Assembly: GCA_921293015.1 (NCBI GenBank)
Contig: OV121088.1
Span: forward strand, 2,976,001-3,040,000
From: Phorcus lineatus
Taxonomy: Eukaryota > Mollusca > Gastropoda > Trochida > Trochidae
Length of the DNA stretch: 64,000 bases
Direction of reading: 5' to 3'
Shown: positions 1 through 64,000 of the stretch, one piece after another
Numbering within the stretch: the first letter of the stretch is position 1
How the letters are laid out: the number at the start of each line of letters is the position of its first letter
Made by a program: the position numbers and the translations under genes
Notes under the pieces: model-generated
The model's input: the letters and a program-made list of their open reading frames with translations, nothing else
What the model was told of the DNA's origin: nothing
Databases searched by the model: none

Positions 1-1778
1 TGAGGGGGATAATCAAGAAGATTGAAGAAAGAAGAAAGAAGCAGAAGTGTGGATGAGCGTTACTCTCCTTATAAAGTTTATTCTTCACATCAATAAGGTG
101 AATAAGTGTAATATAAAATACTGATTGTCAATAAAATAATCTTTTTTTTAAGTCGTAAAAGAGACAGAGAAAGTCAATGTGAGCTGTCACTGGACGTTCG
201 ATACGAGCCGCATCACGAACCTACCCCCGATCTTTCGCAATTTGTTTTCTTAGAATCGGGTGGCGAAACTTCATACTTTTTACATCATCGTAAAGGGAAA
301 AGAACTGGCTTTGATTCATTATGAAATGTGTATGTGCGCAACACATAATAAAGAAGCGGCAAATAATGCGAGAAATGTCGCAATTATCAATTTTTTTCCC
401 CAAATGTCTGAGGGTACCCCTCTTTAACGGTTCATATCTCCCGAACTATTTGGCACTTTTTAAATTTTTTTCCACCTTTCTCAAGCGGAAAGAATGATCT
501 TTAATTCCATGTATAATATGCATGTGAGCAATTAATAAAAATGGTGCGGCGAGTGCTGCGACAAATGTCGCAACTAAAACGATTGTCAAAATCTATTTTC
601 AAGTAGTTGAGGGTGTCGCTCTTTCGCGGTTCATATCTCCCGAACTATTTTATACTTTTTTATATTTTTTTCACCTATTTCAAGGGAATATAATTGTGTT
701 TAATTCCATGTATAATATGCATATGCGCAGTCAATAATAACGATGCGGTGGATGATGCGACTGGTGTCGCAAATAGAACGCTTATCAAAATTTGTTTTCA
801 AGTAGTTGAGGGTATCACTCTTTCGTTTTTCATATCTTTTGAACCAGTTGGCACCTTTTCATTATTTTTTCACAGTCGTAAGGACGAAAGATTTATCTTT
901 ATTTCCATGTATAATTTGTACATGCGCAGCAAGAAATAACGATGCGGCGTGCGTATAGAATGATTGATTTTATTATCTCGGAATGTTCGCCCGCGTGTGA
1001 CTGCACGCGCCGAGAGGATCGGTACAGCAGGAAGCAACGCTGGTGCTTAGAACACTGGCACTCGCATGCTGGTGCCTCGGGGGTATAACGGTACTAATTA
1101 GCATACCGATGCCAGACTGCCCAAGGGAGAATTAGTTCTGGCTAAAAATCCCGTTATGTCGGAGCATCCTCGGGGTACCCCCAACCATCTTTCGCGGCGT
1201 ATATCTTTTGAACAGGGTGACATTTTCTAACAATCTTTTATCATCATAAAGAAGAATAAATTGTCTACAATTCCATATATAATAAATGTATGCGCGCTAA
1301 GTATTAGGGATTTTATTCAGCCGGAAATAAAGACAATCTTTAGATAATTGTAGAAATCTAACTAGAGGTCGCATTGTAAAAAGATATATATCATCGTAAA
1401 GAGGAATAATGTATCTTCAATTCCATATAAAAAAATTAATTGTGCGATTATATTTAAGGATTTTCCGTAACTCTAAATAAAGACAATCTTCATATTGCAA
1501 TAGAAACCGTTCTAGGTAGGATAAAAATTTCATTCAAAGTGTCGGATAAAGATCGTTCATTTGTGTACGGGATTGGCGGGCTACTTTTGTATCGAACGGT
1601 CAGTTTCATCCGTAATCCGCCATGTGAATACACCATTTATCGAAAAAACAGCCGCGACTCGCGGTGCGAAATAATTCAGCCACAGGGGCTAATTGCGTTA
1701 TTACCGTAGCGAGGCGAGTGCTGGAAAATTCAGCCACGGGGGCAAAACTGGTCAAAATAATATTCAGCAACGGAAGGG
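1..1778 (-). mobile_element. piggyBac-like non-autonomous element, cut by window edge
   Basis: The right boundary is CGGAAGGG followed by TTAA (1779-1782). In reverse orientation this is the CCCTTCCGTTGC terminus seen also at 47050. The subterminal part (about 1660-1778) is the reverse complement of the 5' ends of the elements at 39206 and 47050. The interior is made of diverged repeats of roughly 180 bp that repeat phrases such as TTCATATCTCCCGAACTATT and AATTCCATGTATAATATGCA. TTAA target and CCCTT ends are piggyBac hallmarks. No transposase frame is present. The other end lies left of the window. Confidence 0.7.
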
Positions 1779-2225
1779 TTAATAAAAAAAACTTGTTTTT
1801 TCAGTAACATAAAATACCAGGGAGCGTAACTCCCAACCCTCACCCAACTAGATGCATTTCTTTAATACAATTTGTATTATTAGCATCTTTATAGTGCCAG
1901 CTGTCAATGTCATATAGGCATGGGTGATTTTGCACATCAATTATCAATAATTCTTCATTGATTTGAGTTTTAGGCATTGTTTCTTGGAGATATGAAAGAG
2001 AAATAGCCCAAACATGTGGTGTACCCTGTCAAGCGGAACAATGGGGGTTTCCCTGAGCGTCAGAGCGGCAAGCGGCAAAAATTGCTTTTTTTGCGATTCC
2101 AAAATTTTAATGCCCTAGGGCTGCTTGAATGGACATACATGAACTAATATTAACTTGAGCGTTATTTAGGAAATGACACGACGCGCAGCGCTGCTTGCAC
2201 ACTGCCTGTATGGACTACGGCCTTT

Positions 2226-2759
2226 AACAGGTCTGATGCTTAAATGGGAACAAGTTTTCTCAGACAGTATCATACTTAGGTGAATGAAATTTTGATTTTG
2301 GACACACCTGTTGATGCTCTTGATCTAGTTCGAAAGCCATTTCCAAAATATTATTTTTCACAAAGTTATGGCCCTTGAATGCGCAATTTGACTTGTAGTG
2401 ATTAACAGATCTGATGCTTCAATGGGAACAAGTTTTCTCAGACAGTTTCACACTTAGGTGAATGAAATTTTGATTTTGGACACACCTGTTGATGCTCTTG
2501 ATCTAGTTCGAAAGCCATTTCCAAAATATTATTTTTCACAAAGTTATGGCCCTTGAATGGGCAATTTGACTTGTAGTGATTAACAGATCTGATGCTTCAA
2601 TGGGGACAAGTTTTCTCAGACAGTATCACACTTAGGTGAATGAAATTTTGGTTTTTGACACAACGGTTGATGCTCTTGATCTAGTTCAAAAGCCATTTCT
2701 GAAATATAATTTTTGACAGACCTATGGCTCTTGATTGAGCAATTTGACTTGTAGCAATT
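2226..2759. repeat. 178-bp tandem repeat, 3 copies
   Basis: The phrase AACAGRTCTGATGCTT recurs at 2226, 2404 and 2582, and a degraded start of a fourth unit is at 2760. The spacing is exactly 178 bp each time. The first two units are nearly identical and the third is more diverged. It is noncoding, in the intergenic or intronic stretch upstream of the unidentified gene tail. Confidence 0.9.
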
Positions 2760-3189
2760 AACAGATCGGTTGTTCCAATGGGGACACATCTACTCTTAAA
2801 CTATTACAGTATCTTTTAGTAAATCATGTTATCCAGAATCATATTAATTCAGACTAGAGGGAGAAGAAATCAGACGGGCTGCGGGGTATGTGAGCCATGC
2901 TGACTTTTTTCTTGTTAGTTATATATGCACAAAGTGAATTACGAGATTTATAAATTTGGATATAAAGACAATTTTCATTATGTGTGAGTGAATATTTCAG
3001 CAAGGATATCACTGTGACACCTGCACGCACTCTGCATTCTTAATGAGACAATGGAACGTTATCAGGGTTTATCAACACCCTGCTTCTGAAATTCATATCT
3101 TTTGTTTATGTTGCTATATCCTAGTTTTCAACACAACGATATTTACATCCGGAATTTGCCATATAAACACACTATATATTGTTTTAGTC

Positions 3190-3302
3190 TTGCCACGCTT
3201 AAAATTCAGCCACTGGTGCTGATTATCCATTAACGGTAGTGAGGCGGGTGCTGGAAAATTCAGCCATGGGGGGAAAAATGGTTAAAATGTTATTCAGCTA
3301 TG
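3190..3302 (-). mobile_element. Remnant of piggyBac-like element terminus
   Basis: This is diverged from 1660-1778 but colinear with it. It keeps ATTCAGCCAC..GGTGCT, GTGAGGCGGGTGCTGGAAAA, TTCAGCCATGGGGGGAAAAA and GTTATTCAGC. The end and the TTAA are lost, so it is an old terminal fragment in the same orientation as the element at 1-1778. Confidence 0.55.
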
Positions 3303-3304
3303 TA

Positions 3305-3949
3305 CAAGTTATTACTCCCAGTATGCCTAAATTTCAATGTCCTAACCTTATAATGGGGGTTCATGTTCAGATGATTTACCAAAACCAAAATCTGTATCTG
3401 TATGATAAGGTAGCTCAAATTTTCAGAATAATGTCTTTGTTCCATGAAGATTAAGGTTAGATTTGGTCTTGACCACCTTGAAATATGGGCCTAGCAGGGT
3501 ACCCTGCATTCAACCTTTTTTTTGAGACACCAGGAATACATGCTTGTCATAAATGTCTAGAAAGCACCAATATATATGCGTGACTACTGTACAAAGGTTG
3601 CAGTATCAGGTATGCCATGGTTAACACTGCTTAGCAGCTGCAGCAGAACAGCTCTGTGCCTGCCTACTCAGATCTATTGGACAAAATTTATCCCCTGCGC
3701 AGAAAATTGGGAGAAGTCCAATTTAAATGTGGAAAAAGCAACAAAAATATATTGTTTATCTTAAGCCGATGACTTTGATTCATGCTAAGAATGATGAGCT
3801 CTGTATAAATCTATGTACATTACTCTTTTTGGTGGCCTTTGTGGGAATATGACTCAAATTGATAAGTATATAGATCTTGCTTGATGATTTCAAAAAATAG
3901 TTCAATATAAGATGGCATTGTAACTGTTAATGATTACTCTATCACACAG
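3305..3949. other. Noncoding stretch, nothing recognised
   Basis: AT-rich sequence leading up to the acceptor at 3948-3949. The short open frames here lack splice context and coding-like composition. It is presumably intron of the gene whose last exons follow. Confidence 0.4.
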
Positions 3950-4036
3950 TGAAACGTGAGGGTCCTGAAGTCTCCATTCATTGGACAGAACAGGCGAAGC
4001 AGAAAGCAGTGGTCCAGACAGGAGGAGGCAGACAAG
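3950..4036 (+). CDS. Penultimate exon of an unidentified gene
   Basis: An acceptor with a pyrimidine tract (TCTATCACACAG) precedes 3950, and AAG|GTAAAA follows 4036. The exon starts with two bases of a split codon and then reads KREGPEVSIHWTEQ, followed by an Ala/Lys/Gln/Val-rich stretch ending GGGRQ. The last base opens a codon completed by the next exon (phase 1 to phase 1 join, giving Glu). The frame is open across the join and ends at a stop in the next exon, which supports real coding. I do not recognise the protein; upstream exons are outside the window or unseen. Confidence 0.6.
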
Positions 4037-4106
4037 GTAAAATAATCATAATGTTGCAGTTTTCAGAGTCAATCAGTCATTGACTGTAAGCATTTTCTTT
4101 ATACAG

Positions 4107-4204
4107 AGTCACAGCAATTTGCACTGGAGTCAAATCAATTCGGTAGTTCATTGTTTAGAAGAGAAGTCGAATCAGAAGTAGAATTTGGTATATCAATGGA
4201 TTAA
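4107..4204 (+). CDS. Terminal exon of the same unidentified gene
   Basis: The acceptor TTTCTTTATACAG precedes 4107. Joined to the previous exon, the frame reads ESQQFALESNQFGSSLFRRE, then VESEVEFGISMD and a TAA stop at 4202-4204. The tail is hydrophilic and acidic with no membrane segment or zinc ligands. The 70-bp intron (4037-4106) is short compared with the rest of the window. A poly(A) hexamer lies about 380 bp downstream. The product is unknown; in-frame joining over two exons is the only evidence. Confidence 0.6.
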
Positions 4205-4582
4205 AGGGTTCAGTGTTTTTAAAAACGATCGCCAAAACGCAACTGATATTGAAATGTTATGTAGCTGCCCGTGCTGAGAAGCACGTGGTAGCTTCACTTT
4301 AGATTTTGACTTGGTTGAGGGCAGTCGCATATCTTTCGGCGGCTGTCTCTCAACATGATTTTGATTATGACAAACAAGTAAATTGAAATTTGTTTGTAGG
4401 CATAAGATATGCCATTTCAAACTTGCTTAAATTGATATTTGTATTTGTATATATTGAGAAAGAGTTTTTCGGTTGCTCTTCTCAAATTGATATACATTCC
4501 TGAAAACAGAGTATTCTTTGTAGCTCTATTTACATAGGAATTTCTGACACTAGTAAGTCATAATCGGACATTTGTGTCTGTA

Positions 4583-4588
4583 AATAAA
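4583..4588 (+). terminator. Poly(A) signal AATAAA
   Basis: A canonical AATAAA in TGTAAATAAAATTG, about 380 bp after the stop codon at 4202. It is the first convincing hexamer downstream of the terminal exon, so it is the likely 3' end signal of that gene. AATAAA is common by chance in AT-rich DNA. Confidence 0.4.
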
Positions 4589-4798
4589 ATTGTACATAGT
4601 TGGGGTATATTTTTTGGTTACCACTTTGTAATAAGATATCTGTATTTGAATACCAAAGTGCTCTGTTGTTTATTTATACCGTTTAAAATCACTTGTTTGC
4701 GTTACAAAATGGTAGAAGAGCGTGGTTATTAATCATGCTTTTTTGAGCATTTTTCTTGAAATTCAGATATTTTATCGGTTTGTTAGAAAATAGAATGT

Positions 4799-5636
4799 AT
4801 GGCTTTTGTTTACTGGTTACTGATCAGTGCAGTTCTCCTGAATGAAAATGTATATAGGTTGACGAGAAGGGACAAGTTTGAAATGTCACAAACTAGTGAA
4901 ACATCCCTTAAAAGGACCAGGAAAGTTAGTCTCGGTGATGAGATAACATTAGTTATTGTAGCAAACATTTCTCTTCCATCCTCAAGCCATGGGGGGGAGG
5001 TAGAATATGAGGATATGATTATCAAACTCAAAGGGCAGAAAATGGTTGTGAAATCTGCATTCACAAATCTAAAAACCACGTAGAAAAAGTGATTGACAAC
5101 GAGAAGCTCCTTCACGTCATGAAGTTAGGGAAGCAGTTGACCAAGTCACTGACAGAGTAAGGCAATTGAAGTAATTGTTCAGTTTTCTGATTATTTAGAT
5201 CTCTAGGTCATAGACACAATAGTGCAAAGGTCATGCAGGAAGGAGAACTGTTAGAGGAGATTGGTACTAACGCACAAAATGGTGCTCAATGTTACCTAAA
5301 AGCAAGATCTGATGCTTCATCAAAACAATCCTCTAAATTTGATAGGAAAGAATCTTTCAGTCCTCAACAATTTCAAACACCACTTTCCCAAAGTGCTAGG
5401 CAAAATGCTGAAGAACACAAAACACACACACATTCTCACAGTAATGACCTGGGCAAGCACATGTGGAAACAGTTGAAACGTTCATCGATACCACTGTTCA
5501 CTGGTGATGCTAAGGCATATGAGGGTTGGAAAGCTGTGTTTAGTGCTTGTGTAAACCAAGCGCCTGCAACTCCTGAATACAAATTGCTTGAGTTGCGCCA
5601 GTATGTTGGAGGCGAAGCTTTGAAGGTACCGCCCCT
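4799..5636 (+). pseudogene. BEL/Pao-type retrotransposon Gag relic (DUF1759-like)
   Basis: The frame at 5233-5636 contains IPLFTGDAKAYEGWKAVFSA and then QAPATPEYKLLELRQYVGGE. This is the core of the DUF1759-type Gag found in BEL/Pao elements, typically with a (T/N)GD..Y..WK..F signature and a KL..LR..L.GEA motif. An upstream frame (4799-5083, rich in Lys/Arg and Glu) may be the Gag N terminus, separated by stops. Similarity ends abruptly after GEALK near 5627, where unrelated sequence begins. No protease, RT or LTR is visible, so this is a truncated, inactive fossil. Confidence 0.6.
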
Positions 5637-5639
5637 GCC

Positions 5640-5926
5640 CCCCTTTCCCGACGCCAAGGGCATACTTCACAAACAAAGCCGAGGACCAGGTTTTGATCTT
5701 ACTCATGAACCGATTAAAGATATAATAAAGACATAATTTTGATATTGGGTAATTTTATGGTTTCAATGTATTTACTTCTGGGAGTTCAACTGCTATGAAG
5801 AGAGCACAACCGCGCCCTGCACGTGCTTTGCGCTCGAAACTCACGCCCTGCACGTGAGCTGCATGCGCTATCTGCCTCGTGAAGTTCACATGAATGTCAC
5901 TGTGTATAATACATCATTGTTCTCGT
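5640..5926. other. Noncoding stretch between retroelement fragments
   Basis: It contains a direct repeat CGCCCTGCACGTG (about 5813 and 5846) and otherwise no recognisable structure. The frame running in from the Gag relic ends at 5736 in unrelated, non-Gag sequence. Confidence 0.3.
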
Positions 5927-5929
5927 GGG

Positions 5930-6002
5930 CCTTTATGGCCGAGTTGTCAAAGGCGCCAGTTTAGTAAGCGAATGGTGCAGGGTTCGACGTCAGGCATGCA
6001 AA
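5930..6002 (+). repeat. tRNA-like SINE head or tRNA pseudogene
   Basis: TGGCCGAGTTGTCAAAGGC resembles a pol III A box of the tRNA-Ser/Leu type, and about 40 bp on GGGTTCGACGTC resembles a B box. The 3' arm does not close a proper acceptor stem, so a functional tRNA is unlikely. It reads best as the promoter head of a tRNA-derived SINE or a decayed tRNA copy. Confidence 0.4.
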
Positions 6003-6434
6003 CCTTATATTTGTGTAAAAAATGTGCTATTTTGTGATGGTATTTATTCAAAGAAGGACTTTGAATCAAAGTATTTCAAAACGTGTATAATTCCCAATCA
6101 AAATAAATTTCAGATAAATTCTAGAGTAAGCACCGGGCATTCTTGGAGAAAGCCCTTGGCATTCTTGGAGCACGCCTGGCAAACTGATAAAAGAGGTTTG
6201 CCCGGTAAAAGTAGAACCTAATAGAACAATAGAGTGACGTCACTAGAGGTTTATGATGCTTTAGAAAGGCTTGATCGCAAGTTTCGGGGAATGCGGCGAC
6301 ACATTGCATTGCAACTAGAAGAAGTATCTAGTTTCAGTCCCATTCGTTCAGGTAATGCAAGGGATGTTGGAAGATTTGCTGACATGTTGGATTTAGTAGT
6401 GGTCAATATGAAGGAACCAAAAAACACTAAATAA

Positions 6435-8274
6435 ACAAATCAACCCATGAAACTAACCAAGAAAAATGAAAGTAGATTAACTCAGGAATTTAACTAGAAT
6501 ACACTAACCAAGCAAACAAATATGTACACTAACCTAACTTAATAAACCAAAGAAAACTAACCCAAGAAAGAAACTTCAAGTTCACTAACCAAATTACAAA
6601 AACACAAGAATACTGATACCCAAGCTAAATTAACCTTAATATACTGACCCCAAGTAAATATTAGGAATGGCGAAAAGGATAGAAGGAAACTAAGGCATGG
6701 TAAAGAATGAGAAAAAATATGAGTGCAGTGCTCTATAAAATGCTAAACAGGCAGGTCGTAAGCAGTCAAATAAATTGAAGACTTACATGTTAAATTTTAT
6801 TTAATCCTATCTAAAAGTACTAATTATATGAATAGGAAAGCAAAGACTTGAAATAGTTCAATCACACAAGCTCACATGATTACATATACAAAAAATAAGT
6901 GTGTGAATAATCAATTAACTAATTAACAAAGTAACTTACCGCTATATGGATTAACTCATGAAATAATCAAATAATCTCAACCTAAGTTAATCCAACTACT
7001 GTCGGTTAGATTAACCTAAATGTGGATCCAACTTATCAAAGTGTAGGCCTACATAATTTAAGCAAACAATAACAAATACAAGTTAAACTAAAGGTGATCA
7101 CCAAGTGTAAACACAAATGAAACGCTTAGGGATATTTGTAAAAAAAGCAAACAGTTTCAAGTTATATACAATGTAAACCGGAAGTGAATAATCTCAAAAA
7201 TAGTTACATGTTAAATGGCTGCAGCAACAATAACAATATTCCAAAATGTACTAAGCCGGCAATATTGATAGAAAGTAGACAAGTAATTACATTATCAGAT
7301 AATGAAAAAGCTTAATTATATTATATTATAAGAAGGAGTCTTTGTTATAAGAGTCAAGGTCACTACAATCACATGTTATAAACAAGAGTCAAAACACAAA
7401 GGCAAATACAGTGAATTGTCCAAGAATATCACAAGTCCAAGAATCACAAGTTCACAGACGACGATCACATAATAAATCCATAGCGATATCTCTGATGATG
7501 ACACAAGCTCAGATCCAACGTGGTAAACGGCAAATCCTCACTGGGGGCTCCATGTTGTAACCGGGCAAAGGATTACCAACACTGGCTTTGTGAGGGTTTA
7601 TTCTCGGTGCGATGAAAGCACAAGACTGATATATTTACACCCCTGAAAGTGGTTCCGGGGTGATCAGTCCTTAACCACGTCGATTCAGCGTATGGTATAC
7701 ATCATGTCCTTAGATTATTCTTATCTTCTTTAAAGATCGAGTGCAATGCCTTATGGTCGATTTCGGAATTCGCTAAAAGGGATTATAATTTGACGTTGAC
7801 TCAACTTTAAATTTCTGAAATCGGCCGCTAAACAACATAAATACGGCTTTGTAATTAAATGGCCTAATTACGACCGGCGAGCAAAACCTGAAAGGCCCTG
7901 TGGTCACTGAAGCGTGAATCTTTCGTGACGTGCTAGTTGGCATATCATCAATCGCTTGTTATGTAAAACAACACTAGCCGATAGTAAATCTCGCAGTTAA
8001 ACCGTCGGTTATACCTACTAAACGTTATCCAAACAACTCAAACCTTAAAGGAATCTATTGTTTAATTTATTGTCTGGATATTTCTATTTTTGCAAGCGCA
8101 AGACCCTGATTAAATACGATGCTGTGTGCACTTTCCAACGGAATGTTTTTAAAAGTCACGACCCTGCGCAATGTTGTCATAGTTATAAGATTGCGCTAAC
8201 GCGTGAGATCCCGGAAGTATTTCTTACATGAACTATGCTCACTTATTGGACATTATATTGAGGGATGCACCGGC
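6435..8274. other. Long noncoding stretch
   Basis: 6435-7540 is AC/AT-rich with many degenerate ACTAACCAA-like words and no coding frame. Around 7550-7620 there is a CpG-containing segment (TAACCGGGCAAAGG) that could be the edge of an LTR or other element, but I find no matching second end. No gene is supported. Confidence 0.3.
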
Positions 8275-9123
8275 ATCCTTATTCTCCTATAACTCCTATG
8301 GATACCCGCCCACGTCGGAATAATCGGAAACGAGAAAGCCGACCAAGCGGCCAAGGAGGGTCTTACCCTACCAACACCTACACTACCACTATATCACTCC
8401 AAACAGGAGGTTAAAAGCATCACCAAACAACACGCTAAAGCCAAATGGCAACAGCAATACCTACAATCCACTGTAGCCACCCACACTAAAACACTACTTC
8501 CCAAACCACTACGCAAGCAAATAATATACTCTAAAAACACCAACATAGACAGGGCAATCATTAAACTACAAACGGGGCACACCCGCCTCAACACACATAA
8601 ACATAAACAGAAACATATTGCATCCCCAAACTGCCCACATTGCCAACACCCAGAAACAATACACCACATCCTCACGCAATGCACACACTACTCAACACAA
8701 CGCACAACACTCAACGCAACACTACTAACAAGTGGCCTAAACCCCACCAACATACACCAAATTCTTAATCCTCTCAACAAAATACACATACACCACGACT
8801 TAGGCAAATACCTAAAAGATACGGGCCTCCTGGCCCGTATCTAAAACTAAAATACTCTACAAACCACAACACACCACACCTCTCCCTCCCCACCCCCCTT
8901 CTTTCCTCCCTTACCTTAGGCTTTACTACCATTCCAAATTTCTAAATTTTAAAAATATTCCCTCCCACCATTTTAGACCAGGCTCTCAAAAAAACAATCC
9001 TCCCATTATTTCTCTAAAATTTTGGACTTTTTCATAAAGGCTGCGGCCCGAGCGTGACATCAGCATTCGCTGGAAAGCGCTCTTTAAACTCTTAACTTAA
9101 GTAAGTAAGTAATCCTTATTCTC
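8275..9123 (+). mobile_element. 5'-truncated non-LTR retrotransposon with 12-bp target duplication
   Basis: ATCCTTATTCTC occurs at 8275-8286 and again at 9112-9123, flanking the insert as a target-site duplication. The insert ends with a short TAAG repeat (AAGTAAGTAAGTAA) in place of poly(A), as in several LINE clades. It contains the 3' end of ORF2 (RNase H and zinc knuckle, 8293-8844) followed by about 270 bp of C-rich 3' UTR. The short length and 5' truncation are typical of aborted target-primed reverse transcription. Confidence 0.85.
8293..8844 (+). pseudogene. LINE ORF2 C-terminal fragment: RNase H end plus zinc knuckle
   Basis: The plus frame is open from 8293 to a TAA at 8842-8844. 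It begins LLWIPAHVGIIGNEKADQAA, the conserved last block of a LINE-encoded RNase H (HVGIxGNExAD). Near residue 110 is CPHCQHPETIHHILTQC, a C-x2-C...H...C knuckle seen at the end of I-clade-like ORF2 proteins. A stop at 8290 and the 5' truncation show it is only a fragment. The third positions are C-rich, unlike the host exons, consistent with a foreign, fairly young copy. Confidence 0.85.
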
Positions 9124-9158
9124 ATAAAAATATAACCTTTGTCAAGTATTAATGCATA

Positions 9159-9374
9159 ATGTCCTCCAGCGATTCGGAAAGTGAGATATCATTATCTATG
9201 GAATGTGTCTCATCATGTTCAGAATCGCTAATTTCAATTGATACTATTCCTTACTTATATGAGCCAAATGACAGTTCGAGTGGCACAGAAACAGAAGAGA
9301 CGACAAGCAATCAAAACGGAGACAGATTGAACAACATCGACTGGAATGAATTTCTTTTTCGCATTTTCAATTAA
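9159..9374 (+). CDS. Small acidic ORF, possible N-terminal relic of a P2X7-tail-like family
   Basis: A 71-codon frame, Ser/Asp/Glu-rich at the start, then IDTIPYLYEPNDSSSG and DRLNNIDWNEF. From memory, a multicopy invertebrate family with a P2X7 intracellular-like domain has an I.PYxYEP...DRLxNxDWC.CG layout in its first exon. Here the Cys-rich part is absent and the frame ends soon after the Trp. It starts 36 bp after the LINE target duplication. It could be a gene relic, a first exon whose donor I cannot place, or chance. Confidence 0.3.
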   Translation: MSSSDSESEISLSMECVSSCSESLISIDTIPYLYEPNDSSSGTETEETTSNQNGDRLNNIDWNEFLFRIFN

Positions 9375-9379
9375 ATTTT

Positions 9380-10690
9380 TATGCTATTACAACAAAACTA
9401 AGAATTTACTATTAATGCTAAATTGCATTGCACTGATTATTTAAATAAAAACAATTCTCCATTATATTTATATATTTTTTCAGTCAACAGAAATAATAAA
9501 AATAAAATTGAATGTATTATTGACCATGGATTATTCGAATATGATATCCATGTTTTTATGTATTTTGGCGTTCACATAATTTTCTAAATGTAATGTAGGC
9601 ATGTAGTGTATGATGAATGAGACCTTATTGTTGATATCGTCTTAAGAATAGCTAAGTGGTCAACTCCTATCACATTTGTAGGTCGTACATCATAAATGTA
9701 CATCCAAAGATAATTTCCTGGGTCCCGTTGCACAAAACTCTAAGGTAACCTTAAGTCACTAAGGTTAACCTCAAAGTTAAGTTGTTCATCAATTACGACG
9801 TCTGCCAAATGTTGTCACAACAATCAGTCTGGTTTAATTAGTTTGTTTTTTATGACACACAGGTGGCCGTTATGTAATCCTATCGCTTTCAATTTCAATT
9901 CTTGATTTAATGGTCTCTAATTATACCTTTTGAAATTTAACGCCTTGGACCCGCCAAGCGGAATAGATGTCCTGTCATAATGGCGTAACTCTTGGCATGC
10001 GACTGGTACTGAGTTTATTGTCACGGCGTCCAGTCATTTTGAACCAATGAACTTGTAGAATATATTTTCAACCAATAAATTAAGAGAAGGAGATTTGGCT
10101 CATGCACTTAAAAAAAGTACATCGTGAATAACGGGTACCAACATTCTTTAGGATTACATAGGATGTTTCTAACGCTTGCGCCAGGTATGTTAAATTCAAA
10201 GTCAGAGATTTTGCAACACGGTGTGAGATGTTATACTAGAAAAGAATATGATATGTGTTAGTTAAATACAAACGAATCATCCAATAAGTACTAAGTTGTC
10301 ATGAAAGTGAAGTGAAACAAAATGATTTTTTCTATAGTCATTAAAAAAGTTTCTTCATTGTCTCCCGTTTATTACAAAAACCTTCATTTTTTCGAGACAA
10401 TTTATAACTTCATATTGATAAATACATGTTGTAACACTACGTGATATCCCATAATAATGGATCTCTCACCGACCAAGTTCTTTACCTTTTTTAATATAAA
10501 CCCACCCAAGAAAACCGCGTCCAAGGATTGTCACAGTCCAATTAAGATGGATTTGACGACTGAGAGGGAAAGTTGATATCGTGAAGCCGTTATATATCGT
10601 ATTTTGGAATTCTTTCGGTCATGCTATTGCCTCTATTTTGCTGTTGAATTAGCTTAAAAATACAGAGAAAATCAAAGGGCTGGACTTTCA
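9380..10690. other. AT-rich noncoding stretch
   Basis: No coding frame or splice pair stands out. CCCGTTGCACAAAA followed by imperfect AAGGTTAACCTTAA words at about 9724-9785 resembles the end of a MITE, but a second end was not found. Confidence 0.3.
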
Positions 10691-10830
10691 GTTGGAAACT
10701 AGCACGTCACACACTGGGCGTGGCTTCGAGTCATGCTTCGGTGATTTTGTGTAAGCGTTCGCCAGCCTCATTAGGCGGCTGTCCAAAACAGGGGTATAAA
10801 AGGTCTCCTAGTAGTCGAATTAAAGCGTAT
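10690..10830 (+). promoter_or_regulatory. TATA-type promoter candidate
   Basis: GGGGTATAAAAGG at about 10792-10804 is a near-consensus TATA box. Upstream are GGGCGTGGC (KLF/GC-box-like, about 10718) and GCACGTCAC (CRE-like, about 10701), set in an otherwise AT-rich region. It faces the adaptor-like gene whose first recognised exon starts about 3.5 kb downstream. No first exon could be fixed, so the link is inference. It could also be a promoter of an uncharacterised RNA, or chance. Confidence 0.35.
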
Positions 10831-10999
10831 ATTTTCTCATTTTTTGGCTCTATTGATTCATATAAGTGAAACGAATACAGATACTAATTTGTAATAATCA
10901 AATTCATGCATTACTTCTCCTCTTTAAAGGTCTGTCTGCCTAGCTGTGCTCAGTGCTGTGGTGGTGTGAAACATGGAAGACAGTGGACTGATTTGAATC

Positions 11000-13900
11000 A
11001 GCCAATAAGAGAACAGATTGGGGTTAATTGCTAGAAATAGACATTATTTAATGGATTAACCCAACCTTCCCTCTATAAACCAATAAACTGTTCCATTGCA
11101 TGAGACACCTTAACTGCTAAAACTACTTACAGAACAACTAGAAACTATTAACCCGAAACTAAAAGCATATCAATAAAAACAGAAAGACTTTACATGAACA
11201 ACAAATTTATTATAAAAGAATTATATACAACTGTCTGTCACAGAAGTATCAGGAGAATACACGAAATATGAAGACAGGTTATGTGCTTTTATGGTTAAGA
11301 CACTAGGAAAGTCTTTGCTATATACATTTTTTGATGCTTTAAAGATGTCTTATTCATTCTCATTGTATATGTTATACCCTTACCTTCTCAAAGTATTCAT
11401 TTCTTGTTTATAAGTCTTCTTACAGGAAGTACTGTCAATTAATTAAATGTTTATTATCAAGAATTAAGAAAATAATGAACAATATCTCTTAAATTCAAAA
11501 ATATATTTGCAGAAATTCTGTTGGAATGAAATCTTTCTTTTCTTTTTCAATAATAATTCATAAAAGTACTTAAAAATTATCTTAATATTGTATGTACCTT
11601 TTATTGATGAGTCTCCATTAAGAATAATTTTCAATTAAGCTTATTAAGCTTATAAACCTCGAAGGTGAAATGACTACTGGAAATATCTATACATATATAG
11701 TATAACAAATTGAAACCAAAGCAAATTGTTATCTTTCATTTACAATTCTACCATGACATTAAAAAATTTTTTGATTTGGTTATTTCAACGTTGAACTGAG
11801 TTTCGATCACAATTCTCATGACTGCCTAATTACCGCGTAAGAATATTGATACCACACATGGATGTCTGTTTGTAAACAAACAAACATTAACAATGCCTTT
11901 TGCTTCCCATAATATTGATCTTTCTCTTCCAATTTTTTACATCTGGAGTTTTAATGATGTGTACCGGGACCTAATTTTAGGCTCTGAATGATATGAACTG
12001 GTATCGAATGTAAATTAGAATCACAAAAAGTTTTTAAAAAGACAATAGGTTTATCTCCTAATTATGAACTCTTTTGAAACACAAATTTATCCTCAAAGTC
12101 TAGCTGTTAGTAAATATGAATAGATTATTCTATGAAAATCTAACATGTAACATTTCCAAATATGACAGACAAAACTTTACAAAATCTAACATCCAGCTTA
12201 TAGGTCTACCTGACACTGAATATGTATTTTAAAAAGCATATGATAGATTAAATAGAATAATGTTATACTCAAATTGATCAAACATTCCTTTAACTATTTC
12301 CTAAAGATAGTAAACTAACTTGTTAGCTAGGTTGTGTAGATAATTCAAAGTGACGCTGTGCCTCGAGGGATGTTTATGTAGTGATTCAGTTCAGTGTTAT
12401 CCTGCACAGAAGCTCAACAGATATACTATTTGTTTTCCTTGTTTGTATATGTGAGCAACTTTATTGCAATAACACATTTTCTATCTAGATGTTAAGCCTT
12501 GGTATACCAGATATTTAATACTTTTTTAAAAATATCTGATAAACTAAATCAACATTATGTTGAGTCTGACTAGGTGGTTTTTGATGCAGTTTATGTAATT
12601 AAGTTCTTCATTTGTACATATACAGTCCACTAACTCATTGGTTAAGAGATCTCTGAATAAAAACTGATGAAAATCATTTCTCAAGATGAACATTTTTATC
12701 ATTTGTACAGTTGTTTCTATGTAAATGATACTGTAAAGAAGTATATAAATTATCAAAACAGGATATCTTATCTCTGAGTGTGCACTGATCCAAATTCTTG
12801 CATCTCGTAATAAACATTGAGAAAGTAAAATTATCAAATTAGATAATAAAACATAAGTTGGAAGAATGTATAAATGAAACACTACAAACTCATATCTCTC
12901 ACAACTTCATTCATATCTATATTCATCACACAGCTATATACCATCCAGGAAGTGAAATTAACACCCTTCTGGTTGATAAGTGTACTTAAGTGACACTTTC
13001 TAACCATGTGAGTATTCAGTAGTGAACAGATATTTACAATATTGGGAAAGCGACGGTCTTTAATCATGTTTAAAACTAGGAAGTGTGAATTATATATGAA
13101 GGAATTACATTATGCAGGCAGTTATTGACTAGTCTTGTTTATTGGATAGTTTATTGGATAGTTTATTGGATAGTTAGTAGAAGATATTTTGATAAAAGGT
13201 AAGAAATTGCAATTTTGGTGCAGGTTTGAGAGAGATTGAGTGAAATTGTGGATCTGTTTTGTTAGCTCCTCATGATGAAACGGGTGATTTGGACATTTTG
13301 AAACTTCCTAGTGGCAGTGGCTCTGTTCTGTGTATTCTGTGTATATGATCTATTGATCCAGCCATCAGTACATAAAAGTCATATGTCATTTATCCATGCA
13401 TAGATGCATGTTCATTGTTCTATCGATTTAGTATGACATGTAAAACCATTGGATAGAGTCATTGCCGTGCCAGTCTGTTGGTCTGTTTTGTCAATTTTCC
13501 ATAATCATTTTGTTTAATGAGGAAAATTATAAAAACATTCATTATATCTTTCTCAAATTTTGCATGAGTATTACTTACCAGCTTTGTGAGTGTGTAAGTC
13601 AATTTCTAAAGAGGGCCCTTTTGAAATTTTCAGATATCTGGAAATTGTTATTTTATTTTTGTTTCATGAAAAACAAGTTGGATTTCAACTCTGTGGAGTT
13701 TCATTTACAGAGCAAAATCTTCAGTTCATGAATGATATCTTGCTAAAAACTTGGGTATTATGCATTTATTGAAATGGTGGCTTTTGATATTTTCAGGTTT
13801 CTTGATATTTATTAAAGTATTAAATTTGACTTCGTACACGTTTAGCTTTCTGGAGAAGAAGTGAAAATTTTCACCATATCTTTCAGAAATTTAATAGGTA

Positions 13901-14327
13901 TGTTACCAAACTACCAAAGTGGCACCCTTTGATTTATTCAGACTTCTGGGGGATTTTTTCATGGGAAAGTAGTTAAATTAGGAATCTGTACAAGAATTGT
14001 CTTAAGATGTCAGCAGAACTAAGCAACTGTTTGTCATATGTTTCCTAACCTTCTCAATGGTTTTCCTAGAAATTGTTGTATGTTGCTTATTAAGGTGACT
14101 CATGAAATACCTTATCTCCTGAGGACTCTGGTAAACTGTGTTTACAACCGTCCGTCCATCCATCAATGTTTGCATTCATCCAACCGCCAATGCATGCATG
14201 GTTCGGTCACTAAATTACAACAGCCAATAGCAAAATGTACATATAACACTGAGCAATTCTAAAATGTTGTTTTAAGCATTCGTCTGACTAAAAATTTGAT
14301 TGTATCAAATGATTGTTCTTCTTCCAG
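11000..14327. other. AT-rich stretch, presumed first intron or 5' flank
   Basis: No supported exon. A 12-bp microsatellite (TTTATTGGATAG, three copies) lies at about 13136-13172. Minus-strand open frames at 12544-13067 have low-complexity, intron-like composition and no family resemblance. Confidence 0.3.
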
Positions 14328-14386
14328 CATTGGCTCACCGTGGCAAGAACAGAGCGCCGATGCCTCTGCCTGGACAGCAGGATTCT
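14328..14386 (+). CDS. Adaptor-like gene: Pro/Arg exon preceding the duplicated block
   Basis: The acceptor TTGTTCTTCTTCCAG precedes the exon, and GATTCT|GTAAGT is a strong donor. The 59-nt exon starts with two bases of a split codon and then reads LAHRGKNRAPMPLPGQQDS, finishing in phase 0. That matches the phase-0 start of the next exon. It is basic and proline-containing (APMPLPG), in keeping with a disordered scaffold. It lies just left of the duplication border (about 14652) and has no copy in unit B. Earlier exons must exist because the start phase is not 0, but I could not locate them. Confidence 0.65.
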
Positions 14387-15166
14387 GTAAGTCATGTTGC
14401 TATGGTTACTCCAACATATCCTCCCCTCAACACAACCCTGGTAGATAATTTGTGCTATGATTAATACAATTTTTTTATGTATGACTTGTGGAATCAGAAC
14501 AGACAATGTAAGAAGTTATTTCTCAAGGTTGCATTCAAGTAAATACAATTTGATCAGAGCAAGATTTTCTGGATAAAAACTTCTTGGTTATGAAAAATTA
14601 AATCAAGACGTTTGAGATTATAATTGCTTACTTCTTCAAGCGTGAAGTTTCTGATAAAGAATAAGCACATAATCCAAATCGTCATGAATTTCATAAGAAG
14701 TAGTTCTCCAGAAAACCATGCTTTTCTAATGTATGCCAATCCTAAATGCCCTCCTAAGATATACGGCATGTTGAAACCATTGAACAGGCTTGCTGTTTTA
14801 TTTTGCCTTTTTTTCCTGCATCTAAAACATTGCACATTGTGCCTGGCAACAAAAAACAACACAAAACTACATCTGATAGAATTGAATTTTTTTCTTTACA
14901 TGATGAGTGCAAAGTCTGTTGTAAGCATAAATAAAACTGTATGATATGGTAATGATAAAACAAATGAATATATTTTTACTTTTTAGTAAAATATTATTGT
15001 GAGCCATCAATTTCCAGTCATCAAATTATTGCTTTCCATATTTAGGATGCTCCAATCTTGGCAAGATATTGTGAAATCACTTGACATTGTGTAGGAACTA
15101 CTTTCATCTTTTCACTATCAATATTTTTTCCTCCTTACTAATATTTTATTAACTTTGTTTTACAAG

Positions 15167-15244
15167 CCTTCAGATACAGCAGCACCACCACCCCTGCCAG
15201 CCAGACGTCCTCCCCCTGCACTGCCATCTCAAACTACATCTCAT
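15167..15244 (+). CDS. Adaptor-like gene: proline-rich SH3-ligand exon (unit A)
   Basis: 26 codons, phase 0 to 0. The acceptor is TTTTACAAG and the donor is CAT|GTGAGT. It encodes PSDTAAPPPLPARRPPPALP followed by SQTTSH. PPLPAR fits a class II SH3 ligand (PxxPxR) and RRPPPALP could serve in the opposite orientation. Such segments recruit SH3 adaptors in known scaffold proteins; here that is inference from the motif only. The exon is conserved in unit B (30127) with only a few residue changes, supporting coding function. Confidence 0.8.
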
Positions 15245-16370
15245 GTGAGTTCCTTGTGGTATTTCTCCTCACTGCATCGGCAGAGTTACCTCCCTTTGTC
15301 CTGTAGTATGTTTTCACAGTGTTTGATCCTTATTCTTGTAGTGATGTTAGAATGTGACATGCCTTTACCATATGGTTGTTTGAAGTCAAAGTCAATAATT
15401 ATTCTTCATATTGTAAAATAATGAAATACATAGTGTTAAGGTAAGAAAATCCAACCATTTAAGCTTAACTCAAAAGGCAATGAAAATTGAATGTTTTTAC
15501 TTATGGTATAAATGGACAAAACGGGAAGGTTAAAGGTTGTAAAAATTCTAAACCATTAATGAGTAAATATTTTTGTGTACCATTGCAACTATTATTTAGT
15601 GTTTTAAAGGCCTCCACCAATATGATTGATAAGGCCTGACACATGTTACTTTGAACTTCTTCTTCTCACTGGAGTTACCTCCCTTTAGCTAATCTTCAAT
15701 TATAAGACATATGTGAGACTAAGAATGTTTCCTTGAATTGAGGCCCTTTTTGTTGCATTGATGCTTGGTTTTTTTCATTCTAACAAATTAGACACTGGGC
15801 CTTTAACAGATTCCGGGCCTGAAGATAAATTATTTAAATTCTCTCATTTCCAAAGAGAATATGCTAATTGTGTTTTCATATTTTAATCTTTAACTATTAT
15901 TCGATATTCTTCAAAATCAATTTATATAAAATAATTGTCATGATTGCAGTCTTTGATTTTCAAAAGCTGGATAATTGATTTATCCATAAAAACTGAATGA
16001 TGCCTGCTTTATTGAGGTGACATTATTAGTGGCCGAAGGTGGACTTGAAAATACTGGGACATCTTTTCAAGGAAACAAGTTATTTTCTATTTACTCTCAT
16101 TTCTTTTGTAATCTCAATGACCTAAATTGATATCTTCTTTCAGTATAGTTTTAAAAATCTGTGTGCGTGGTTTTCTATAAGTTGTTATCAATAATATTTC
16201 TTTCTGATTCTAGTTCAACAAAACACTTACAATTGATCGTAAGGCTAAAATCAATTGTAACCAATGTTGAAAGAGTCGGCTACAATTGATTGTAACTCTA
16301 CAACTGCTTTGTGGAACAGGCCCTTGGGGCATTCTGTTTCTTATTGATTGGAGTTTCATTTTACTTTCAG

Positions 16371-16406
16371 CCAGTTCATGTTACAAAGTTAAACGCTGCC
16401 GAGGAG
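16371..16406 (+). CDS. Adaptor-like gene: 12-codon micro-exon (unit A)
   Basis: The acceptor TTTTACTTTCAG is strong and the donor is GAGGAG|GTGAGA. It encodes PVHVTKLNAAEE, phase 0 to 0. The size is at the lower limit of confident exon calling, but the acceptor tract, the frame and conservation of the first ten codons in unit B (31329) support it. No motif is recognised. Confidence 0.6.
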
Positions 16407-17538
16407 GTGAGAAAAGTCTAATATATTCCTGCATGGTGAAGGGACTTCATGCCTGCTTTATAATGTTCATCAGTTGCACATCCTATAGGAAGGAGGAGTT
16501 GATTCCTGGGGTTTATGATTTGTTACAACCCCAAGAATTATCTCCCTTTATGTTATGGCTACAAGAAGTTATGTTTTAAAATTTCAAAATTATTGATTGA
16601 ATGTACTGTTCCTTCTGTTGTAATAAAGTCTTGTTGGTTAAAAAATGAAAAAATAGAATGACCCGAACAATAAGTGACCCCATTCCCTAACCATCATGAC
16701 ATATTTTTACAATGTATAACAGTAATTCATGCTATATGTTCAAGTGGCATTGGCATGTGAATATATATATATATATGATGAATATAGTGATTATTCAAAA
16801 ACAAAATTGAATAAAAATATATCATATTTTACAATCAAAAGAATCAGTTTTGAAAATTAATGTGTTCTGATAGATTAAAGGGTCACAGAGTATGTTTTTG
16901 GAGTCAAATATGTCAAACTTCATAAAAAGTTTTATTTTATCAAGAAGACTTGGTTTGTTCATTATCTAAGTGCTTAAAAGTTCAGTATAGCGACAATGTT
17001 AAAGTCGTGATTTAATCTAAAACTGGACAATGGCGAGCATCAATGATTCAAATGTAATATTTTTAACTGATTTAGAGAAGACACCAAGACAAAAATTGGA
17101 TGGTAGTGTTGAGTAGGTAACTTAGCTAATATGTATGTAAATTGCAAGCAGAATTTCGACTTCCTGACATTTATATGGCCGCTTATCATAAATATTTGAA
17201 AACAGGAAAATATCATAGTTCTGGTATTTTAGCGAAAATTATACAACTTTAGAGGGGCGATTTGTACTGCATAGTATTTTAGCCCTTATTTCAGCCACAG
17301 AAAAAATCATCAAACATACTCAGTGTCACTTTTAAGCTAGGCAAACACATTTTGCTTTATACTTCATTATTTCCTATATGACTACAGACGATTTGGTTGA
17401 TCAATGAGATATTGACCCTCTGAAGTTAATAAATTTGGTGTAAACTTATGTTTATTTGGGAAAATTTAAGATAGAAATCCATTTTCATTCAATATGGTTG
17501 TTACCATATCTAACCAAGCTCACCCCTGACATTCACAA

Positions 17539-17997
17539 TATCCCCCTAGGGGTGAAACCGTTCACTACTACAGTAGTTGAACCGCGGTATTTTACGTTTG
17601 GTTCGATGCACTGTACATTTACATGGATTTTCGGTTCGTACTGCATATTTAATTTGTGTCCAAGATATCATTTTAATAACTTAAAAACCAAATTATATTT
17701 ATTCAAAAAGTCAATGATAAAAAATGTCTTTATTTATTATCATTAAATGTCTTCAAGTTTCGAAATTGTATCGATACCTGTCGCCATTTTCCCGGAAGTA
17801 AACATTCGGAATGATTTAGTTTAATTTTTAACTCTCAACAATAGTGTTTGAATAATGTGACTATTCAAGATCTCGTTCAAAGAAATAAGGCAACTATTGG
17901 TTTCATACCGAAACGAAAATGTACTGAACTGAGGGTGTTGTACGACGATTCGCACCGAACAAAAGCTCAAGCGTACCGTTTCACCCCTATATCCCCC
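17539..17997. mobile_element. hAT-type MITE, copy 1 (443 bp plus 8-bp target duplications)
   Basis: The element spans 17547-17989, with terminal inverted repeats TAGGGGTGAAACCGT and (right end, reversed) TAGGGGTGAAACGGTACGC. It is flanked by an 8-bp direct repeat TATCCCCC at 17539-17546 and 17990-17997. An 8-bp duplication and a YAGGGGTG end are hAT superfamily traits. There is no transposase. An orthologous copy is at 36540-36982 in unit B, with the same length. Confidence 0.85.
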
Positions 17998-18842
17998 TCC
18001 CATCTTGCCACCACTTCAAAGTTCTAGTCACAAATATGAGAGGACCTGTACATGTCTTTTCAAAATTCAATTTTCTTTTAAAAAAATGTGAAAATAAGTA
18101 GTTGTATAAATTAAATCTCATGTATATCTTGCTCTCTGTTCAAACTTTGCCTTATGTAATGTCCAGAAAGGCATTTATGAATTATTTTGATATTCCTTTG
18201 AAAATGCCTTTGGTCATTTGGCTAAATACAAACTATTCTTTTTTAACATCACTTTGAAAATCATTTGGTCTAACAGACAGTTTAATCATAATTTATTTTC
18301 ATAAAAATAGATCATTTTATCTAAAACGTTCTTTCTAAAAAGTTGTTCCAAGGGCTAACGCAGCAAAATGTCATACACTTTTTTATATCTGATGTCAAAG
18401 TGTTTTAGGTTAAAAAAAAAGAAAATACTTAGGATGAGATGAAATGATATGATCTGACAATAATGAGAAACAGAAATTGTTACTTTGTGGAAAGACTCTT
18501 GACTTGAAATGATTAGATAAGTATTTGTGTCCTTTAGGAAAAGTCTGATAAGGGTACTTATATGTATAAAAGAGATTCAAAAGGCTTTTCATGTTTGTGT
18601 AATTATGTAATGTGAAATTATAAATGCTCATCAGAAGATTTTCCTGAACAAAGAAGAATATGCGGAATGTGATACATATAGATACTCTAACGGGAACGTC
18701 TCATTGAATTTGTCTCCAAGATTGCTGCAATTATCCTGCATTTTTATTGATAAATAAAGAATCTCAACCAAGTTGATGCCAAATGTGTCAACAAAAGTTG
18801 ATTCAAGTAAAGGATATGGCTATGTATGTAATTGTAGTTAAT

Positions 18843-19778
18843 GCATATGTACTGAATTTTGATATTCCCTATAATCTCCCTGATGAAGAAGTATGCATAT
18901 GTACTGAATTTTGAAAATCCCTACAATCTCCCTGATTAAGAAGTAGGCATATGTACTGAATTTTGATAATCCCTACAATCTCCCTGATTAAGAAGTAGGC
19001 ATATGTACTGAATTTTGATAATCCCTACAATCTCCCTGATGAAGAAGTAGGCATATGTACTGAATTTTGATAATCCCTACAATCTCCCTGATTAAGAAGT
19101 AGGCATATGTACTGAATTTTGATAATCCCTACAATCTCCCTGATTAAGAAGTAGGCATATGTACTGAATTTTGATAATCCCTACAATCTCCCTGATTAAG
19201 AAGTAGGCATATGTACTGAATTTTGATAATCCCTATACTCTCCCTGATTAAGAAGTAGGCATATGTACTGAATTTTGATAATCCCTACAATCTCCCTGAT
19301 TAAGAAGTAGGCATATGTACTGAATTTTGATAATCCCTACAATCTCCCTGATTAAGAAGTAGGCATATGTACTGAATTTTGATAATCCCTATACTCTCCC
19401 TGATTAAGAAGTAGGCATATGTACTGAATTTTGATAATCCCTACAATCTCCCTGATTAAGAGGTAGGCATATGTACTGAATTTTGATAATCCCTATACTC
19501 TCCCTGATTAAGAAGTAGGCATATGTACTGAATTTTGATAATCCCTACAATCTCCCTGATTAAGAAGTAGGCATATGTACTGAATTTTGATAATCCCTAT
19601 ACTCTCCCTGATTAAGAAGTAGGCATATGTACTGAATTTTGATAATCCCTATACTCTCCCTGATCAAGAAGTAGGCATATGTACTGAATTTTGATAATCC
19701 CTACAATCTCCCTGATTAAGAAGTAGGCATATGTACTGAATTTTGATAATCCCTACAATCTCCTTGATTAAGAAGTAG
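18843..19778. repeat. 52-bp minisatellite, exactly 18 units
   Basis: The unit begins GCATATGTACTGAATTTTGA, continues through ATAATCCCTACAATCTCCCT and ends GATTAAGAAGTAG. Starts at 18843 and 19779 differ by 936 bp, exactly 18 x 52. Most units are nearly identical; a TATACTC/TACAATC variant recurs at several positions, suggesting spread by unequal exchange. Unit B has the same array with six units. Confidence 0.95.
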
Positions 19779-20590
19779 GCATATGTATCCAGACATAGTG
19801 AATGACTGTATGTTTACTTAGACTTTTCAGAAATCTTGCTTAAAATGTTTTCATTTTTTTCCCCCTATTACCAAAGAACCTTCAAAGATGATGTGACACT
19901 TACCTGACTGTATAGAGCCACTCCTTTCTGAAGTGCTTTGAATGTCAAGGTATTTTAAGTATCCAAAATAGTTCAGATTCTAATAATTTGATGAGATACT
20001 TCATTTGGTAAAATGCATATTATTCATGGTACATGTTGTTTAAATGTTAATTATTGCTTTTTATAATTTACATTTTTGAGAACAAATGTCTGTAAAAATG
20101 TAAAATGAAAACATTATCTAAATAACTTCTAAAGGTACTGCTTTCTATATTCTACCCATATTGCCATATTCATAAGATTTTGGGTTGATATAAATGGATT
20201 AATAACAAAATAAACATAACCGTTTGAATGTTCTGTGATGTGATCACATTTGCCTTCTTTAAGATTTGTTACTCATGGGTGTTATAAAGAGGCAATGTAG
20301 CTTTATTTTGAGGGGCTTCTTCCTCCTCAGGGTATCGCTTTCGACTACTTTGAAGTTTTTAACTTCCTTATTTAGTTAGATATTTCTTCAAAGTCCCCGC
20401 TCTTTTCATACAGGTTGTCGATTCGATTGCAATATCTAAAATTCTAAACATGATGAATTCCAATGTGCGACAATGTGCTTTCACTGTGGATATTATTTAT
20501 CATATAATTGTTTTTGTTTTTTGTTTTGTTGCTAAATTCTTTTTAAAGAAGATTTGATAATTGATTGCCCCCTATATTTTGTTATTTCAG

Positions 20591-20638
20591 TCAGACGAGG
20601 ATGACAGTTATGAAGAGCCTTCAACAGCAAGATTAAAC
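20591..20638 (+). CDS. Adaptor-like gene: acidic YEEP exon (unit A)
   Basis: 16 codons, phase 0 to 0, encoding SDEDDSYEEPSTARLN. The acceptor is GTTATTTCAG and the donor AAC|GTAAGC. A tyrosine in an acidic context followed by Pro at +3 (YEEP) is the pYxxP consensus bound by Crk-type SH2 domains in known proteins. Phosphorylation and Crk binding are inference. The protein is identical in unit B (38920), with only a synonymous change (GAA/GAG) seen, which argues for coding constraint. Confidence 0.8.
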
Positions 20639-21797
20639 GTAAGCATCAATCATCAAATCTTTTTAAAATTTGCAAAAACATTTCAGGAGAAGTATTTCAG
20701 AATCATATAAAATCATATTCACTTTCAAGTTTATTGTTATTTGCGTATTTCTGTAAATATGCAAGATCTGGTGATAGACGTAGAAAACTATACTTGCATG
20801 TTTATGGTATCAATTTTGTGCATGACTTTCAATAAATTAGTTAAAACTATAGATAGGAAGGGTATTTTTAAACATTTAGATATAACCACTAGATTTCAAA
20901 TATGCTACTGACATAAGCGTGGGATAAGGGAGTTTATTTTATGTCATATATATCATACATATACATTTATAAGGAAGCAAATACTTTTTTTTCTTACATG
21001 ATTTTACAAGAGTTTTGAAAATAACCTATTTCCAACGATAGCCACATTCAGTGGCATATATGTTCTTGCAAAGAAAAAATAAAATATACATATACATATG
21101 TGTATTATCGATGAGAGTTTTCTCTCTTAAAATAGTGGGAAAACTTACTAGTAATATAGTGCTGACAACTTAGTCATTATTGAAGCACAAGATGTGAGAA
21201 ACCCTTCACAGTGAAGTAGGGGCTGCAAGGGTCCAAATATATTTGAAAAATTTCCATTAGCTGATACGTCTTCTTATATACCGGCATATCATCCTTATAA
21301 GGTTTGAACATAGATTAGATTTCATCTTCCATTGTTTAAGTCACTGTAAATCTCTTTCACATTCATTTCATTCTCTTTCACGCTTGTTTTATGATTTCAT
21401 GTTCTTAAATTTTCTTTGTCTTTACTTCACTGTTTGATGATCATTTAATTTTTTTTTATCCCATTTTATTGTGATTATTTATCTATATTTGATGTTCATT
21501 TCACACTTCATCATGTTCATTTTAGTAACTTTCATGTTCATTTCACTATCTTTTATGTTCATTGCACAATTCATGTTCATTTCACTGTCTTATGTTCATT
21601 TTACACTTCACACTTCATGTTTATTTCACTATCTTTAATGTTCATTTCACACTTCATCTTGTTTGTATTTCATGTTCCTCGTATCATTACATCTGTTTCA
21701 GCATATGGCATACACCTCTTATGAAAAATTTTAGTCTTATGTGTAAAGCTTTTGATGCTTTTTTATCATGCATTGTTTACAACGATGTACCTTTCAG

Positions 21798-21908
21798 ATG
21801 TCACTGCAAGAGATTTATGATGATTTTGACGATCTCTTGGAAGATTTCCCCCCTTCCTCCACCCCTCCTCTCCCCCCTCCCCCGCCCCCATTTGCAAATT
21901 CCAGAAAA
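21798..21908 (+). CDS. Adaptor-like gene: EIYDDF plus polyproline exon (unit A)
   Basis: 37 codons, phase 0 to 0, starting MSLQEIYDDFDDLLEDF and continuing through PPSSTPPLPPPPPPF to NSRK. The acceptor is ACCTTTCAG. The donor AAA|GTTGCA is weak, but the NSRK end matches SNRK at the end of the exon at 51539, which has a better donor. One acidic Tyr motif (YDDF) is followed by a polyproline run that could bind SH3, WW or EVH1 modules. The unit B copy (42633) has lost one base in the polyproline region. Confidence 0.75.
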
Positions 21909-22084
21909 GTTGCACATTTACTCAATTCTTTTCAGTTTTGTTTTGTTTTTCTTAATATTTTTTGGCCACTGCATGATGATCCCCTCAATTCCTCTGTTTC
22001 TGGTTCTCAACTTTTTGTGCTCATATTTTATTTGTTTATTTCCACGGGATGTTTGGGTCTCTGCATTGTGAAGTGTTTACATTT

Positions 22085-22990
22085 TTAGATGGCACGGTAT
22101 GTCGACATGTGTCCGTCTGTACGTCCATAAACTTTCACTTTTTCATTTTCTTCTCTAGAAGCATTGACTCAGGAAATTTAAAATCTTGTGTACAGACTCC
22201 TTGAATAAATTAGGTTTTAATTTATATATTTGGTGATCGTGTGACCCCTGATATGTGTACTTTGTGTACAGACTCTTTAACTGATGGGGATTTTAATCTA
22301 TGTATTTGATTACCCTGTGACCCCTCCGAAGGGCCACAGGTACATCGCCCTTAAAACCTATTTTTATCATTTTCTCCAGAAGCTAGAGGCCTAGAAAGCC
22401 AAAACTTGTGTAAAGACTACTTAGCTGATGGGGATTCTAAGTTGTATAATTGTTGACCCTAAAAAGGCGAAACTTGTGTACAGACTCCTTTAACTAAGCT
22501 GATGAAGATTCTAATCTATAGATTCTGTGACATTGTGATTCCAAACAACAACCATAGCCGTCACACCGTAATAACATATTTTCACTTTCTCAAGAAGCAT
22601 TGCAAGAGGCCTAGAAAGCTGAAACTTTGTGTACAGACTCCTTAGCTGATGGGGATTCTTATTTATAGATTTGGTGACCCTGTGGCCCTAATGAAGGCAA
22701 TGCCCTATTAACCTATTTTTAGCTTCTTCTTCAGAAGCTAAATGCCTTTGAGGCTAAAATCATGCGTACAGAGTCCTTAGCTGATGAGAATTATAATAAT
22801 TTAATTTGGTGATCCTGTTGCAGCTCATATGGTGACCCTGTGACCATTTTAAAATTAAATTATAGATAGCCTGATGGGCTACAGAGCTAATGTCCTATTT
22901 TTGGATGTTTACCCCAGTTCTGTTTTTGAAAGGTTCTGTCTATATTAGCTCATCAGACCTTTTAGGCTGGATTGGCTTGATGCAGTAGCC
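22085..22990 (+). repeat. Diverged copy of the approximately 145-bp repeat family (unit A)
   Basis: It starts with TCCGTCTGTACGTCCATAAA and repeats TGTACAGACTCCTTAGCTGA, GGTGACCCTGTG and CTTCTTCAGAAGCTA-like phrases at irregular intervals. The same phrases make up the regular satellite at 56.1-58.7 kb. It ends at an AGCTCATCAGACC phrase near 22955. It is noncoding and lies in the intron after the 21798 exon. Confidence 0.7.
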
Positions 22991-24690
22991 ATTGTCCATT
23001 GTCAATAAAATCTAGACACTTTGGACTTTTCCAAAACCACTGTATCCCCCTAAGTTGAATGATTTTTTAATGCTAAAGAATTCAAATCTTTAGAAAAATC
23101 ATCTTTGTTGTATGGAGACTGTGATTTCAAAACTCCTTTTCCTGCTCTCAAAATAAGGATACAAGAGTGTACATGGGTGTAATTTTAAAGGTGTATCCAG
23201 TTGAGTGCTTCATTTAATGTTTATTCTATTTCTTTCCTGTTTCTGGTCAATTCTTTATCTTGATGTTTATGTAATTCCCTCTTATATTCATTTCATGAAA
23301 ATATAGCCTTTAGAGTAAAATCAAAAGATATGTCCTTATGAGTGAATTCTGAAGCTGTGTATTTGCTCAATCAAAACAATTTTAGGTTGTTCAAAATTAT
23401 GAGCACAACTGTCATGTTGAGGTTGTCTCCCCTGATAGACGGACTCTCTGCTAAATAAGAATTTTATCAAATTCAATGAAAATTTCACCATTTATTGAAT
23501 GGTTGATAGGTGGTGATAAATTGAATAGAAACTTAAAAGTCTTGAACCTTTGAGGGGCACAGTATGTTTTTTACTTAAATGTATCAAGCATAATTTCAGA
23601 AAAGTGTTTGCAGCAGACACAGCAATAAATTTAGTTAGGGATAGTTTTTTAAGGTCCATTTGTGTTCTTGATATGAAGGGTTTGATATTCAAGTTTAATT
23701 TTTTAATTTTTTAATTTTATAGTCTGTCTGTGCTTCCTATTTTTGGACATTTGCCAAAATCAGTTTTGCTGAGAGCCTTCTACTGGTCAATCCATCAAAT
23801 TTGACATGAAAATGTTAAGCATCATCAGCTTCATGCTCCTTTCTATTTTAAACAGTTTTAGTATATAAGCTTCAGCTTATAATGTCAGTAAACAATTTTT
23901 ATATTAATAGTAGATATGAAAAATTAACCTCCCTTTCTTACCGATAGTTTTATAACATGATTGATAACTTGAGTAATTACTTATGAAGGATGTGATTTAA
24001 GTTTGGACAAGATTTGATTTCTTTCTTGAGTATTTACAAATGAAGGATATGATTAAATTTTTTGGTGAGTTGGTGAGATATTGCTTATACATATCAAGTT
24101 AAGCAGAACTTTTCATTTCTGAAGGAAAGTTTTCCTATAAATAATAGAATTCAATTTGGAATGCTGTTAATGTTCTTGATAACCATTTAATAACAAATCC
24201 AATGTATTGAGTTGGTAATCAGTTGTAGCAATAGTTAGGCCCTCCAATTTATTTGACCTGTCATCTTTGGTAACCTAGTTATACTATGAACATAAAAACA
24301 TCCATTAGCAATTGTTCATTTGTATTTGGTAAAAATGCTTCAATAAAGTCCACAAAAACATTCATGTCATTAAATCAAATGATTCTTTTGATAGAATATA
24401 TCTTGAAATAGAAACAGAAGATCCATATACCAATTTCTTTATGGCCATGTGAGATACATTTTCCTTCTACTGTTTTAGTTCATATGCTGTCATCATCTTG
24501 AATAAGCCGAAGAACAAAAAACACTTTTCATCAAATTCAACTCCTTTATAAAATTGTTAAACTATTCTTTCAAGCCAAGGAAAAAAATATGTTAGAATTT
24601 CATGACATATTTTGAATTATAAAAATTTTCTTTTAATACTATATTCCTTCCAAATGTTTTCAATACTATTTTCCTTCAAACTTATTTCAG

Positions 24691-24777
24691 GGTAGTAAGG
24701 AAATTTACGATGATTTTGAGGAAGAAAAACTGCCTCCCATCAGTCCATACAACCCGACACAAGAAGCTCCTCAGATG
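24691..24777 (+). CDS. Adaptor-like gene: KEIYDDFEEE exon (unit A)
   Basis: 29 codons, phase 0 to 0, encoding GSKEIYDDFEEEKLPPISPY then NPTQEAPQM. The acceptor ACTTATTTCAG and donor ATG|GTAAGT are both strong. It has two tyrosines: YDDF in an acidic context, and SPYNPT. Copies occur at 45418 (identical), 50023 (two residues changed at the end) and a decayed one at 59591. The repeated EIYDD core is reminiscent of EIYDDV-type SH2-binding motifs in ADAP/FYB. Confidence 0.85.
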
Positions 24778-25020
24778 GTAAGTGGCAAAACGTTGTACAA
24801 CTTTGTACAACATTGTACAACCATTTACAACAACCTTGTTTTGTTTTTTATCAAAGTATGTACAATTGTTCACAAGAGCCTTGGTTGGTTATTAACAAAA
24901 CTTTGTACAACGTTGTACAACAATTCATATATTGTCTTACAAGAACTTTGGAGATTATTAACCAAACATTGTAAATTCTTCATAAGAACCTCAGCAGGTA
25001 ACTATTTGTACAACGACTTA

Positions 25021-27592
25021 TAGACCCTTTTTCGCACGCTCATTTACATATGACCTTGACCTCATTAACATTATAGCTGATCGTGGTGGAGGCAAAACAT
25101 GGCGGCGAGTGGACTGGCGGCTGACTAACATTTTATACTAATCTTCTGTCTTATCAACTACTGATACAAGTAAACAACGGGGGAGTAGCATCCCTGATGT
25201 TTTTTAAATCAGAATAACTTTTAACTGAGGATTGTCAACCAAAATTTCAACTTGCGAGAAGGGTCCATGTCTGCAAGACGACGTAAACAGTGAGACCCAC
25301 ATGTTTATTACTGAGATCCCAGTAATGATAGCAACTAGCAAAGTGATGTGGCAACCATTCCTGATATATTAAACGTATGTAACTATATATACTAGAAAAT
25401 TATTAGAGAATATTCTTCAAAGTTTTATTTCAATTTCTTAGCGTTATTTTTTGCTGTTCTCTCGCGTTTACTTCATTATATTGACAGGTCAGATAAATGT
25501 AACCTAGCTTTATCTAGATATACCTCTATATCTTACCCAAATAGTTGGCCATGGTGATAGGATTTCATCACTTTCTCTCAGAGTAATTTTTCATATTAAC
25601 ATTGATAATTGGGTAGTCTCAATGTGAACATCTAAATACAGAGCCTCTCATCAATCAACAGAAATTGAAGAAACTAATTTAAAAAAATTTATGAAATATG
25701 GAATGGCATGCCATATTTGATAGAAAAAATTTGTATATTATTTTTTAATTGTGGAATTGATATTAATTGTGAATGGGATAACTCCCTTTGTATCACAAAA
25801 ATTATTCATCTGTCAAATATTGCCATGGGAAGCAAAATCTATTTGGTAAAATGCCCAGGTAATAATCAATATACATATATTTTAATTATCTGCATATACT
25901 GGCATCCAATTAATTTTCCCTTTCTGACAACCTCATGCAGTGTGTCAGGCAAAGATTGGACTGTCAATCATAAATAGTTTTCCCAAGGTATTTCATTTTC
26001 ATCATTAAATTGAATGCATAGACTTAAAATACAATAACATTCTAAATATGAAATAAACTAGATGAGATAAGTTGGGCTTGTTGGAATTTTTATTTTTAAT
26101 ATTGTTCCAATTTATCAGTAAATAAATCATAGTTCATAATTGAAAAAGTTACAGATATCCTTAACCTTTTTGTCTTGTTTATGAATCTAAATGTTACTAA
26201 TACAAATAAATGATGAATTAAGTGAAATAATAACTGTTCATATTATTTCTCAAATAATTTCTTAGATGAATTAGTGAATATCAATAAGAATAGCTAAAGC
26301 TGTAGCTCATTTATAGTAAAAGAGAATTGAAAATGTTCAAATTTCAACCAATTTCCTCTGGTTACATGTTTTGTGTACAAGTAAAATATATTTGAAACTT
26401 TCAAACCCGTATCGAGCATCTTACTTTTTATCAAACAATATAAATGCAAGAACAAATGCAAATATAAAAACAGACTGTCTACTAGCAGTGAAAAATATTT
26501 TTTCAATATTGAAACATGCATTTCACTTGAAATAGGATAAGGAGGAGGTGACTATCAACATTCTTGACTCCCGTCCAGACTTTTGATTATTTTCTGGTGA
26601 AATACTTTAAATATATTTAAATTTTGTTAACTAAATGGTAAATGGTTGTGTTTCAATGGCTCTTTTGGTGAAAAAAGCAAAACTCCATTGCTAAAAATTC
26701 TAGGAAAAAAATCACATTGCTTGATTGTGTTACTCATTGTGAAATACTTCATCATTTCAAAATAATATCTATATATAAATTTGCATATTTTTTGCGTCTC
26801 TGAAATTAGAAAATAACATCTATAGGATAAAAGCAATTACATAAATGTCTTTCGTTACCTTTATTAATTGACTCTCCATTAAAAAAAAGATAGTTAATTG
26901 GAACGTTTTATGAAAGTAAATTGCTTTTATCTTTGTACTATAAAATTTATCTACAAATTGAAAAGATACAAGAAAAAGAGTCTTTATTGATGTACAGTAG
27001 GGGTTTATCACTATCAGGGTTTCACATTCTTTGAAATATTAATTAGTAAAATATCCTGTGGCTATAACATAATAAACCCGTGTCAGCAAATCATAGGCCT
27101 AGCCATCACTAGACTGGGTCTGGATCAAAGAGAGAAAGTTGTTCCCTTTTTTAGGAGACCGGTGTACTATTTTAGAGTCTTATTTAATCATATTTATGTC
27201 AGATGTGTGATTTTGTATCAAAATACAAATTAAATATTGTTTTACAAGACCTATATTGTGTCTGTGGCTTTAATTTATTTGCTGATACATCGATATATCA
27301 ATGTTTGTAAAGAAGCTACAAAGGCGTCGTCACTTGACAATCTACATCCCGTCTAAAAATAATTTAAAGATAGGTTTGGTGAAATATACATTTAAATACA
27401 AAATATTTACGACCAATTCTCGCTAATAATGCTATGTTTATGGTGGAATTACTTCAAAACATTTGAAAACTAGTTGAATGTTGAGGTGAGTGGAGGCGAG
27501 TGGAGGCACACTACGGAGCTTCCGGTCTTTCTGCCTCCACTAAAAATTCCTGAGCTAGCCGTCGCGTGATTTTTCCCGCGAAAAAGGGTCTA
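25021..27592. mobile_element. TAGACC-ended DNA transposon, non-autonomous, 2.57 kb
   Basis: The terminal inverted repeats are TAGACCCTTTTTCGC at 25021 and its complement GCGAAAAAGGGTCTA ending at 27592. The insert interrupts the TTGTACAAC-rich intron that continues on both sides. No coding frame for a transposase is seen. The first six bases match those of the element at 31532 (TAGACC). Aligning the flanks with related intron copies suggests either a TA duplication or none. Confidence 0.8.
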
Positions 27593-27811
27593 TAAGAAAC
27601 TTCTTGGGTTATTAACCCAATGTACAATCCTTCATTAGAACCTCAGGAAGTTAGTGACCCAAATTTATTGAACCACTTACAAAAACATTGGGCAGTTATC
27701 AACCAACATATGTAAAAATAAATTCACAAGAAATTCAGGAGGTAAGTTATCAAACACATCCATTATAACAACCCCATAAGCAAAGCCAATTGAACCCCTT
27801 TTAGAATACTG

Positions 27812-28853
27812 TAAGGTCAGTAACAGATATTAGTACAACCCATCACAAGGTCAGTAATGGATATATGTACAACCTCTAACTAGGTCAGTTACAGATATTA
27901 GTACATCCCCTCACAAGTTCAGCAACAGATATATGTACAACCCCTCACAAGGTCAGTAACAGATATCTGTACAACCCCTCACAAGGTTAGTAACAGATAT
28001 ATGTACAACCCCTCACAAGTTCAGTAACAGATATTAGTACAACCCCTCACAAGGTCAGTAACAGATATATGTACAACCCCTCACAAGGTGAGTAACAGAT
28101 ATATGTACAACCCCTCACAAGGTCAGTAACAGATGTATGTACAACCCCTCACAAGGTCAGTAACAGATATATGTACAACCCCTCACAAGTTCAGTAACAG
28201 ATATTAGTACAACCCCTCACAAGGTCAGTAACAGATATATGTACAACCCCTCACAAGGTCAGTAACAGATATATGTACAACCCCTCACAAGGTTAGTAAT
28301 AGATATATGTACAACCCCTCACAAGTTCAGTAACAGATATTAGTACAACCCCTCACAAGGTCAGTAGCAGATATATGTACAACCCCTCACAAGGTGAGTA
28401 ACAGATATATGTACAACCCCTCACAAGGTCAGTAACAGATGTATGTACAACCCCTCACAAGGTCAGTAACAGATATATGTACAACCCCTCACAAGTTCAG
28501 TAACAGATATTAGTACAACCCCTCACAAAGTCAGTAACAGATATATGTACAACCCCTCACAAGGTGAGTAACAGATATATGTACAACCCCTCACAAGGTC
28601 AGTAACAGATGTATGTACAACCCCTCACAAGGTTAGTAACAGATATAAGTACAACCCCTAACAAGGTTAGTAACAGATATTCGTACAACCCCTCACAAGT
28701 TCAGCAACAGATATATGTACAACCCCTCACAAGGTTAGTATCAGATATATGTACAACCCCTCACAAGGTCAGTAACAGATATATGTACAACCCCTTACAA
28801 GTTCAGCAACAGATATATGTACAACCCCTAACAAGGTCAGTAACAGATGTATG
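27812..28853. repeat. 34-bp satellite, about 31 units
   Basis: The unit reads GTACAACCCCTCACAAGGTC then AGTAACAGATATAT. Variants (TTAGTACA, AAGGTGAGTAAC, AAGTTCAGTAAC, GATGTATGT) recur in the same order about every 170 bp, giving a higher-order repeat of roughly five units. Open frames across it are a by-product of the repeat. It lies in the intron before the exon at 29405. Confidence 0.95.
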
Positions 28854-29404
28854 TGGGTTTGGTATCTTATTAAATGCCAACCCTCACAAGTTTAGTGACT
28901 GATATATTTTCAACCCCTCAAAAACACCTAGAGACTTTGACAATCCATTTAAGACCTATATCTTCAGACAAAAAACTCACAAAATTAGCAGCCAAAATAC
29001 TTAGATCCCTCTTACAACCTCAAAACTTCAGCAACACAAAACTGTACAAAGATATAGAAAACCTCATGAGGTGAGTTATTGAGAAGCAGTTAAGGAATAT
29101 TAAACATACAAGCAGCTTCCTGCTGCTCCTGGTCAATCAATCCCAGTGGTGATTGACCTGTTCTCCTCCTTGTGTCTCAACTCACTGGGAAGTATACAAC
29201 ACATGGGCCTTCTGAAGGTATCTGGAGATTTCTGAGCTAAAAATAACGGGGGCATGTAAACATCATGATTGTCCTGATCAGCAGATAGAAATACTGCTTA
29301 ATTGTTTCAACATAACCATGATGTTTAAGTAATGAAATGTCCCTGGCTAAACCATATTATTTCTTGATATGCCAATGAAATTGTTTTTACTAAATTTGTT
29401 TCAG

Positions 29405-29449
29405 ATTTATGATGATTTTGAAGAGGAACAACATGGAGAAATTTATGAG
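29405..29449 (+). CDS. Adaptor-like gene: double-Tyr IYDDFEEEQHGEIYE exon (unit A)
   Basis: 15 codons, phase 0 to 0. The acceptor is AATTTGTTTCAG and the donor GAG|GTGAGA. It encodes IYDDFEEEQHGEIYE with two tyrosines 12 residues apart, both preceded by Ile and followed by acidic residues. That spacing could let one exon present paired phosphotyrosines. Identical protein at 50933; variant IYDDFEEEQHGKIYK at 61058. Confidence 0.8.
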
Positions 29450-30126
29450 GTGAGAATTTTTTTGATTCAAGAAATGTATGTGTTTCTTTCATCTGATTGA
29501 AGAATATGCAAGGAAAAAACACATCCTTTAGCTTGATAACTTGATTTCTTTATTATTTGTACATTCTTGTTAAATCTGTGTGTCACACCCCACCTGATAA
29601 AGAATAAGCATATAATCCAAATCGTCATGAATTTCATAAGAAGTAGTTCTCCAGAAAACCATGCTTTTCTAATGTATGCCAATCCTAAATGCCCTTCTAA
29701 GATATACAGCATGTTGAAACCATTGAACAGACTTGCTGTTTTATTTTGCCTTTTTTTCCTGCATCTAAAACATTGCACATTGTGCCTGGCAACAAAAAAC
29801 AACACAAAACTACACCTGATAGAATTGCAATTTTTTCTTTACATGAGTGCAAAGGCCATTGTAAGCATAAATAAAACTGTATGATATGGTAATGATAAAA
29901 CAAATGAATATTTATTTGTTTTACTTTTTAGTAAAATATTATTGCGAACCATCAATTTCCAATCATCAAATTTATTGCTTTCCAAATTTAGGATTCTCCA
30001 ATCTTGGCAAGATATTGTGAAATCACTTGACATTGTGTATACTCACTTACGGGAACTACTTTCATCTTTTCACTATCAATATGTTTTCCTCCTAACTATA
30101 ATATTTTATTAACTTTGTTTTAAAAG

Positions 30127-30204
30127 CCTTCAGACGCAGCAGCACCCCCACCCCTGCCAGCCAGACGTCCTCCCCCTGCCCCGCCTTCTCAAACTGCGTC
30201 TCAT
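30127..30204 (+). CDS. Adaptor-like gene: proline-rich SH3-ligand exon (unit B)
   Basis: 26 codons, phase 0 to 0, encoding PSDAAAPPPLPARRPPPAPP then SQTASH. The acceptor is TTTTAAAAG, weaker than in unit A, and the donor CAT|GTGAGT. The PPLPAR core is unchanged from unit A; the changes are conservative (Thr/Ala, Leu/Pro), consistent with a still-coding exon. Confidence 0.75.
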
Positions 30205-31328
30205 GTGAGTTGCATGTGGTATTTCTCCTCACTGCACAAGCAGAGTTACCTCCCTAAGTTGTCCTGTAGTTGTTTTCACAGTGTTGCTTATTCTTGTAGT
30301 GATGTTAGAATGTGACATGCCTTTACCATATTGTTGTTTGAAGTCAAAGTCAATAATTATTCATCATATTGTAAAATAATGAAATGTATAGTGTTTAGGT
30401 AAGAAAATCCAACCATTTTAGCTTAACTCAAAAGGCCATCAAAATTTAATGTTTTTACTTATGGTATAAACGGACAAAACGGGAAGGTTAAAGGTTGTAA
30501 AAATTCTAAACCATTAATGAGTAAATATTTTTGTGTAACATTGCAACTATTATTTAGTGTTTTAAAGGACTCCACCAATATGATTGATAAGGCCTGACAC
30601 ATGTTACTTTGAACTTCTTCTTCTCACTGGAGTTACCTCCCTTTAGCTAATCTTCAATTATAAGACATATATGTGAGACTAAGCATGTTTCCTTGAATTG
30701 AGGCCCTGTTTGTTGCATTGATGCTTGGTTTTTTTCATTCTAACAAATTAGACACTGGGCCTTTAACAGATTCCGGGCCTGAAGATAAATTATTTAAATT
30801 CTCTCATTTCCAAAGAGGATATGCTAATTGTGTTTTCATATTTTAATCTTTAACTATTATTCGATATTCTTCAAAATCAATTTTTTTAAAATAATTGTCA
30901 TGATTACAGTCTTTGATTTTCAAAAGCTGGATAATTGATTTATCCATAAAAATTTAATGAGGCCTGCTTTATTGAAGTGACATTATTAGTGGCTGAAGGT
31001 GGACTTGAAAATACTGGGACATCTTTTCAAGAAAACAAGTTATTTTTTATTTACTCTCATTTCTTTTGTAATCTCTATGACCTAAATTGAGATCTTCTTT
31101 CAGTAGTTTAAAAGATCTGTGTGCGTGGTTTTCTATAAGTTGTTATTAATAGTATTTCTTTCTGATTCTAGTTCAACAAAACACTTACAATTGATCGTAA
31201 GGCTAAAATCAATTGTAACCAATGTTGAAAGAGTCGGCTACAATTGATTGTAACTCTACAACTGCTTTGTGGAACAGGCCCTTGGGGCATTCTGTTTCTT
31301 ATTGATTGGAGTTTCATTTTACTTTCAG

Positions 31329-31368
31329 CCAGTTCATGTTACAAAGTTAAACGCTGCCGTCTCAGGGG
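31329..31368 (+). pseudogene. Micro-exon copy with frame defect (unit B)
   Basis: It starts like the unit A exon (PVHVTKLNAA) after a TTTTACTTTCAG acceptor, but the end is GTCTCAGGGG before GTGAGA, making 40 nt instead of 36. Using this donor shifts the frame and meets a TGA in the next exon (38920). It could be skipped, or a weak internal donor (GCC|GTCTCA, 30 nt) could keep frame. I read it as damaged. Confidence 0.55.
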
Positions 31369-31483
31369 GTGAGAAAAGTCTAAAATATTCCTGCATGGTG
31401 AAGGGTCCTCATGTCTGCTTTATTATGTTCATCAGTGGCTCATCAGTAATTCAAGCTATATGTTCAAGTGGCATTGGCATGTG

Positions 31484-31531
31484 TCACAGTCAGTTGCAGT
31501 TTCTTCTTCAGTGTGGATTTTGATGTAGCAA
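31484..31531 (-). pseudogene. Displaced 3' piece of the same ORF beyond the transposon
   Basis: Read on the minus strand, joining codon 814 (…GKMR) and base A of the next codon to this segment gives IATSKSTLKKKLQLTV, which resembles how I remember the family continuing after GKMR. The segment ends at 31483, where sequence shared with unit A resumes. The original gene was therefore cut here and later split by the 2.5-kb element. Confidence 0.55.
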
Positions 31532-34087
31532 TAGACTGATCCATTAAGCCCAGCCCCCTAACGACCGCCCCTAGCAACCGCAAACCTCGGACAAACATGC
31601 GGAAGTGTCCGACACATGTGTTTTTGAGTACGAGTATTCTGCCGATGACTACAGCTAATTAGAGTTTTGTCATGTCTCAGAAACGGTTGAATTATTGAAA
31701 ATATAGTCTATTGATAATGTAACTGCAGAAACTGGAACAAAATAACTGTTTTAAAAATATTTGATCACGCGAAAACAGGTCCTCTGTCGCGTCAATGGGC
31801 CCTGATTTATATTTAATTGTGAAATCGAGCAACAATAAATTTGCTGATGATGGTTTCAGGTGTTTTTCATTTCTGAGAACTGCTGGTAAAAAACCCTGGA
31901 AAAATCGTAAAATCCTGTGGTTCATATGCATTATGTGTGCGTGCACTGCCTATTTATAGCAACACGTACGGACTGAATCACATGATTTTCATCTCGCAGA
32001 CTGATCTTTTCTAAAATTGTATTCGTCTTCAACACAGTCGTTTTAAAAAAATTAATCTAGCATCAGTGAAAATAACAAGCTTCTTTTATGAATCTATGAG
32101 TTGAAACCCGTGGAAAGTTTATGACACATCGTAACATATGTCAGTTATCTCCCTTTATAGTGTTCTATCATGTAATATTTTGACTGTTTTAATCATTTTA
32201 AAACTGTATTTTGGCTAAATCATTCCTCCAGTGACTGGACATGACCTGTATTTAGAGTAGATATAATTGATTTTACTCTTGAAACTTGTGATAACTATCA
32301 ATATTTAACTATATAGCAATTCATAGGGAGAATGTGATATGTGCTTTTTTTATAATAATATCATTTGATGAAGAAACAATTATTAATTCAATTCAGTAAA
32401 CATTTCTGCAAAAAGAAAATATTAGAAATAATTTACATTCAATAAATGAATCATGCCTAAAAAATAGTACCTTTATATAATTATTAGTACATTATAGATG
32501 TTGTCACAATATATGTATTTATGAATGTATTTATAGGACTGTATTATTCTGCTCAGATACAATCAGATTAATTTGCAAACTATTTTGCTGAAGTATTTAA
32601 AAGATTTTATCTAATGAATGAGAAAACAATGATTTCACTTGTATCATTATTCAATCATAAAAATAATTAGGTATATTTTCCATGCTGCTTTATTTGCCCA
32701 TGTCATACTGTTTTTACATCTGTACTTATTAATGATGGGCAGATTTATCAAAACCCTTTGCCTCCTTGACTCTGAAAAAAGGAACACAAGCTTATGAGTG
32801 TTTTATTCATGCATCAAATGATTTTTCTTTTCATCTAACAATAAATAAGGGTGTAAACCTGAAAATATTCTAATTACTGATGGTTTGCAAAATTACATAA
32901 ATAAAAGAGTGTATGGTTTGATGATAGTGATAATTAACAGCCTTTCAAAATAAATTAAAAACTGGCAATGTTTATTTTGATTGTTCACATAAAAAGAAAT
33001 TGATTAAACTTATTAGATAGACATTTTGACAAAGTCAGTGTTATCAAATCAGATAAAATAAATAGTCTGACCAAATTATCATTATTATAGATCTAGCAAT
33101 ACAAACTGTAAGAATTAGTTAGAAGGCTCCACTTGCTGGTTGTTTTTTAATATTTTATACAGATATGAAGATTGTGTGTCTATATAGGATCATTTTCATT
33201 AAATTATTTCACCTTTGTCGAAAACTTATTTGACAATTATATATTCATGAAGAGAATGTCATCAATTATATGTCTATATTTTCAAGAATTTTTGAAGGTT
33301 AGAATTAATTGTCCTATTAATGAGATGATCTTTTCACAAACTTTAGGCCTATATATGTTTAATCCATGAATATAGTATTTCATCAATGTTTTCATGAGAT
33401 TATTTTTTATTTAATCTGACATTCTGTTTATTGGTATCACATCTAATGGAAACTTGGAAAAATATGATTAAATTAGTTTTTAATCTATGAAATTCCAATT
33501 CATACATCTATTTAGCTTTCAAATTGTTTAATGTTTGATTAGAATACATTATTGTGTTATTTGTTTCACCCCCAACCTGTCAGGGAACAAATGCCTTCTA
33601 TCGATCGATTTCAACTTAGCCTTTAGAAATATATTATTTGAAAAAGAATATTTGATTCTATTTATTCACCTCGCCTGAGGCAAACTTACCTTTAAATTAA
33701 TTCAACTTATTTTACTGTACTGGAAAATTTAGCTTGAAATAACCCCCAAAATACACTTTTATTTATGTAAACAAACCGAGCATGGTGCACTCACCTCTTA
33801 TTATTTTATTGATACATCTACGATACGAGTTGGATGTGCTTTCTCCGATGTATATTTCCGAAATAAAGGACCCTTTGTGCAATGTTACTAACACTGCCAT
33901 CGACTATATTGACTTGATATTACTGCAATTTCTTCGTAAAATGTCTGGACGCAAATCCTGTGTCATAAAGACAGCCCGCCATGTTGCCTGTTGATGTCCG
34001 AGGAATGGATCGCGGGAAGGTAGGTAAAAAATACGGCGCGCCGATTGGTCGAAAACCTGTAGGGGCGGGGCCTAATGGATCGGTCTA
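31532..34087. mobile_element. TAGACC-ended transposon (copy 1) interrupting the minus-strand ORF
   Basis: The left end is TAGACTGATCCATTAAGCCC and the right end, reversed, is TAGACCGATCCATTAGGCCC, an imperfect inverted repeat of about 28 bp. Length is 2556 bp with AT-rich interior and no transposase. A second copy in opposite orientation begins at 61158 and matches throughout. Its right end is CpG-rich, with a GC box, a CCAAT motif and an ATG in good context. It sits in the 3' part of the 855-codon frame, so that frame's last 41 codons are transposon sequence. Confidence 0.85.
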
Positions 34088-36530
34088 TTCTCATTTTGCC
34101 TTCATCATCGAACATGGAGGTAGGCACAGGTGACAATTCGTGAGCAAGGACAGTTTTGATGTCAATATCTCGAGACAGTTGCAAACCAAGTACCCGTGAG
34201 TAGATGAGGTTTGTATCAAACACATCAGTGCTTCCAACCTTTACTGCTTTTTTCTTGACAGCCATGGTTACCACCAACTTGGATAAGGATGCATTAAATC
34301 CGCCAGGCCAGCTCCTTTCATAGGACACCAGCTGATCATTGCCAATATCCACTGCGTGATGTACGTTTACGGTTTCAGGTGCAATCCGACCAGTGACAAC
34401 ATTGATCAAGCCAGCGGGATGGGCAGTTGGATCAAGTGGATCAATGCAAGTCATCAATTTGTCTCTGATCTTGTTTCTGTACTTGGCATCCGAAGAGATT
34501 CGTGATGGGTTCTCCTCTTTATGACTGGTTACCTCCTTTTCGTTGTCACCAGACATGTCTGCAATATCTTGTACAATCTTGCTGCATGTGTGCATACTGT
34601 ATGCCAATCGTTTCAAGGTTTCAGGCTTCAAAGTTATACCAATGATTCCATTTGGACCATGGCCGTAACGCATGAATGTTGTCTCTATCCACATGTCAGA
34701 CCAGGTCCCATTCCATAGTCCTGGTTTGTGACGCATGCTGTGTTCACCTCTCATGAAGTAGTTAAGAACTTCAGGTTGAAGACGCTCCATTGTCCTCAGG
34801 TAGTACAACCCGTATCTTGCATAGTTGAAGTGAGCAGAGGCAAAAAAGTATGGCATCATTTGCTCTACTGCCCAGAGGTGGAGTGGCCAGTCCGCCTCTC
34901 GTTCAGCTCGTACAAAGATCATCATGATGAAGACGGGTTTTATCAGGTTCTGAACCCAGTGGCGAGTTGTGATGCTCTTTACAAAGATCCTTTCAAGCGC
35001 TCCAATCATTTCCTTGTGACTTTCACATCCTTTCACATGTGAATGCAGCAGTTCCTCGGTCACTAAACGAAGTGCTCTAAAGTTCTTTGGGAACTTCTTC
35101 CCTGACAGCATGTGTGCCACACCTCCAAAACATGATTTCATGATATCTTCAAGTCCACTGTCTGCCATCAACATGCCAACACAACCAATAAAACTCATGA
35201 GCATGTGCATACCTCCAAGCCTTGGTATGAAATCCGAGAACATTTCTGGGTAGACCCATTTTACATTGACTGCAATTCTGTACAGCTGCTGATCATTTGT
35301 CAGAACAGAAAAGTCCTGTCCACATTCTTTTGTTAGACGTTGAGCCTCAGTCATAGCTGTGAGCATGGAGTCCGGATGGGCAGGATTCATATCAATTAAT
35401 GGAAGATAAACAGCCTTTGTTGCTGGTTTTACACTCTGCCCTTGTCCTCTACACAACTTGGTGTTGAAACCACCAAACTCAATAGGGTTTGTGCTTGTGG
35501 CAACACACTTGAAGAACTCAAAGTCTAAATCAAGGGCTCTTTCCAATGCAACGACTTTGTGTGCCATTACTCGAAGTGGTAAAACAGCACGGTTCCCATC
35601 ACTTGGAGGCATGTCCGGCTTCTTAGGACCATGGTATCTCTGGACGGGGATATCTTCGATTATCTGTTCTTTCATTTCGTCCTTCCGTATGCGGCGAAAG
35701 GTCTGGTCATTGACATCATCTTTGGCATGCTTATCTTCAAAAGCCAGTAACATAGCGAGAGAATGAGTAGAGAGGAGTCCATTCTGTGATGAAATATTTG
35801 CATCAAAATTGTCAGAGACAGGCTGGACAAAACTGTCATCGTCACGGATATGCCCTTTTAATGAGGCATTTCTTACAGCTTCTGCTGCCGCAGATGCTTT
35901 AAACCTAAGAACTTCATCATAACTGCAAGATGCAAGGAACTCAGAAAATTGTTCAATCAAACCTTTCCTGTTCAAAACAACACCGAGTGCAATCTGGAGG
36001 GTGGTGAATCTACCGCTTATTGCATTAGTAATAATGTTTCCAATGAGAGCAGCTGGCAAAGTGTGATCTAGTTTTGATGAAATTTTTGATAGCAAGGTTA
36101 ACAAAGTGGAACTGACACAATCAAGGGCATTGTCTTTATCGACTCTAGCATGATAGTTCTTGTCATCAATTGATGATTCCTTCACATCACGGACAATCTT
36201 GCAAGCAACCTTTTCCAGTCCAATCTCAACATCATCTTCATCACTGCTCGGCACTAGTCTCAACAGACTTGAGGCTTTACTTCTAAACATGAGAAGACTA
36301 GCAACACCTGTGCCACGCAGCACAAGAAAATCTGAACCAAAGTACTCTAGCAACTTGGAGACTAGGGTGCGGCAGCTAATGTCTCTTCCACCATTGGAAT
36401 GATATAGGTCATATATTTCAATGGAGTTCCACACTCGCGATGGTTCGGCTGTTATCGCACTGATCGTCATTTCAAAAGCCACATCCACATCCTTTCTGTT
36501 ACCTATACTTGCTGCTGAAGCCGACTTCAC
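33963..36530 (-). CDS. Intron-less 855-codon frame, multicopy uncharacterised invertebrate family (fragment)
   Basis: A long open frame with real amino-acid composition. Landmarks by residue: VSDNFDANISSQNG near 238-251, NDQQLYRIAVNVKW near 412-425, PRLGGMHMLMSFIGCVG near 436-452, FFASAHFNYARYGLYYL near 562-578, MWIETTFMRYGHGPNGIIGI near 613-632. From memory these recur in a large family of unnamed intron-poor proteins in cnidarian and mollusc genomes, probably mobile-element associated; function unknown. The frame begins at a GTG (first ATG is codon 21) and is open upstream into the MITE at 36540, so the N terminus is missing. Residues from about 815 on are read from the inserted transposon. 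It is a host or mobile gene fragment, probably not functional as it stands. Confidence 0.75.
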   Translation of the reverse strand: MKSASAASIGNRKDVDVAFEMTISAITAEPSRVWNSIEIYDLYHSNGGRDISCRTLVSKLLEYFGSDFLVLRGTGVASLLMFRSKASSLLRLVPSSDEDDVEIGLEKVACKIVRDVKESSIDDKNYHARVDKDNALDCVSSTLLTLLSKISSKLDHTLPAALIGNIITNAISGRFTTLQIALGVVLNRKGLIEQFSEFLASCSYDEVLRFKASAAAEAVRNASLKGHIRDDDSFVQPVSDNFDANISSQNGLLSTHSLAMLLAFEDKHAKDDVNDQTFRRIRKDEMKEQIIEDIPVQRYHGPKKPDMPPSDGNRAVLPLRVMAHKVVALERALDLDFEFFKCVATSTNPIEFGGFNTKLCRGQGQSVKPATKAVYLPLIDMNPAHPDSMLTAMTEAQRLTKECGQDFSVLTNDQQLYRIAVNVKWVYPEMFSDFIPRLGGMHMLMSFIGCVGMLMADSGLEDIMKSCFGGVAHMLSGKKFPKNFRALRLVTEELLHSHVKGCESHKEMIGALERIFVKSITTRHWVQNLIKPVFIMMIFVRAEREADWPLHLWAVEQMMPYFFASAHFNYARYGLYYLRTMERLQPEVLNYFMRGEHSMRHKPGLWNGTWSDMWIETTFMRYGHGPNGIIGITLKPETLKRLAYSMHTCSKIVQDIADMSGDNEKEVTSHKEENPSRISSDAKYRNKIRDKLMTCIDPLDPTAHPAGLINVVTGRIAPETVNVHHAVDIGNDQLVSYERSWPGGFNASLSKLVVTMAVKKKAVKVGSTDVFDTNLIYSRVLGLQLSRDIDIKTVLAHELSPVPTSMFDDEGKMRIDRSIRPRPYRFSTNRRAVFFTYLPAIHSSDINRQHGGLSL

Positions 36531-36539
36531 ATTCCATAC

Positions 36540-36982
36540 TAGGGGTGAAACGGTTCACTACTACAGTAGTTGAACCGCGGTATTTTACGTTTGGTTCGAT
36601 GCACTGTACATTTACATGGATTTTCGGTTCGTACTGCATATTTAATTTGTGTCCAAGATATCATTTTAATAACTTAAAAACCAAATTATATTTATTCGAA
36701 AAGTCAATGATAAAAAATGTCTTTATTTATTATCATTAAATGTCTTCAAGTTTCGAAATTGTATCGATACCTGTCTCCATTTTCCCGGAAGTAAACATTC
36801 GGAATGATTTAGTTTGATTTTTAACTCTCAACAATAGTGTTTGAATAATGTGAATTTTTGAGATCTCGTTCAAAGAAATATGGCAACTATTGGTTTCATA
36901 CCAAACCGAAAATGTACCGAACCGAGGATCCTGTACCGCAATACGCACCGAACCGAAGCTCAAGCGTACCGTTTCACCCCTA
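36540..36982. mobile_element. hAT-type MITE, copy in unit B
   Basis: 443 bp, same ends as the unit A copy (TAGGGGTGAAACGGT left; CCGTTTCACCCCTA right). The right flank keeps TATCTCCC, the orthologue of the duplication in unit A. The left flank is CATTCCATAC instead, i.e. the ORF fragment abuts the exact terminus and the left target duplication is gone. Confidence 0.85.
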
Positions 36983-37834
36983 TATCTCCCCTCCCATCTT
37001 GCCACCACTTCAAAGTTCTAGTCACAAATATGAGAGGACCTGTACATGTCTTTTCAAAATTCAATTTTCTTTTAAATAAATGTGAAAATAAGTAGTTTAA
37101 ATCTCATGTATATCTTGCTCTCTGTTCAAACTTTGCCTTACGTAATGTCCAGAAAGGCATTTATGTATTATTTTGATATTCCTTTGAAAATGCCTTTGGT
37201 CATTTGGCTAAATACAAACTACTGGGTATTCTTTTTTAACATCACTTTGAAAATCATTTGGTCTAACAGACAGTTTAATCATAATTTATTTTCATAAAAA
37301 TAGATCATTCTATCTAAAACGTTCTTTCTAAGAAGTTGTTCCAAGGGCTAACGCAGCAAAATGTCATACACTTTTTTATATCTGATGTCAAAGTGTTTTA
37401 GGTTAAAAAAAAAGAAAATACTTAGGATGAGATGAAATGATATGATCTGACAATAATGAGAAGCAGAAATTGTTACTTTGTGGAAAGACTCTGACTTGAA
37501 ATGATTAGATAAGTATTTGTGTCCTTTAGGAAAAGTCTGATAAGGGTACTTATATGTATAAAAGAGATTCAAAAGGCTTTTCATGTTTGTGTAATTATGT
37601 AATGTGAAATTATAAATGCTCATCAGAAGATTTTCCTGAACAAAGAAGAATATGCGGAATGTGATACATATAGATACTCTAACGGGAACGTCTCATTGAA
37701 TTTGTCTCCAAGATTGCTGCAATTATCCTGCATTTTTATTGATAAATAAAGAATCTCAACCAAGTTGATGCCAAATGTGTCAACAAAAGTTGATTCAAGT
37801 AAAGGATATGGCTATGTATGTATTTGTAGTTAAT

Positions 37835-38146
37835 GCATATGTACTGAATTTTGATAATCCCTACACTCTCCCTGATTAAGAAGTAGGCATATGCACTGAA
37901 TTTTGATAATCCCTACAATCTCCCTGATTAAGAAGTAGGCATATGAACTGAATTTTGATAATCCCTACAATCTCCCTGATTAAGAAGTAGGCATATGCAC
38001 TGAATTTTGATAATCCCTACAATCTCCCTGATTAAGAAGTAGGCATATGTACTGAATTTTGATAATCCCTACAATCTCCCTGATTAAGAAGTAGGCATAT
38101 GTACCGAATTTTGATAATCCCTACAATCTCCCTGATTAAGAAGTAG
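37835..38146. repeat. 52-bp minisatellite, exactly 6 units (unit B)
   Basis: Same 52-bp unit as 18843-19778. Starts at 37835 and 38147 differ by 312 bp, exactly 6 x 52. Flanks on both sides are orthologous to unit A, so only the copy number differs. Confidence 0.95.
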
Positions 38147-38919
38147 GCATATGTATCCAGACATAGTGTATGACTGTATGTATACTTAGACTTTTCAGAA
38201 AATAATCTTGCTTAAAATGTTTTCATTTTTTTTTTCCCTATTACCAAAGAACCTTCAAAGATGATGTGACACTTACCTGATTGTATAGAGCCACTCCTTT
38301 CTGAAGTGTTTTGAATGTCTAGGTATTTTAAGTATCCAAAATTGTTCAGATTCTAATAATTTGATGAGATACTTAATTTGGTAAAAATTCATGGTACATA
38401 ATGTTTAAATGTTAATTATTGCTTTTCATAATTTACATTTTTGAGAGCAAATTATCTGGTTAACTTCTAAAGGTACTGCTTCCTATATTCTACCCATTTT
38501 GCCATATTCATAAGATTTTGGGTTGATATAAATGGATTAATAACAAAATAAACATAACCGTTGGAATGTCCTGTGATGTGATCACATTTGCCTTCTTTAA
38601 GATTTGTTACTCATGGGTGTTATAAAGAGGCAATGTAGCTTTATATTGAGGACCTTCTTCCTCCTCAGGGTATCGCTTTCGTGTCTCTGAAGTTTTTAAC
38701 TTCCTTATTTAGTTAGATATTTCTTTAAGTCCCTGCTAATCTTTTCATACAGGTTGTTGATTAGATTGCAATATCTAAAATTCTAAACATGATGAATTCC
38801 ATTCTGCGACAATGTGCTTTCACTGTGGGTATTATTTATCATATAATTGTTTTTGTTTTTTGTTTTGTTGCTAAATTCTTTTTGAAGAAGAATTGATAAT
38901 TTATATTTTGTTATTCCAG

Positions 38920-38967
38920 TCAGACGAGGATGACAGTTATGAGGAGCCTTCAACAGCAAGATTAAAC
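38920..38967 (+). CDS. Adaptor-like gene: acidic YEEP exon (unit B)
   Basis: Encodes SDEDDSYEEPSTARLN, the same protein as 20591-20638, with GAG for GAA as the only base change seen. The acceptor is GTTATTCCAG and the donor AAC|GTAAGC. It is intact in itself, but using it after the 40-nt form of exon 31329 would put it out of frame. Confidence 0.7.
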
Positions 38968-39205
38968 GTAAGCATCAATCATCAATTCTTTTTAAAATGT
39001 GCAAAAACATTTCAGGAGAAGTGTTTCAGAATCATATAAAATCATATTCACTTTCAAGTTTATTATTATTTGCGAAGTTCTGTAAATATGCAAGATCTGG
39101 TGATAGAGGTAGAAAACTATACTTGCATGTTTATGGTATCAATTTTGTGCATGACTTTTCAATAGGTGAAAAACTGTACATAGGAAGGGTATTTTTAAAC
39201 ATTAA

Positions 39206-41610
39206 CTCTTACGTTGCTGAATATTATTTTGACCAGTTTTGCCCCCGTAGCTGAATTTTCAAGCACTCGCCTCGCTACCGTTATAGCGCAATTAGCCCCT
39301 GTGGCCGAATTTTCCAGCACCGCCAGATGCGACCGTTTTAACAACATATGGCATGTTTACATGGCTAAATGCGGACATTATCGTCGTTTTATACAAAGCT
39401 AGTCGGCGAATCCCGTGTTACAAATGGATGATACTTACTTGAAACTTTGAATGAAATTTCTATCACCCCTGGAACGGTTTCTACAACTGAAGTAAACTTG
39501 TTTTCAATTCGGGCGCCGTAACTCAATAAATTCCAAGAGCGCATGCGTGAAATCAAAACGAAACTAAAGATGAATAGTTCTTCTTCACATCGATATAAAA
39601 ATCATTTTTATAATATGTCTAGAACGAATTTTACAAAATTTTAAAAATTGTCTTCATTTCAAACATATCATAAAATCATTTAATCACTGAGTGCACATAT
39701 GCAAATTATATACGGAATTGAAGCTAATTCCTTGCTCTATATTTCACGATGAATTTTATTACAATACGCCATCCTAAACGAAAGATATAAATTACGAAAA
39801 CAGGGTAATGATAAATCCCGATAACGTTCTGACCCCCACAGCGCGTGCAGGCGGGGTATCCCCGTTGAAACATACACTCACACACAATATAAATTATCTT
39901 TATTTCTAACTTTATAAATCATGTTATTCGCTTTGTATACATGCAAATTATATATGGAATTGAAGGCAATTTATTCTTCTTTACGAAGAAATAAATCATA
40001 ACAATCTTTTGCACTGTAGTTAGAAGTTATTACCAACGAAACGTGGGTATAGTTAGTAATAAAGTCTTTGATAATCGCCTTACCGCAACATATGTTGCAT
40101 CGTTTCCACACGTTTTATTTTGATGCAAATATGGGCAAATTACACATGAAAATGAAGGTATTTCTTTCTGCTTTACGATGATATGAAAATAATAAATATG
40201 TACCACTTGGTTTGGAATATATAAAGTTTGCAAAGATGGTACCCTTGGGTATTTTAGAACAGATTTTGATAATTGCGACATCACTAACCGCTCCTTTACT
40301 GTCTAATTGTAATTTGCAAATTTTATATAGAATTGAAGACGATCCTTTCTTCTTTATTGTGATATAAAAATGTTGATAATGCGCTCTGCCGTTAAATGGA
40401 TAGGTAGTGTAAAAAGCAGTTGAAAATAAATCGCTTGTCGGTAAACAAAATATGAATAGAGAAATTGCCTGTTTGTGCGATGCACGCCGGGTCCTTTCTG
40501 ATTTTCTTGTACATACCAATTTTACATGGCAATAAAGATCATCCTTTTCTCTATATTTTGATATATGAAATTGCAAAATTTACCGAGAAGTTTATGTGAT
40601 ATAAAGTGCGAGAAAATGGTAAAAACGTAAAGAATAAACAAAAGTCACAATTTTGCGGAACTTGCTGTATCTTTATTCTATATGGTGTATATAATTTTTT
40701 TTATATCAAATCGAAGACAATTATTCCTTCTTTATCATGGGATAATCAATGTAAAAATACACCTTGCTGTTGAGAAGATATGAGCGAAAGAAAGGCACAT
40801 GTCAAAATCGCCATTCAGTTTACATGATTTGAATCGAGAAATTAGCTTTTTGTGCGGCGCTTGCTGTGTCTTTATTTATTTTTGCGCATGTACACATTTT
40901 ACATGGAAAGAAAGACAATCTTTCGCTCTGTCTTATGATATAAAAATTGTCAAAATACGTTGAGCACATCATGTAAAAATTGGTGTGACAAAATGGTGTA
41001 AAACTAAAAATATGTAAAAATCACCTTTTTCGTGGCACATGCTGTATCTTCAATTCAGGTAGCGTAGTTACGTATTTTATATTGAATTGAAGACAATTTT
41101 CTGCTCTTTCAAATGATCCAACCGGTATTGAAATCCGCCCAAATGTTCAGAGCATAGGGCGTGCGATATAAGGTTGTACGTTTTGTGTGAGTGCAGGCTT
41201 GTAAGCAAACGATAGCACGCGCGGGACGGTAAGCTCGTGCGAGCGGGGAGAAAGTGCCCACAGGCTATTAGCACATGCGGCGGGGAGTGGGGGAAAATTG
41301 AGTGATTTTAACGCTTATTTTCGGTGCGATAAACGGTATCAATGTTTGCATAATTTTCGGAACATGTATGCGCATTATTAAGAACACCAATGAAACAAAA
41401 TTTGGTAGTTTAGCGTCAGACGGACGGAAAGTACTAGTGTTGAACTGACACTACTGCTGTACAACAATTGCTCGTCCTTCGCTACTGGGCACTATAGCGA
41501 TAATGAGCTAGCGTGAGAAAAATAGAGTGGTGGTTGTCGCATCTCGCCTGGAGGACATGCGGTCAAAGCTAATTTCATCCCAGACAGGCCCGGGCTTAGC
41601 ATCTTAAGGG
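39206..41610 (+). mobile_element. piggyBac-like non-autonomous element, filled site
   Basis: TTAA flanks at 39202-39205 and 41611-41614. The left end CTCTTACGTTGC and the reversed right end CCCTTAAGATGC share CCCTTnnGnTGC. Unit A at about 20877 shows the empty site (ACATTTAGATATAAC). The interior holds several diverged repeats of about 150-190 bp, each with a TTATATNGAATTGAAG..AAT phrase and ATGATATAAAAAT. No transposase frame; 2405 bp. Confidence 0.85.
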
Positions 41611-42632
41611 TTAAGATATAACAACTTGATTTTAAATATGCTACTGACATAATCGTGGGATAAGGGAGTTTATTTCTTATCATATATATCATACATATAT
41701 ATTTATAAGGAACCAATTTTTTTCTTACTGGATTTCACAAGAGTTTTGAAAATAACCTATTTCCAACAATAGCCACATTCAGTGGCATATATGTTCTTGC
41801 AAAGAAAAAATAAAATATACATATACATATGTGTATTATCGATGAGAGTTTTCTCTCTTAAAATAGTGGGAAAACTTACCAGTAATATATAGTGCTAAAA
41901 ACTTCGTCATTGTTGAAGCACAAGATATGAGAAACCCCTTCACTGTGAAGTAGGGGCTGCAAGGGTCCAAATATATTTGAAAAAATTACAATAGCTGACT
42001 CGTCTTCTTATAAACAGGCATATCATCCTTTTAAGGTTTGAACATAGAATAGATTTCATCTTCCATTGTTTAAGTCACTGTAAATCTCTTTCACATTAAT
42101 TTCTTTCTCTTTCACACTTGTTTCATGATTTCATGTTCTTAAATTTTCTTTGTGTTTACTTCACTGTTTGATGATCATTTCTTTTTTTTTTTATCCCATT
42201 TTATTGTGATAATTTATCTATATTTGATATTCATTTCACACTTGATCATATTCATTTTACTAACTTTCATGTTCATTTCACTATCTTTTATGTTCATTAC
42301 AGACTTCATGTTCATTTAACTGTCTTATGTTCATTTCACTATCTTTTATGTTCATTGCACAATTCATGTTCGTTTCACTGTCTTATGTTCATTTCACACT
42401 TCACACTTCATGTTTATTTCACTATCTTTAATGTTCATTTCACTATCTTGCATGTTCATTTCACACTTCATCTTGTTTGTATTTCATGTTCCGCTTATCA
42501 TTACATCTGTTTCTGCATACACCTCATATGAACAATTTTAGTCTTATGTGTAAAGCTTTTGATATGAAAACAATGATTTCTTCGTAAATTAACCAACTTA
42601 TCATGCATTGTTTACAACGATGTACCTTTCAG

Positions 42633-42742
42633 ATGTCACTGCAAGAGATTTATGATGATTTTGACCATCTCTTGGAAGATTTCCCCCCTTCTTCCACCCC
42701 TCCTCTCCCCCCACCCCGCCCCCATTTGCAAATTCCAGAAAA
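42633..42742 (+). pseudogene. EIYDDF polyproline exon with 1-base deletion (unit B)
   Basis: Same as 21798-21908 up to STPPLPPP, with an Asp to His change (IYDDFDHLLEDF). One base is missing in the C-run, so the frame then reads RPHLQIPEK and the exon is 110 nt rather than 111. Splicing at the conserved AAA|GTTGCA donor would break the downstream frame. The Tyr motif itself is preserved. A sequencing slip in a C-run is a possible alternative. Confidence 0.6.
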
Positions 42743-42954
42743 GTTGCACATTTACTCAATTCTTTTCAGTTTTGTTTTGTTTTTCTTAACATTTTTTGGA
42801 CAGGACCCCCTTCGGCCACTGCATGATTATCCCCTCAATTCCTTTGTTTCTGGTTCTCAACTTTTTGTGCTCATATTTTATTTGTTTATTTCCACGGGAT
42901 GTTTGGGTCTCTGCATTGTGAAGTGTTTACATTTTTAGATGGCACGGTATGTCG

Positions 42955-43690
42955 ACATGTGTCCGTCTGTACGTCCATAAACTTTCACCTTTTCATTTTC
43001 TTCTCTAGAGGCATTGACTCAGGAAATTTTAAATCTTGTGTACCGACTCCTTGAATAAATTTTTTAATTTATATATTTGGTGATCGTGTGTCCCCTGATA
43101 TGGGTCGCAGGGGCCACACCAATATAACCTATTTACATCTTCTTCTCCAGAAGGAAAAGGCCTAGACAACTGAAACTTTGTGTACAGACTCCTTAGCTGA
43201 TGGGGATTTTAATCTATGTAATGTAAAGGTTGGCCTAGACTATTTTCTCCCCGGGGAAAGTTTAGACTGGGGAAGAAATGGCCTGCTACACCGCCACACC
43301 GTAATAACATATTTTCACTTTCTCAAGAAGATAGAGGCCTAGAAAGCCAAAACTTGTGTACAGACTCCTTTGCTAATGGGAATTCTTATTTATAGATTTT
43401 GTGACCCTGTGGCCCTAATGAAGGCAATGCCCTATTAACCTATTTTTAGCTTCTTCTTCAGAAGCTAAATGCCTTTGAGGCTAAAATCATGCGTTCAGAG
43501 TCCCTAGCTTATGACAATTATAATAATTGAATTTGGTGATCCTGTTGCAGCTCATATGGTGACCCTGTGACCAATTAAGAATTAAATTATAGATAGCCTG
43601 ATGCGCTACAAAGCTAATGTCCTATTTCCGGATGTTTATCCCAATTCTGTTATTGAAAGGTTCTGTCTATATTAGCTCATCAGACCTTTT
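42955..43690 (+). repeat. Diverged copy of the approximately 145-bp repeat family (unit B)
   Basis: Orthologous to 22085-22990, with internal deletion and rearrangement (a segment around 43220-43280 with CTCCCCGGGGAAAG is absent from unit A). Confidence 0.65.
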
Positions 43691-45417
43691 AGGCTGGATT
43701 GGCTTGATGCAGTAGCCATTGTCCATTGTCAATAAAATCTAGACACTTTGGACTTTTCCAAAACCACTGTATCCCCCTAAGTTGAATGATTTTTTAATGC
43801 TAAAGAATTCAAATCTTTAGAAAAATCATCTTTGTTGTATGGAGACTGTGATTTCAAAACTCCTTTTCCTGCTCTCAAAATAAGGATACAAGAGTGTACA
43901 TGGGTGTAATTTTAAAGGTGTATCCAGTTGAGTGCTTCATTTAATGTTTATTCTATTTCTTTCCTGTTTCTGGTCAATTCTTTATCTTGATGTTTATGTA
44001 ATTCCCTCTTATATTCATTTCATGAAAATATAGCCTTTAGAGTAAAATCAAAAGATATGTCCTTATGAGTGAATTCTGAAGCTGTGTATTTGCTCAATCA
44101 AAACAATTTTAGGTTGTTCAAAATTATGAGCACAACTGTCATGTTGAGGTTGTCTCCCCTGATAGACGGACTCTCTGCTAAATAAGAATTTTATCAAATT
44201 CAATGAAAATTTCACCATTTATTGAATGGTTGATAGGTGGTGATAAATTGAATAGAAACTTAAAAGTCTTGAACCTTTGAGGGGCACAGTATGTTTTTTA
44301 CTTAAATGTATCAAGCATAATTTCAGAAAAGTGTTTGCAGCAGACACAGCAATAATTTTAGTTAGGGATAGTTTTTTAAGGTCCATTTGTGTTCTTGATA
44401 TGAAGGGTTTGATATTCAAGTTTAATTTTTTAATTTTTTAATTTTATAATCTGTCTGTGCTTCCTATTTTTGGACATTTGCCAAAATCAGTTTTGCTGAG
44501 AGCCTTCTACTGGTCAATCCATCAAATTTGACATGAAAATGTTAAGCATCATCAGCTTCATGCTCCTTTCTATTTTAAACAGTTTTAGTATATAAGCTTC
44601 AGCTTATAATGTCAGTAAACAATTTTTATATTAATAGTAGATATGAAAAATTAACCTCCCTTTCTTACCGATAGTTTTATAACATGATTGATAACTTGAG
44701 TAATTACTTATGAAGGATGTGATTTAAGTTTGGACAAGATTTGATTTCTTTCTTGAGTATTTACAAATGAAGGATATGATTAAATTTTTTGGTGAGTTGG
44801 TGAGATATTGCTTATACATATCAAGTTAAGCAGAACTTTTCATTTCTGAAGGAAAGTTTTCCTATAAATAATAGAATTCAATTTGGAATGCTGTTAATGT
44901 TCTTGATAACCATTTAATAACAAATCCAATGTATTGAGTTGGTAATCAGTTGTAGCAATAGTTAGGCCCTCCAATTTATTTGACCTGTCATCTTTGGTAA
45001 CCTAGTTATACTATGAACATAAAAACATCCATTAGCAATTGTTCATTTGTATTTGGTAAAAATGCTTCAATAAAGTCCACAAAAACATTCATGTCATTAA
45101 ATCAAATGATTCTTTTGATAGAATATATCTTGAAATAGAAACAGAAGATCCATATACCAATTTCTTTATGGCCATGTGAGATACATTTTCCTTCTACTGT
45201 TTTAGTTCATATGCTGTCATCATCTTGAATAAGCCGAAGAACAAAAAACACTTTTCATCAAATTCAACTCCTTTATAAAATTGTTAAACTATTCTTTCAA
45301 GCCAAGGAAAAAAATATGTTAGAATTTCATGACATATTTTGAATTATAAAAATTTTCTTTTAATACTATATTCCTTCCAAATGTTTTCAATACTATTTTC
45401 CTTCAAACTTATTTCAG

Positions 45418-45504
45418 GGTAGTAAGGAAATTTACGATGATTTTGAGGAAGAAAAACTGCCTCCCATCAGTCCATACAACCCGACACAAGAAGCTCCTCA
45501 GATG
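45418..45504 (+). CDS. Adaptor-like gene: KEIYDDFEEE exon (unit B)
   Basis: Identical in sequence to the exon at 24691 (GSKEIYDDFEEEKLPPISPY then NPTQEAPQM) and lies in a near-identical tract. The acceptor ACTTATTTCAG and donor ATG|GTAAGT are intact. Phase 0 to 0. Confidence 0.8.
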
Positions 45505-45742
45505 GTAAGTGGCAAAACGTTGTACAACTTTGTACAACATTGTACAACCATTTACAACAACCTTGTTTTGTTTTTTATCAAAGTATGTACAATTGTTCAC
45601 AAGAGCCTTGGTTGGTTATTTACAAAACTTTATACAATATTGCACAACTATTCATACATTGTCCTACAAGAACTTTGTAGATTATTAACAAAAAATTGTA
45701 CAATTCTTCATAAGTACCTCATCAGGCGACTATTTGTACAAC

Positions 45743-47045
45743 TATTCTTTAAACTCTATGAACTTGGTATTAAAGGTAATGTTTGGAAACTATTACACCA
45801 CTGTTACACTAATGCTCAATCATTTGTGTCATATCAAGGGGAGAGGTCAGAAAACTACCTAGTCAAGCAAGGTGTAGGGCAAGGTAGAGTTATATCCGCA
45901 TGGTTTTTTCTCGTTTTCATTTACGACTTAATTACATCTTTAAGACAAGGTAACTGTGGTATCAATGTTTTCGGTGTTGACGTCCCATCTGTCCTACTTG
46001 CTGATGTGATACTACACTCGTAAGTGCATCCCCTAAAAGCCTACAGACATCACTTAATATTGTCTCTACATATGCCTCTAAGTGGCGCTTAACATATAAC
46101 GCCTCAAAAAGTACAATTATTGTTTTTAGTAAATGCTATGATGTTAACTTTCACTGTAGACTTGGTGATATACTAATTCCCTTATCCGAAGCAACAACTT
46201 ATGGAGGTGTTCTGTTTACAAGCAACCTCTCAACAAAAACTAGAAGTGAAAAATATTGTCAGAAAGCAAGACAGAATGTTAACTCACTAAGAACTGTTGG
46301 ATTAAATGATAATGACCTACATCCATTCACATGTGTTAAGATTTGGCTCAGGATGATTCTTAAAACCAGTCTTTATGGCTGTGAAGTATTACCAAATATC
46401 AAAGCCCAACAAGCTGAAATATTTGAACAAACTCAGAGGTATTTTGCTAGATTAGTACAAGGTCTTGATAAAAGATCATCATCAATATCTACCATTGCAA
46501 ATTTGGGATTGTGGTAACTCGTGGGTTATATCGACAAATGTAAACTTTTATTTCTTGGGCAACTCTGTAACATTGAATGTAACAACTTTGCAAAGGATAT
46601 ATTTTGTGCTGCCATTACAAATTTAGACAAATCAAACAACGTATGTGATGATCTCCTATCAATATCTTAAAAGTATAATCTAAATGCATATGTTGACAAA
46701 TACATTGTCCAAGGTATATTTCCTCCAAAACATGTTTGGAGAAGAATTGTTAACACTACTGTACATAATTTTTAAGAACAACTGTGGCGATCACAAACTT
46801 TATATCGCTCAAATATGTCATTTTATTCTTTAACTCATACTAAACTCTCTTATCATATACTGTGGCAATTGGCATATAAATACCCAAATTATAAGTCATC
46901 CTTGCAACTTTGTGTCAAGATATCATCAAGAGGTAAAATATCAAGAGAATGTACTCTATGTAATAAACAAACATTTGACTATGATTTTCATATACTTCTC
47001 CACTGCGAAAAATTATTGCAACAACGAAATGAATTCTTTGCATAC
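45743..47045 (+). pseudogene. Non-LTR retrotransposon reverse transcriptase relic
   Basis: The frame from about 45745 reads YELGIKGNVWKLLHHCYTNA, then VKQGVGQGRVISAWFFLVFI (the RT block normally RQGCPLSP..F) and LLADVILHS, a mutated LADD catalytic box with the second Asp lost. Further on are KWRLTYNASKSTIIVF and, at about 46955-47045, CTLCNKQTFDYDFHILLHC, a C-terminal zinc knuckle. Stops and frame changes are scattered. It is 5' truncated, and its end is cut by the piggyBac-like element at 47046. A shorter copy is at 50353. Confidence 0.75.
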
Positions 47046-47049
47046 TTAA

Positions 47050-49308
47050 CCCTTCCGTTGCTGAATATTATTTTGACCAGTTTTGCCCCCGTGGCTGAAT
47101 TTTCAAGCACTCGCCTCGCTACCGTTATAGCGCAATTAGCCCCTGTGGCTGAATTTTCCAGCGCCGCCAGATGCGACCGTTTTATCAACATATGGCGTGT
47201 TTACCAGGCGAAATACGGACGTTAACGTCGTTTTAAACAAAACTAGTCGGCGAATCCCGTGTTACAAATGGATGATACTTACTTGATACTTTGAACGAAG
47301 TTTCTATCACCCCTAGAACGGTTTCTACAGCCGAAGTAAACTTGTTTTCAATTCGGGCGCCATAACTCAATAAATTCCAAGAGCGCATGCGTGAAATCAA
47401 AACGAAACTAAAGATGAATAGTTTCTCTTCACATCGATATAAAAATTATTTTTGAAATATGTCTAGAACGAATTTTACAAAATTTAAAAAATTGTCTTCA
47501 TTTCAAACATTATAAAATCATTTAATCACTGAGTGCACATATGCAAATTATATACAGAATTGAAGCTAATTTCTTGCTCTATATTTCACGATAAATTTTA
47601 TTACGATACGCCATCCTAATCGGTAATTACGAAAACAGGGTAGTGATAAATCCCGATAACGTTCTGACCCCCACAGTAATATAACTAAGCTAATAGCCCC
47701 GGGCAAACGCACGTGCTCAGCACTGTGATTAGAAGTTATTACCAACGAAACATGGGTATAGCTAGTAATAAAGTCTTTGATAATCGCCTAACCGCAACAT
47801 TTGTCGCATGATTTCCACACGTTTTATTTTGATGCAAATATGGGCAAATTTCACATGAAAATGAAGGTATTTATTTTTGCTTAACGATGATATGAAAATA
47901 ATAAACATGTACCACTTGGTTTGGAATATATAAAATTTGCAAAGATGGTACACTCAGGTATTTGAGAACAGATTTTGATAATTGCAACATCACTAACCAC
48001 TCCTTTATTGTCTAATTGTAATTTGCAAATTTTATATAGAATTGAAGACGATCCTTTCCTCTTTATTGTGATATAAAAATGTTGATAATGCACTCTGCCG
48101 TTAAATTGAAAGGGAGTGTAAAAAGCAGTTGAAAAAAATCGCTTGTCGGTAAGCAAAATATGAATAGAGAAATTACCTGTTTGTGCGATGCGCGCCGGGT
48201 CCTTTCTGATTTTCTTGTAGATATCAATTTTATATGGCAATAAAGATCATCCTTTTCTCTATACTTTGATGTAAGAAATTTATAAATTTACCGAGAAATT
48301 TATGTGATATAAAGTGCGAGAAAATGGTAAAAACGCAAAGAATAAACAAAAGTCACAAGTTTGCGGAACTTGCTGTATCTTTATTCTATATAGTGTATAT
48401 AATTTTTTTATATCAAATCGAAGAGAATTATTCCTTCTTTATCACGAGGTAATCAATTTCAATATACGCCTAGCTTTTGAGAAGATATGAGCGAAAGAAT
48501 GGCACATGTCAAAATCGCGGTTCAGTTTACATGATTTCAATAGAAATATTAGCTTTTTGTGCGGCGCTTGCTGTGTCTTTATTTATTTTTGCGCATGTAC
48601 ACATTTTACATGAAATGAAAGACAATCTTTTTCTCTATCTTTTGATATAAAAAATGTCAAAATACGTTGAGCAGATCATGAGAAAATTGGTGTGACAAAA
48701 CAGTGTAAAACTAAGAATATATAAAAATCACCTCTTTTGCGGCACATGCTGTATCTTTATTTCACGAGGCGCACATATGTATTTTACATCGAATTAAAGA
48801 CAATTTTGTTCTCTTTCAAATGATCCCACCTATTTTGAAATCCGCCCAAGGGTTCAGGACATAGGGCGTGCGATAGGAAGGCGTGCATTGGGTCAAAATG
48901 CACGCGTCTCGGTAAACGATAGCACGCGCGGGTCGGTAGGCTCGTGCGAGAGGGTAGAAAGTGCCCACAGGCTATTAGCACGTGCAGCGAGGAGTGGGGG
49001 AAAATTGAGTGATTTTAACGCTTATTTTCGGTATGATAAACATTATCAATGTTCGCATAACTTTCGGAACACGTTCGCGCATTATTTAGAACACCAACGA
49101 AACAAAGCTTAGTGACAGCCGGAACGAAAATACAAGCGTTGAACTGAGGCTAATGCTGGGCAATAAATTTCCGTCCTTTGCTACCGAGACCCGCGGCGAT
49201 AATTAGTTAGCGTGAGAATAATAGAGTGTGCTACTCGCATCTCGCTAAGGGGACTTGCGGTCAAAGCTAATCTTATCCCGGAATATTTCGGGACCCGCAT
49301 CTTAAGGG
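47050..49308 (+). mobile_element. piggyBac-like element with discordant flanks
   Basis: TTAA at 47046-47049 precedes CCCTTCCGTTGC. The right end is GCATCTTAAGGG followed by TTAT. It is 2259 bp and colinear with 39206-41610, including the internal diverged repeats. The left flank is LINE relic and the right flank is adaptor-gene intron (as at about 23970), so the two sides do not form one ancestral site. Confidence 0.85.
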
Positions 49309-49312
49309 TTAT

Positions 49313-50022
49313 TTATAACTTGAGTAATTACTTATGAAGGATGTGATTTAAGTTTGGACGAGATTTGATTTCTTTCTTGAGTATTTACAAATGAAGGATA
49401 TGATTTAAGTTTTTGGTGAGATATTGCTTATACATATCGAGTTAAGCAGAACTTTTCATTTCTGAAGGAAAGTTTTCCTATAAATAATAGAATTCAATTT
49501 TGAATGCTGTTAATGTTCTTGATAACCATTTAATAACAAATCCAATGTATTGAGTTGGTAATCAGTTGAAGCAATAGTAAGGCCCTCCAATTTATTTGAC
49601 CTGTCATCTTTGGTAACCTAGTTATACTGTGAACATAAAAACATCCATTAGCAATTGTTCATTTGTATTTGGTAAAAATGTTTCAATAAAGTCCACAAAA
49701 ACCTTCATGTCATTTAATCAAATGATTCTTTTGATAGAATATCTCTTGAAATAGAAACAGAAGATCCATAAACCAATTTCTTTATGGCCATGTGAGATAC
49801 ATTTTCCTTCTACTGTTTTAGTTCATATGCTGTCATCATCTTGAATAAGCCGAAGAACAAAAAACATTTCATCAAATTCAACTCCTTTATAAAATTGTTT
49901 TCAAGCCAAGGAAAAAAATATGTTAGAATTTCATGACTTATTTTGAATTATAAAAATCTTTCTTTTAATACTATATTCCTTCCAAATGTTTTCAATACTA
50001 TTTTCCTTCAAACTTATTTCAG
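49313..50022 (+). repeat. Extra partial copy of the intron before the KEIYDDF exon
   Basis: Begins abruptly at the piggyBac-like end with TTATAACTTGAGTAATTACT and is colinear with about 23970-24690 and 44695-45417, with more substitutions than those two show to each other. It carries the exon at 50023. Confidence 0.85.
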
Positions 50023-50109
50023 GGTAGTAAGGAAATTTACGATGATTTTGAGGAAGAAAAACTGCCTCCCATCAGTCCATACAACCCGACACAAGAAGCT
50101 TTTCAGGAA
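50023..50109 (+). CDS. Adaptor-like gene: KEIYDDFEEE exon (third copy)
   Basis: 29 codons, phase 0 to 0: GSKEIYDDFEEEKLPPISPY then NPTQEAFQE. The last codons differ from the 24691 copy (FQE for PQM), but the donor GAA|GTAAGT is preserved. In unit B two such exons therefore lie in series (45418 and 50023), doubling the motif dose if both are spliced in. Confidence 0.75.
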
Positions 50110-50352
50110 GTAAGTGGCAAAACGTTGTACAACTTTGCATAACATTGTACAACCATTTACAACAACCTTGTTTTGTTTTTTTACCAAAGTATGTACAATT
50201 GTTCACAAGAGCCTTGGTTGGTTATTTACAAAACTTTATACAATTTTGCACACCAATTCATATATTGTCCTACAAGAACTTTGTAGATTATTAACCAAAA
50301 ATTGTACAATTCCTCATAAGTACGTACCTCATCAGGCAACTATTTGTACAAC

Positions 50353-50653
50353 TATTCTTTAAACTCTATGAACTTGGTATTAAAGGTAATGTTTGGAAAC
50401 TATTACACCACTGTTACACTAATGCTCAATCATTTGTGTCATATCAAGGGGAGAGGTCAGAAAACTACCTAGTCAAGCAAGGTGTAGGGCAAGGTAGAGT
50501 TATATCCGCATGGTTTTTTCTCGTTTTCATTAACGACTTAATTACATCTTTAAGACAAGGTAACTGTGGTATCAATGTTTTCGGTGTTGACGTCCCATCT
50601 GTCAATATTTGAACAAACACAGAGGTATTTTGCTAGATTAGTACAAGGTCTTG
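50353..50653 (+). pseudogene. Shortened copy of the LINE RT relic
   Basis: Near-identical to 45743-45990 up to GACGTCCCATCTGTC, then jumps to AATATTTGAACAAAC, equivalent to about 46420, deleting roughly 430 bp. It ends at GTACAAGGTCTTG, after which sequence matches unit A from about 29117. It shows the LINE relic was present before the local exon-copy duplication. Confidence 0.7.
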
Positions 50654-50932
50654 CCCCTGGTCAGTCAACCTCCGTGGTGATTGACCTGTTCCCCACCATG
50701 TGTCTCAACTCACTTGGAACTATACAACACATGGGCCTTCTGGAGGTATCTGGAGATTTCTGAGCTAAAAATAACGGGGGCATGTAAACATCATGTTTGT
50801 CCTGATCAGCAGATAGATATACTGCTTAATTGTTTCAACATAACCATGATGTTTAAGTAATGAAATGTCCCTGGCTAAACCATATTATTTCTTGATATGC
50901 CAGTGAAATTGTTTTTACGAAATTTGTTTCAG

Positions 50933-50977
50933 ATTTATGATGATTTTGAAGAGGAACAACATGGAGAAATTTATGAG
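50933..50977 (+). CDS. Adaptor-like gene: double-Tyr IYDDFEEEQHGEIYE exon (unit B)
   Basis: Same 15-residue product as 29405-29449, with acceptor AATTTGTTTCAG and donor GAG|GTGAGA. Phase 0 to 0. It is the last exon of unit B; unique sequence resumes at about 51105. Confidence 0.8.
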
Positions 50978-51220
50978 GTGAGAATTTTTTTGATTCAAGA
51001 AATGTATGTTTCTTTCATCTGATTGAAGAATATGCAAGGAAAAAACACAACCTTTAGCTTGATAACTTCATTTCTTTATTATTTGTACATTCTTGTTAAA
51101 TCAGTGCAATGAATCATTTGCATCCAATACATTCAGACTTCTTATAATTAACACAATGATAATGGCCTTGACTGGTTGTGATATCATAAGAATACATCCC
51201 ATTCATATTGAAATATAAGA

Positions 51221-51524
51221 TATTCACTTGTTATTCTCTGTTGATATATGAATCATTCACTTGTTATACTCTGTTGATATATGAATCATTCACTTGTTAT
51301 ACTCTGTTGATATATGAATTATTCACTTGTTAAACTCTGTTGATATATGAATTATTCACTTGTTATTCTCTGTTGATATATGAATCATTCACTTGTTATA
51401 CTCTGTTGTTGTATGAATTATTCACTTAATTGTTATACTCTGTTGTTGTATGAATTATTCACTTGTTAAACTCTGTTGCTATATGAATTATTCACTTGTT
51501 AAACTCTGTTGATGTATGAATTAC
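51221..51524. repeat. 33-bp tandem repeat abutting an exon acceptor, about 9 units
   Basis: The unit is ATTCACTTGTTATACTCTGT then TGATATATGAATC, with TGTTGTATGAATT and TTAAACTCTGTTGC variants. The last unit ends about 14 bp before the acceptor at 51537-51538, so the polypyrimidine/branch region of the next exon lies against the array. Confidence 0.9.
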
Positions 51525-51538
51525 TTTTCTATATCCAG

Positions 51539-51667
51539 GATGCTGATGATTGTGGCCCCGCAGTGACAGTTCTGTCGCCCACAAGACAAGCCCCACCCCT
51601 ACCCTCAATGGAGGGACGCAGAAGGGGGTCCCAGCCTTCTCTCCCCCCAGTGCCTTCAAATAGAAAG
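51539..51667 (+). CDS. Adaptor-like gene: Pro/Arg-rich exon after the duplication
   Basis: 43 codons, phase 0 to 0. The acceptor is TTTTCTATATCCAG and the donor AAG|GTCAGG. It encodes DADDCGPAVTVLSPTRQAPP, then LPSMEGRRRGSQPSLPPVPS and NRK. SPTRQAPPLP and QPSLPPVPSNRK are SH3-ligand-like; GRRRGSQPS resembles a basophilic kinase or 14-3-3 type site. The SNRK ending matches NSRK of the 21798 exon, hinting at shared descent. Single copy in the window. Confidence 0.75.
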
Positions 51668-52075
51668 GTCAGGGTTCATCTTGAAATCAATCAAATATTC
51701 CTCACTTGACTTTTAATTTCTTTTATCCCTGAATGTGCTTCAAAAATTTACATAGATGTTTTATTCCGTGAATAGAGACAGAGAAGAGTGTCAGATCCCC
51801 ATTCTGCAATAGATTCTTTTAATTAACCCTCAATTTAATCAAATAAGCTGCTGGGAGACTATTAGGACTGAAATTCCAAACTCATCACTGTGACAAAACC
51901 TGACCTCACTAAGTCGTTTCCCTTTCTCAGAATAATGAATGCAGATGGGATTGCTTCTTCTGTATTTCTTATCCCCACTGAAATGAAGATTAAATTTTAA
52001 TTACTATTTTCAAACTATCAAACCAAATTTCCCAACTTTCAAATTTATGTTTTCCTGATGTATTACTGATATATC

Positions 52076-52165
52076 ATTTATTTTCGCGGGGTGTTATTTT
52101 CGCGCAAACATATAAAATGACTGATTCGCGGGGTTTAATTTTCGCGCATATCGACTAAGCAACAG
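52076..52165. repeat. TTTTCGCG-type repeat fragment
   Basis: TTATTTTCGCGGGGTGTTAT, then TTTCGCGCAAAC, TTCGCGGGGTTTAA and TTTTCGCGCATAT. Two CpG-rich half repeats in AT-rich DNA, probably the end of a transposon. No partner end was found. Confidence 0.4.
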
Positions 52166-52239
52166 CAAAAATTTGGTGAGCAAAACTACAAGCACCGTGT
52201 AGCAAAGATTACACTGAAACTTGTAATAATTAACAATAC

Positions 52240-52345
52240 AAACAATATTATTTATTCAAAAAGTCAATGTTCAAAATTTTATTTATTTATTGTCATTAAA
52301 CGTCTTCAAGTTTTGAAGTGGTAACGATACCTGTCGCCAAGTTTT
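52240..52345. mobile_element. Relic of the hAT-type MITE interior
   Basis: TTATTTATTCAAAAAGTCAA, TTATTGTCATTAAACGTCTT, CGATACCTGTCGCC and TTTTCCCGGAAGTAAA match the interior of the 17547 and 36540 MITEs in order. The ends are lost. Confidence 0.65.
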
Positions 52346-52675
52346 CCCGGAAGTAAATTTGATTGCAATGAGATATGTTTGCTTTTGTATCAGAGCTTTT
52401 GTTGTTGGCCACAGGCTTAAATGTGTTTAAAACATCTTTTATTCCTTTTGATTTCAGTGCACATTTGCAGAGATTATCAATATTTTCACAGATGATCACT
52501 CTGGTTTGTTATTTTCTCATCAAAATTTCTGTAGATTGTTGTAGAGTTTTAGCGATTTGCACATGAGGTACAAAGATTATTTCAGTTTTTTTATTTTCTG
52601 AGAAGAGACTATTCAATTGATAGTTGAGTATTCAAAAAAACACAAATACAATCAAAACTATGAAATTTACAAATA

Positions 52676-52947
52676 TACTGTATTTCCTCTAATAGACGCC
52701 AGGCCTTGAATAGAGGCTGGGGTCATGGCTGTTTTAAGTAAATACATGCGGGGTCTTGAAAACACGCCGGGTCATAAGTTGATTAATTAGTGCTCCCTTT
52801 AATGTTTAATGTTGTGACCTGGAAGAAATGTTCTAATAAAAAATGAATAGACGTTGGCCTCGAATAGACGCCAGGTCTCGAATACACGCCGCGGGTAAAG
52901 AGGGTCTGAAAAAATAGACACCTATGTCTATTCAAGGAAATACTGTA
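52676..52947. mobile_element. Short MITE with TA flanks
   Basis: The left end is TACTGTATTTCCTCTAATAG and the right end, reversed, TACAGTATTTCCTTGAATAG. They form an imperfect inverted repeat of about 22 bp bounded by TA. The interior repeats AATAGACGCCAGG and AATACACGCCG words. 272 bp, typical of a Tc/mariner-like or related MITE. Confidence 0.7.
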
Positions 52948-53765
52948 CCTTTATAAGCAGAAGTTAAGTTTTGTTTTAAATCTAATATCAAAGATAAAAA
53001 AGAAGGATTTAGGACATTCTTACTCTGTTGATAAGTACTTAGATCACAATAACTTTGTTATTCTGTGCAAATCAATAGTTTCAAGCATAACTTTTGGATT
53101 TCCTTGACATTTGAATTCATTAGTAACAATTCATCATTTACAAGTTGCTTTTGCAAGAGTGTCATGCTAGCATAGGACATCACAGTTGTGCGTTTGTGTA
53201 TCATTCAGTTGATTAAATTCAAAAAGACCTGCAATTAACTTGAGCAATGAGCAGATAGGTCTAGTGGGTCACCTCACAGAATAGCATAAAGTAATAGCCT
53301 CCTTCTCTCCCCACACAGGAAGATAAATCCTATACTAACCTCTGTTCTAATATGAGCCTTTCCCTGTCTAGAAATGTAAAAGCCTGATTGGATGCAATCA
53401 AATCAATAAATGTGCTATCCATGAACATTATAAAGATATCATTTGATTGTCCCTAGTTTAGCATAGATGATCCTGTTCAAAAATATTTGAAACAAATTTA
53501 CTAATTATCTTATGTAATAGATACTGGGCTTCCTGACAGAGAACTCGTTTAATTCTCTTCGTTGCTGTTTGCTTAGTCTAGACATCAAATGTTTGATCAC
53601 TTCGTGTATAATTGTTCTATGGAAATTGCCCATGATGTTAGAAAGTGCTAGAAACATTCAAATAAAAAGAAGATGCTTGTCGTAAACAATATTTGTGCAA
53701 ACATAAGAAAGAACAGAATTTTAAGCAGTAATGTTTAATACACATATTTTTTGGCACAACTTGGG

Positions 53766-54600
53766 AGCTGACTGGTGTTGAGAAGGGCATAACCGAGAGC
53801 TAGGTTCGTGTCCTTGGGCCACTGTGGCAGCTCGGACAATTTTAGAGTCTGCGGACTCTTGGATTTCCAGAAGTGGATCTGCGGACCCGATTGAACCTGA
53901 ACTCTGGTTTACACTTGGGGGATAAGGGACCACAGTAAAGTGGGTAATTGCCCAGCCAGCTCCAAACGTCGAGGCATATTGATAAATGTGACATAAGATT
54001 AAAATGTAGAACAAATGTAATTGGTAAATACATGAATGGAAAAGAAGGAGCTGACTGATGTTGAGAAGGGGATGACCAAGAGCTAGGTTCCTGTCCTAGG
54101 GCCACTGCCGCGGCTCGGACAATTTGAGAGTCGGCGGACTCTAGGATTTCGAGAAGTGGATCTGCGGACCCAATTGAACCTGAGCTCTGGTATTAGGGAG
54201 TATCAGCCAGCTCCAAACATCAAGGCATATTGATAAATGTTACATAAGATTAAAATGTACAACAAAATGGTAGGATAATACATGAATGGAAACAAAGAAG
54301 CTGACTGATGTTGAGAAAGGCATTACCAAGAGCTAGGTTACTGTCTTGGGGCCACTGCAGTGGCTGGGACAATCTGAGAGTCTGCGGACTCTCGGATTAG
54401 GAGTAGTGGATCTGCGGACCCGATTGAACCTGAGCCCTGGTTAAACTTTGGGAAATAGGGAAGGAAATTAAGCGAGTTATTGCCCATTAGTAAAAACCTT
54501 AGCTGCTGTGTGGTTTTGGATGACGAGATCCTGTCTGCGGACATGGACTCGATGAGGATTTGCGTACCCAAAAGACCCTATAAGTAAAGGGGAGTATCAG
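53766..54600. repeat. Three imperfect 250-283-bp tandem units
   Basis: AGCTGACTG.TGTTGAGAA starts units at 53766, 54049 and 54299. Each continues AAGAGCTAGGTT, TGGATCTGCGGACC and GATTGAACCTGA. Degenerate; noncoding on both strands as far as I can see. Confidence 0.75.
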
Positions 54601-55818
54601 CCAGCTCCATCAAGACATAAAATGAAAATGTTTCACAAGATTTATATGAAGAAAAGAACATGAAAGGTATATATACATGAAGTTCAAATGGCAATAAACT
54701 GTAAATTGCGAGTACTATGGAGTGGGAGGGTGGGTAGAAATTTTTAACAATGTGCATGCGCACACAAATTATCTTCTGTGCATGCCCAGATGCTTGTGTA
54801 GGATTACGTATGTCTTGATTAAACTTAATGGGGGATTGTGAATAATTAGCAAAGGTAAGTGTTTAACAATGAACAAAGTTATAAAAGAAACATTTATGTT
54901 TGCATAAAACAAAAATATAAAATTACCATTGATATTTAAGTTAAATCAAGCATATTTGATTATCTATTGTAAGGTGGCTGGGTAAACAAAGGGAGGTAAT
55001 ACAAGTATGATTTCAGAGTATAAAGTGTAGAACAATCAGAATGTTTACTCTGTATTATTGGTAATGTTTAAAAAGTCTCCTGTGAAGATGGTATTAATAT
55101 GCTGTAAAATTGGTGACTCTTATTTGCACCGTAAAAAGGGAGACAACCTAAAATACTTTTCTTAACTCCTTCTCACTAACAGAAAGCCATTGAAAGTTGA
55201 AATCTTTTGTGCAGACTCCTTTATGATGTGACTCTGACTAAAGGCCATAGTGACTTGATTGGCTTGATGAGATATGAGGATGTAAATCTGTTAGTTCTTT
55301 ACTTGCATGGTTTATCAATCGATAAATCAAATTTTAAAAACGATGAACATCTGTGTTTGATGGAGAATTGTTTAATGGGTATAAGCAATGTTTCCCAAAC
55401 CTCTTCTAAAGTCTTTTTTTTTAGCACAAACGAACTGGTTTGAAGTCTCAATGCTTGTTATATTAAATTAAGTTATATCAACTAGGTGTTTCATCTTTCA
55501 CTTTCATCTCTATCATTTTATCATCCCTAATTTCATTATAACACTTTTTATATGCTATGGTCGACTAATACTGAAAGTTTGAAATTTAATAATCATTATT
55601 ATCATATTGATCATTCTCTAACAGCTTAAAGAAGTCCACAAATTGTTATAATATATTCACGAAAAACATAAACATCCTCTATTTCTCTATTTTCATTAAA
55701 GTGTACCAAGCTGAGTATTTGTTATTATTATTATTAGATAAATGATTTAATGCTGATGTTTTATGTGTGGATGATAGTTTTCTCGGCCTGCTCTTCAAGA
55801 AGTGATGTTTCTTTACAG

Positions 55819-55856
55819 ATATATATGAAACTACAGAGGATTTAGAAAAAGATGCG
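55819..55856 (+). CDS. Possible adaptor-gene exon IYETTEDLEKDA
   Basis: The acceptor TTTCTTTACAG precedes 55819 and GCG|GTGAGT follows. After two bases of a split codon it reads IYETTEDLEKDA, an acidic Tyr motif like the other exons. The start phase (38 nt) does not match the phase-0 end of exon 51539, so either an unseen exon lies between or this is a false positive. Confidence 0.4.
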
Positions 55857-56061
55857 GTGAGTCAAAATCAACTTATGTATCAGAGAACATGTAACATTGG
55901 TATATTTTTTACCACATTATCTGCGAAAGTATTCCTAATCTTTCTGGTTGAGTTTGTTGTGGGATATGTGTGTACACCCTAAGAAACGGGCAACACCTCC
56001 AGCATTGACTGTATCAGCAGCTAACCACATGACCATGTGATCCTCTAACTGATAATTTTTA

Positions 56062-58725
56062 GCTCATCAGGTCTGAAAGACCAGATGGGCTTATGGCATG
56101 GCAAGGCGTCCGGCGTCCGGCAGCCGTCCGTAAAATTTTCACTTTTTCGACTTCTACTCCAGAACCAATGACTCTAGAGAGCTGAAATTTTATGTGCATA
56201 CTCTTTGGCAAATGGGGATTCCAAATTAAATTGTAGATTTCGTGACCCCATGACCCCAAATGGGGTCACAAGGGTCAAAACCTTAAAAATCTATTTTAAT
56301 CTTCTTCTCCGGTTACAAAAGGTCCAGAGAGCTGAAAAGTTGTGTGTAGACTCCTTGGGCACTGGAGATTCTAAATTGTAGATTTTGTGACCTCATGACC
56401 CCAAATGAGGTCACAGGGGTCAAAACATGAAAACTTATTTTCATCTTCTTCTCCAGTTCCAAAAGGTCCAGAGAGCTGAATAGTTGTGTGTAGACTCCTT
56501 TGGCACTGGAGATTCTAAATTGTAGGTTTGGTGACCCAATGACCCCAAATGGGGTCACGGGTCAAAAACTGAAAAACCTAATTTCATCTTCTTCTCCAGT
56601 TCCAAAAGGTCTAGAGAGCTGAAAAGGTATGTGTAGACTCCTTGGCCAATGGGGATTCTAAATTGTAGGTTTGGTGACCCCATGACCCCAAATGGGGTCA
56701 CAGGAGTCAAAACCTAAAAAACCTAATTTAATCTTTTTCCCTAGTTCCAAAAGGTCTAGAGAGCTGAAAAGGTGTGTGTAGACTCCTTGGCCAATGGGGA
56801 TTCTTAATTGTAGGTTTGGTGACCCCATGACCCCAAATGGGGTCACAGGGGTCAAAACCTAAAAATACTAATTTCGTCTTTTTCCCTAGTTCCAAAAGGT
56901 CCAGAGAGCTGAATAGTTGTGTGTAGACTCCTTGGGCACTGGAGAATCTAAATTGTAGGTTTGGTGACGCCATGACCCCAAATGGGGTCACAGGGGTCAA
57001 AACCTGAAAAACCTATTTTCATCTTTTTCTCCAGTTCCAAAAGGTCTAGAGAGCTGAAAAGGTGTGTGTAGACTCCTTGACCAACGGGGATTCTAAATTG
57101 TAGGTTTGGTGACCCCATGACCCCAAATGGGGTCACAGGGGTCAAAACCTAAGAAACCTAATTTAATCTTTTTCCCTAGTTCCAAAAGGTCTAGAGAGCT
57201 GATAAGGTGTGTGTAGATTCCTTGGCCAACGGGGATTCTAAATTGTAGGTTTGGTGACCACTTGACCCCAAATGGGGTCACAGGGGTCAAAACCTAAAAA
57301 ACCTAATTTAATCTTTTTCCCTAGTTCCAAAAAGTCTAGAGCTGAAAAGGTGTGTGTAGACTCCTTGGCCAACAGGGATCTAAATTGTAGGTTTGGTGAC
57401 CCCATGACCCCAAATGGGGTCACAGGGGTCAAACCCTAAAAATGCTAATTTCGTCTTTTTCCCTAGTTCCAAAAGGTCCAGAGAGCTGAAAAATTGTGTG
57501 AAGACTCCTTGTACACCGGGGATTCTAAATTGTAGGTTTGGTGACCACTTGACCCCAAATGGGGTCACAGGGGTCAAAACCTAAAAAACCTAATTTAATC
57601 TTTTTCCCTAGTTCCAAAAGGTCTAGAGAGCTGAAAAGGTGTGTGTAGACTCATTGGCCAACAGGGATCTAAATTGTAGGTTTGGTGACCCCATGACCCC
57701 AAATGGGGTCACAGGGGTCAAAACCTAAAAATACTAATTTCGTCTTTTTCCCTAGTTCCAAAAGGTCCAGAGAGCTGAATAGTTGTGTGTAGACTCCTTG
57801 GGCACTGGAGAATCTAAATTGTAGGTTTGGTGACCCAATGACCCCAAATGGGGTCACAGGGGTCAAAACCTGAAAAACCTAATTTCATCTTTTTCTCCAG
57901 TTCCAAAAGGTCTAGAGAGCTGAAAAGGTGTGTGTAGACTCCTTGACCAACGGGGATTCTAAATTGTAGGTTTGGTGACCCCATGACCCCAAATGGGGTC
58001 ACAGGGGTCAAAACCTAAGAAACCTAATTTAATCTTTTTCCCTAGTTCCAAAAGGTCTAGAGAGCTGATAAGGTGTGTGTAGATTCCTTGGCCAACGGGG
58101 ATTCTAAATTGTAGGTTTGGTGACCCCATGACGCCAAATTCGGTCACAGGGGTCAAACCCTAAAAATCCTAATTTCATCTTTTTCCCTAGTTCCAAAAGG
58201 TCTAGAGAGCTGAAAAATTGTGTGAAGACTCCTTGTTTACTGGGGATTCTAAATTGTAGGTTTGGTGACCACTTGACCCCAAATGGGGTCACAGGGGTCA
58301 AAACCTTAAAATCCTACTTTCCTCTTCTTCTCCAGTTCCAAAAGGTCTTGATAGTTTAATAGTTGTGTGTAGACTCCTTGGACAATGGGGATTCTAAATT
58401 ATAGGTTTGGTGACCCCATGACGCCAAATGGGGTCACAGGGGTCAAAACCTAAAAACCTAATTTCCTCTTTTTCCCTAGTTCCAAAAGGTCTAGAGAGCT
58501 GAAAAATTGTGTGAAGACCCTTTGGACACTGGGGATTCTAAATTGTAGTTTTGGTGACCACTTGACCCAAAATGGGGTTACAGGGGTCAAAACCTTAAAA
58601 TCCTACTTTCATCTTCTTCTCGAGTTCCAAAAGGTCTTGATAGCTTAATAGTTGTGTGTAGACTCCTTGGACAATGGGGATTCTGAATTGTAGGTTCGGT
58701 GACCCCTTGACCCCAAATGGGCAAT
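56062..58725 (+). repeat. Approximately 145-bp satellite, about 18 units
   Basis: Starts with AGCTCATCAGGTCTGAAAGA and GGCGTCCGGCGTCCGG, then tandem units of 142-147 bp. Each unit has TGACCCCAAATGGGGTCA, CAGGGGTCAAAACCT, TTTTTCCCTAGTTCC, AAAAGGTCTAGAGAGC and GTGTGTAGACTCCTTGG. Short minus-strand frames of about 65 codons recur every 145 bp but rotate through the three frames, so they are not a protein repeat. Confidence 0.95.
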
Positions 58726-59239
58726 GGGCCTTTTTTATTTGATTGTGAATAACTCGGACGTTGGGACAGGCTATCTTTCCTACACTGCCCATGACCCCAT
58801 GGTCTAAACCACAACACCTATTTCTATCAAAAGTCTGTTGAGCTACAGAGCCCATGGCTCTATTTTTACATTCTAAAACTATCTGATAATAAAATACAAG
58901 TAAAGGCAGAAAGTATGATCCTAAATGAAAGAATCTTATACTCGTCACTATTTAAATGGCATGCATTTCTTATTAGATCACAATTCTGAAATAAGAATTT
59001 GTCTGTACTTGAGGACCTTAAAGTTTTACACTACAGGAGTAAGACTGAGATACAAGATTTATATCGAAGTATGTGATAGGAATATGAATTTCATAAATCA
59101 TAAGTTTCGGCTGAAATATGGTTGAACATGATTACATGATACATGCACAAAGTATCCAAGTATTGTAACATACATTCCCAGAAGATGTACAGTGAGTTTG
59201 AATCAATGCTGGGTAGCCATGGTAACCCAGTACTTACAT

Positions 59240-59745
59240 TCAATGAACATAAAAAACATCCATTAGCAATTGTTCATTTGTATAAAATTTCCTAAAAATG
59301 TTTCAATAAAGTCCACAAAAACCTTCATGTCATTAAATCAAATGATTCTTTTGATAGAATATATCTTAAAATAGAAACAGAAGATCCTGAAACCAATTTC
59401 TTTATGGCCATGTGAGATACATTTTCCTTCTACTGTTTTAGTTCATATGCTGTCATCATCTTGAATAAGCTGAAGAACAAAAAACATTTCATCAAATTCA
59501 ACTCCTTTATATAATGATTAAACCATTCTCTCAAACCAAGGTAAAACATTCTTAATCTTCATGACATATATATTAAATTATATTATTTTGAAATTTATGA
59601 AAATTTTGAGGAAGACGAATCGCCTCCCATAAGTCCATACAACCCGACACAAGAGGTCAGTGGCAAAACGTTGTACAACAATTTATTCATCGTCTTACAA
59701 GAACTTTGTAGATTATTAACCAAACATTGTACAATTCTTCATAAG
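59240..59745 (+). repeat. Third partial copy of the adaptor-gene intron
   Basis: AACATCCATTAGCAATTGTT onward matches about 24290-24770, with more substitutions and small deletions than the other copies. It ends at about 59745 (AAGAACCTCAGCA). Carries the decayed exon at 59591. Confidence 0.8.
59591..59655 (+). pseudogene. Decayed KEIYDDF exon (fourth copy)
   Basis: Reads EIYENFEEDESPPISPYNPT then QE, ending at GAG|GTCAGT. The acceptor and the GSK codons are gone: where the others have CTTATTTCAGGG, this copy has TTATATTATTTTG. YDDF has become YENF. Without an AG acceptor at the usual place it is unlikely to be spliced. Confidence 0.7.
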
Positions 59746-60126
59746 AACCTCAGCACTAATTATGATTGAAAACCGGACAGTGGCGCGTCAAATTGTCAAA
59801 CCTAATTTTGGAGACTTATCTAAAACAGCCAGGAGGGCAGTTAGGAGTTGTTGCACACCTCGGTGTGATATGTTCCCATTCTTTTAACATTGGTTCATTC
59901 TCATATCGACCTCTTATGACGTAATCATCGGTTGTTTCTCCATATCGCCCTAGGGCACTATCACATATCATTCAAATCAGTTATTATGTCCCTTGTTTTT
60001 AGTTGAAGGCTATATGCCATGACCACCAACTACGCAGGTGGGTGTTATGAGATGTTCAACCTACACAAACGATTAGACTTGTAAAATTTTGATAGTTTTA
60101 CAAATTAAGTATATAAGACTTGACAT

Positions 60127-60203
60127 AAGCGAAAGAGGGATTCGAACCCGGGACCTCTTTGCTGGCGAGTAACGCCTTTACCATTTGAGCTAACGAGGAT
60201 CCC
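60127..60203 (-). repeat. tRNA-like element (SINE head or tRNA pseudogene)
   Basis: On the minus strand: TTAGCTCAAATGGTAAAGGC (A-box-like D arm), then GGTCCCGGGTTCGAATCCC (perfect B box and T arm). The anticodon arm and acceptor stem do not pair well, so a working tRNA is doubtful. It resembles tRNA-derived SINE heads. Confidence 0.5.
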
Positions 60204-60618
60204 TGCCTGTAACCGTACATTTTGTTGTGTCATGTCTTTCTGTTTTCCCCCTGGTAAATATATAAATGTATATGTATATATTCATGAAAATATATAGGTG
60301 TAAGGTTATGTCAATTTCTAATCTTTAGAATCAAATATTTAGCATTAAAATCTCAAGCAGCCAGATATTGTTAATATCCTACTGGACTCGTTAGCTCAGG
60401 ACACATAAACACGCAAAGTAAAACGTTTACAAATTAATTTTATAAAAACTATTTGGTTTGAAAACTTTGTAGGAATGTTCCGCGAGAGTGTAAGCAAAAT
60501 GATGACCGGATTGCTAACGCCCTCGCGAGATTTTTTGCCATAATCGCCAGTCACCCGGTCATTATTTACTACGTACAATTATTTTAATCATTTTTTTATA
60601 AAATAATTTCATTTCTTA

Positions 60619-60745
60619 ACTACGATGTGTAAGTCAAATAGCAACCTCCGCCTTGGTTGATATAGAAATGAACACGCTCGCTACCGCTTGCGCGTTCATT
60701 TCTATATCAACCGAGGGCAGAGGTTGCTTTTTACTACATAGCGTT
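60619..60745. repeat. Fold-back inverted repeat
   Basis: The left arm 60641-60677 (GCAACCTCCGCCTTGGTTGA then TATAGAAATGAACACGC) pairs with the right arm 60690-60727 with about four mismatches and a 12-bp loop. Outer parts pair more loosely. Probably a fold-back MITE or a recombined palindrome; it could form a long hairpin in RNA. Confidence 0.8.
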
Positions 60746-60954
60746 TGTTAGGTTACTTTTGTATATAACTGGTATTCATTCATATTGTACGTGATATCTA
60801 CACCTCTGTGCATTTATAAGGCTGTTTTTAGATTTACATGGAAAACCAGTCTTTTGGACATGATAAGTTAGATATTTTGATTTATATCACCATATATGAC
60901 ATTTAGGTTCGTATCAAAGGTAAATAATATGTTATGAAAATCACCGAGTGGCTC

Positions 60955-61057
60955 TTTAATTGTTTCAACATAACCATGATGCTTAAGTAGTTAAATGTTG
61001 CTGGCTAATCCATATCATTTTTTGATATACTATAATATGCCAATGAAATTATTTCAG
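60955..61057 (+). repeat. Third copy of the intron before the double-Tyr exon
   Basis: TGTTTCAACATAACCATGAT to TATGCCAATGAAATTATTTCAG matches 29307-29404 and 50837-50932 with small indels. 59746-60954 in between is unrelated and includes the tRNA-like and fold-back repeats. Confidence 0.75.
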
Positions 61058-61102
61058 ATTTATGATGATTTTGAAGAGGAACAACATGGAAAAATTTATA
61101 AG
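61058..61102 (+). CDS. Adaptor-like gene: IYDDFEEEQHGKIYK exon (third copy)
   Basis: 15 codons, phase 0 to 0. The acceptor is GAAATTATTTCAG and the donor AAG|GTAAGA, better than in the other copies. Two Glu to Lys changes (GKIYK) alter the charge around the second tyrosine while IYDDFEEE is intact. The TAGACC transposon begins 55 bp downstream in the intron. Confidence 0.7.
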
Positions 61103-61157
61103 GTAAGATATTTTTTAATTCAAGAAATGTATGTGTTTGTTTCATCTGATTCAAGAA

Positions 61158-64000
61158 TAGACCGGTCCATTAAGCCCCGCCCCTACAGGTTTTCGACCAA
61201 TCGGCGCGCCGTATTTTTTACCTACCTTCCCGCGATCCATTCCTCGGACATCAACAGGCAACATGGCTGGCTGTCTTCACGACACAGGATTTGCGTCCAG
61301 ACATTTTACGAAGAAATTGCTGTAATATCAAGTCAATATAGTCGATGGCAGTGTTAGTAACATTGCACAAAGGGTCCTTTATTTAGGAAATATACATCGA
61401 GACGGCATATCCGACTCATATCGGAGATGTATCAATAAAATAATGAGAGGTGAGTGCACCATGCTCGGTTTGTTTACATAAATAAAAGTGTATTTTGGGG
61501 GTTATTTCAAGCTAAATTTTCCAGTAAGTAAAATAAGTTGAATTAATTTCAAGGTAAGTTTGCCTCGGGCGAGGTGAATAAATAGATTCAAATTTTTTTT
61601 TTCAAATAATATATTTCTAAAGGCTTAGTTGAAATCTATCGATAACAGGCATTTGTTCCCCGACAGGTTGGGGGTGAAACAAGTAACCCAATTATTCTAA
61701 TCAAACATTAAAAAATTTGAAAGCTAAATAGAATTGGAATTTCATAGATAAATAACTAATTTAATGAAATTTTTCCAAGTTTCCATTTGATGTGATAGCT
61801 ATAAATAGAATGTCAGAGTAAATAAAAATAATCTCATGAAAACATTGATGAAATACTATTTTAATGGATTATGCATAGGCCTAAAGTCTGTGAAAAGATC
61901 ATCTCATTAATAGGACAATTAATTCTAACCTTCTAAAAATCTTGAAAATAAAGACATGTAATTAATGACATTCTCTTCATGAATATATAATTGTCAAATA
62001 AGTTTTTGACAAAGGTGACACAATTTAATGAAAATACATGACCCTATATAGACACACAATCGCCATGTCTGTATAAAATATTAAAAAACAAACAGCAAGT
62101 GGAACATTCTAACCAATTCTTACAGTTTGTATTGCTAGATTTATAATTATGCATGATGATTTGGTCAGACTATTTTTTTTATCTGATTTGATAACACTGA
62201 CTTTGTCAAAATGTCTATCTAATAAGATCAATCAATTTCTTCTTATGTGAACTTACAAAATTAACATTGCCAGTTTTTGATGATTCTTGACAGGCTGTTA
62301 TCACTATCATCAAACCATACACTCTTTTATGTATGTAATTTTGCAAATCATCAGTTAGAATATTTTCAGGTTTACACTCTTTTAAATTAATTGTTAGATA
62401 AAAGAAAATGTGTAAAGTCATTTGATGCATGAATAAAACACTCATAAGCTTGTGTTCCTTTTTTCAGACTCAAGGAGGCAAAGGGTTTTGATAAATCTGC
62501 CCATCATTAATAAGTAGCAGATGTAAAAACAGTATGACATTGGGCAAATAAAGCAGCATGGAAAATATAACTAATTTTTGTTATAATTGAATAATGATAC
62601 AAGTGAAATCATTGTTTTCTCATCTATAAGATAAAATCTTTTAAATACTTCAGCAAAATAGTTTGCAAATTAATCTGATTGTATCTGAGTAGTATAATAC
62701 AGTCCTATAAATACACTCATAAATACACATATTGTGACAACATCTATACTGTACTAATAATCAGAGCTTCAGATAAGCTGCGTATTTGCGTATTTTACTC
62801 AGAAGAAAAGTCAAAATACGCAAGAAAATTAAATTGTCTGCGTAACAAAAATCGCTAAAAAATCTACGTTTACGCTTTTCAAAAATTAGCAATGCATATT
62901 TACCCAATACAGAAAAATTATAATGCGTAGCGTGTCATTAACAAAAATCAAAATAGTTACGTGAAAATCTCAACTTTAAGTCACTGGTAAATACAACAGT
63001 CTGTTTTATACATCGTAAACATCTATTCCGAACAATGCTTTGTGCAAAGCGGCTTCGCTTACTACTCCGAACACCATTTAAAACTCTCTTCAATTCATAT
63101 AACTGATCTGATAGCAGTTGTGTGAGGAGTTTAACACCGTTTGTTTCATGCAAGATTTGGGCCTACTGACTTTGAATGTGCACACGAAACTAGCATGATT
63201 ACTTTATTTTCCCAACGGCGTTTCGTCAGTGTTGACTTGTGCAGATTTATGACTCGGAAAAGGTTTACTTAGGACCAGCACATAGAAATAGTCATTTGAC
63301 ATTTTTTTTATTGGGAACGTATTTTCAATATATATGTGTGGAATGTAATGATTACATTTTTTATGAAGATGATGCAAGAAAACATAACGAGAGTTGCTGG
63401 TAAAACAAGAAATAAATCCGGTCAGGGATATTCGCAAGCGTGTTTAGACTAATTCATTATTGGTAACAATAACATATAAATGCCGACTCATTTAATAAAT
63501 ACTCAATCTTCTCAACTTTCAATCAGTTGCCTTTGAAAAGAAATTTCATCATTTGGCACACGTTTAATATGTTCTGTTATTACTGATCATTTACAAACAG
63601 AAAGTAGGCTTTTCCCATATCTCTTTTAAGAAAATGTTATTATTTTAAACTTAGTGTTCAGATTTTGGTTGTGGAAATAAGGTTAACACGTGAATATAAC
63701 TTGTTTTTTATTTGAATTTAATAACATGTTTAAGTTTTTTACGTATGAAATGAATACTCAGATTTCGAAAAATTGATGGGTATCAAAAAGTATGAATACC
63801 CATTTGATATTTGAAATACCCACCCAGTTCTAAAAACCTGGGTATCATACCCACATAGCCAAAAGCTTATCTGGAGCTCTGAATAATTATATAAAGGTAC
63901 TTATTAGAGTTCATGTTTTTAGGCATTCATTTATTGAATTTAAATTATTTCTAATATTTTCTTTTTGCAGAAATGTTTACTGAATTGAATTAATTATTGT
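61158..64000 (-). mobile_element. TAGACC-ended transposon, copy 2 (inverted), runs off window
   Basis: Begins TAGACCGGTCCATTAAGCCC, inserted after GATTCAAGAA where unit B has GATTGAAGAATATGC. It is the reverse complement of 34087 back to about 32380 at the window end, with moderate divergence, interrupted by the insertion at 62762-63881. The other end is outside the window. Confidence 0.85.
62756..63887. mobile_element. Nested hAT-like insertion, 1120 bp
   Basis: The element 62762-63881 starts CAGAGCTTCAGATAAGC and ends GCTTATCTGGAGCTCTG (one mismatch inverted repeat of 17 bp). It is flanked by AATAAT on both sides. The orthologous position in copy 1 (about 32480) is uninterrupted, giving an empty site. 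CAG-type ends are hAT-like; the duplication reads as 6 bp, fewer than the usual 8. The interior has no transposase frame. Confidence 0.75.

Follow-up and report, generated by a model that had tools for sequence, protein, structure and literature searches.

The window, a stretch of 64,000 nucleotides from the trochid gastropod Phorcus lineatus, probably holds a partial, internally repeated duplicate of the middle of an adaptor gene of the SLP-76/BLNK family, most likely a decaying array of an unprocessed pseudogene. This reading is favored because the SH2 domain and other 3' exons are absent and because there are lesions in the reading frame, the splice sites, and the probable start codon. An apparently whole and unduplicated copy, hereafter the sister gene, was found on the same contig, on the minus strand and approximately 230 kb from the window, in a search of the species' own genome.

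The plus strand of the window carries exons of 78, 36, 48, 111, 87, 45, and 129 nt, which are all multiples of three and in phase 0-0, and which encode proline-rich or acidic-tyrosine segments. When phase 0-0 exons that combine acidic-tyrosine motifs with good splice-site scores were sought, this strand gave 7 motif matches in 6 exons. The minus strand of the window and the two 100-kb flanks, each scanned on both strands, gave none, and 60 second-order Markov simulations gave a mean of 0.017 and a maximum of 1. The series of motif exons thus exceeds what chance would produce. The exon lengths and phases named in the initial annotation do exist, but (i) 4 of the 18 exon copies counted are broken (that at 31329, both 111-nt copies, and that at 59581), (ii) the length of 111 nt depends on a weak GT (GTTGCA), the sister counterpart having 120 nt, and (iii) the first exon (14328), which had been taken for a phase 0-0 exon, has 59 nt and is not in this phase. 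The Rfam search of the window gave no match, and the joined window exons, used as queries against Pfam and PDB, gave nothing useful.

The sister gene (C13:3253.1-3281.5 kb, minus strand) is colinear with the window copy, and its 18 coding exons join into one frame of 609 amino acids with no stop. Its C-terminal SH2 domain matches Pfam PF00017 at residues 504 to 585 of 609 (E value of 6.6e-13); among PDB structures, BLNK (2eo6) was the best match (E value of 1.4e-14), followed by SHP2 (1.1e-11). The acidic tyrosines are Y64, Y80, Y119, Y144, Y156, Y211, and Y488, in motifs of the classes YEEP, YDDF (three times), YED, YET, and YDDA, and proline-rich exons are present, proline making up 21% of residues 1 to 480. 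As the initial annotation proposed, the window exons code for ligand segments from an adaptor that is rich in proline and carries multiple tyrosines. Judged from its sequence, the sister is apparently whole and single-copy, and it is of the SLP-76/BLNK type, not of the ADAP/FYB type, since it has a C-terminal SH2 domain and its nearest PDB structure is BLNK. BLNK, SLP-76 (LCP2), and CLNK share with it acidic tyrosine motifs, a proline-rich middle, and a single C-terminal SH2 domain; the sister differs from them in having three YDDF motifs within the SLP-type chain itself, and the window copy differs in having no recognized SH2 domain. With a human SAM domain as the query, no convincing match was found in C13:3281.5-3308.0 kb, the 26.5 kb upstream of the first recognized exon of the sister. 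According to the excerpted text of one report, the N-terminal SAM domain of SLP-76 is absent in squirt slp76 (PMC5431462). Among the literature matches listed and in that excerpt, no mollusc SLP-76/BLNK gene is described, which is no proof of absence.

Self-alignment of the window revealed a 15-kb tandem duplication on the plus strand, in which unit 1 (14651-29580) was copied to unit 2 (29594-51106), along with smaller partial copies; unit 2 is larger through insertions and an extra copy of the 87-nt exon. The window contains eight YDDF motifs, with tyrosine codons at approximately 21816, 24706, 29408, 42651, 45433, 50038, 50936, and 61061, and a ninth site of this type (59590) now reads YENF. 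All eight are accounted for by three exon types (111, 87, and 45 nt) multiplied by the 15-kb duplication and the smaller copies, so that the motif number given in the initial annotation stands, but not its interpretation as eight separate cassettes. In agreement with that annotation, the duplicated units illustrate that symmetric exons can be copied with no frame change at their borders. A haplotype or assembly artefact was considered and judged unlikely, as the 264 kb around the window contain no N and the copies are 1 to 9% different and carry different insertions.

All window exons listed below lie on the plus strand. Similarity to the sister starts at window position 11217 and ends at 59223, save for fragments at 64865-65678. 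The 59-nt exon (14328-14386; LAHRGKNRAPMPLPGQQDS) has TTG at 14330 where the sister reads its probable start codon ATG (MAHRGK...), which may itself be internal. In unit 1, there follow the exons of 78 nt (15167-15244; PSDTAAPPPLPARRPPPALPSQTTSH), which resembles an SH3 ligand, 36 nt (16371-16406; PVHVTKLNAAEE) and 48 nt (20591-20638; SDEDDSYEEPSTARLN), both with no difference from the sister, 111/120 nt (21798-21917; MSLQEIYDDFDDLLEDFPPSS...), 87 nt (24691-24777; GSKEIYDDFEEEKLPPISPYNPTQEAPQM), and 45 nt (29405-29449; IYDDFEEEQHGEIYE). The donor that the sister uses at the 111/120-nt exon is lost in both units; in unit 1, CACATTTACTC stands in place of the sister donor CACAG/gtactc. In unit 2, the 78-nt exon (30127-30204) encodes the same peptide as that of the sister, the 36-nt exon (31329-31368) has 40 nt after a net 4-nt insertion and is out of frame, the 48-nt exon (38920-38967) has a single synonymous change, and the 111/120-nt exon (42633-42751) has lost 1 nt in its proline codons; these are followed by the 87-nt exon (45418-45504), with no difference from unit 1, its extra copy (50023-50109), and the 45-nt exon (50933-50977). 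Further downstream are a proline-rich 129-nt exon (51539-51667), a relic of the intron preceding the 25-nt exon of the sister (52025-52079), in which similarity ends just before that exon, a 38-nt exon with a phase 2 start (55819-55856; (D)IYETTEDLEKDA), a degenerate 87-nt exon copy (59581-59655; YENF), which has lost its acceptor and 12 nt, and a third copy of the 45-nt exon (61058-61102; IYDDFEEEQHGKIYK). The 25-nt exon, which bridges the 129- and 38-nt exons in the sister, is absent from the window copy, and their junction is therefore out of frame. Owing to the 40-nt exon, the 1-nt deletion, the lost donors, and the missing 25-nt exon, consecutive window exons do not form an open frame.

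The 3' half, SH2 domain included, is missing as well. The peptides of seven 3' exons of the sister, among them SH2 exons, gave no convincing match in the 103 kb past the last window exon, in a search that covered 264 kb around the window and left out SH2 exon 3 (SH2c) and a 19-nt exon downstream. The only matches of these peptides in the 264 kb were resemblances to window exons. Scanning for motifs and searching with a local SH2 profile, both for SH2 and SH3 exons in or just past the window, gave matches only in an upstream gene. The initial view of the window as one working adaptor gene thus lacks support, in view of the missing 3' half, the TTG at the probable start codon, the frameshifts, and the lost splice sites.

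Some features could nevertheless point to a locus that is still expressed, as a short SH2-less adaptor with several YDDF cassettes, which would draw SH2 partners away from the intact protein in the manner of a sponge or decoy; broken exons could be skipped, since the exons are symmetric. Both units contain whole 48-, 87-, and 45-nt exons with good splice sites, and the unit 1 exons of 36, 48, and 111 nt (195 nt in total) match the sister exactly, whereas the surrounding blocks are 4 to 9% different, an identity that suggests constraint or conversion. The dN/dS values between window and sister of 0.37 (209 codons) and 0.35 (86 codons) are consistent either with a neutral window branch and a strongly constrained sister or with partial constraint on both. 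However, the probable start codon is gone, the junction of the 129- and 38-nt exons breaks the frame, and no 3' end has been recognized, so that we consider an expressed adaptor unlikely. Somewhat more doubtful still is an extended version in which the two genes form a pair: the expressed duplicate, with its skippable and repeatable YDDF cassettes, would rival the intact protein for SH2 partners, and the latter, having YDDF in cis with an SLP-type SH2 domain, could assemble head to tail.

Two other assignments of the exons are far less probable. An SH3BP2 (3BP2) homologue is located 77 kb upstream on the same contig, and the window exons might be its displaced middle, joined via unusual splicing. 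SH3BP2 shares acidic tyrosines, a proline-rich region, and a C-terminal SH2 domain, the phases of exon B of the upstream gene and of the 59-nt exon are compatible, and the middle of that gene appeared short. This very improbable reading was abandoned after the complete sister gene turned up, which contains the same exons in frame and has its own SH2 domain; the upstream gene already has its own PH and SH2 domains. SH3BP2 has an N-terminal PH domain, which in the 264 kb occurs only in the upstream gene (best E value of 5 in the sister, for C13:3260001-3280000 only), and the cassette exons are part of the BLNK-like gene. In vertebrates, ADAP presents YDDF-class motifs to the SH2 domain of SLP-76, and, unlike the sister, it is not known to have an SH2 domain. 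The likeness to both ADAP/FYB and SLP-76 seen in the initial annotation holds for SLP-76/BLNK, but ADAP/FYB lacks support, and membership in a gene of that type is the least probable reading. Proline-rich stretches and acidic tyrosine motifs of the YDD-hydrophobic kind also occur in ADAP/FYB, and the EIYDDF motif resembles the ADAP YDDV motifs in the excerpted text of PMC2908683. However, the sister ends in an SH2 domain closest to that of BLNK, and the helically extended SH3 domain (hSH3, PF14603) was not found in the 264 kb, nor genome-wide at an E value of 0.001, a search in which control genomes likewise gave no match, so that it is no proof of absence from the whole genome.

For the decaying duplicate that we favor, a segment with the first ten or so exons would have been copied in inverted orientation, and a 15-kb block within this inverted copy would then have been duplicated in tandem; the symmetry of the exons would have allowed this without harm to the frame. 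One block of five shows a similarity between units 1 and 2 (0.939) below that of either unit to the sister (0.948 and 0.950), which argues against a simple succession of events. Two general classes come close to the window array, namely unprocessed duplicate pseudogenes and symmetric exons that are duplicated in tandem; as in the latter, phase 0-0 exons were multiplied here along with their introns, but the duplicated block sits in an already incomplete copy. By analogy with the known workings of SLP-76/BLNK, the acidic tyrosines of the intact protein would be phosphorylated by a tyrosine kinase and then bound by SH2 proteins, SH3 proteins would bind the proline-rich exon segments, and its own C-terminal SH2 domain would dock the scaffold on a phosphorylated partner.

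Taken together, what appeared to be a new multi-tyrosine adaptor is probably a partial duplicate, and its series of eight motifs is a product of duplication, the intact sister having three YDDF motifs. The window copy illustrates how phase 0-0 ligand exons can be multiplied, and it has led to a BLNK/SLP-76-type gene, apparently complete, in the genome of an invertebrate. Should this intact gene be confirmed, the presence of three YDDF motifs next to an SLP-type SH2 domain would raise the testable question of whether ligand of the ADAP type and reader of the SLP-76 type formerly shared a single chain.

The window (C13:2976001-3040000, where C13 is contig OV121088.1, in a genome of 958 Mb) carries on its forward strand the exons named in the initial annotation, together with eight YDDF motifs. 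The exons of 78 nt (15167-15244), 36 nt (16371-16406), 48 nt (20591-20638), 111 nt (21798-21908), 87 nt (24691-24777), 45 nt (29405-29449), and 129 nt (51539-51667) are of phase 0-0, but those of 59 nt (14328-14386) and 38 nt (55819-55856) are not. A combined splice and motif scan, which misses some true copies (its criteria reject two of the 45-nt exons, at 50933 and 61058), returned 7 motif matches across 6 exons on this strand, none on the reverse strand, and none on either strand of both 100-kb flanks; the mean in 60 Markov simulations under the same criteria was 0.017 matches.

A search of the organism's own genome with the peptides of the 87-, 45-, and 129-nt exons gave 11 matches, of which 8 lie inside the window, 1 (on contig C19) is at chance level with two stops, and 2 are on the minus strand of C13, at 3268157 and 3270903. 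The region C13:3240001-3308000 contains a colinear exon series without duplication, referred to here as the sister gene. Its exons measure, in order, 59, 78, 36, 48, 120, 87, 45, and 129 nt, then 25, 38, and 19 nt, followed by four that are rich in proline (303, 261, 143, and 99 nt) and three that encode the SH2 domain. According to this predicted model, in which exons were chosen by splice scores, phase, and homology, 18 coding exons give 609 codons without a stop when the 59-nt exon is started at ATG, and every acceptor is AG and every donor GT. The SH2 domain is above the Pfam cut-off, and BLNK ranked first among the 43 distinct PDB sequences with E 1e-9 or better. Tyrosines in an acidic context are Y64 (YEEP), Y80, Y119, and Y144 (YDDF), Y156 (YEDA), Y211 (YETT), and Y488 (YDDA). 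No SAM domain was found in the 26.5 kb upstream of the first recognized exon. A tandem repeat of 52 bp, which also shows a higher period of 148 bp (C13:3254114-3255119), spans the start of an SH2 exon and holds more than 10 intronic copies of the real exon's acceptor and first codons (DGTFLV).

Self-alignment revealed that 14651-29580 (unit 1) and 29594-51106 (unit 2) form a tandem duplication that covers introns as well as exons, with 94 to 99% identity over five blocks compared. Unit 2 is lengthened by insertions and by a repetition of the region around the 87-nt exon (44687-45993, present again at 49311-50603), and partial third copies are found at 59243-59755 and 60956-61159. The eight YDDF motifs, initially read as exons in series, are present but result from this duplication and further partial copies. 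The units are closer to each other than to the sister gene in four of the five blocks; around the 48-nt exon, their similarity (0.939) is below the unit-sister values (0.948 and 0.950). It is therefore likely that the segment was copied first and duplicated in tandem later, although the pattern is not clean.

Similarity to the sister gene extends from 11217 to 59223, plus fragments at 64865-65678. Seven peptides from 3' exons of the sister (four proline-rich pieces, the YDDA exon, and two SH2 exons) gave nothing convincing in the 264 kb comprising the window and both flanks, the better matches being the window's own 78- and 111-nt exons. The sister's ATG in the 59-nt exon is TTG in the window, and both units have CACATTT where the sister has the donor of the 120-nt exon (CACAG|gt). 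The second copy of the 36-nt exon has 40 nt, the second copy of the 111-nt exon carries a one-base deletion, and in the fourth copy of the 87-nt exon the acceptor and 12 nt have been lost. Because the 25-nt exon between them is absent, the 129- and 38-nt exons are mutually out of frame. An altered 28-nt copy of the 25-nt exon lies at 65147, beyond the window.

One observation speaks against a pseudogene: in unit 1, the exons of 36, 48, and 111 nt comprise 195 nt without any difference from the sister gene. The dN/dS relative to the sister was 0.37 for the window (209 codons; 14.0 changes at 144.8 synonymous sites and 18.0 at 482.2 nonsynonymous sites) and 0.35 for unit 2 (86 codons; 6.0 at 55.7 and 8.0 at 202.3), ratios that do not decide the matter, since we calculate that a window branch evolving neutrally and contributing about half of dS would alone yield a similar nonsynonymous number. 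The initial observation is confirmed in part and its interpretation supported in part: the kind of protein had been read well from its motifs, but the window looks like a damaged partial duplicate rather than a complete eight-cassette adaptor gene.

Membership of the ADAP/FYB type was not supported: the helically extended SH3 domain (PF14603) was found neither in the 264 kb nor in a genome-wide search, in which control genomes gave no match either. Amphioxus slp76 is described as combining SAM, WW, and SH2 with a proline-rich region, and squirt slp76 as having neither SAM nor WW (PMC5431462); SAM and SH2 are both reported for a BLNK-like protein of a sea star (PMC11593052).

A second, SH3BP2-like adaptor gene is located upstream of the window on the plus strand (C13:2891.7-2913.1 kb). 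Its PH exons match a human PH sequence (E 2.3e-8 and 7e-5), and its SH2 (Pfam E 3e-8) has SH3BP2 as best PDB match (E 4.3e-4). Extra copies of this SH2 are found at C13:31897468-31900182 (plus strand; 80 to 92% per exon) and, more distant, at C13:6699208-6699360 (minus strand; 45%). An intron of this gene shares a minisatellite family with the window (145-bp unit, 17.6 copies, 56173-58721). Its last intron matches, at about 90%, a 1.6-kb part of a dispersed repeat that occurs twice in unit 2 (39202-41581 and 47046-49279); this part recurs at 130.7-132.3 kb (window-relative; 81%). Other minisatellites have units of 52 bp (18.2 copies in unit 1, 18843-19787, versus 6.2 in unit 2, 37835-38155) and 34 bp (30.6 copies, 27813-28854). 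Unit 2 also contains an 855-amino-acid open frame on the minus strand (33963-36530) without a significant Pfam match (best, DUF6589, E 0.26). The adjacent segment, 32480-34091, is found again in opposite orientation at 61154-62761 (91.6%), so the frame appears to belong to a mobile element.

Scaffold action through phosphotyrosines, proline segments, and SH2 docking is established for SLP-76 and BLNK. By analogy, the product of the intact sister gene would be a scaffold whose phosphotyrosines attract SH2 proteins, whose proline segments attract SH3 proteins, and which is docked by its own SH2 domain; the window copy most likely yields no product, or a fragment at most.
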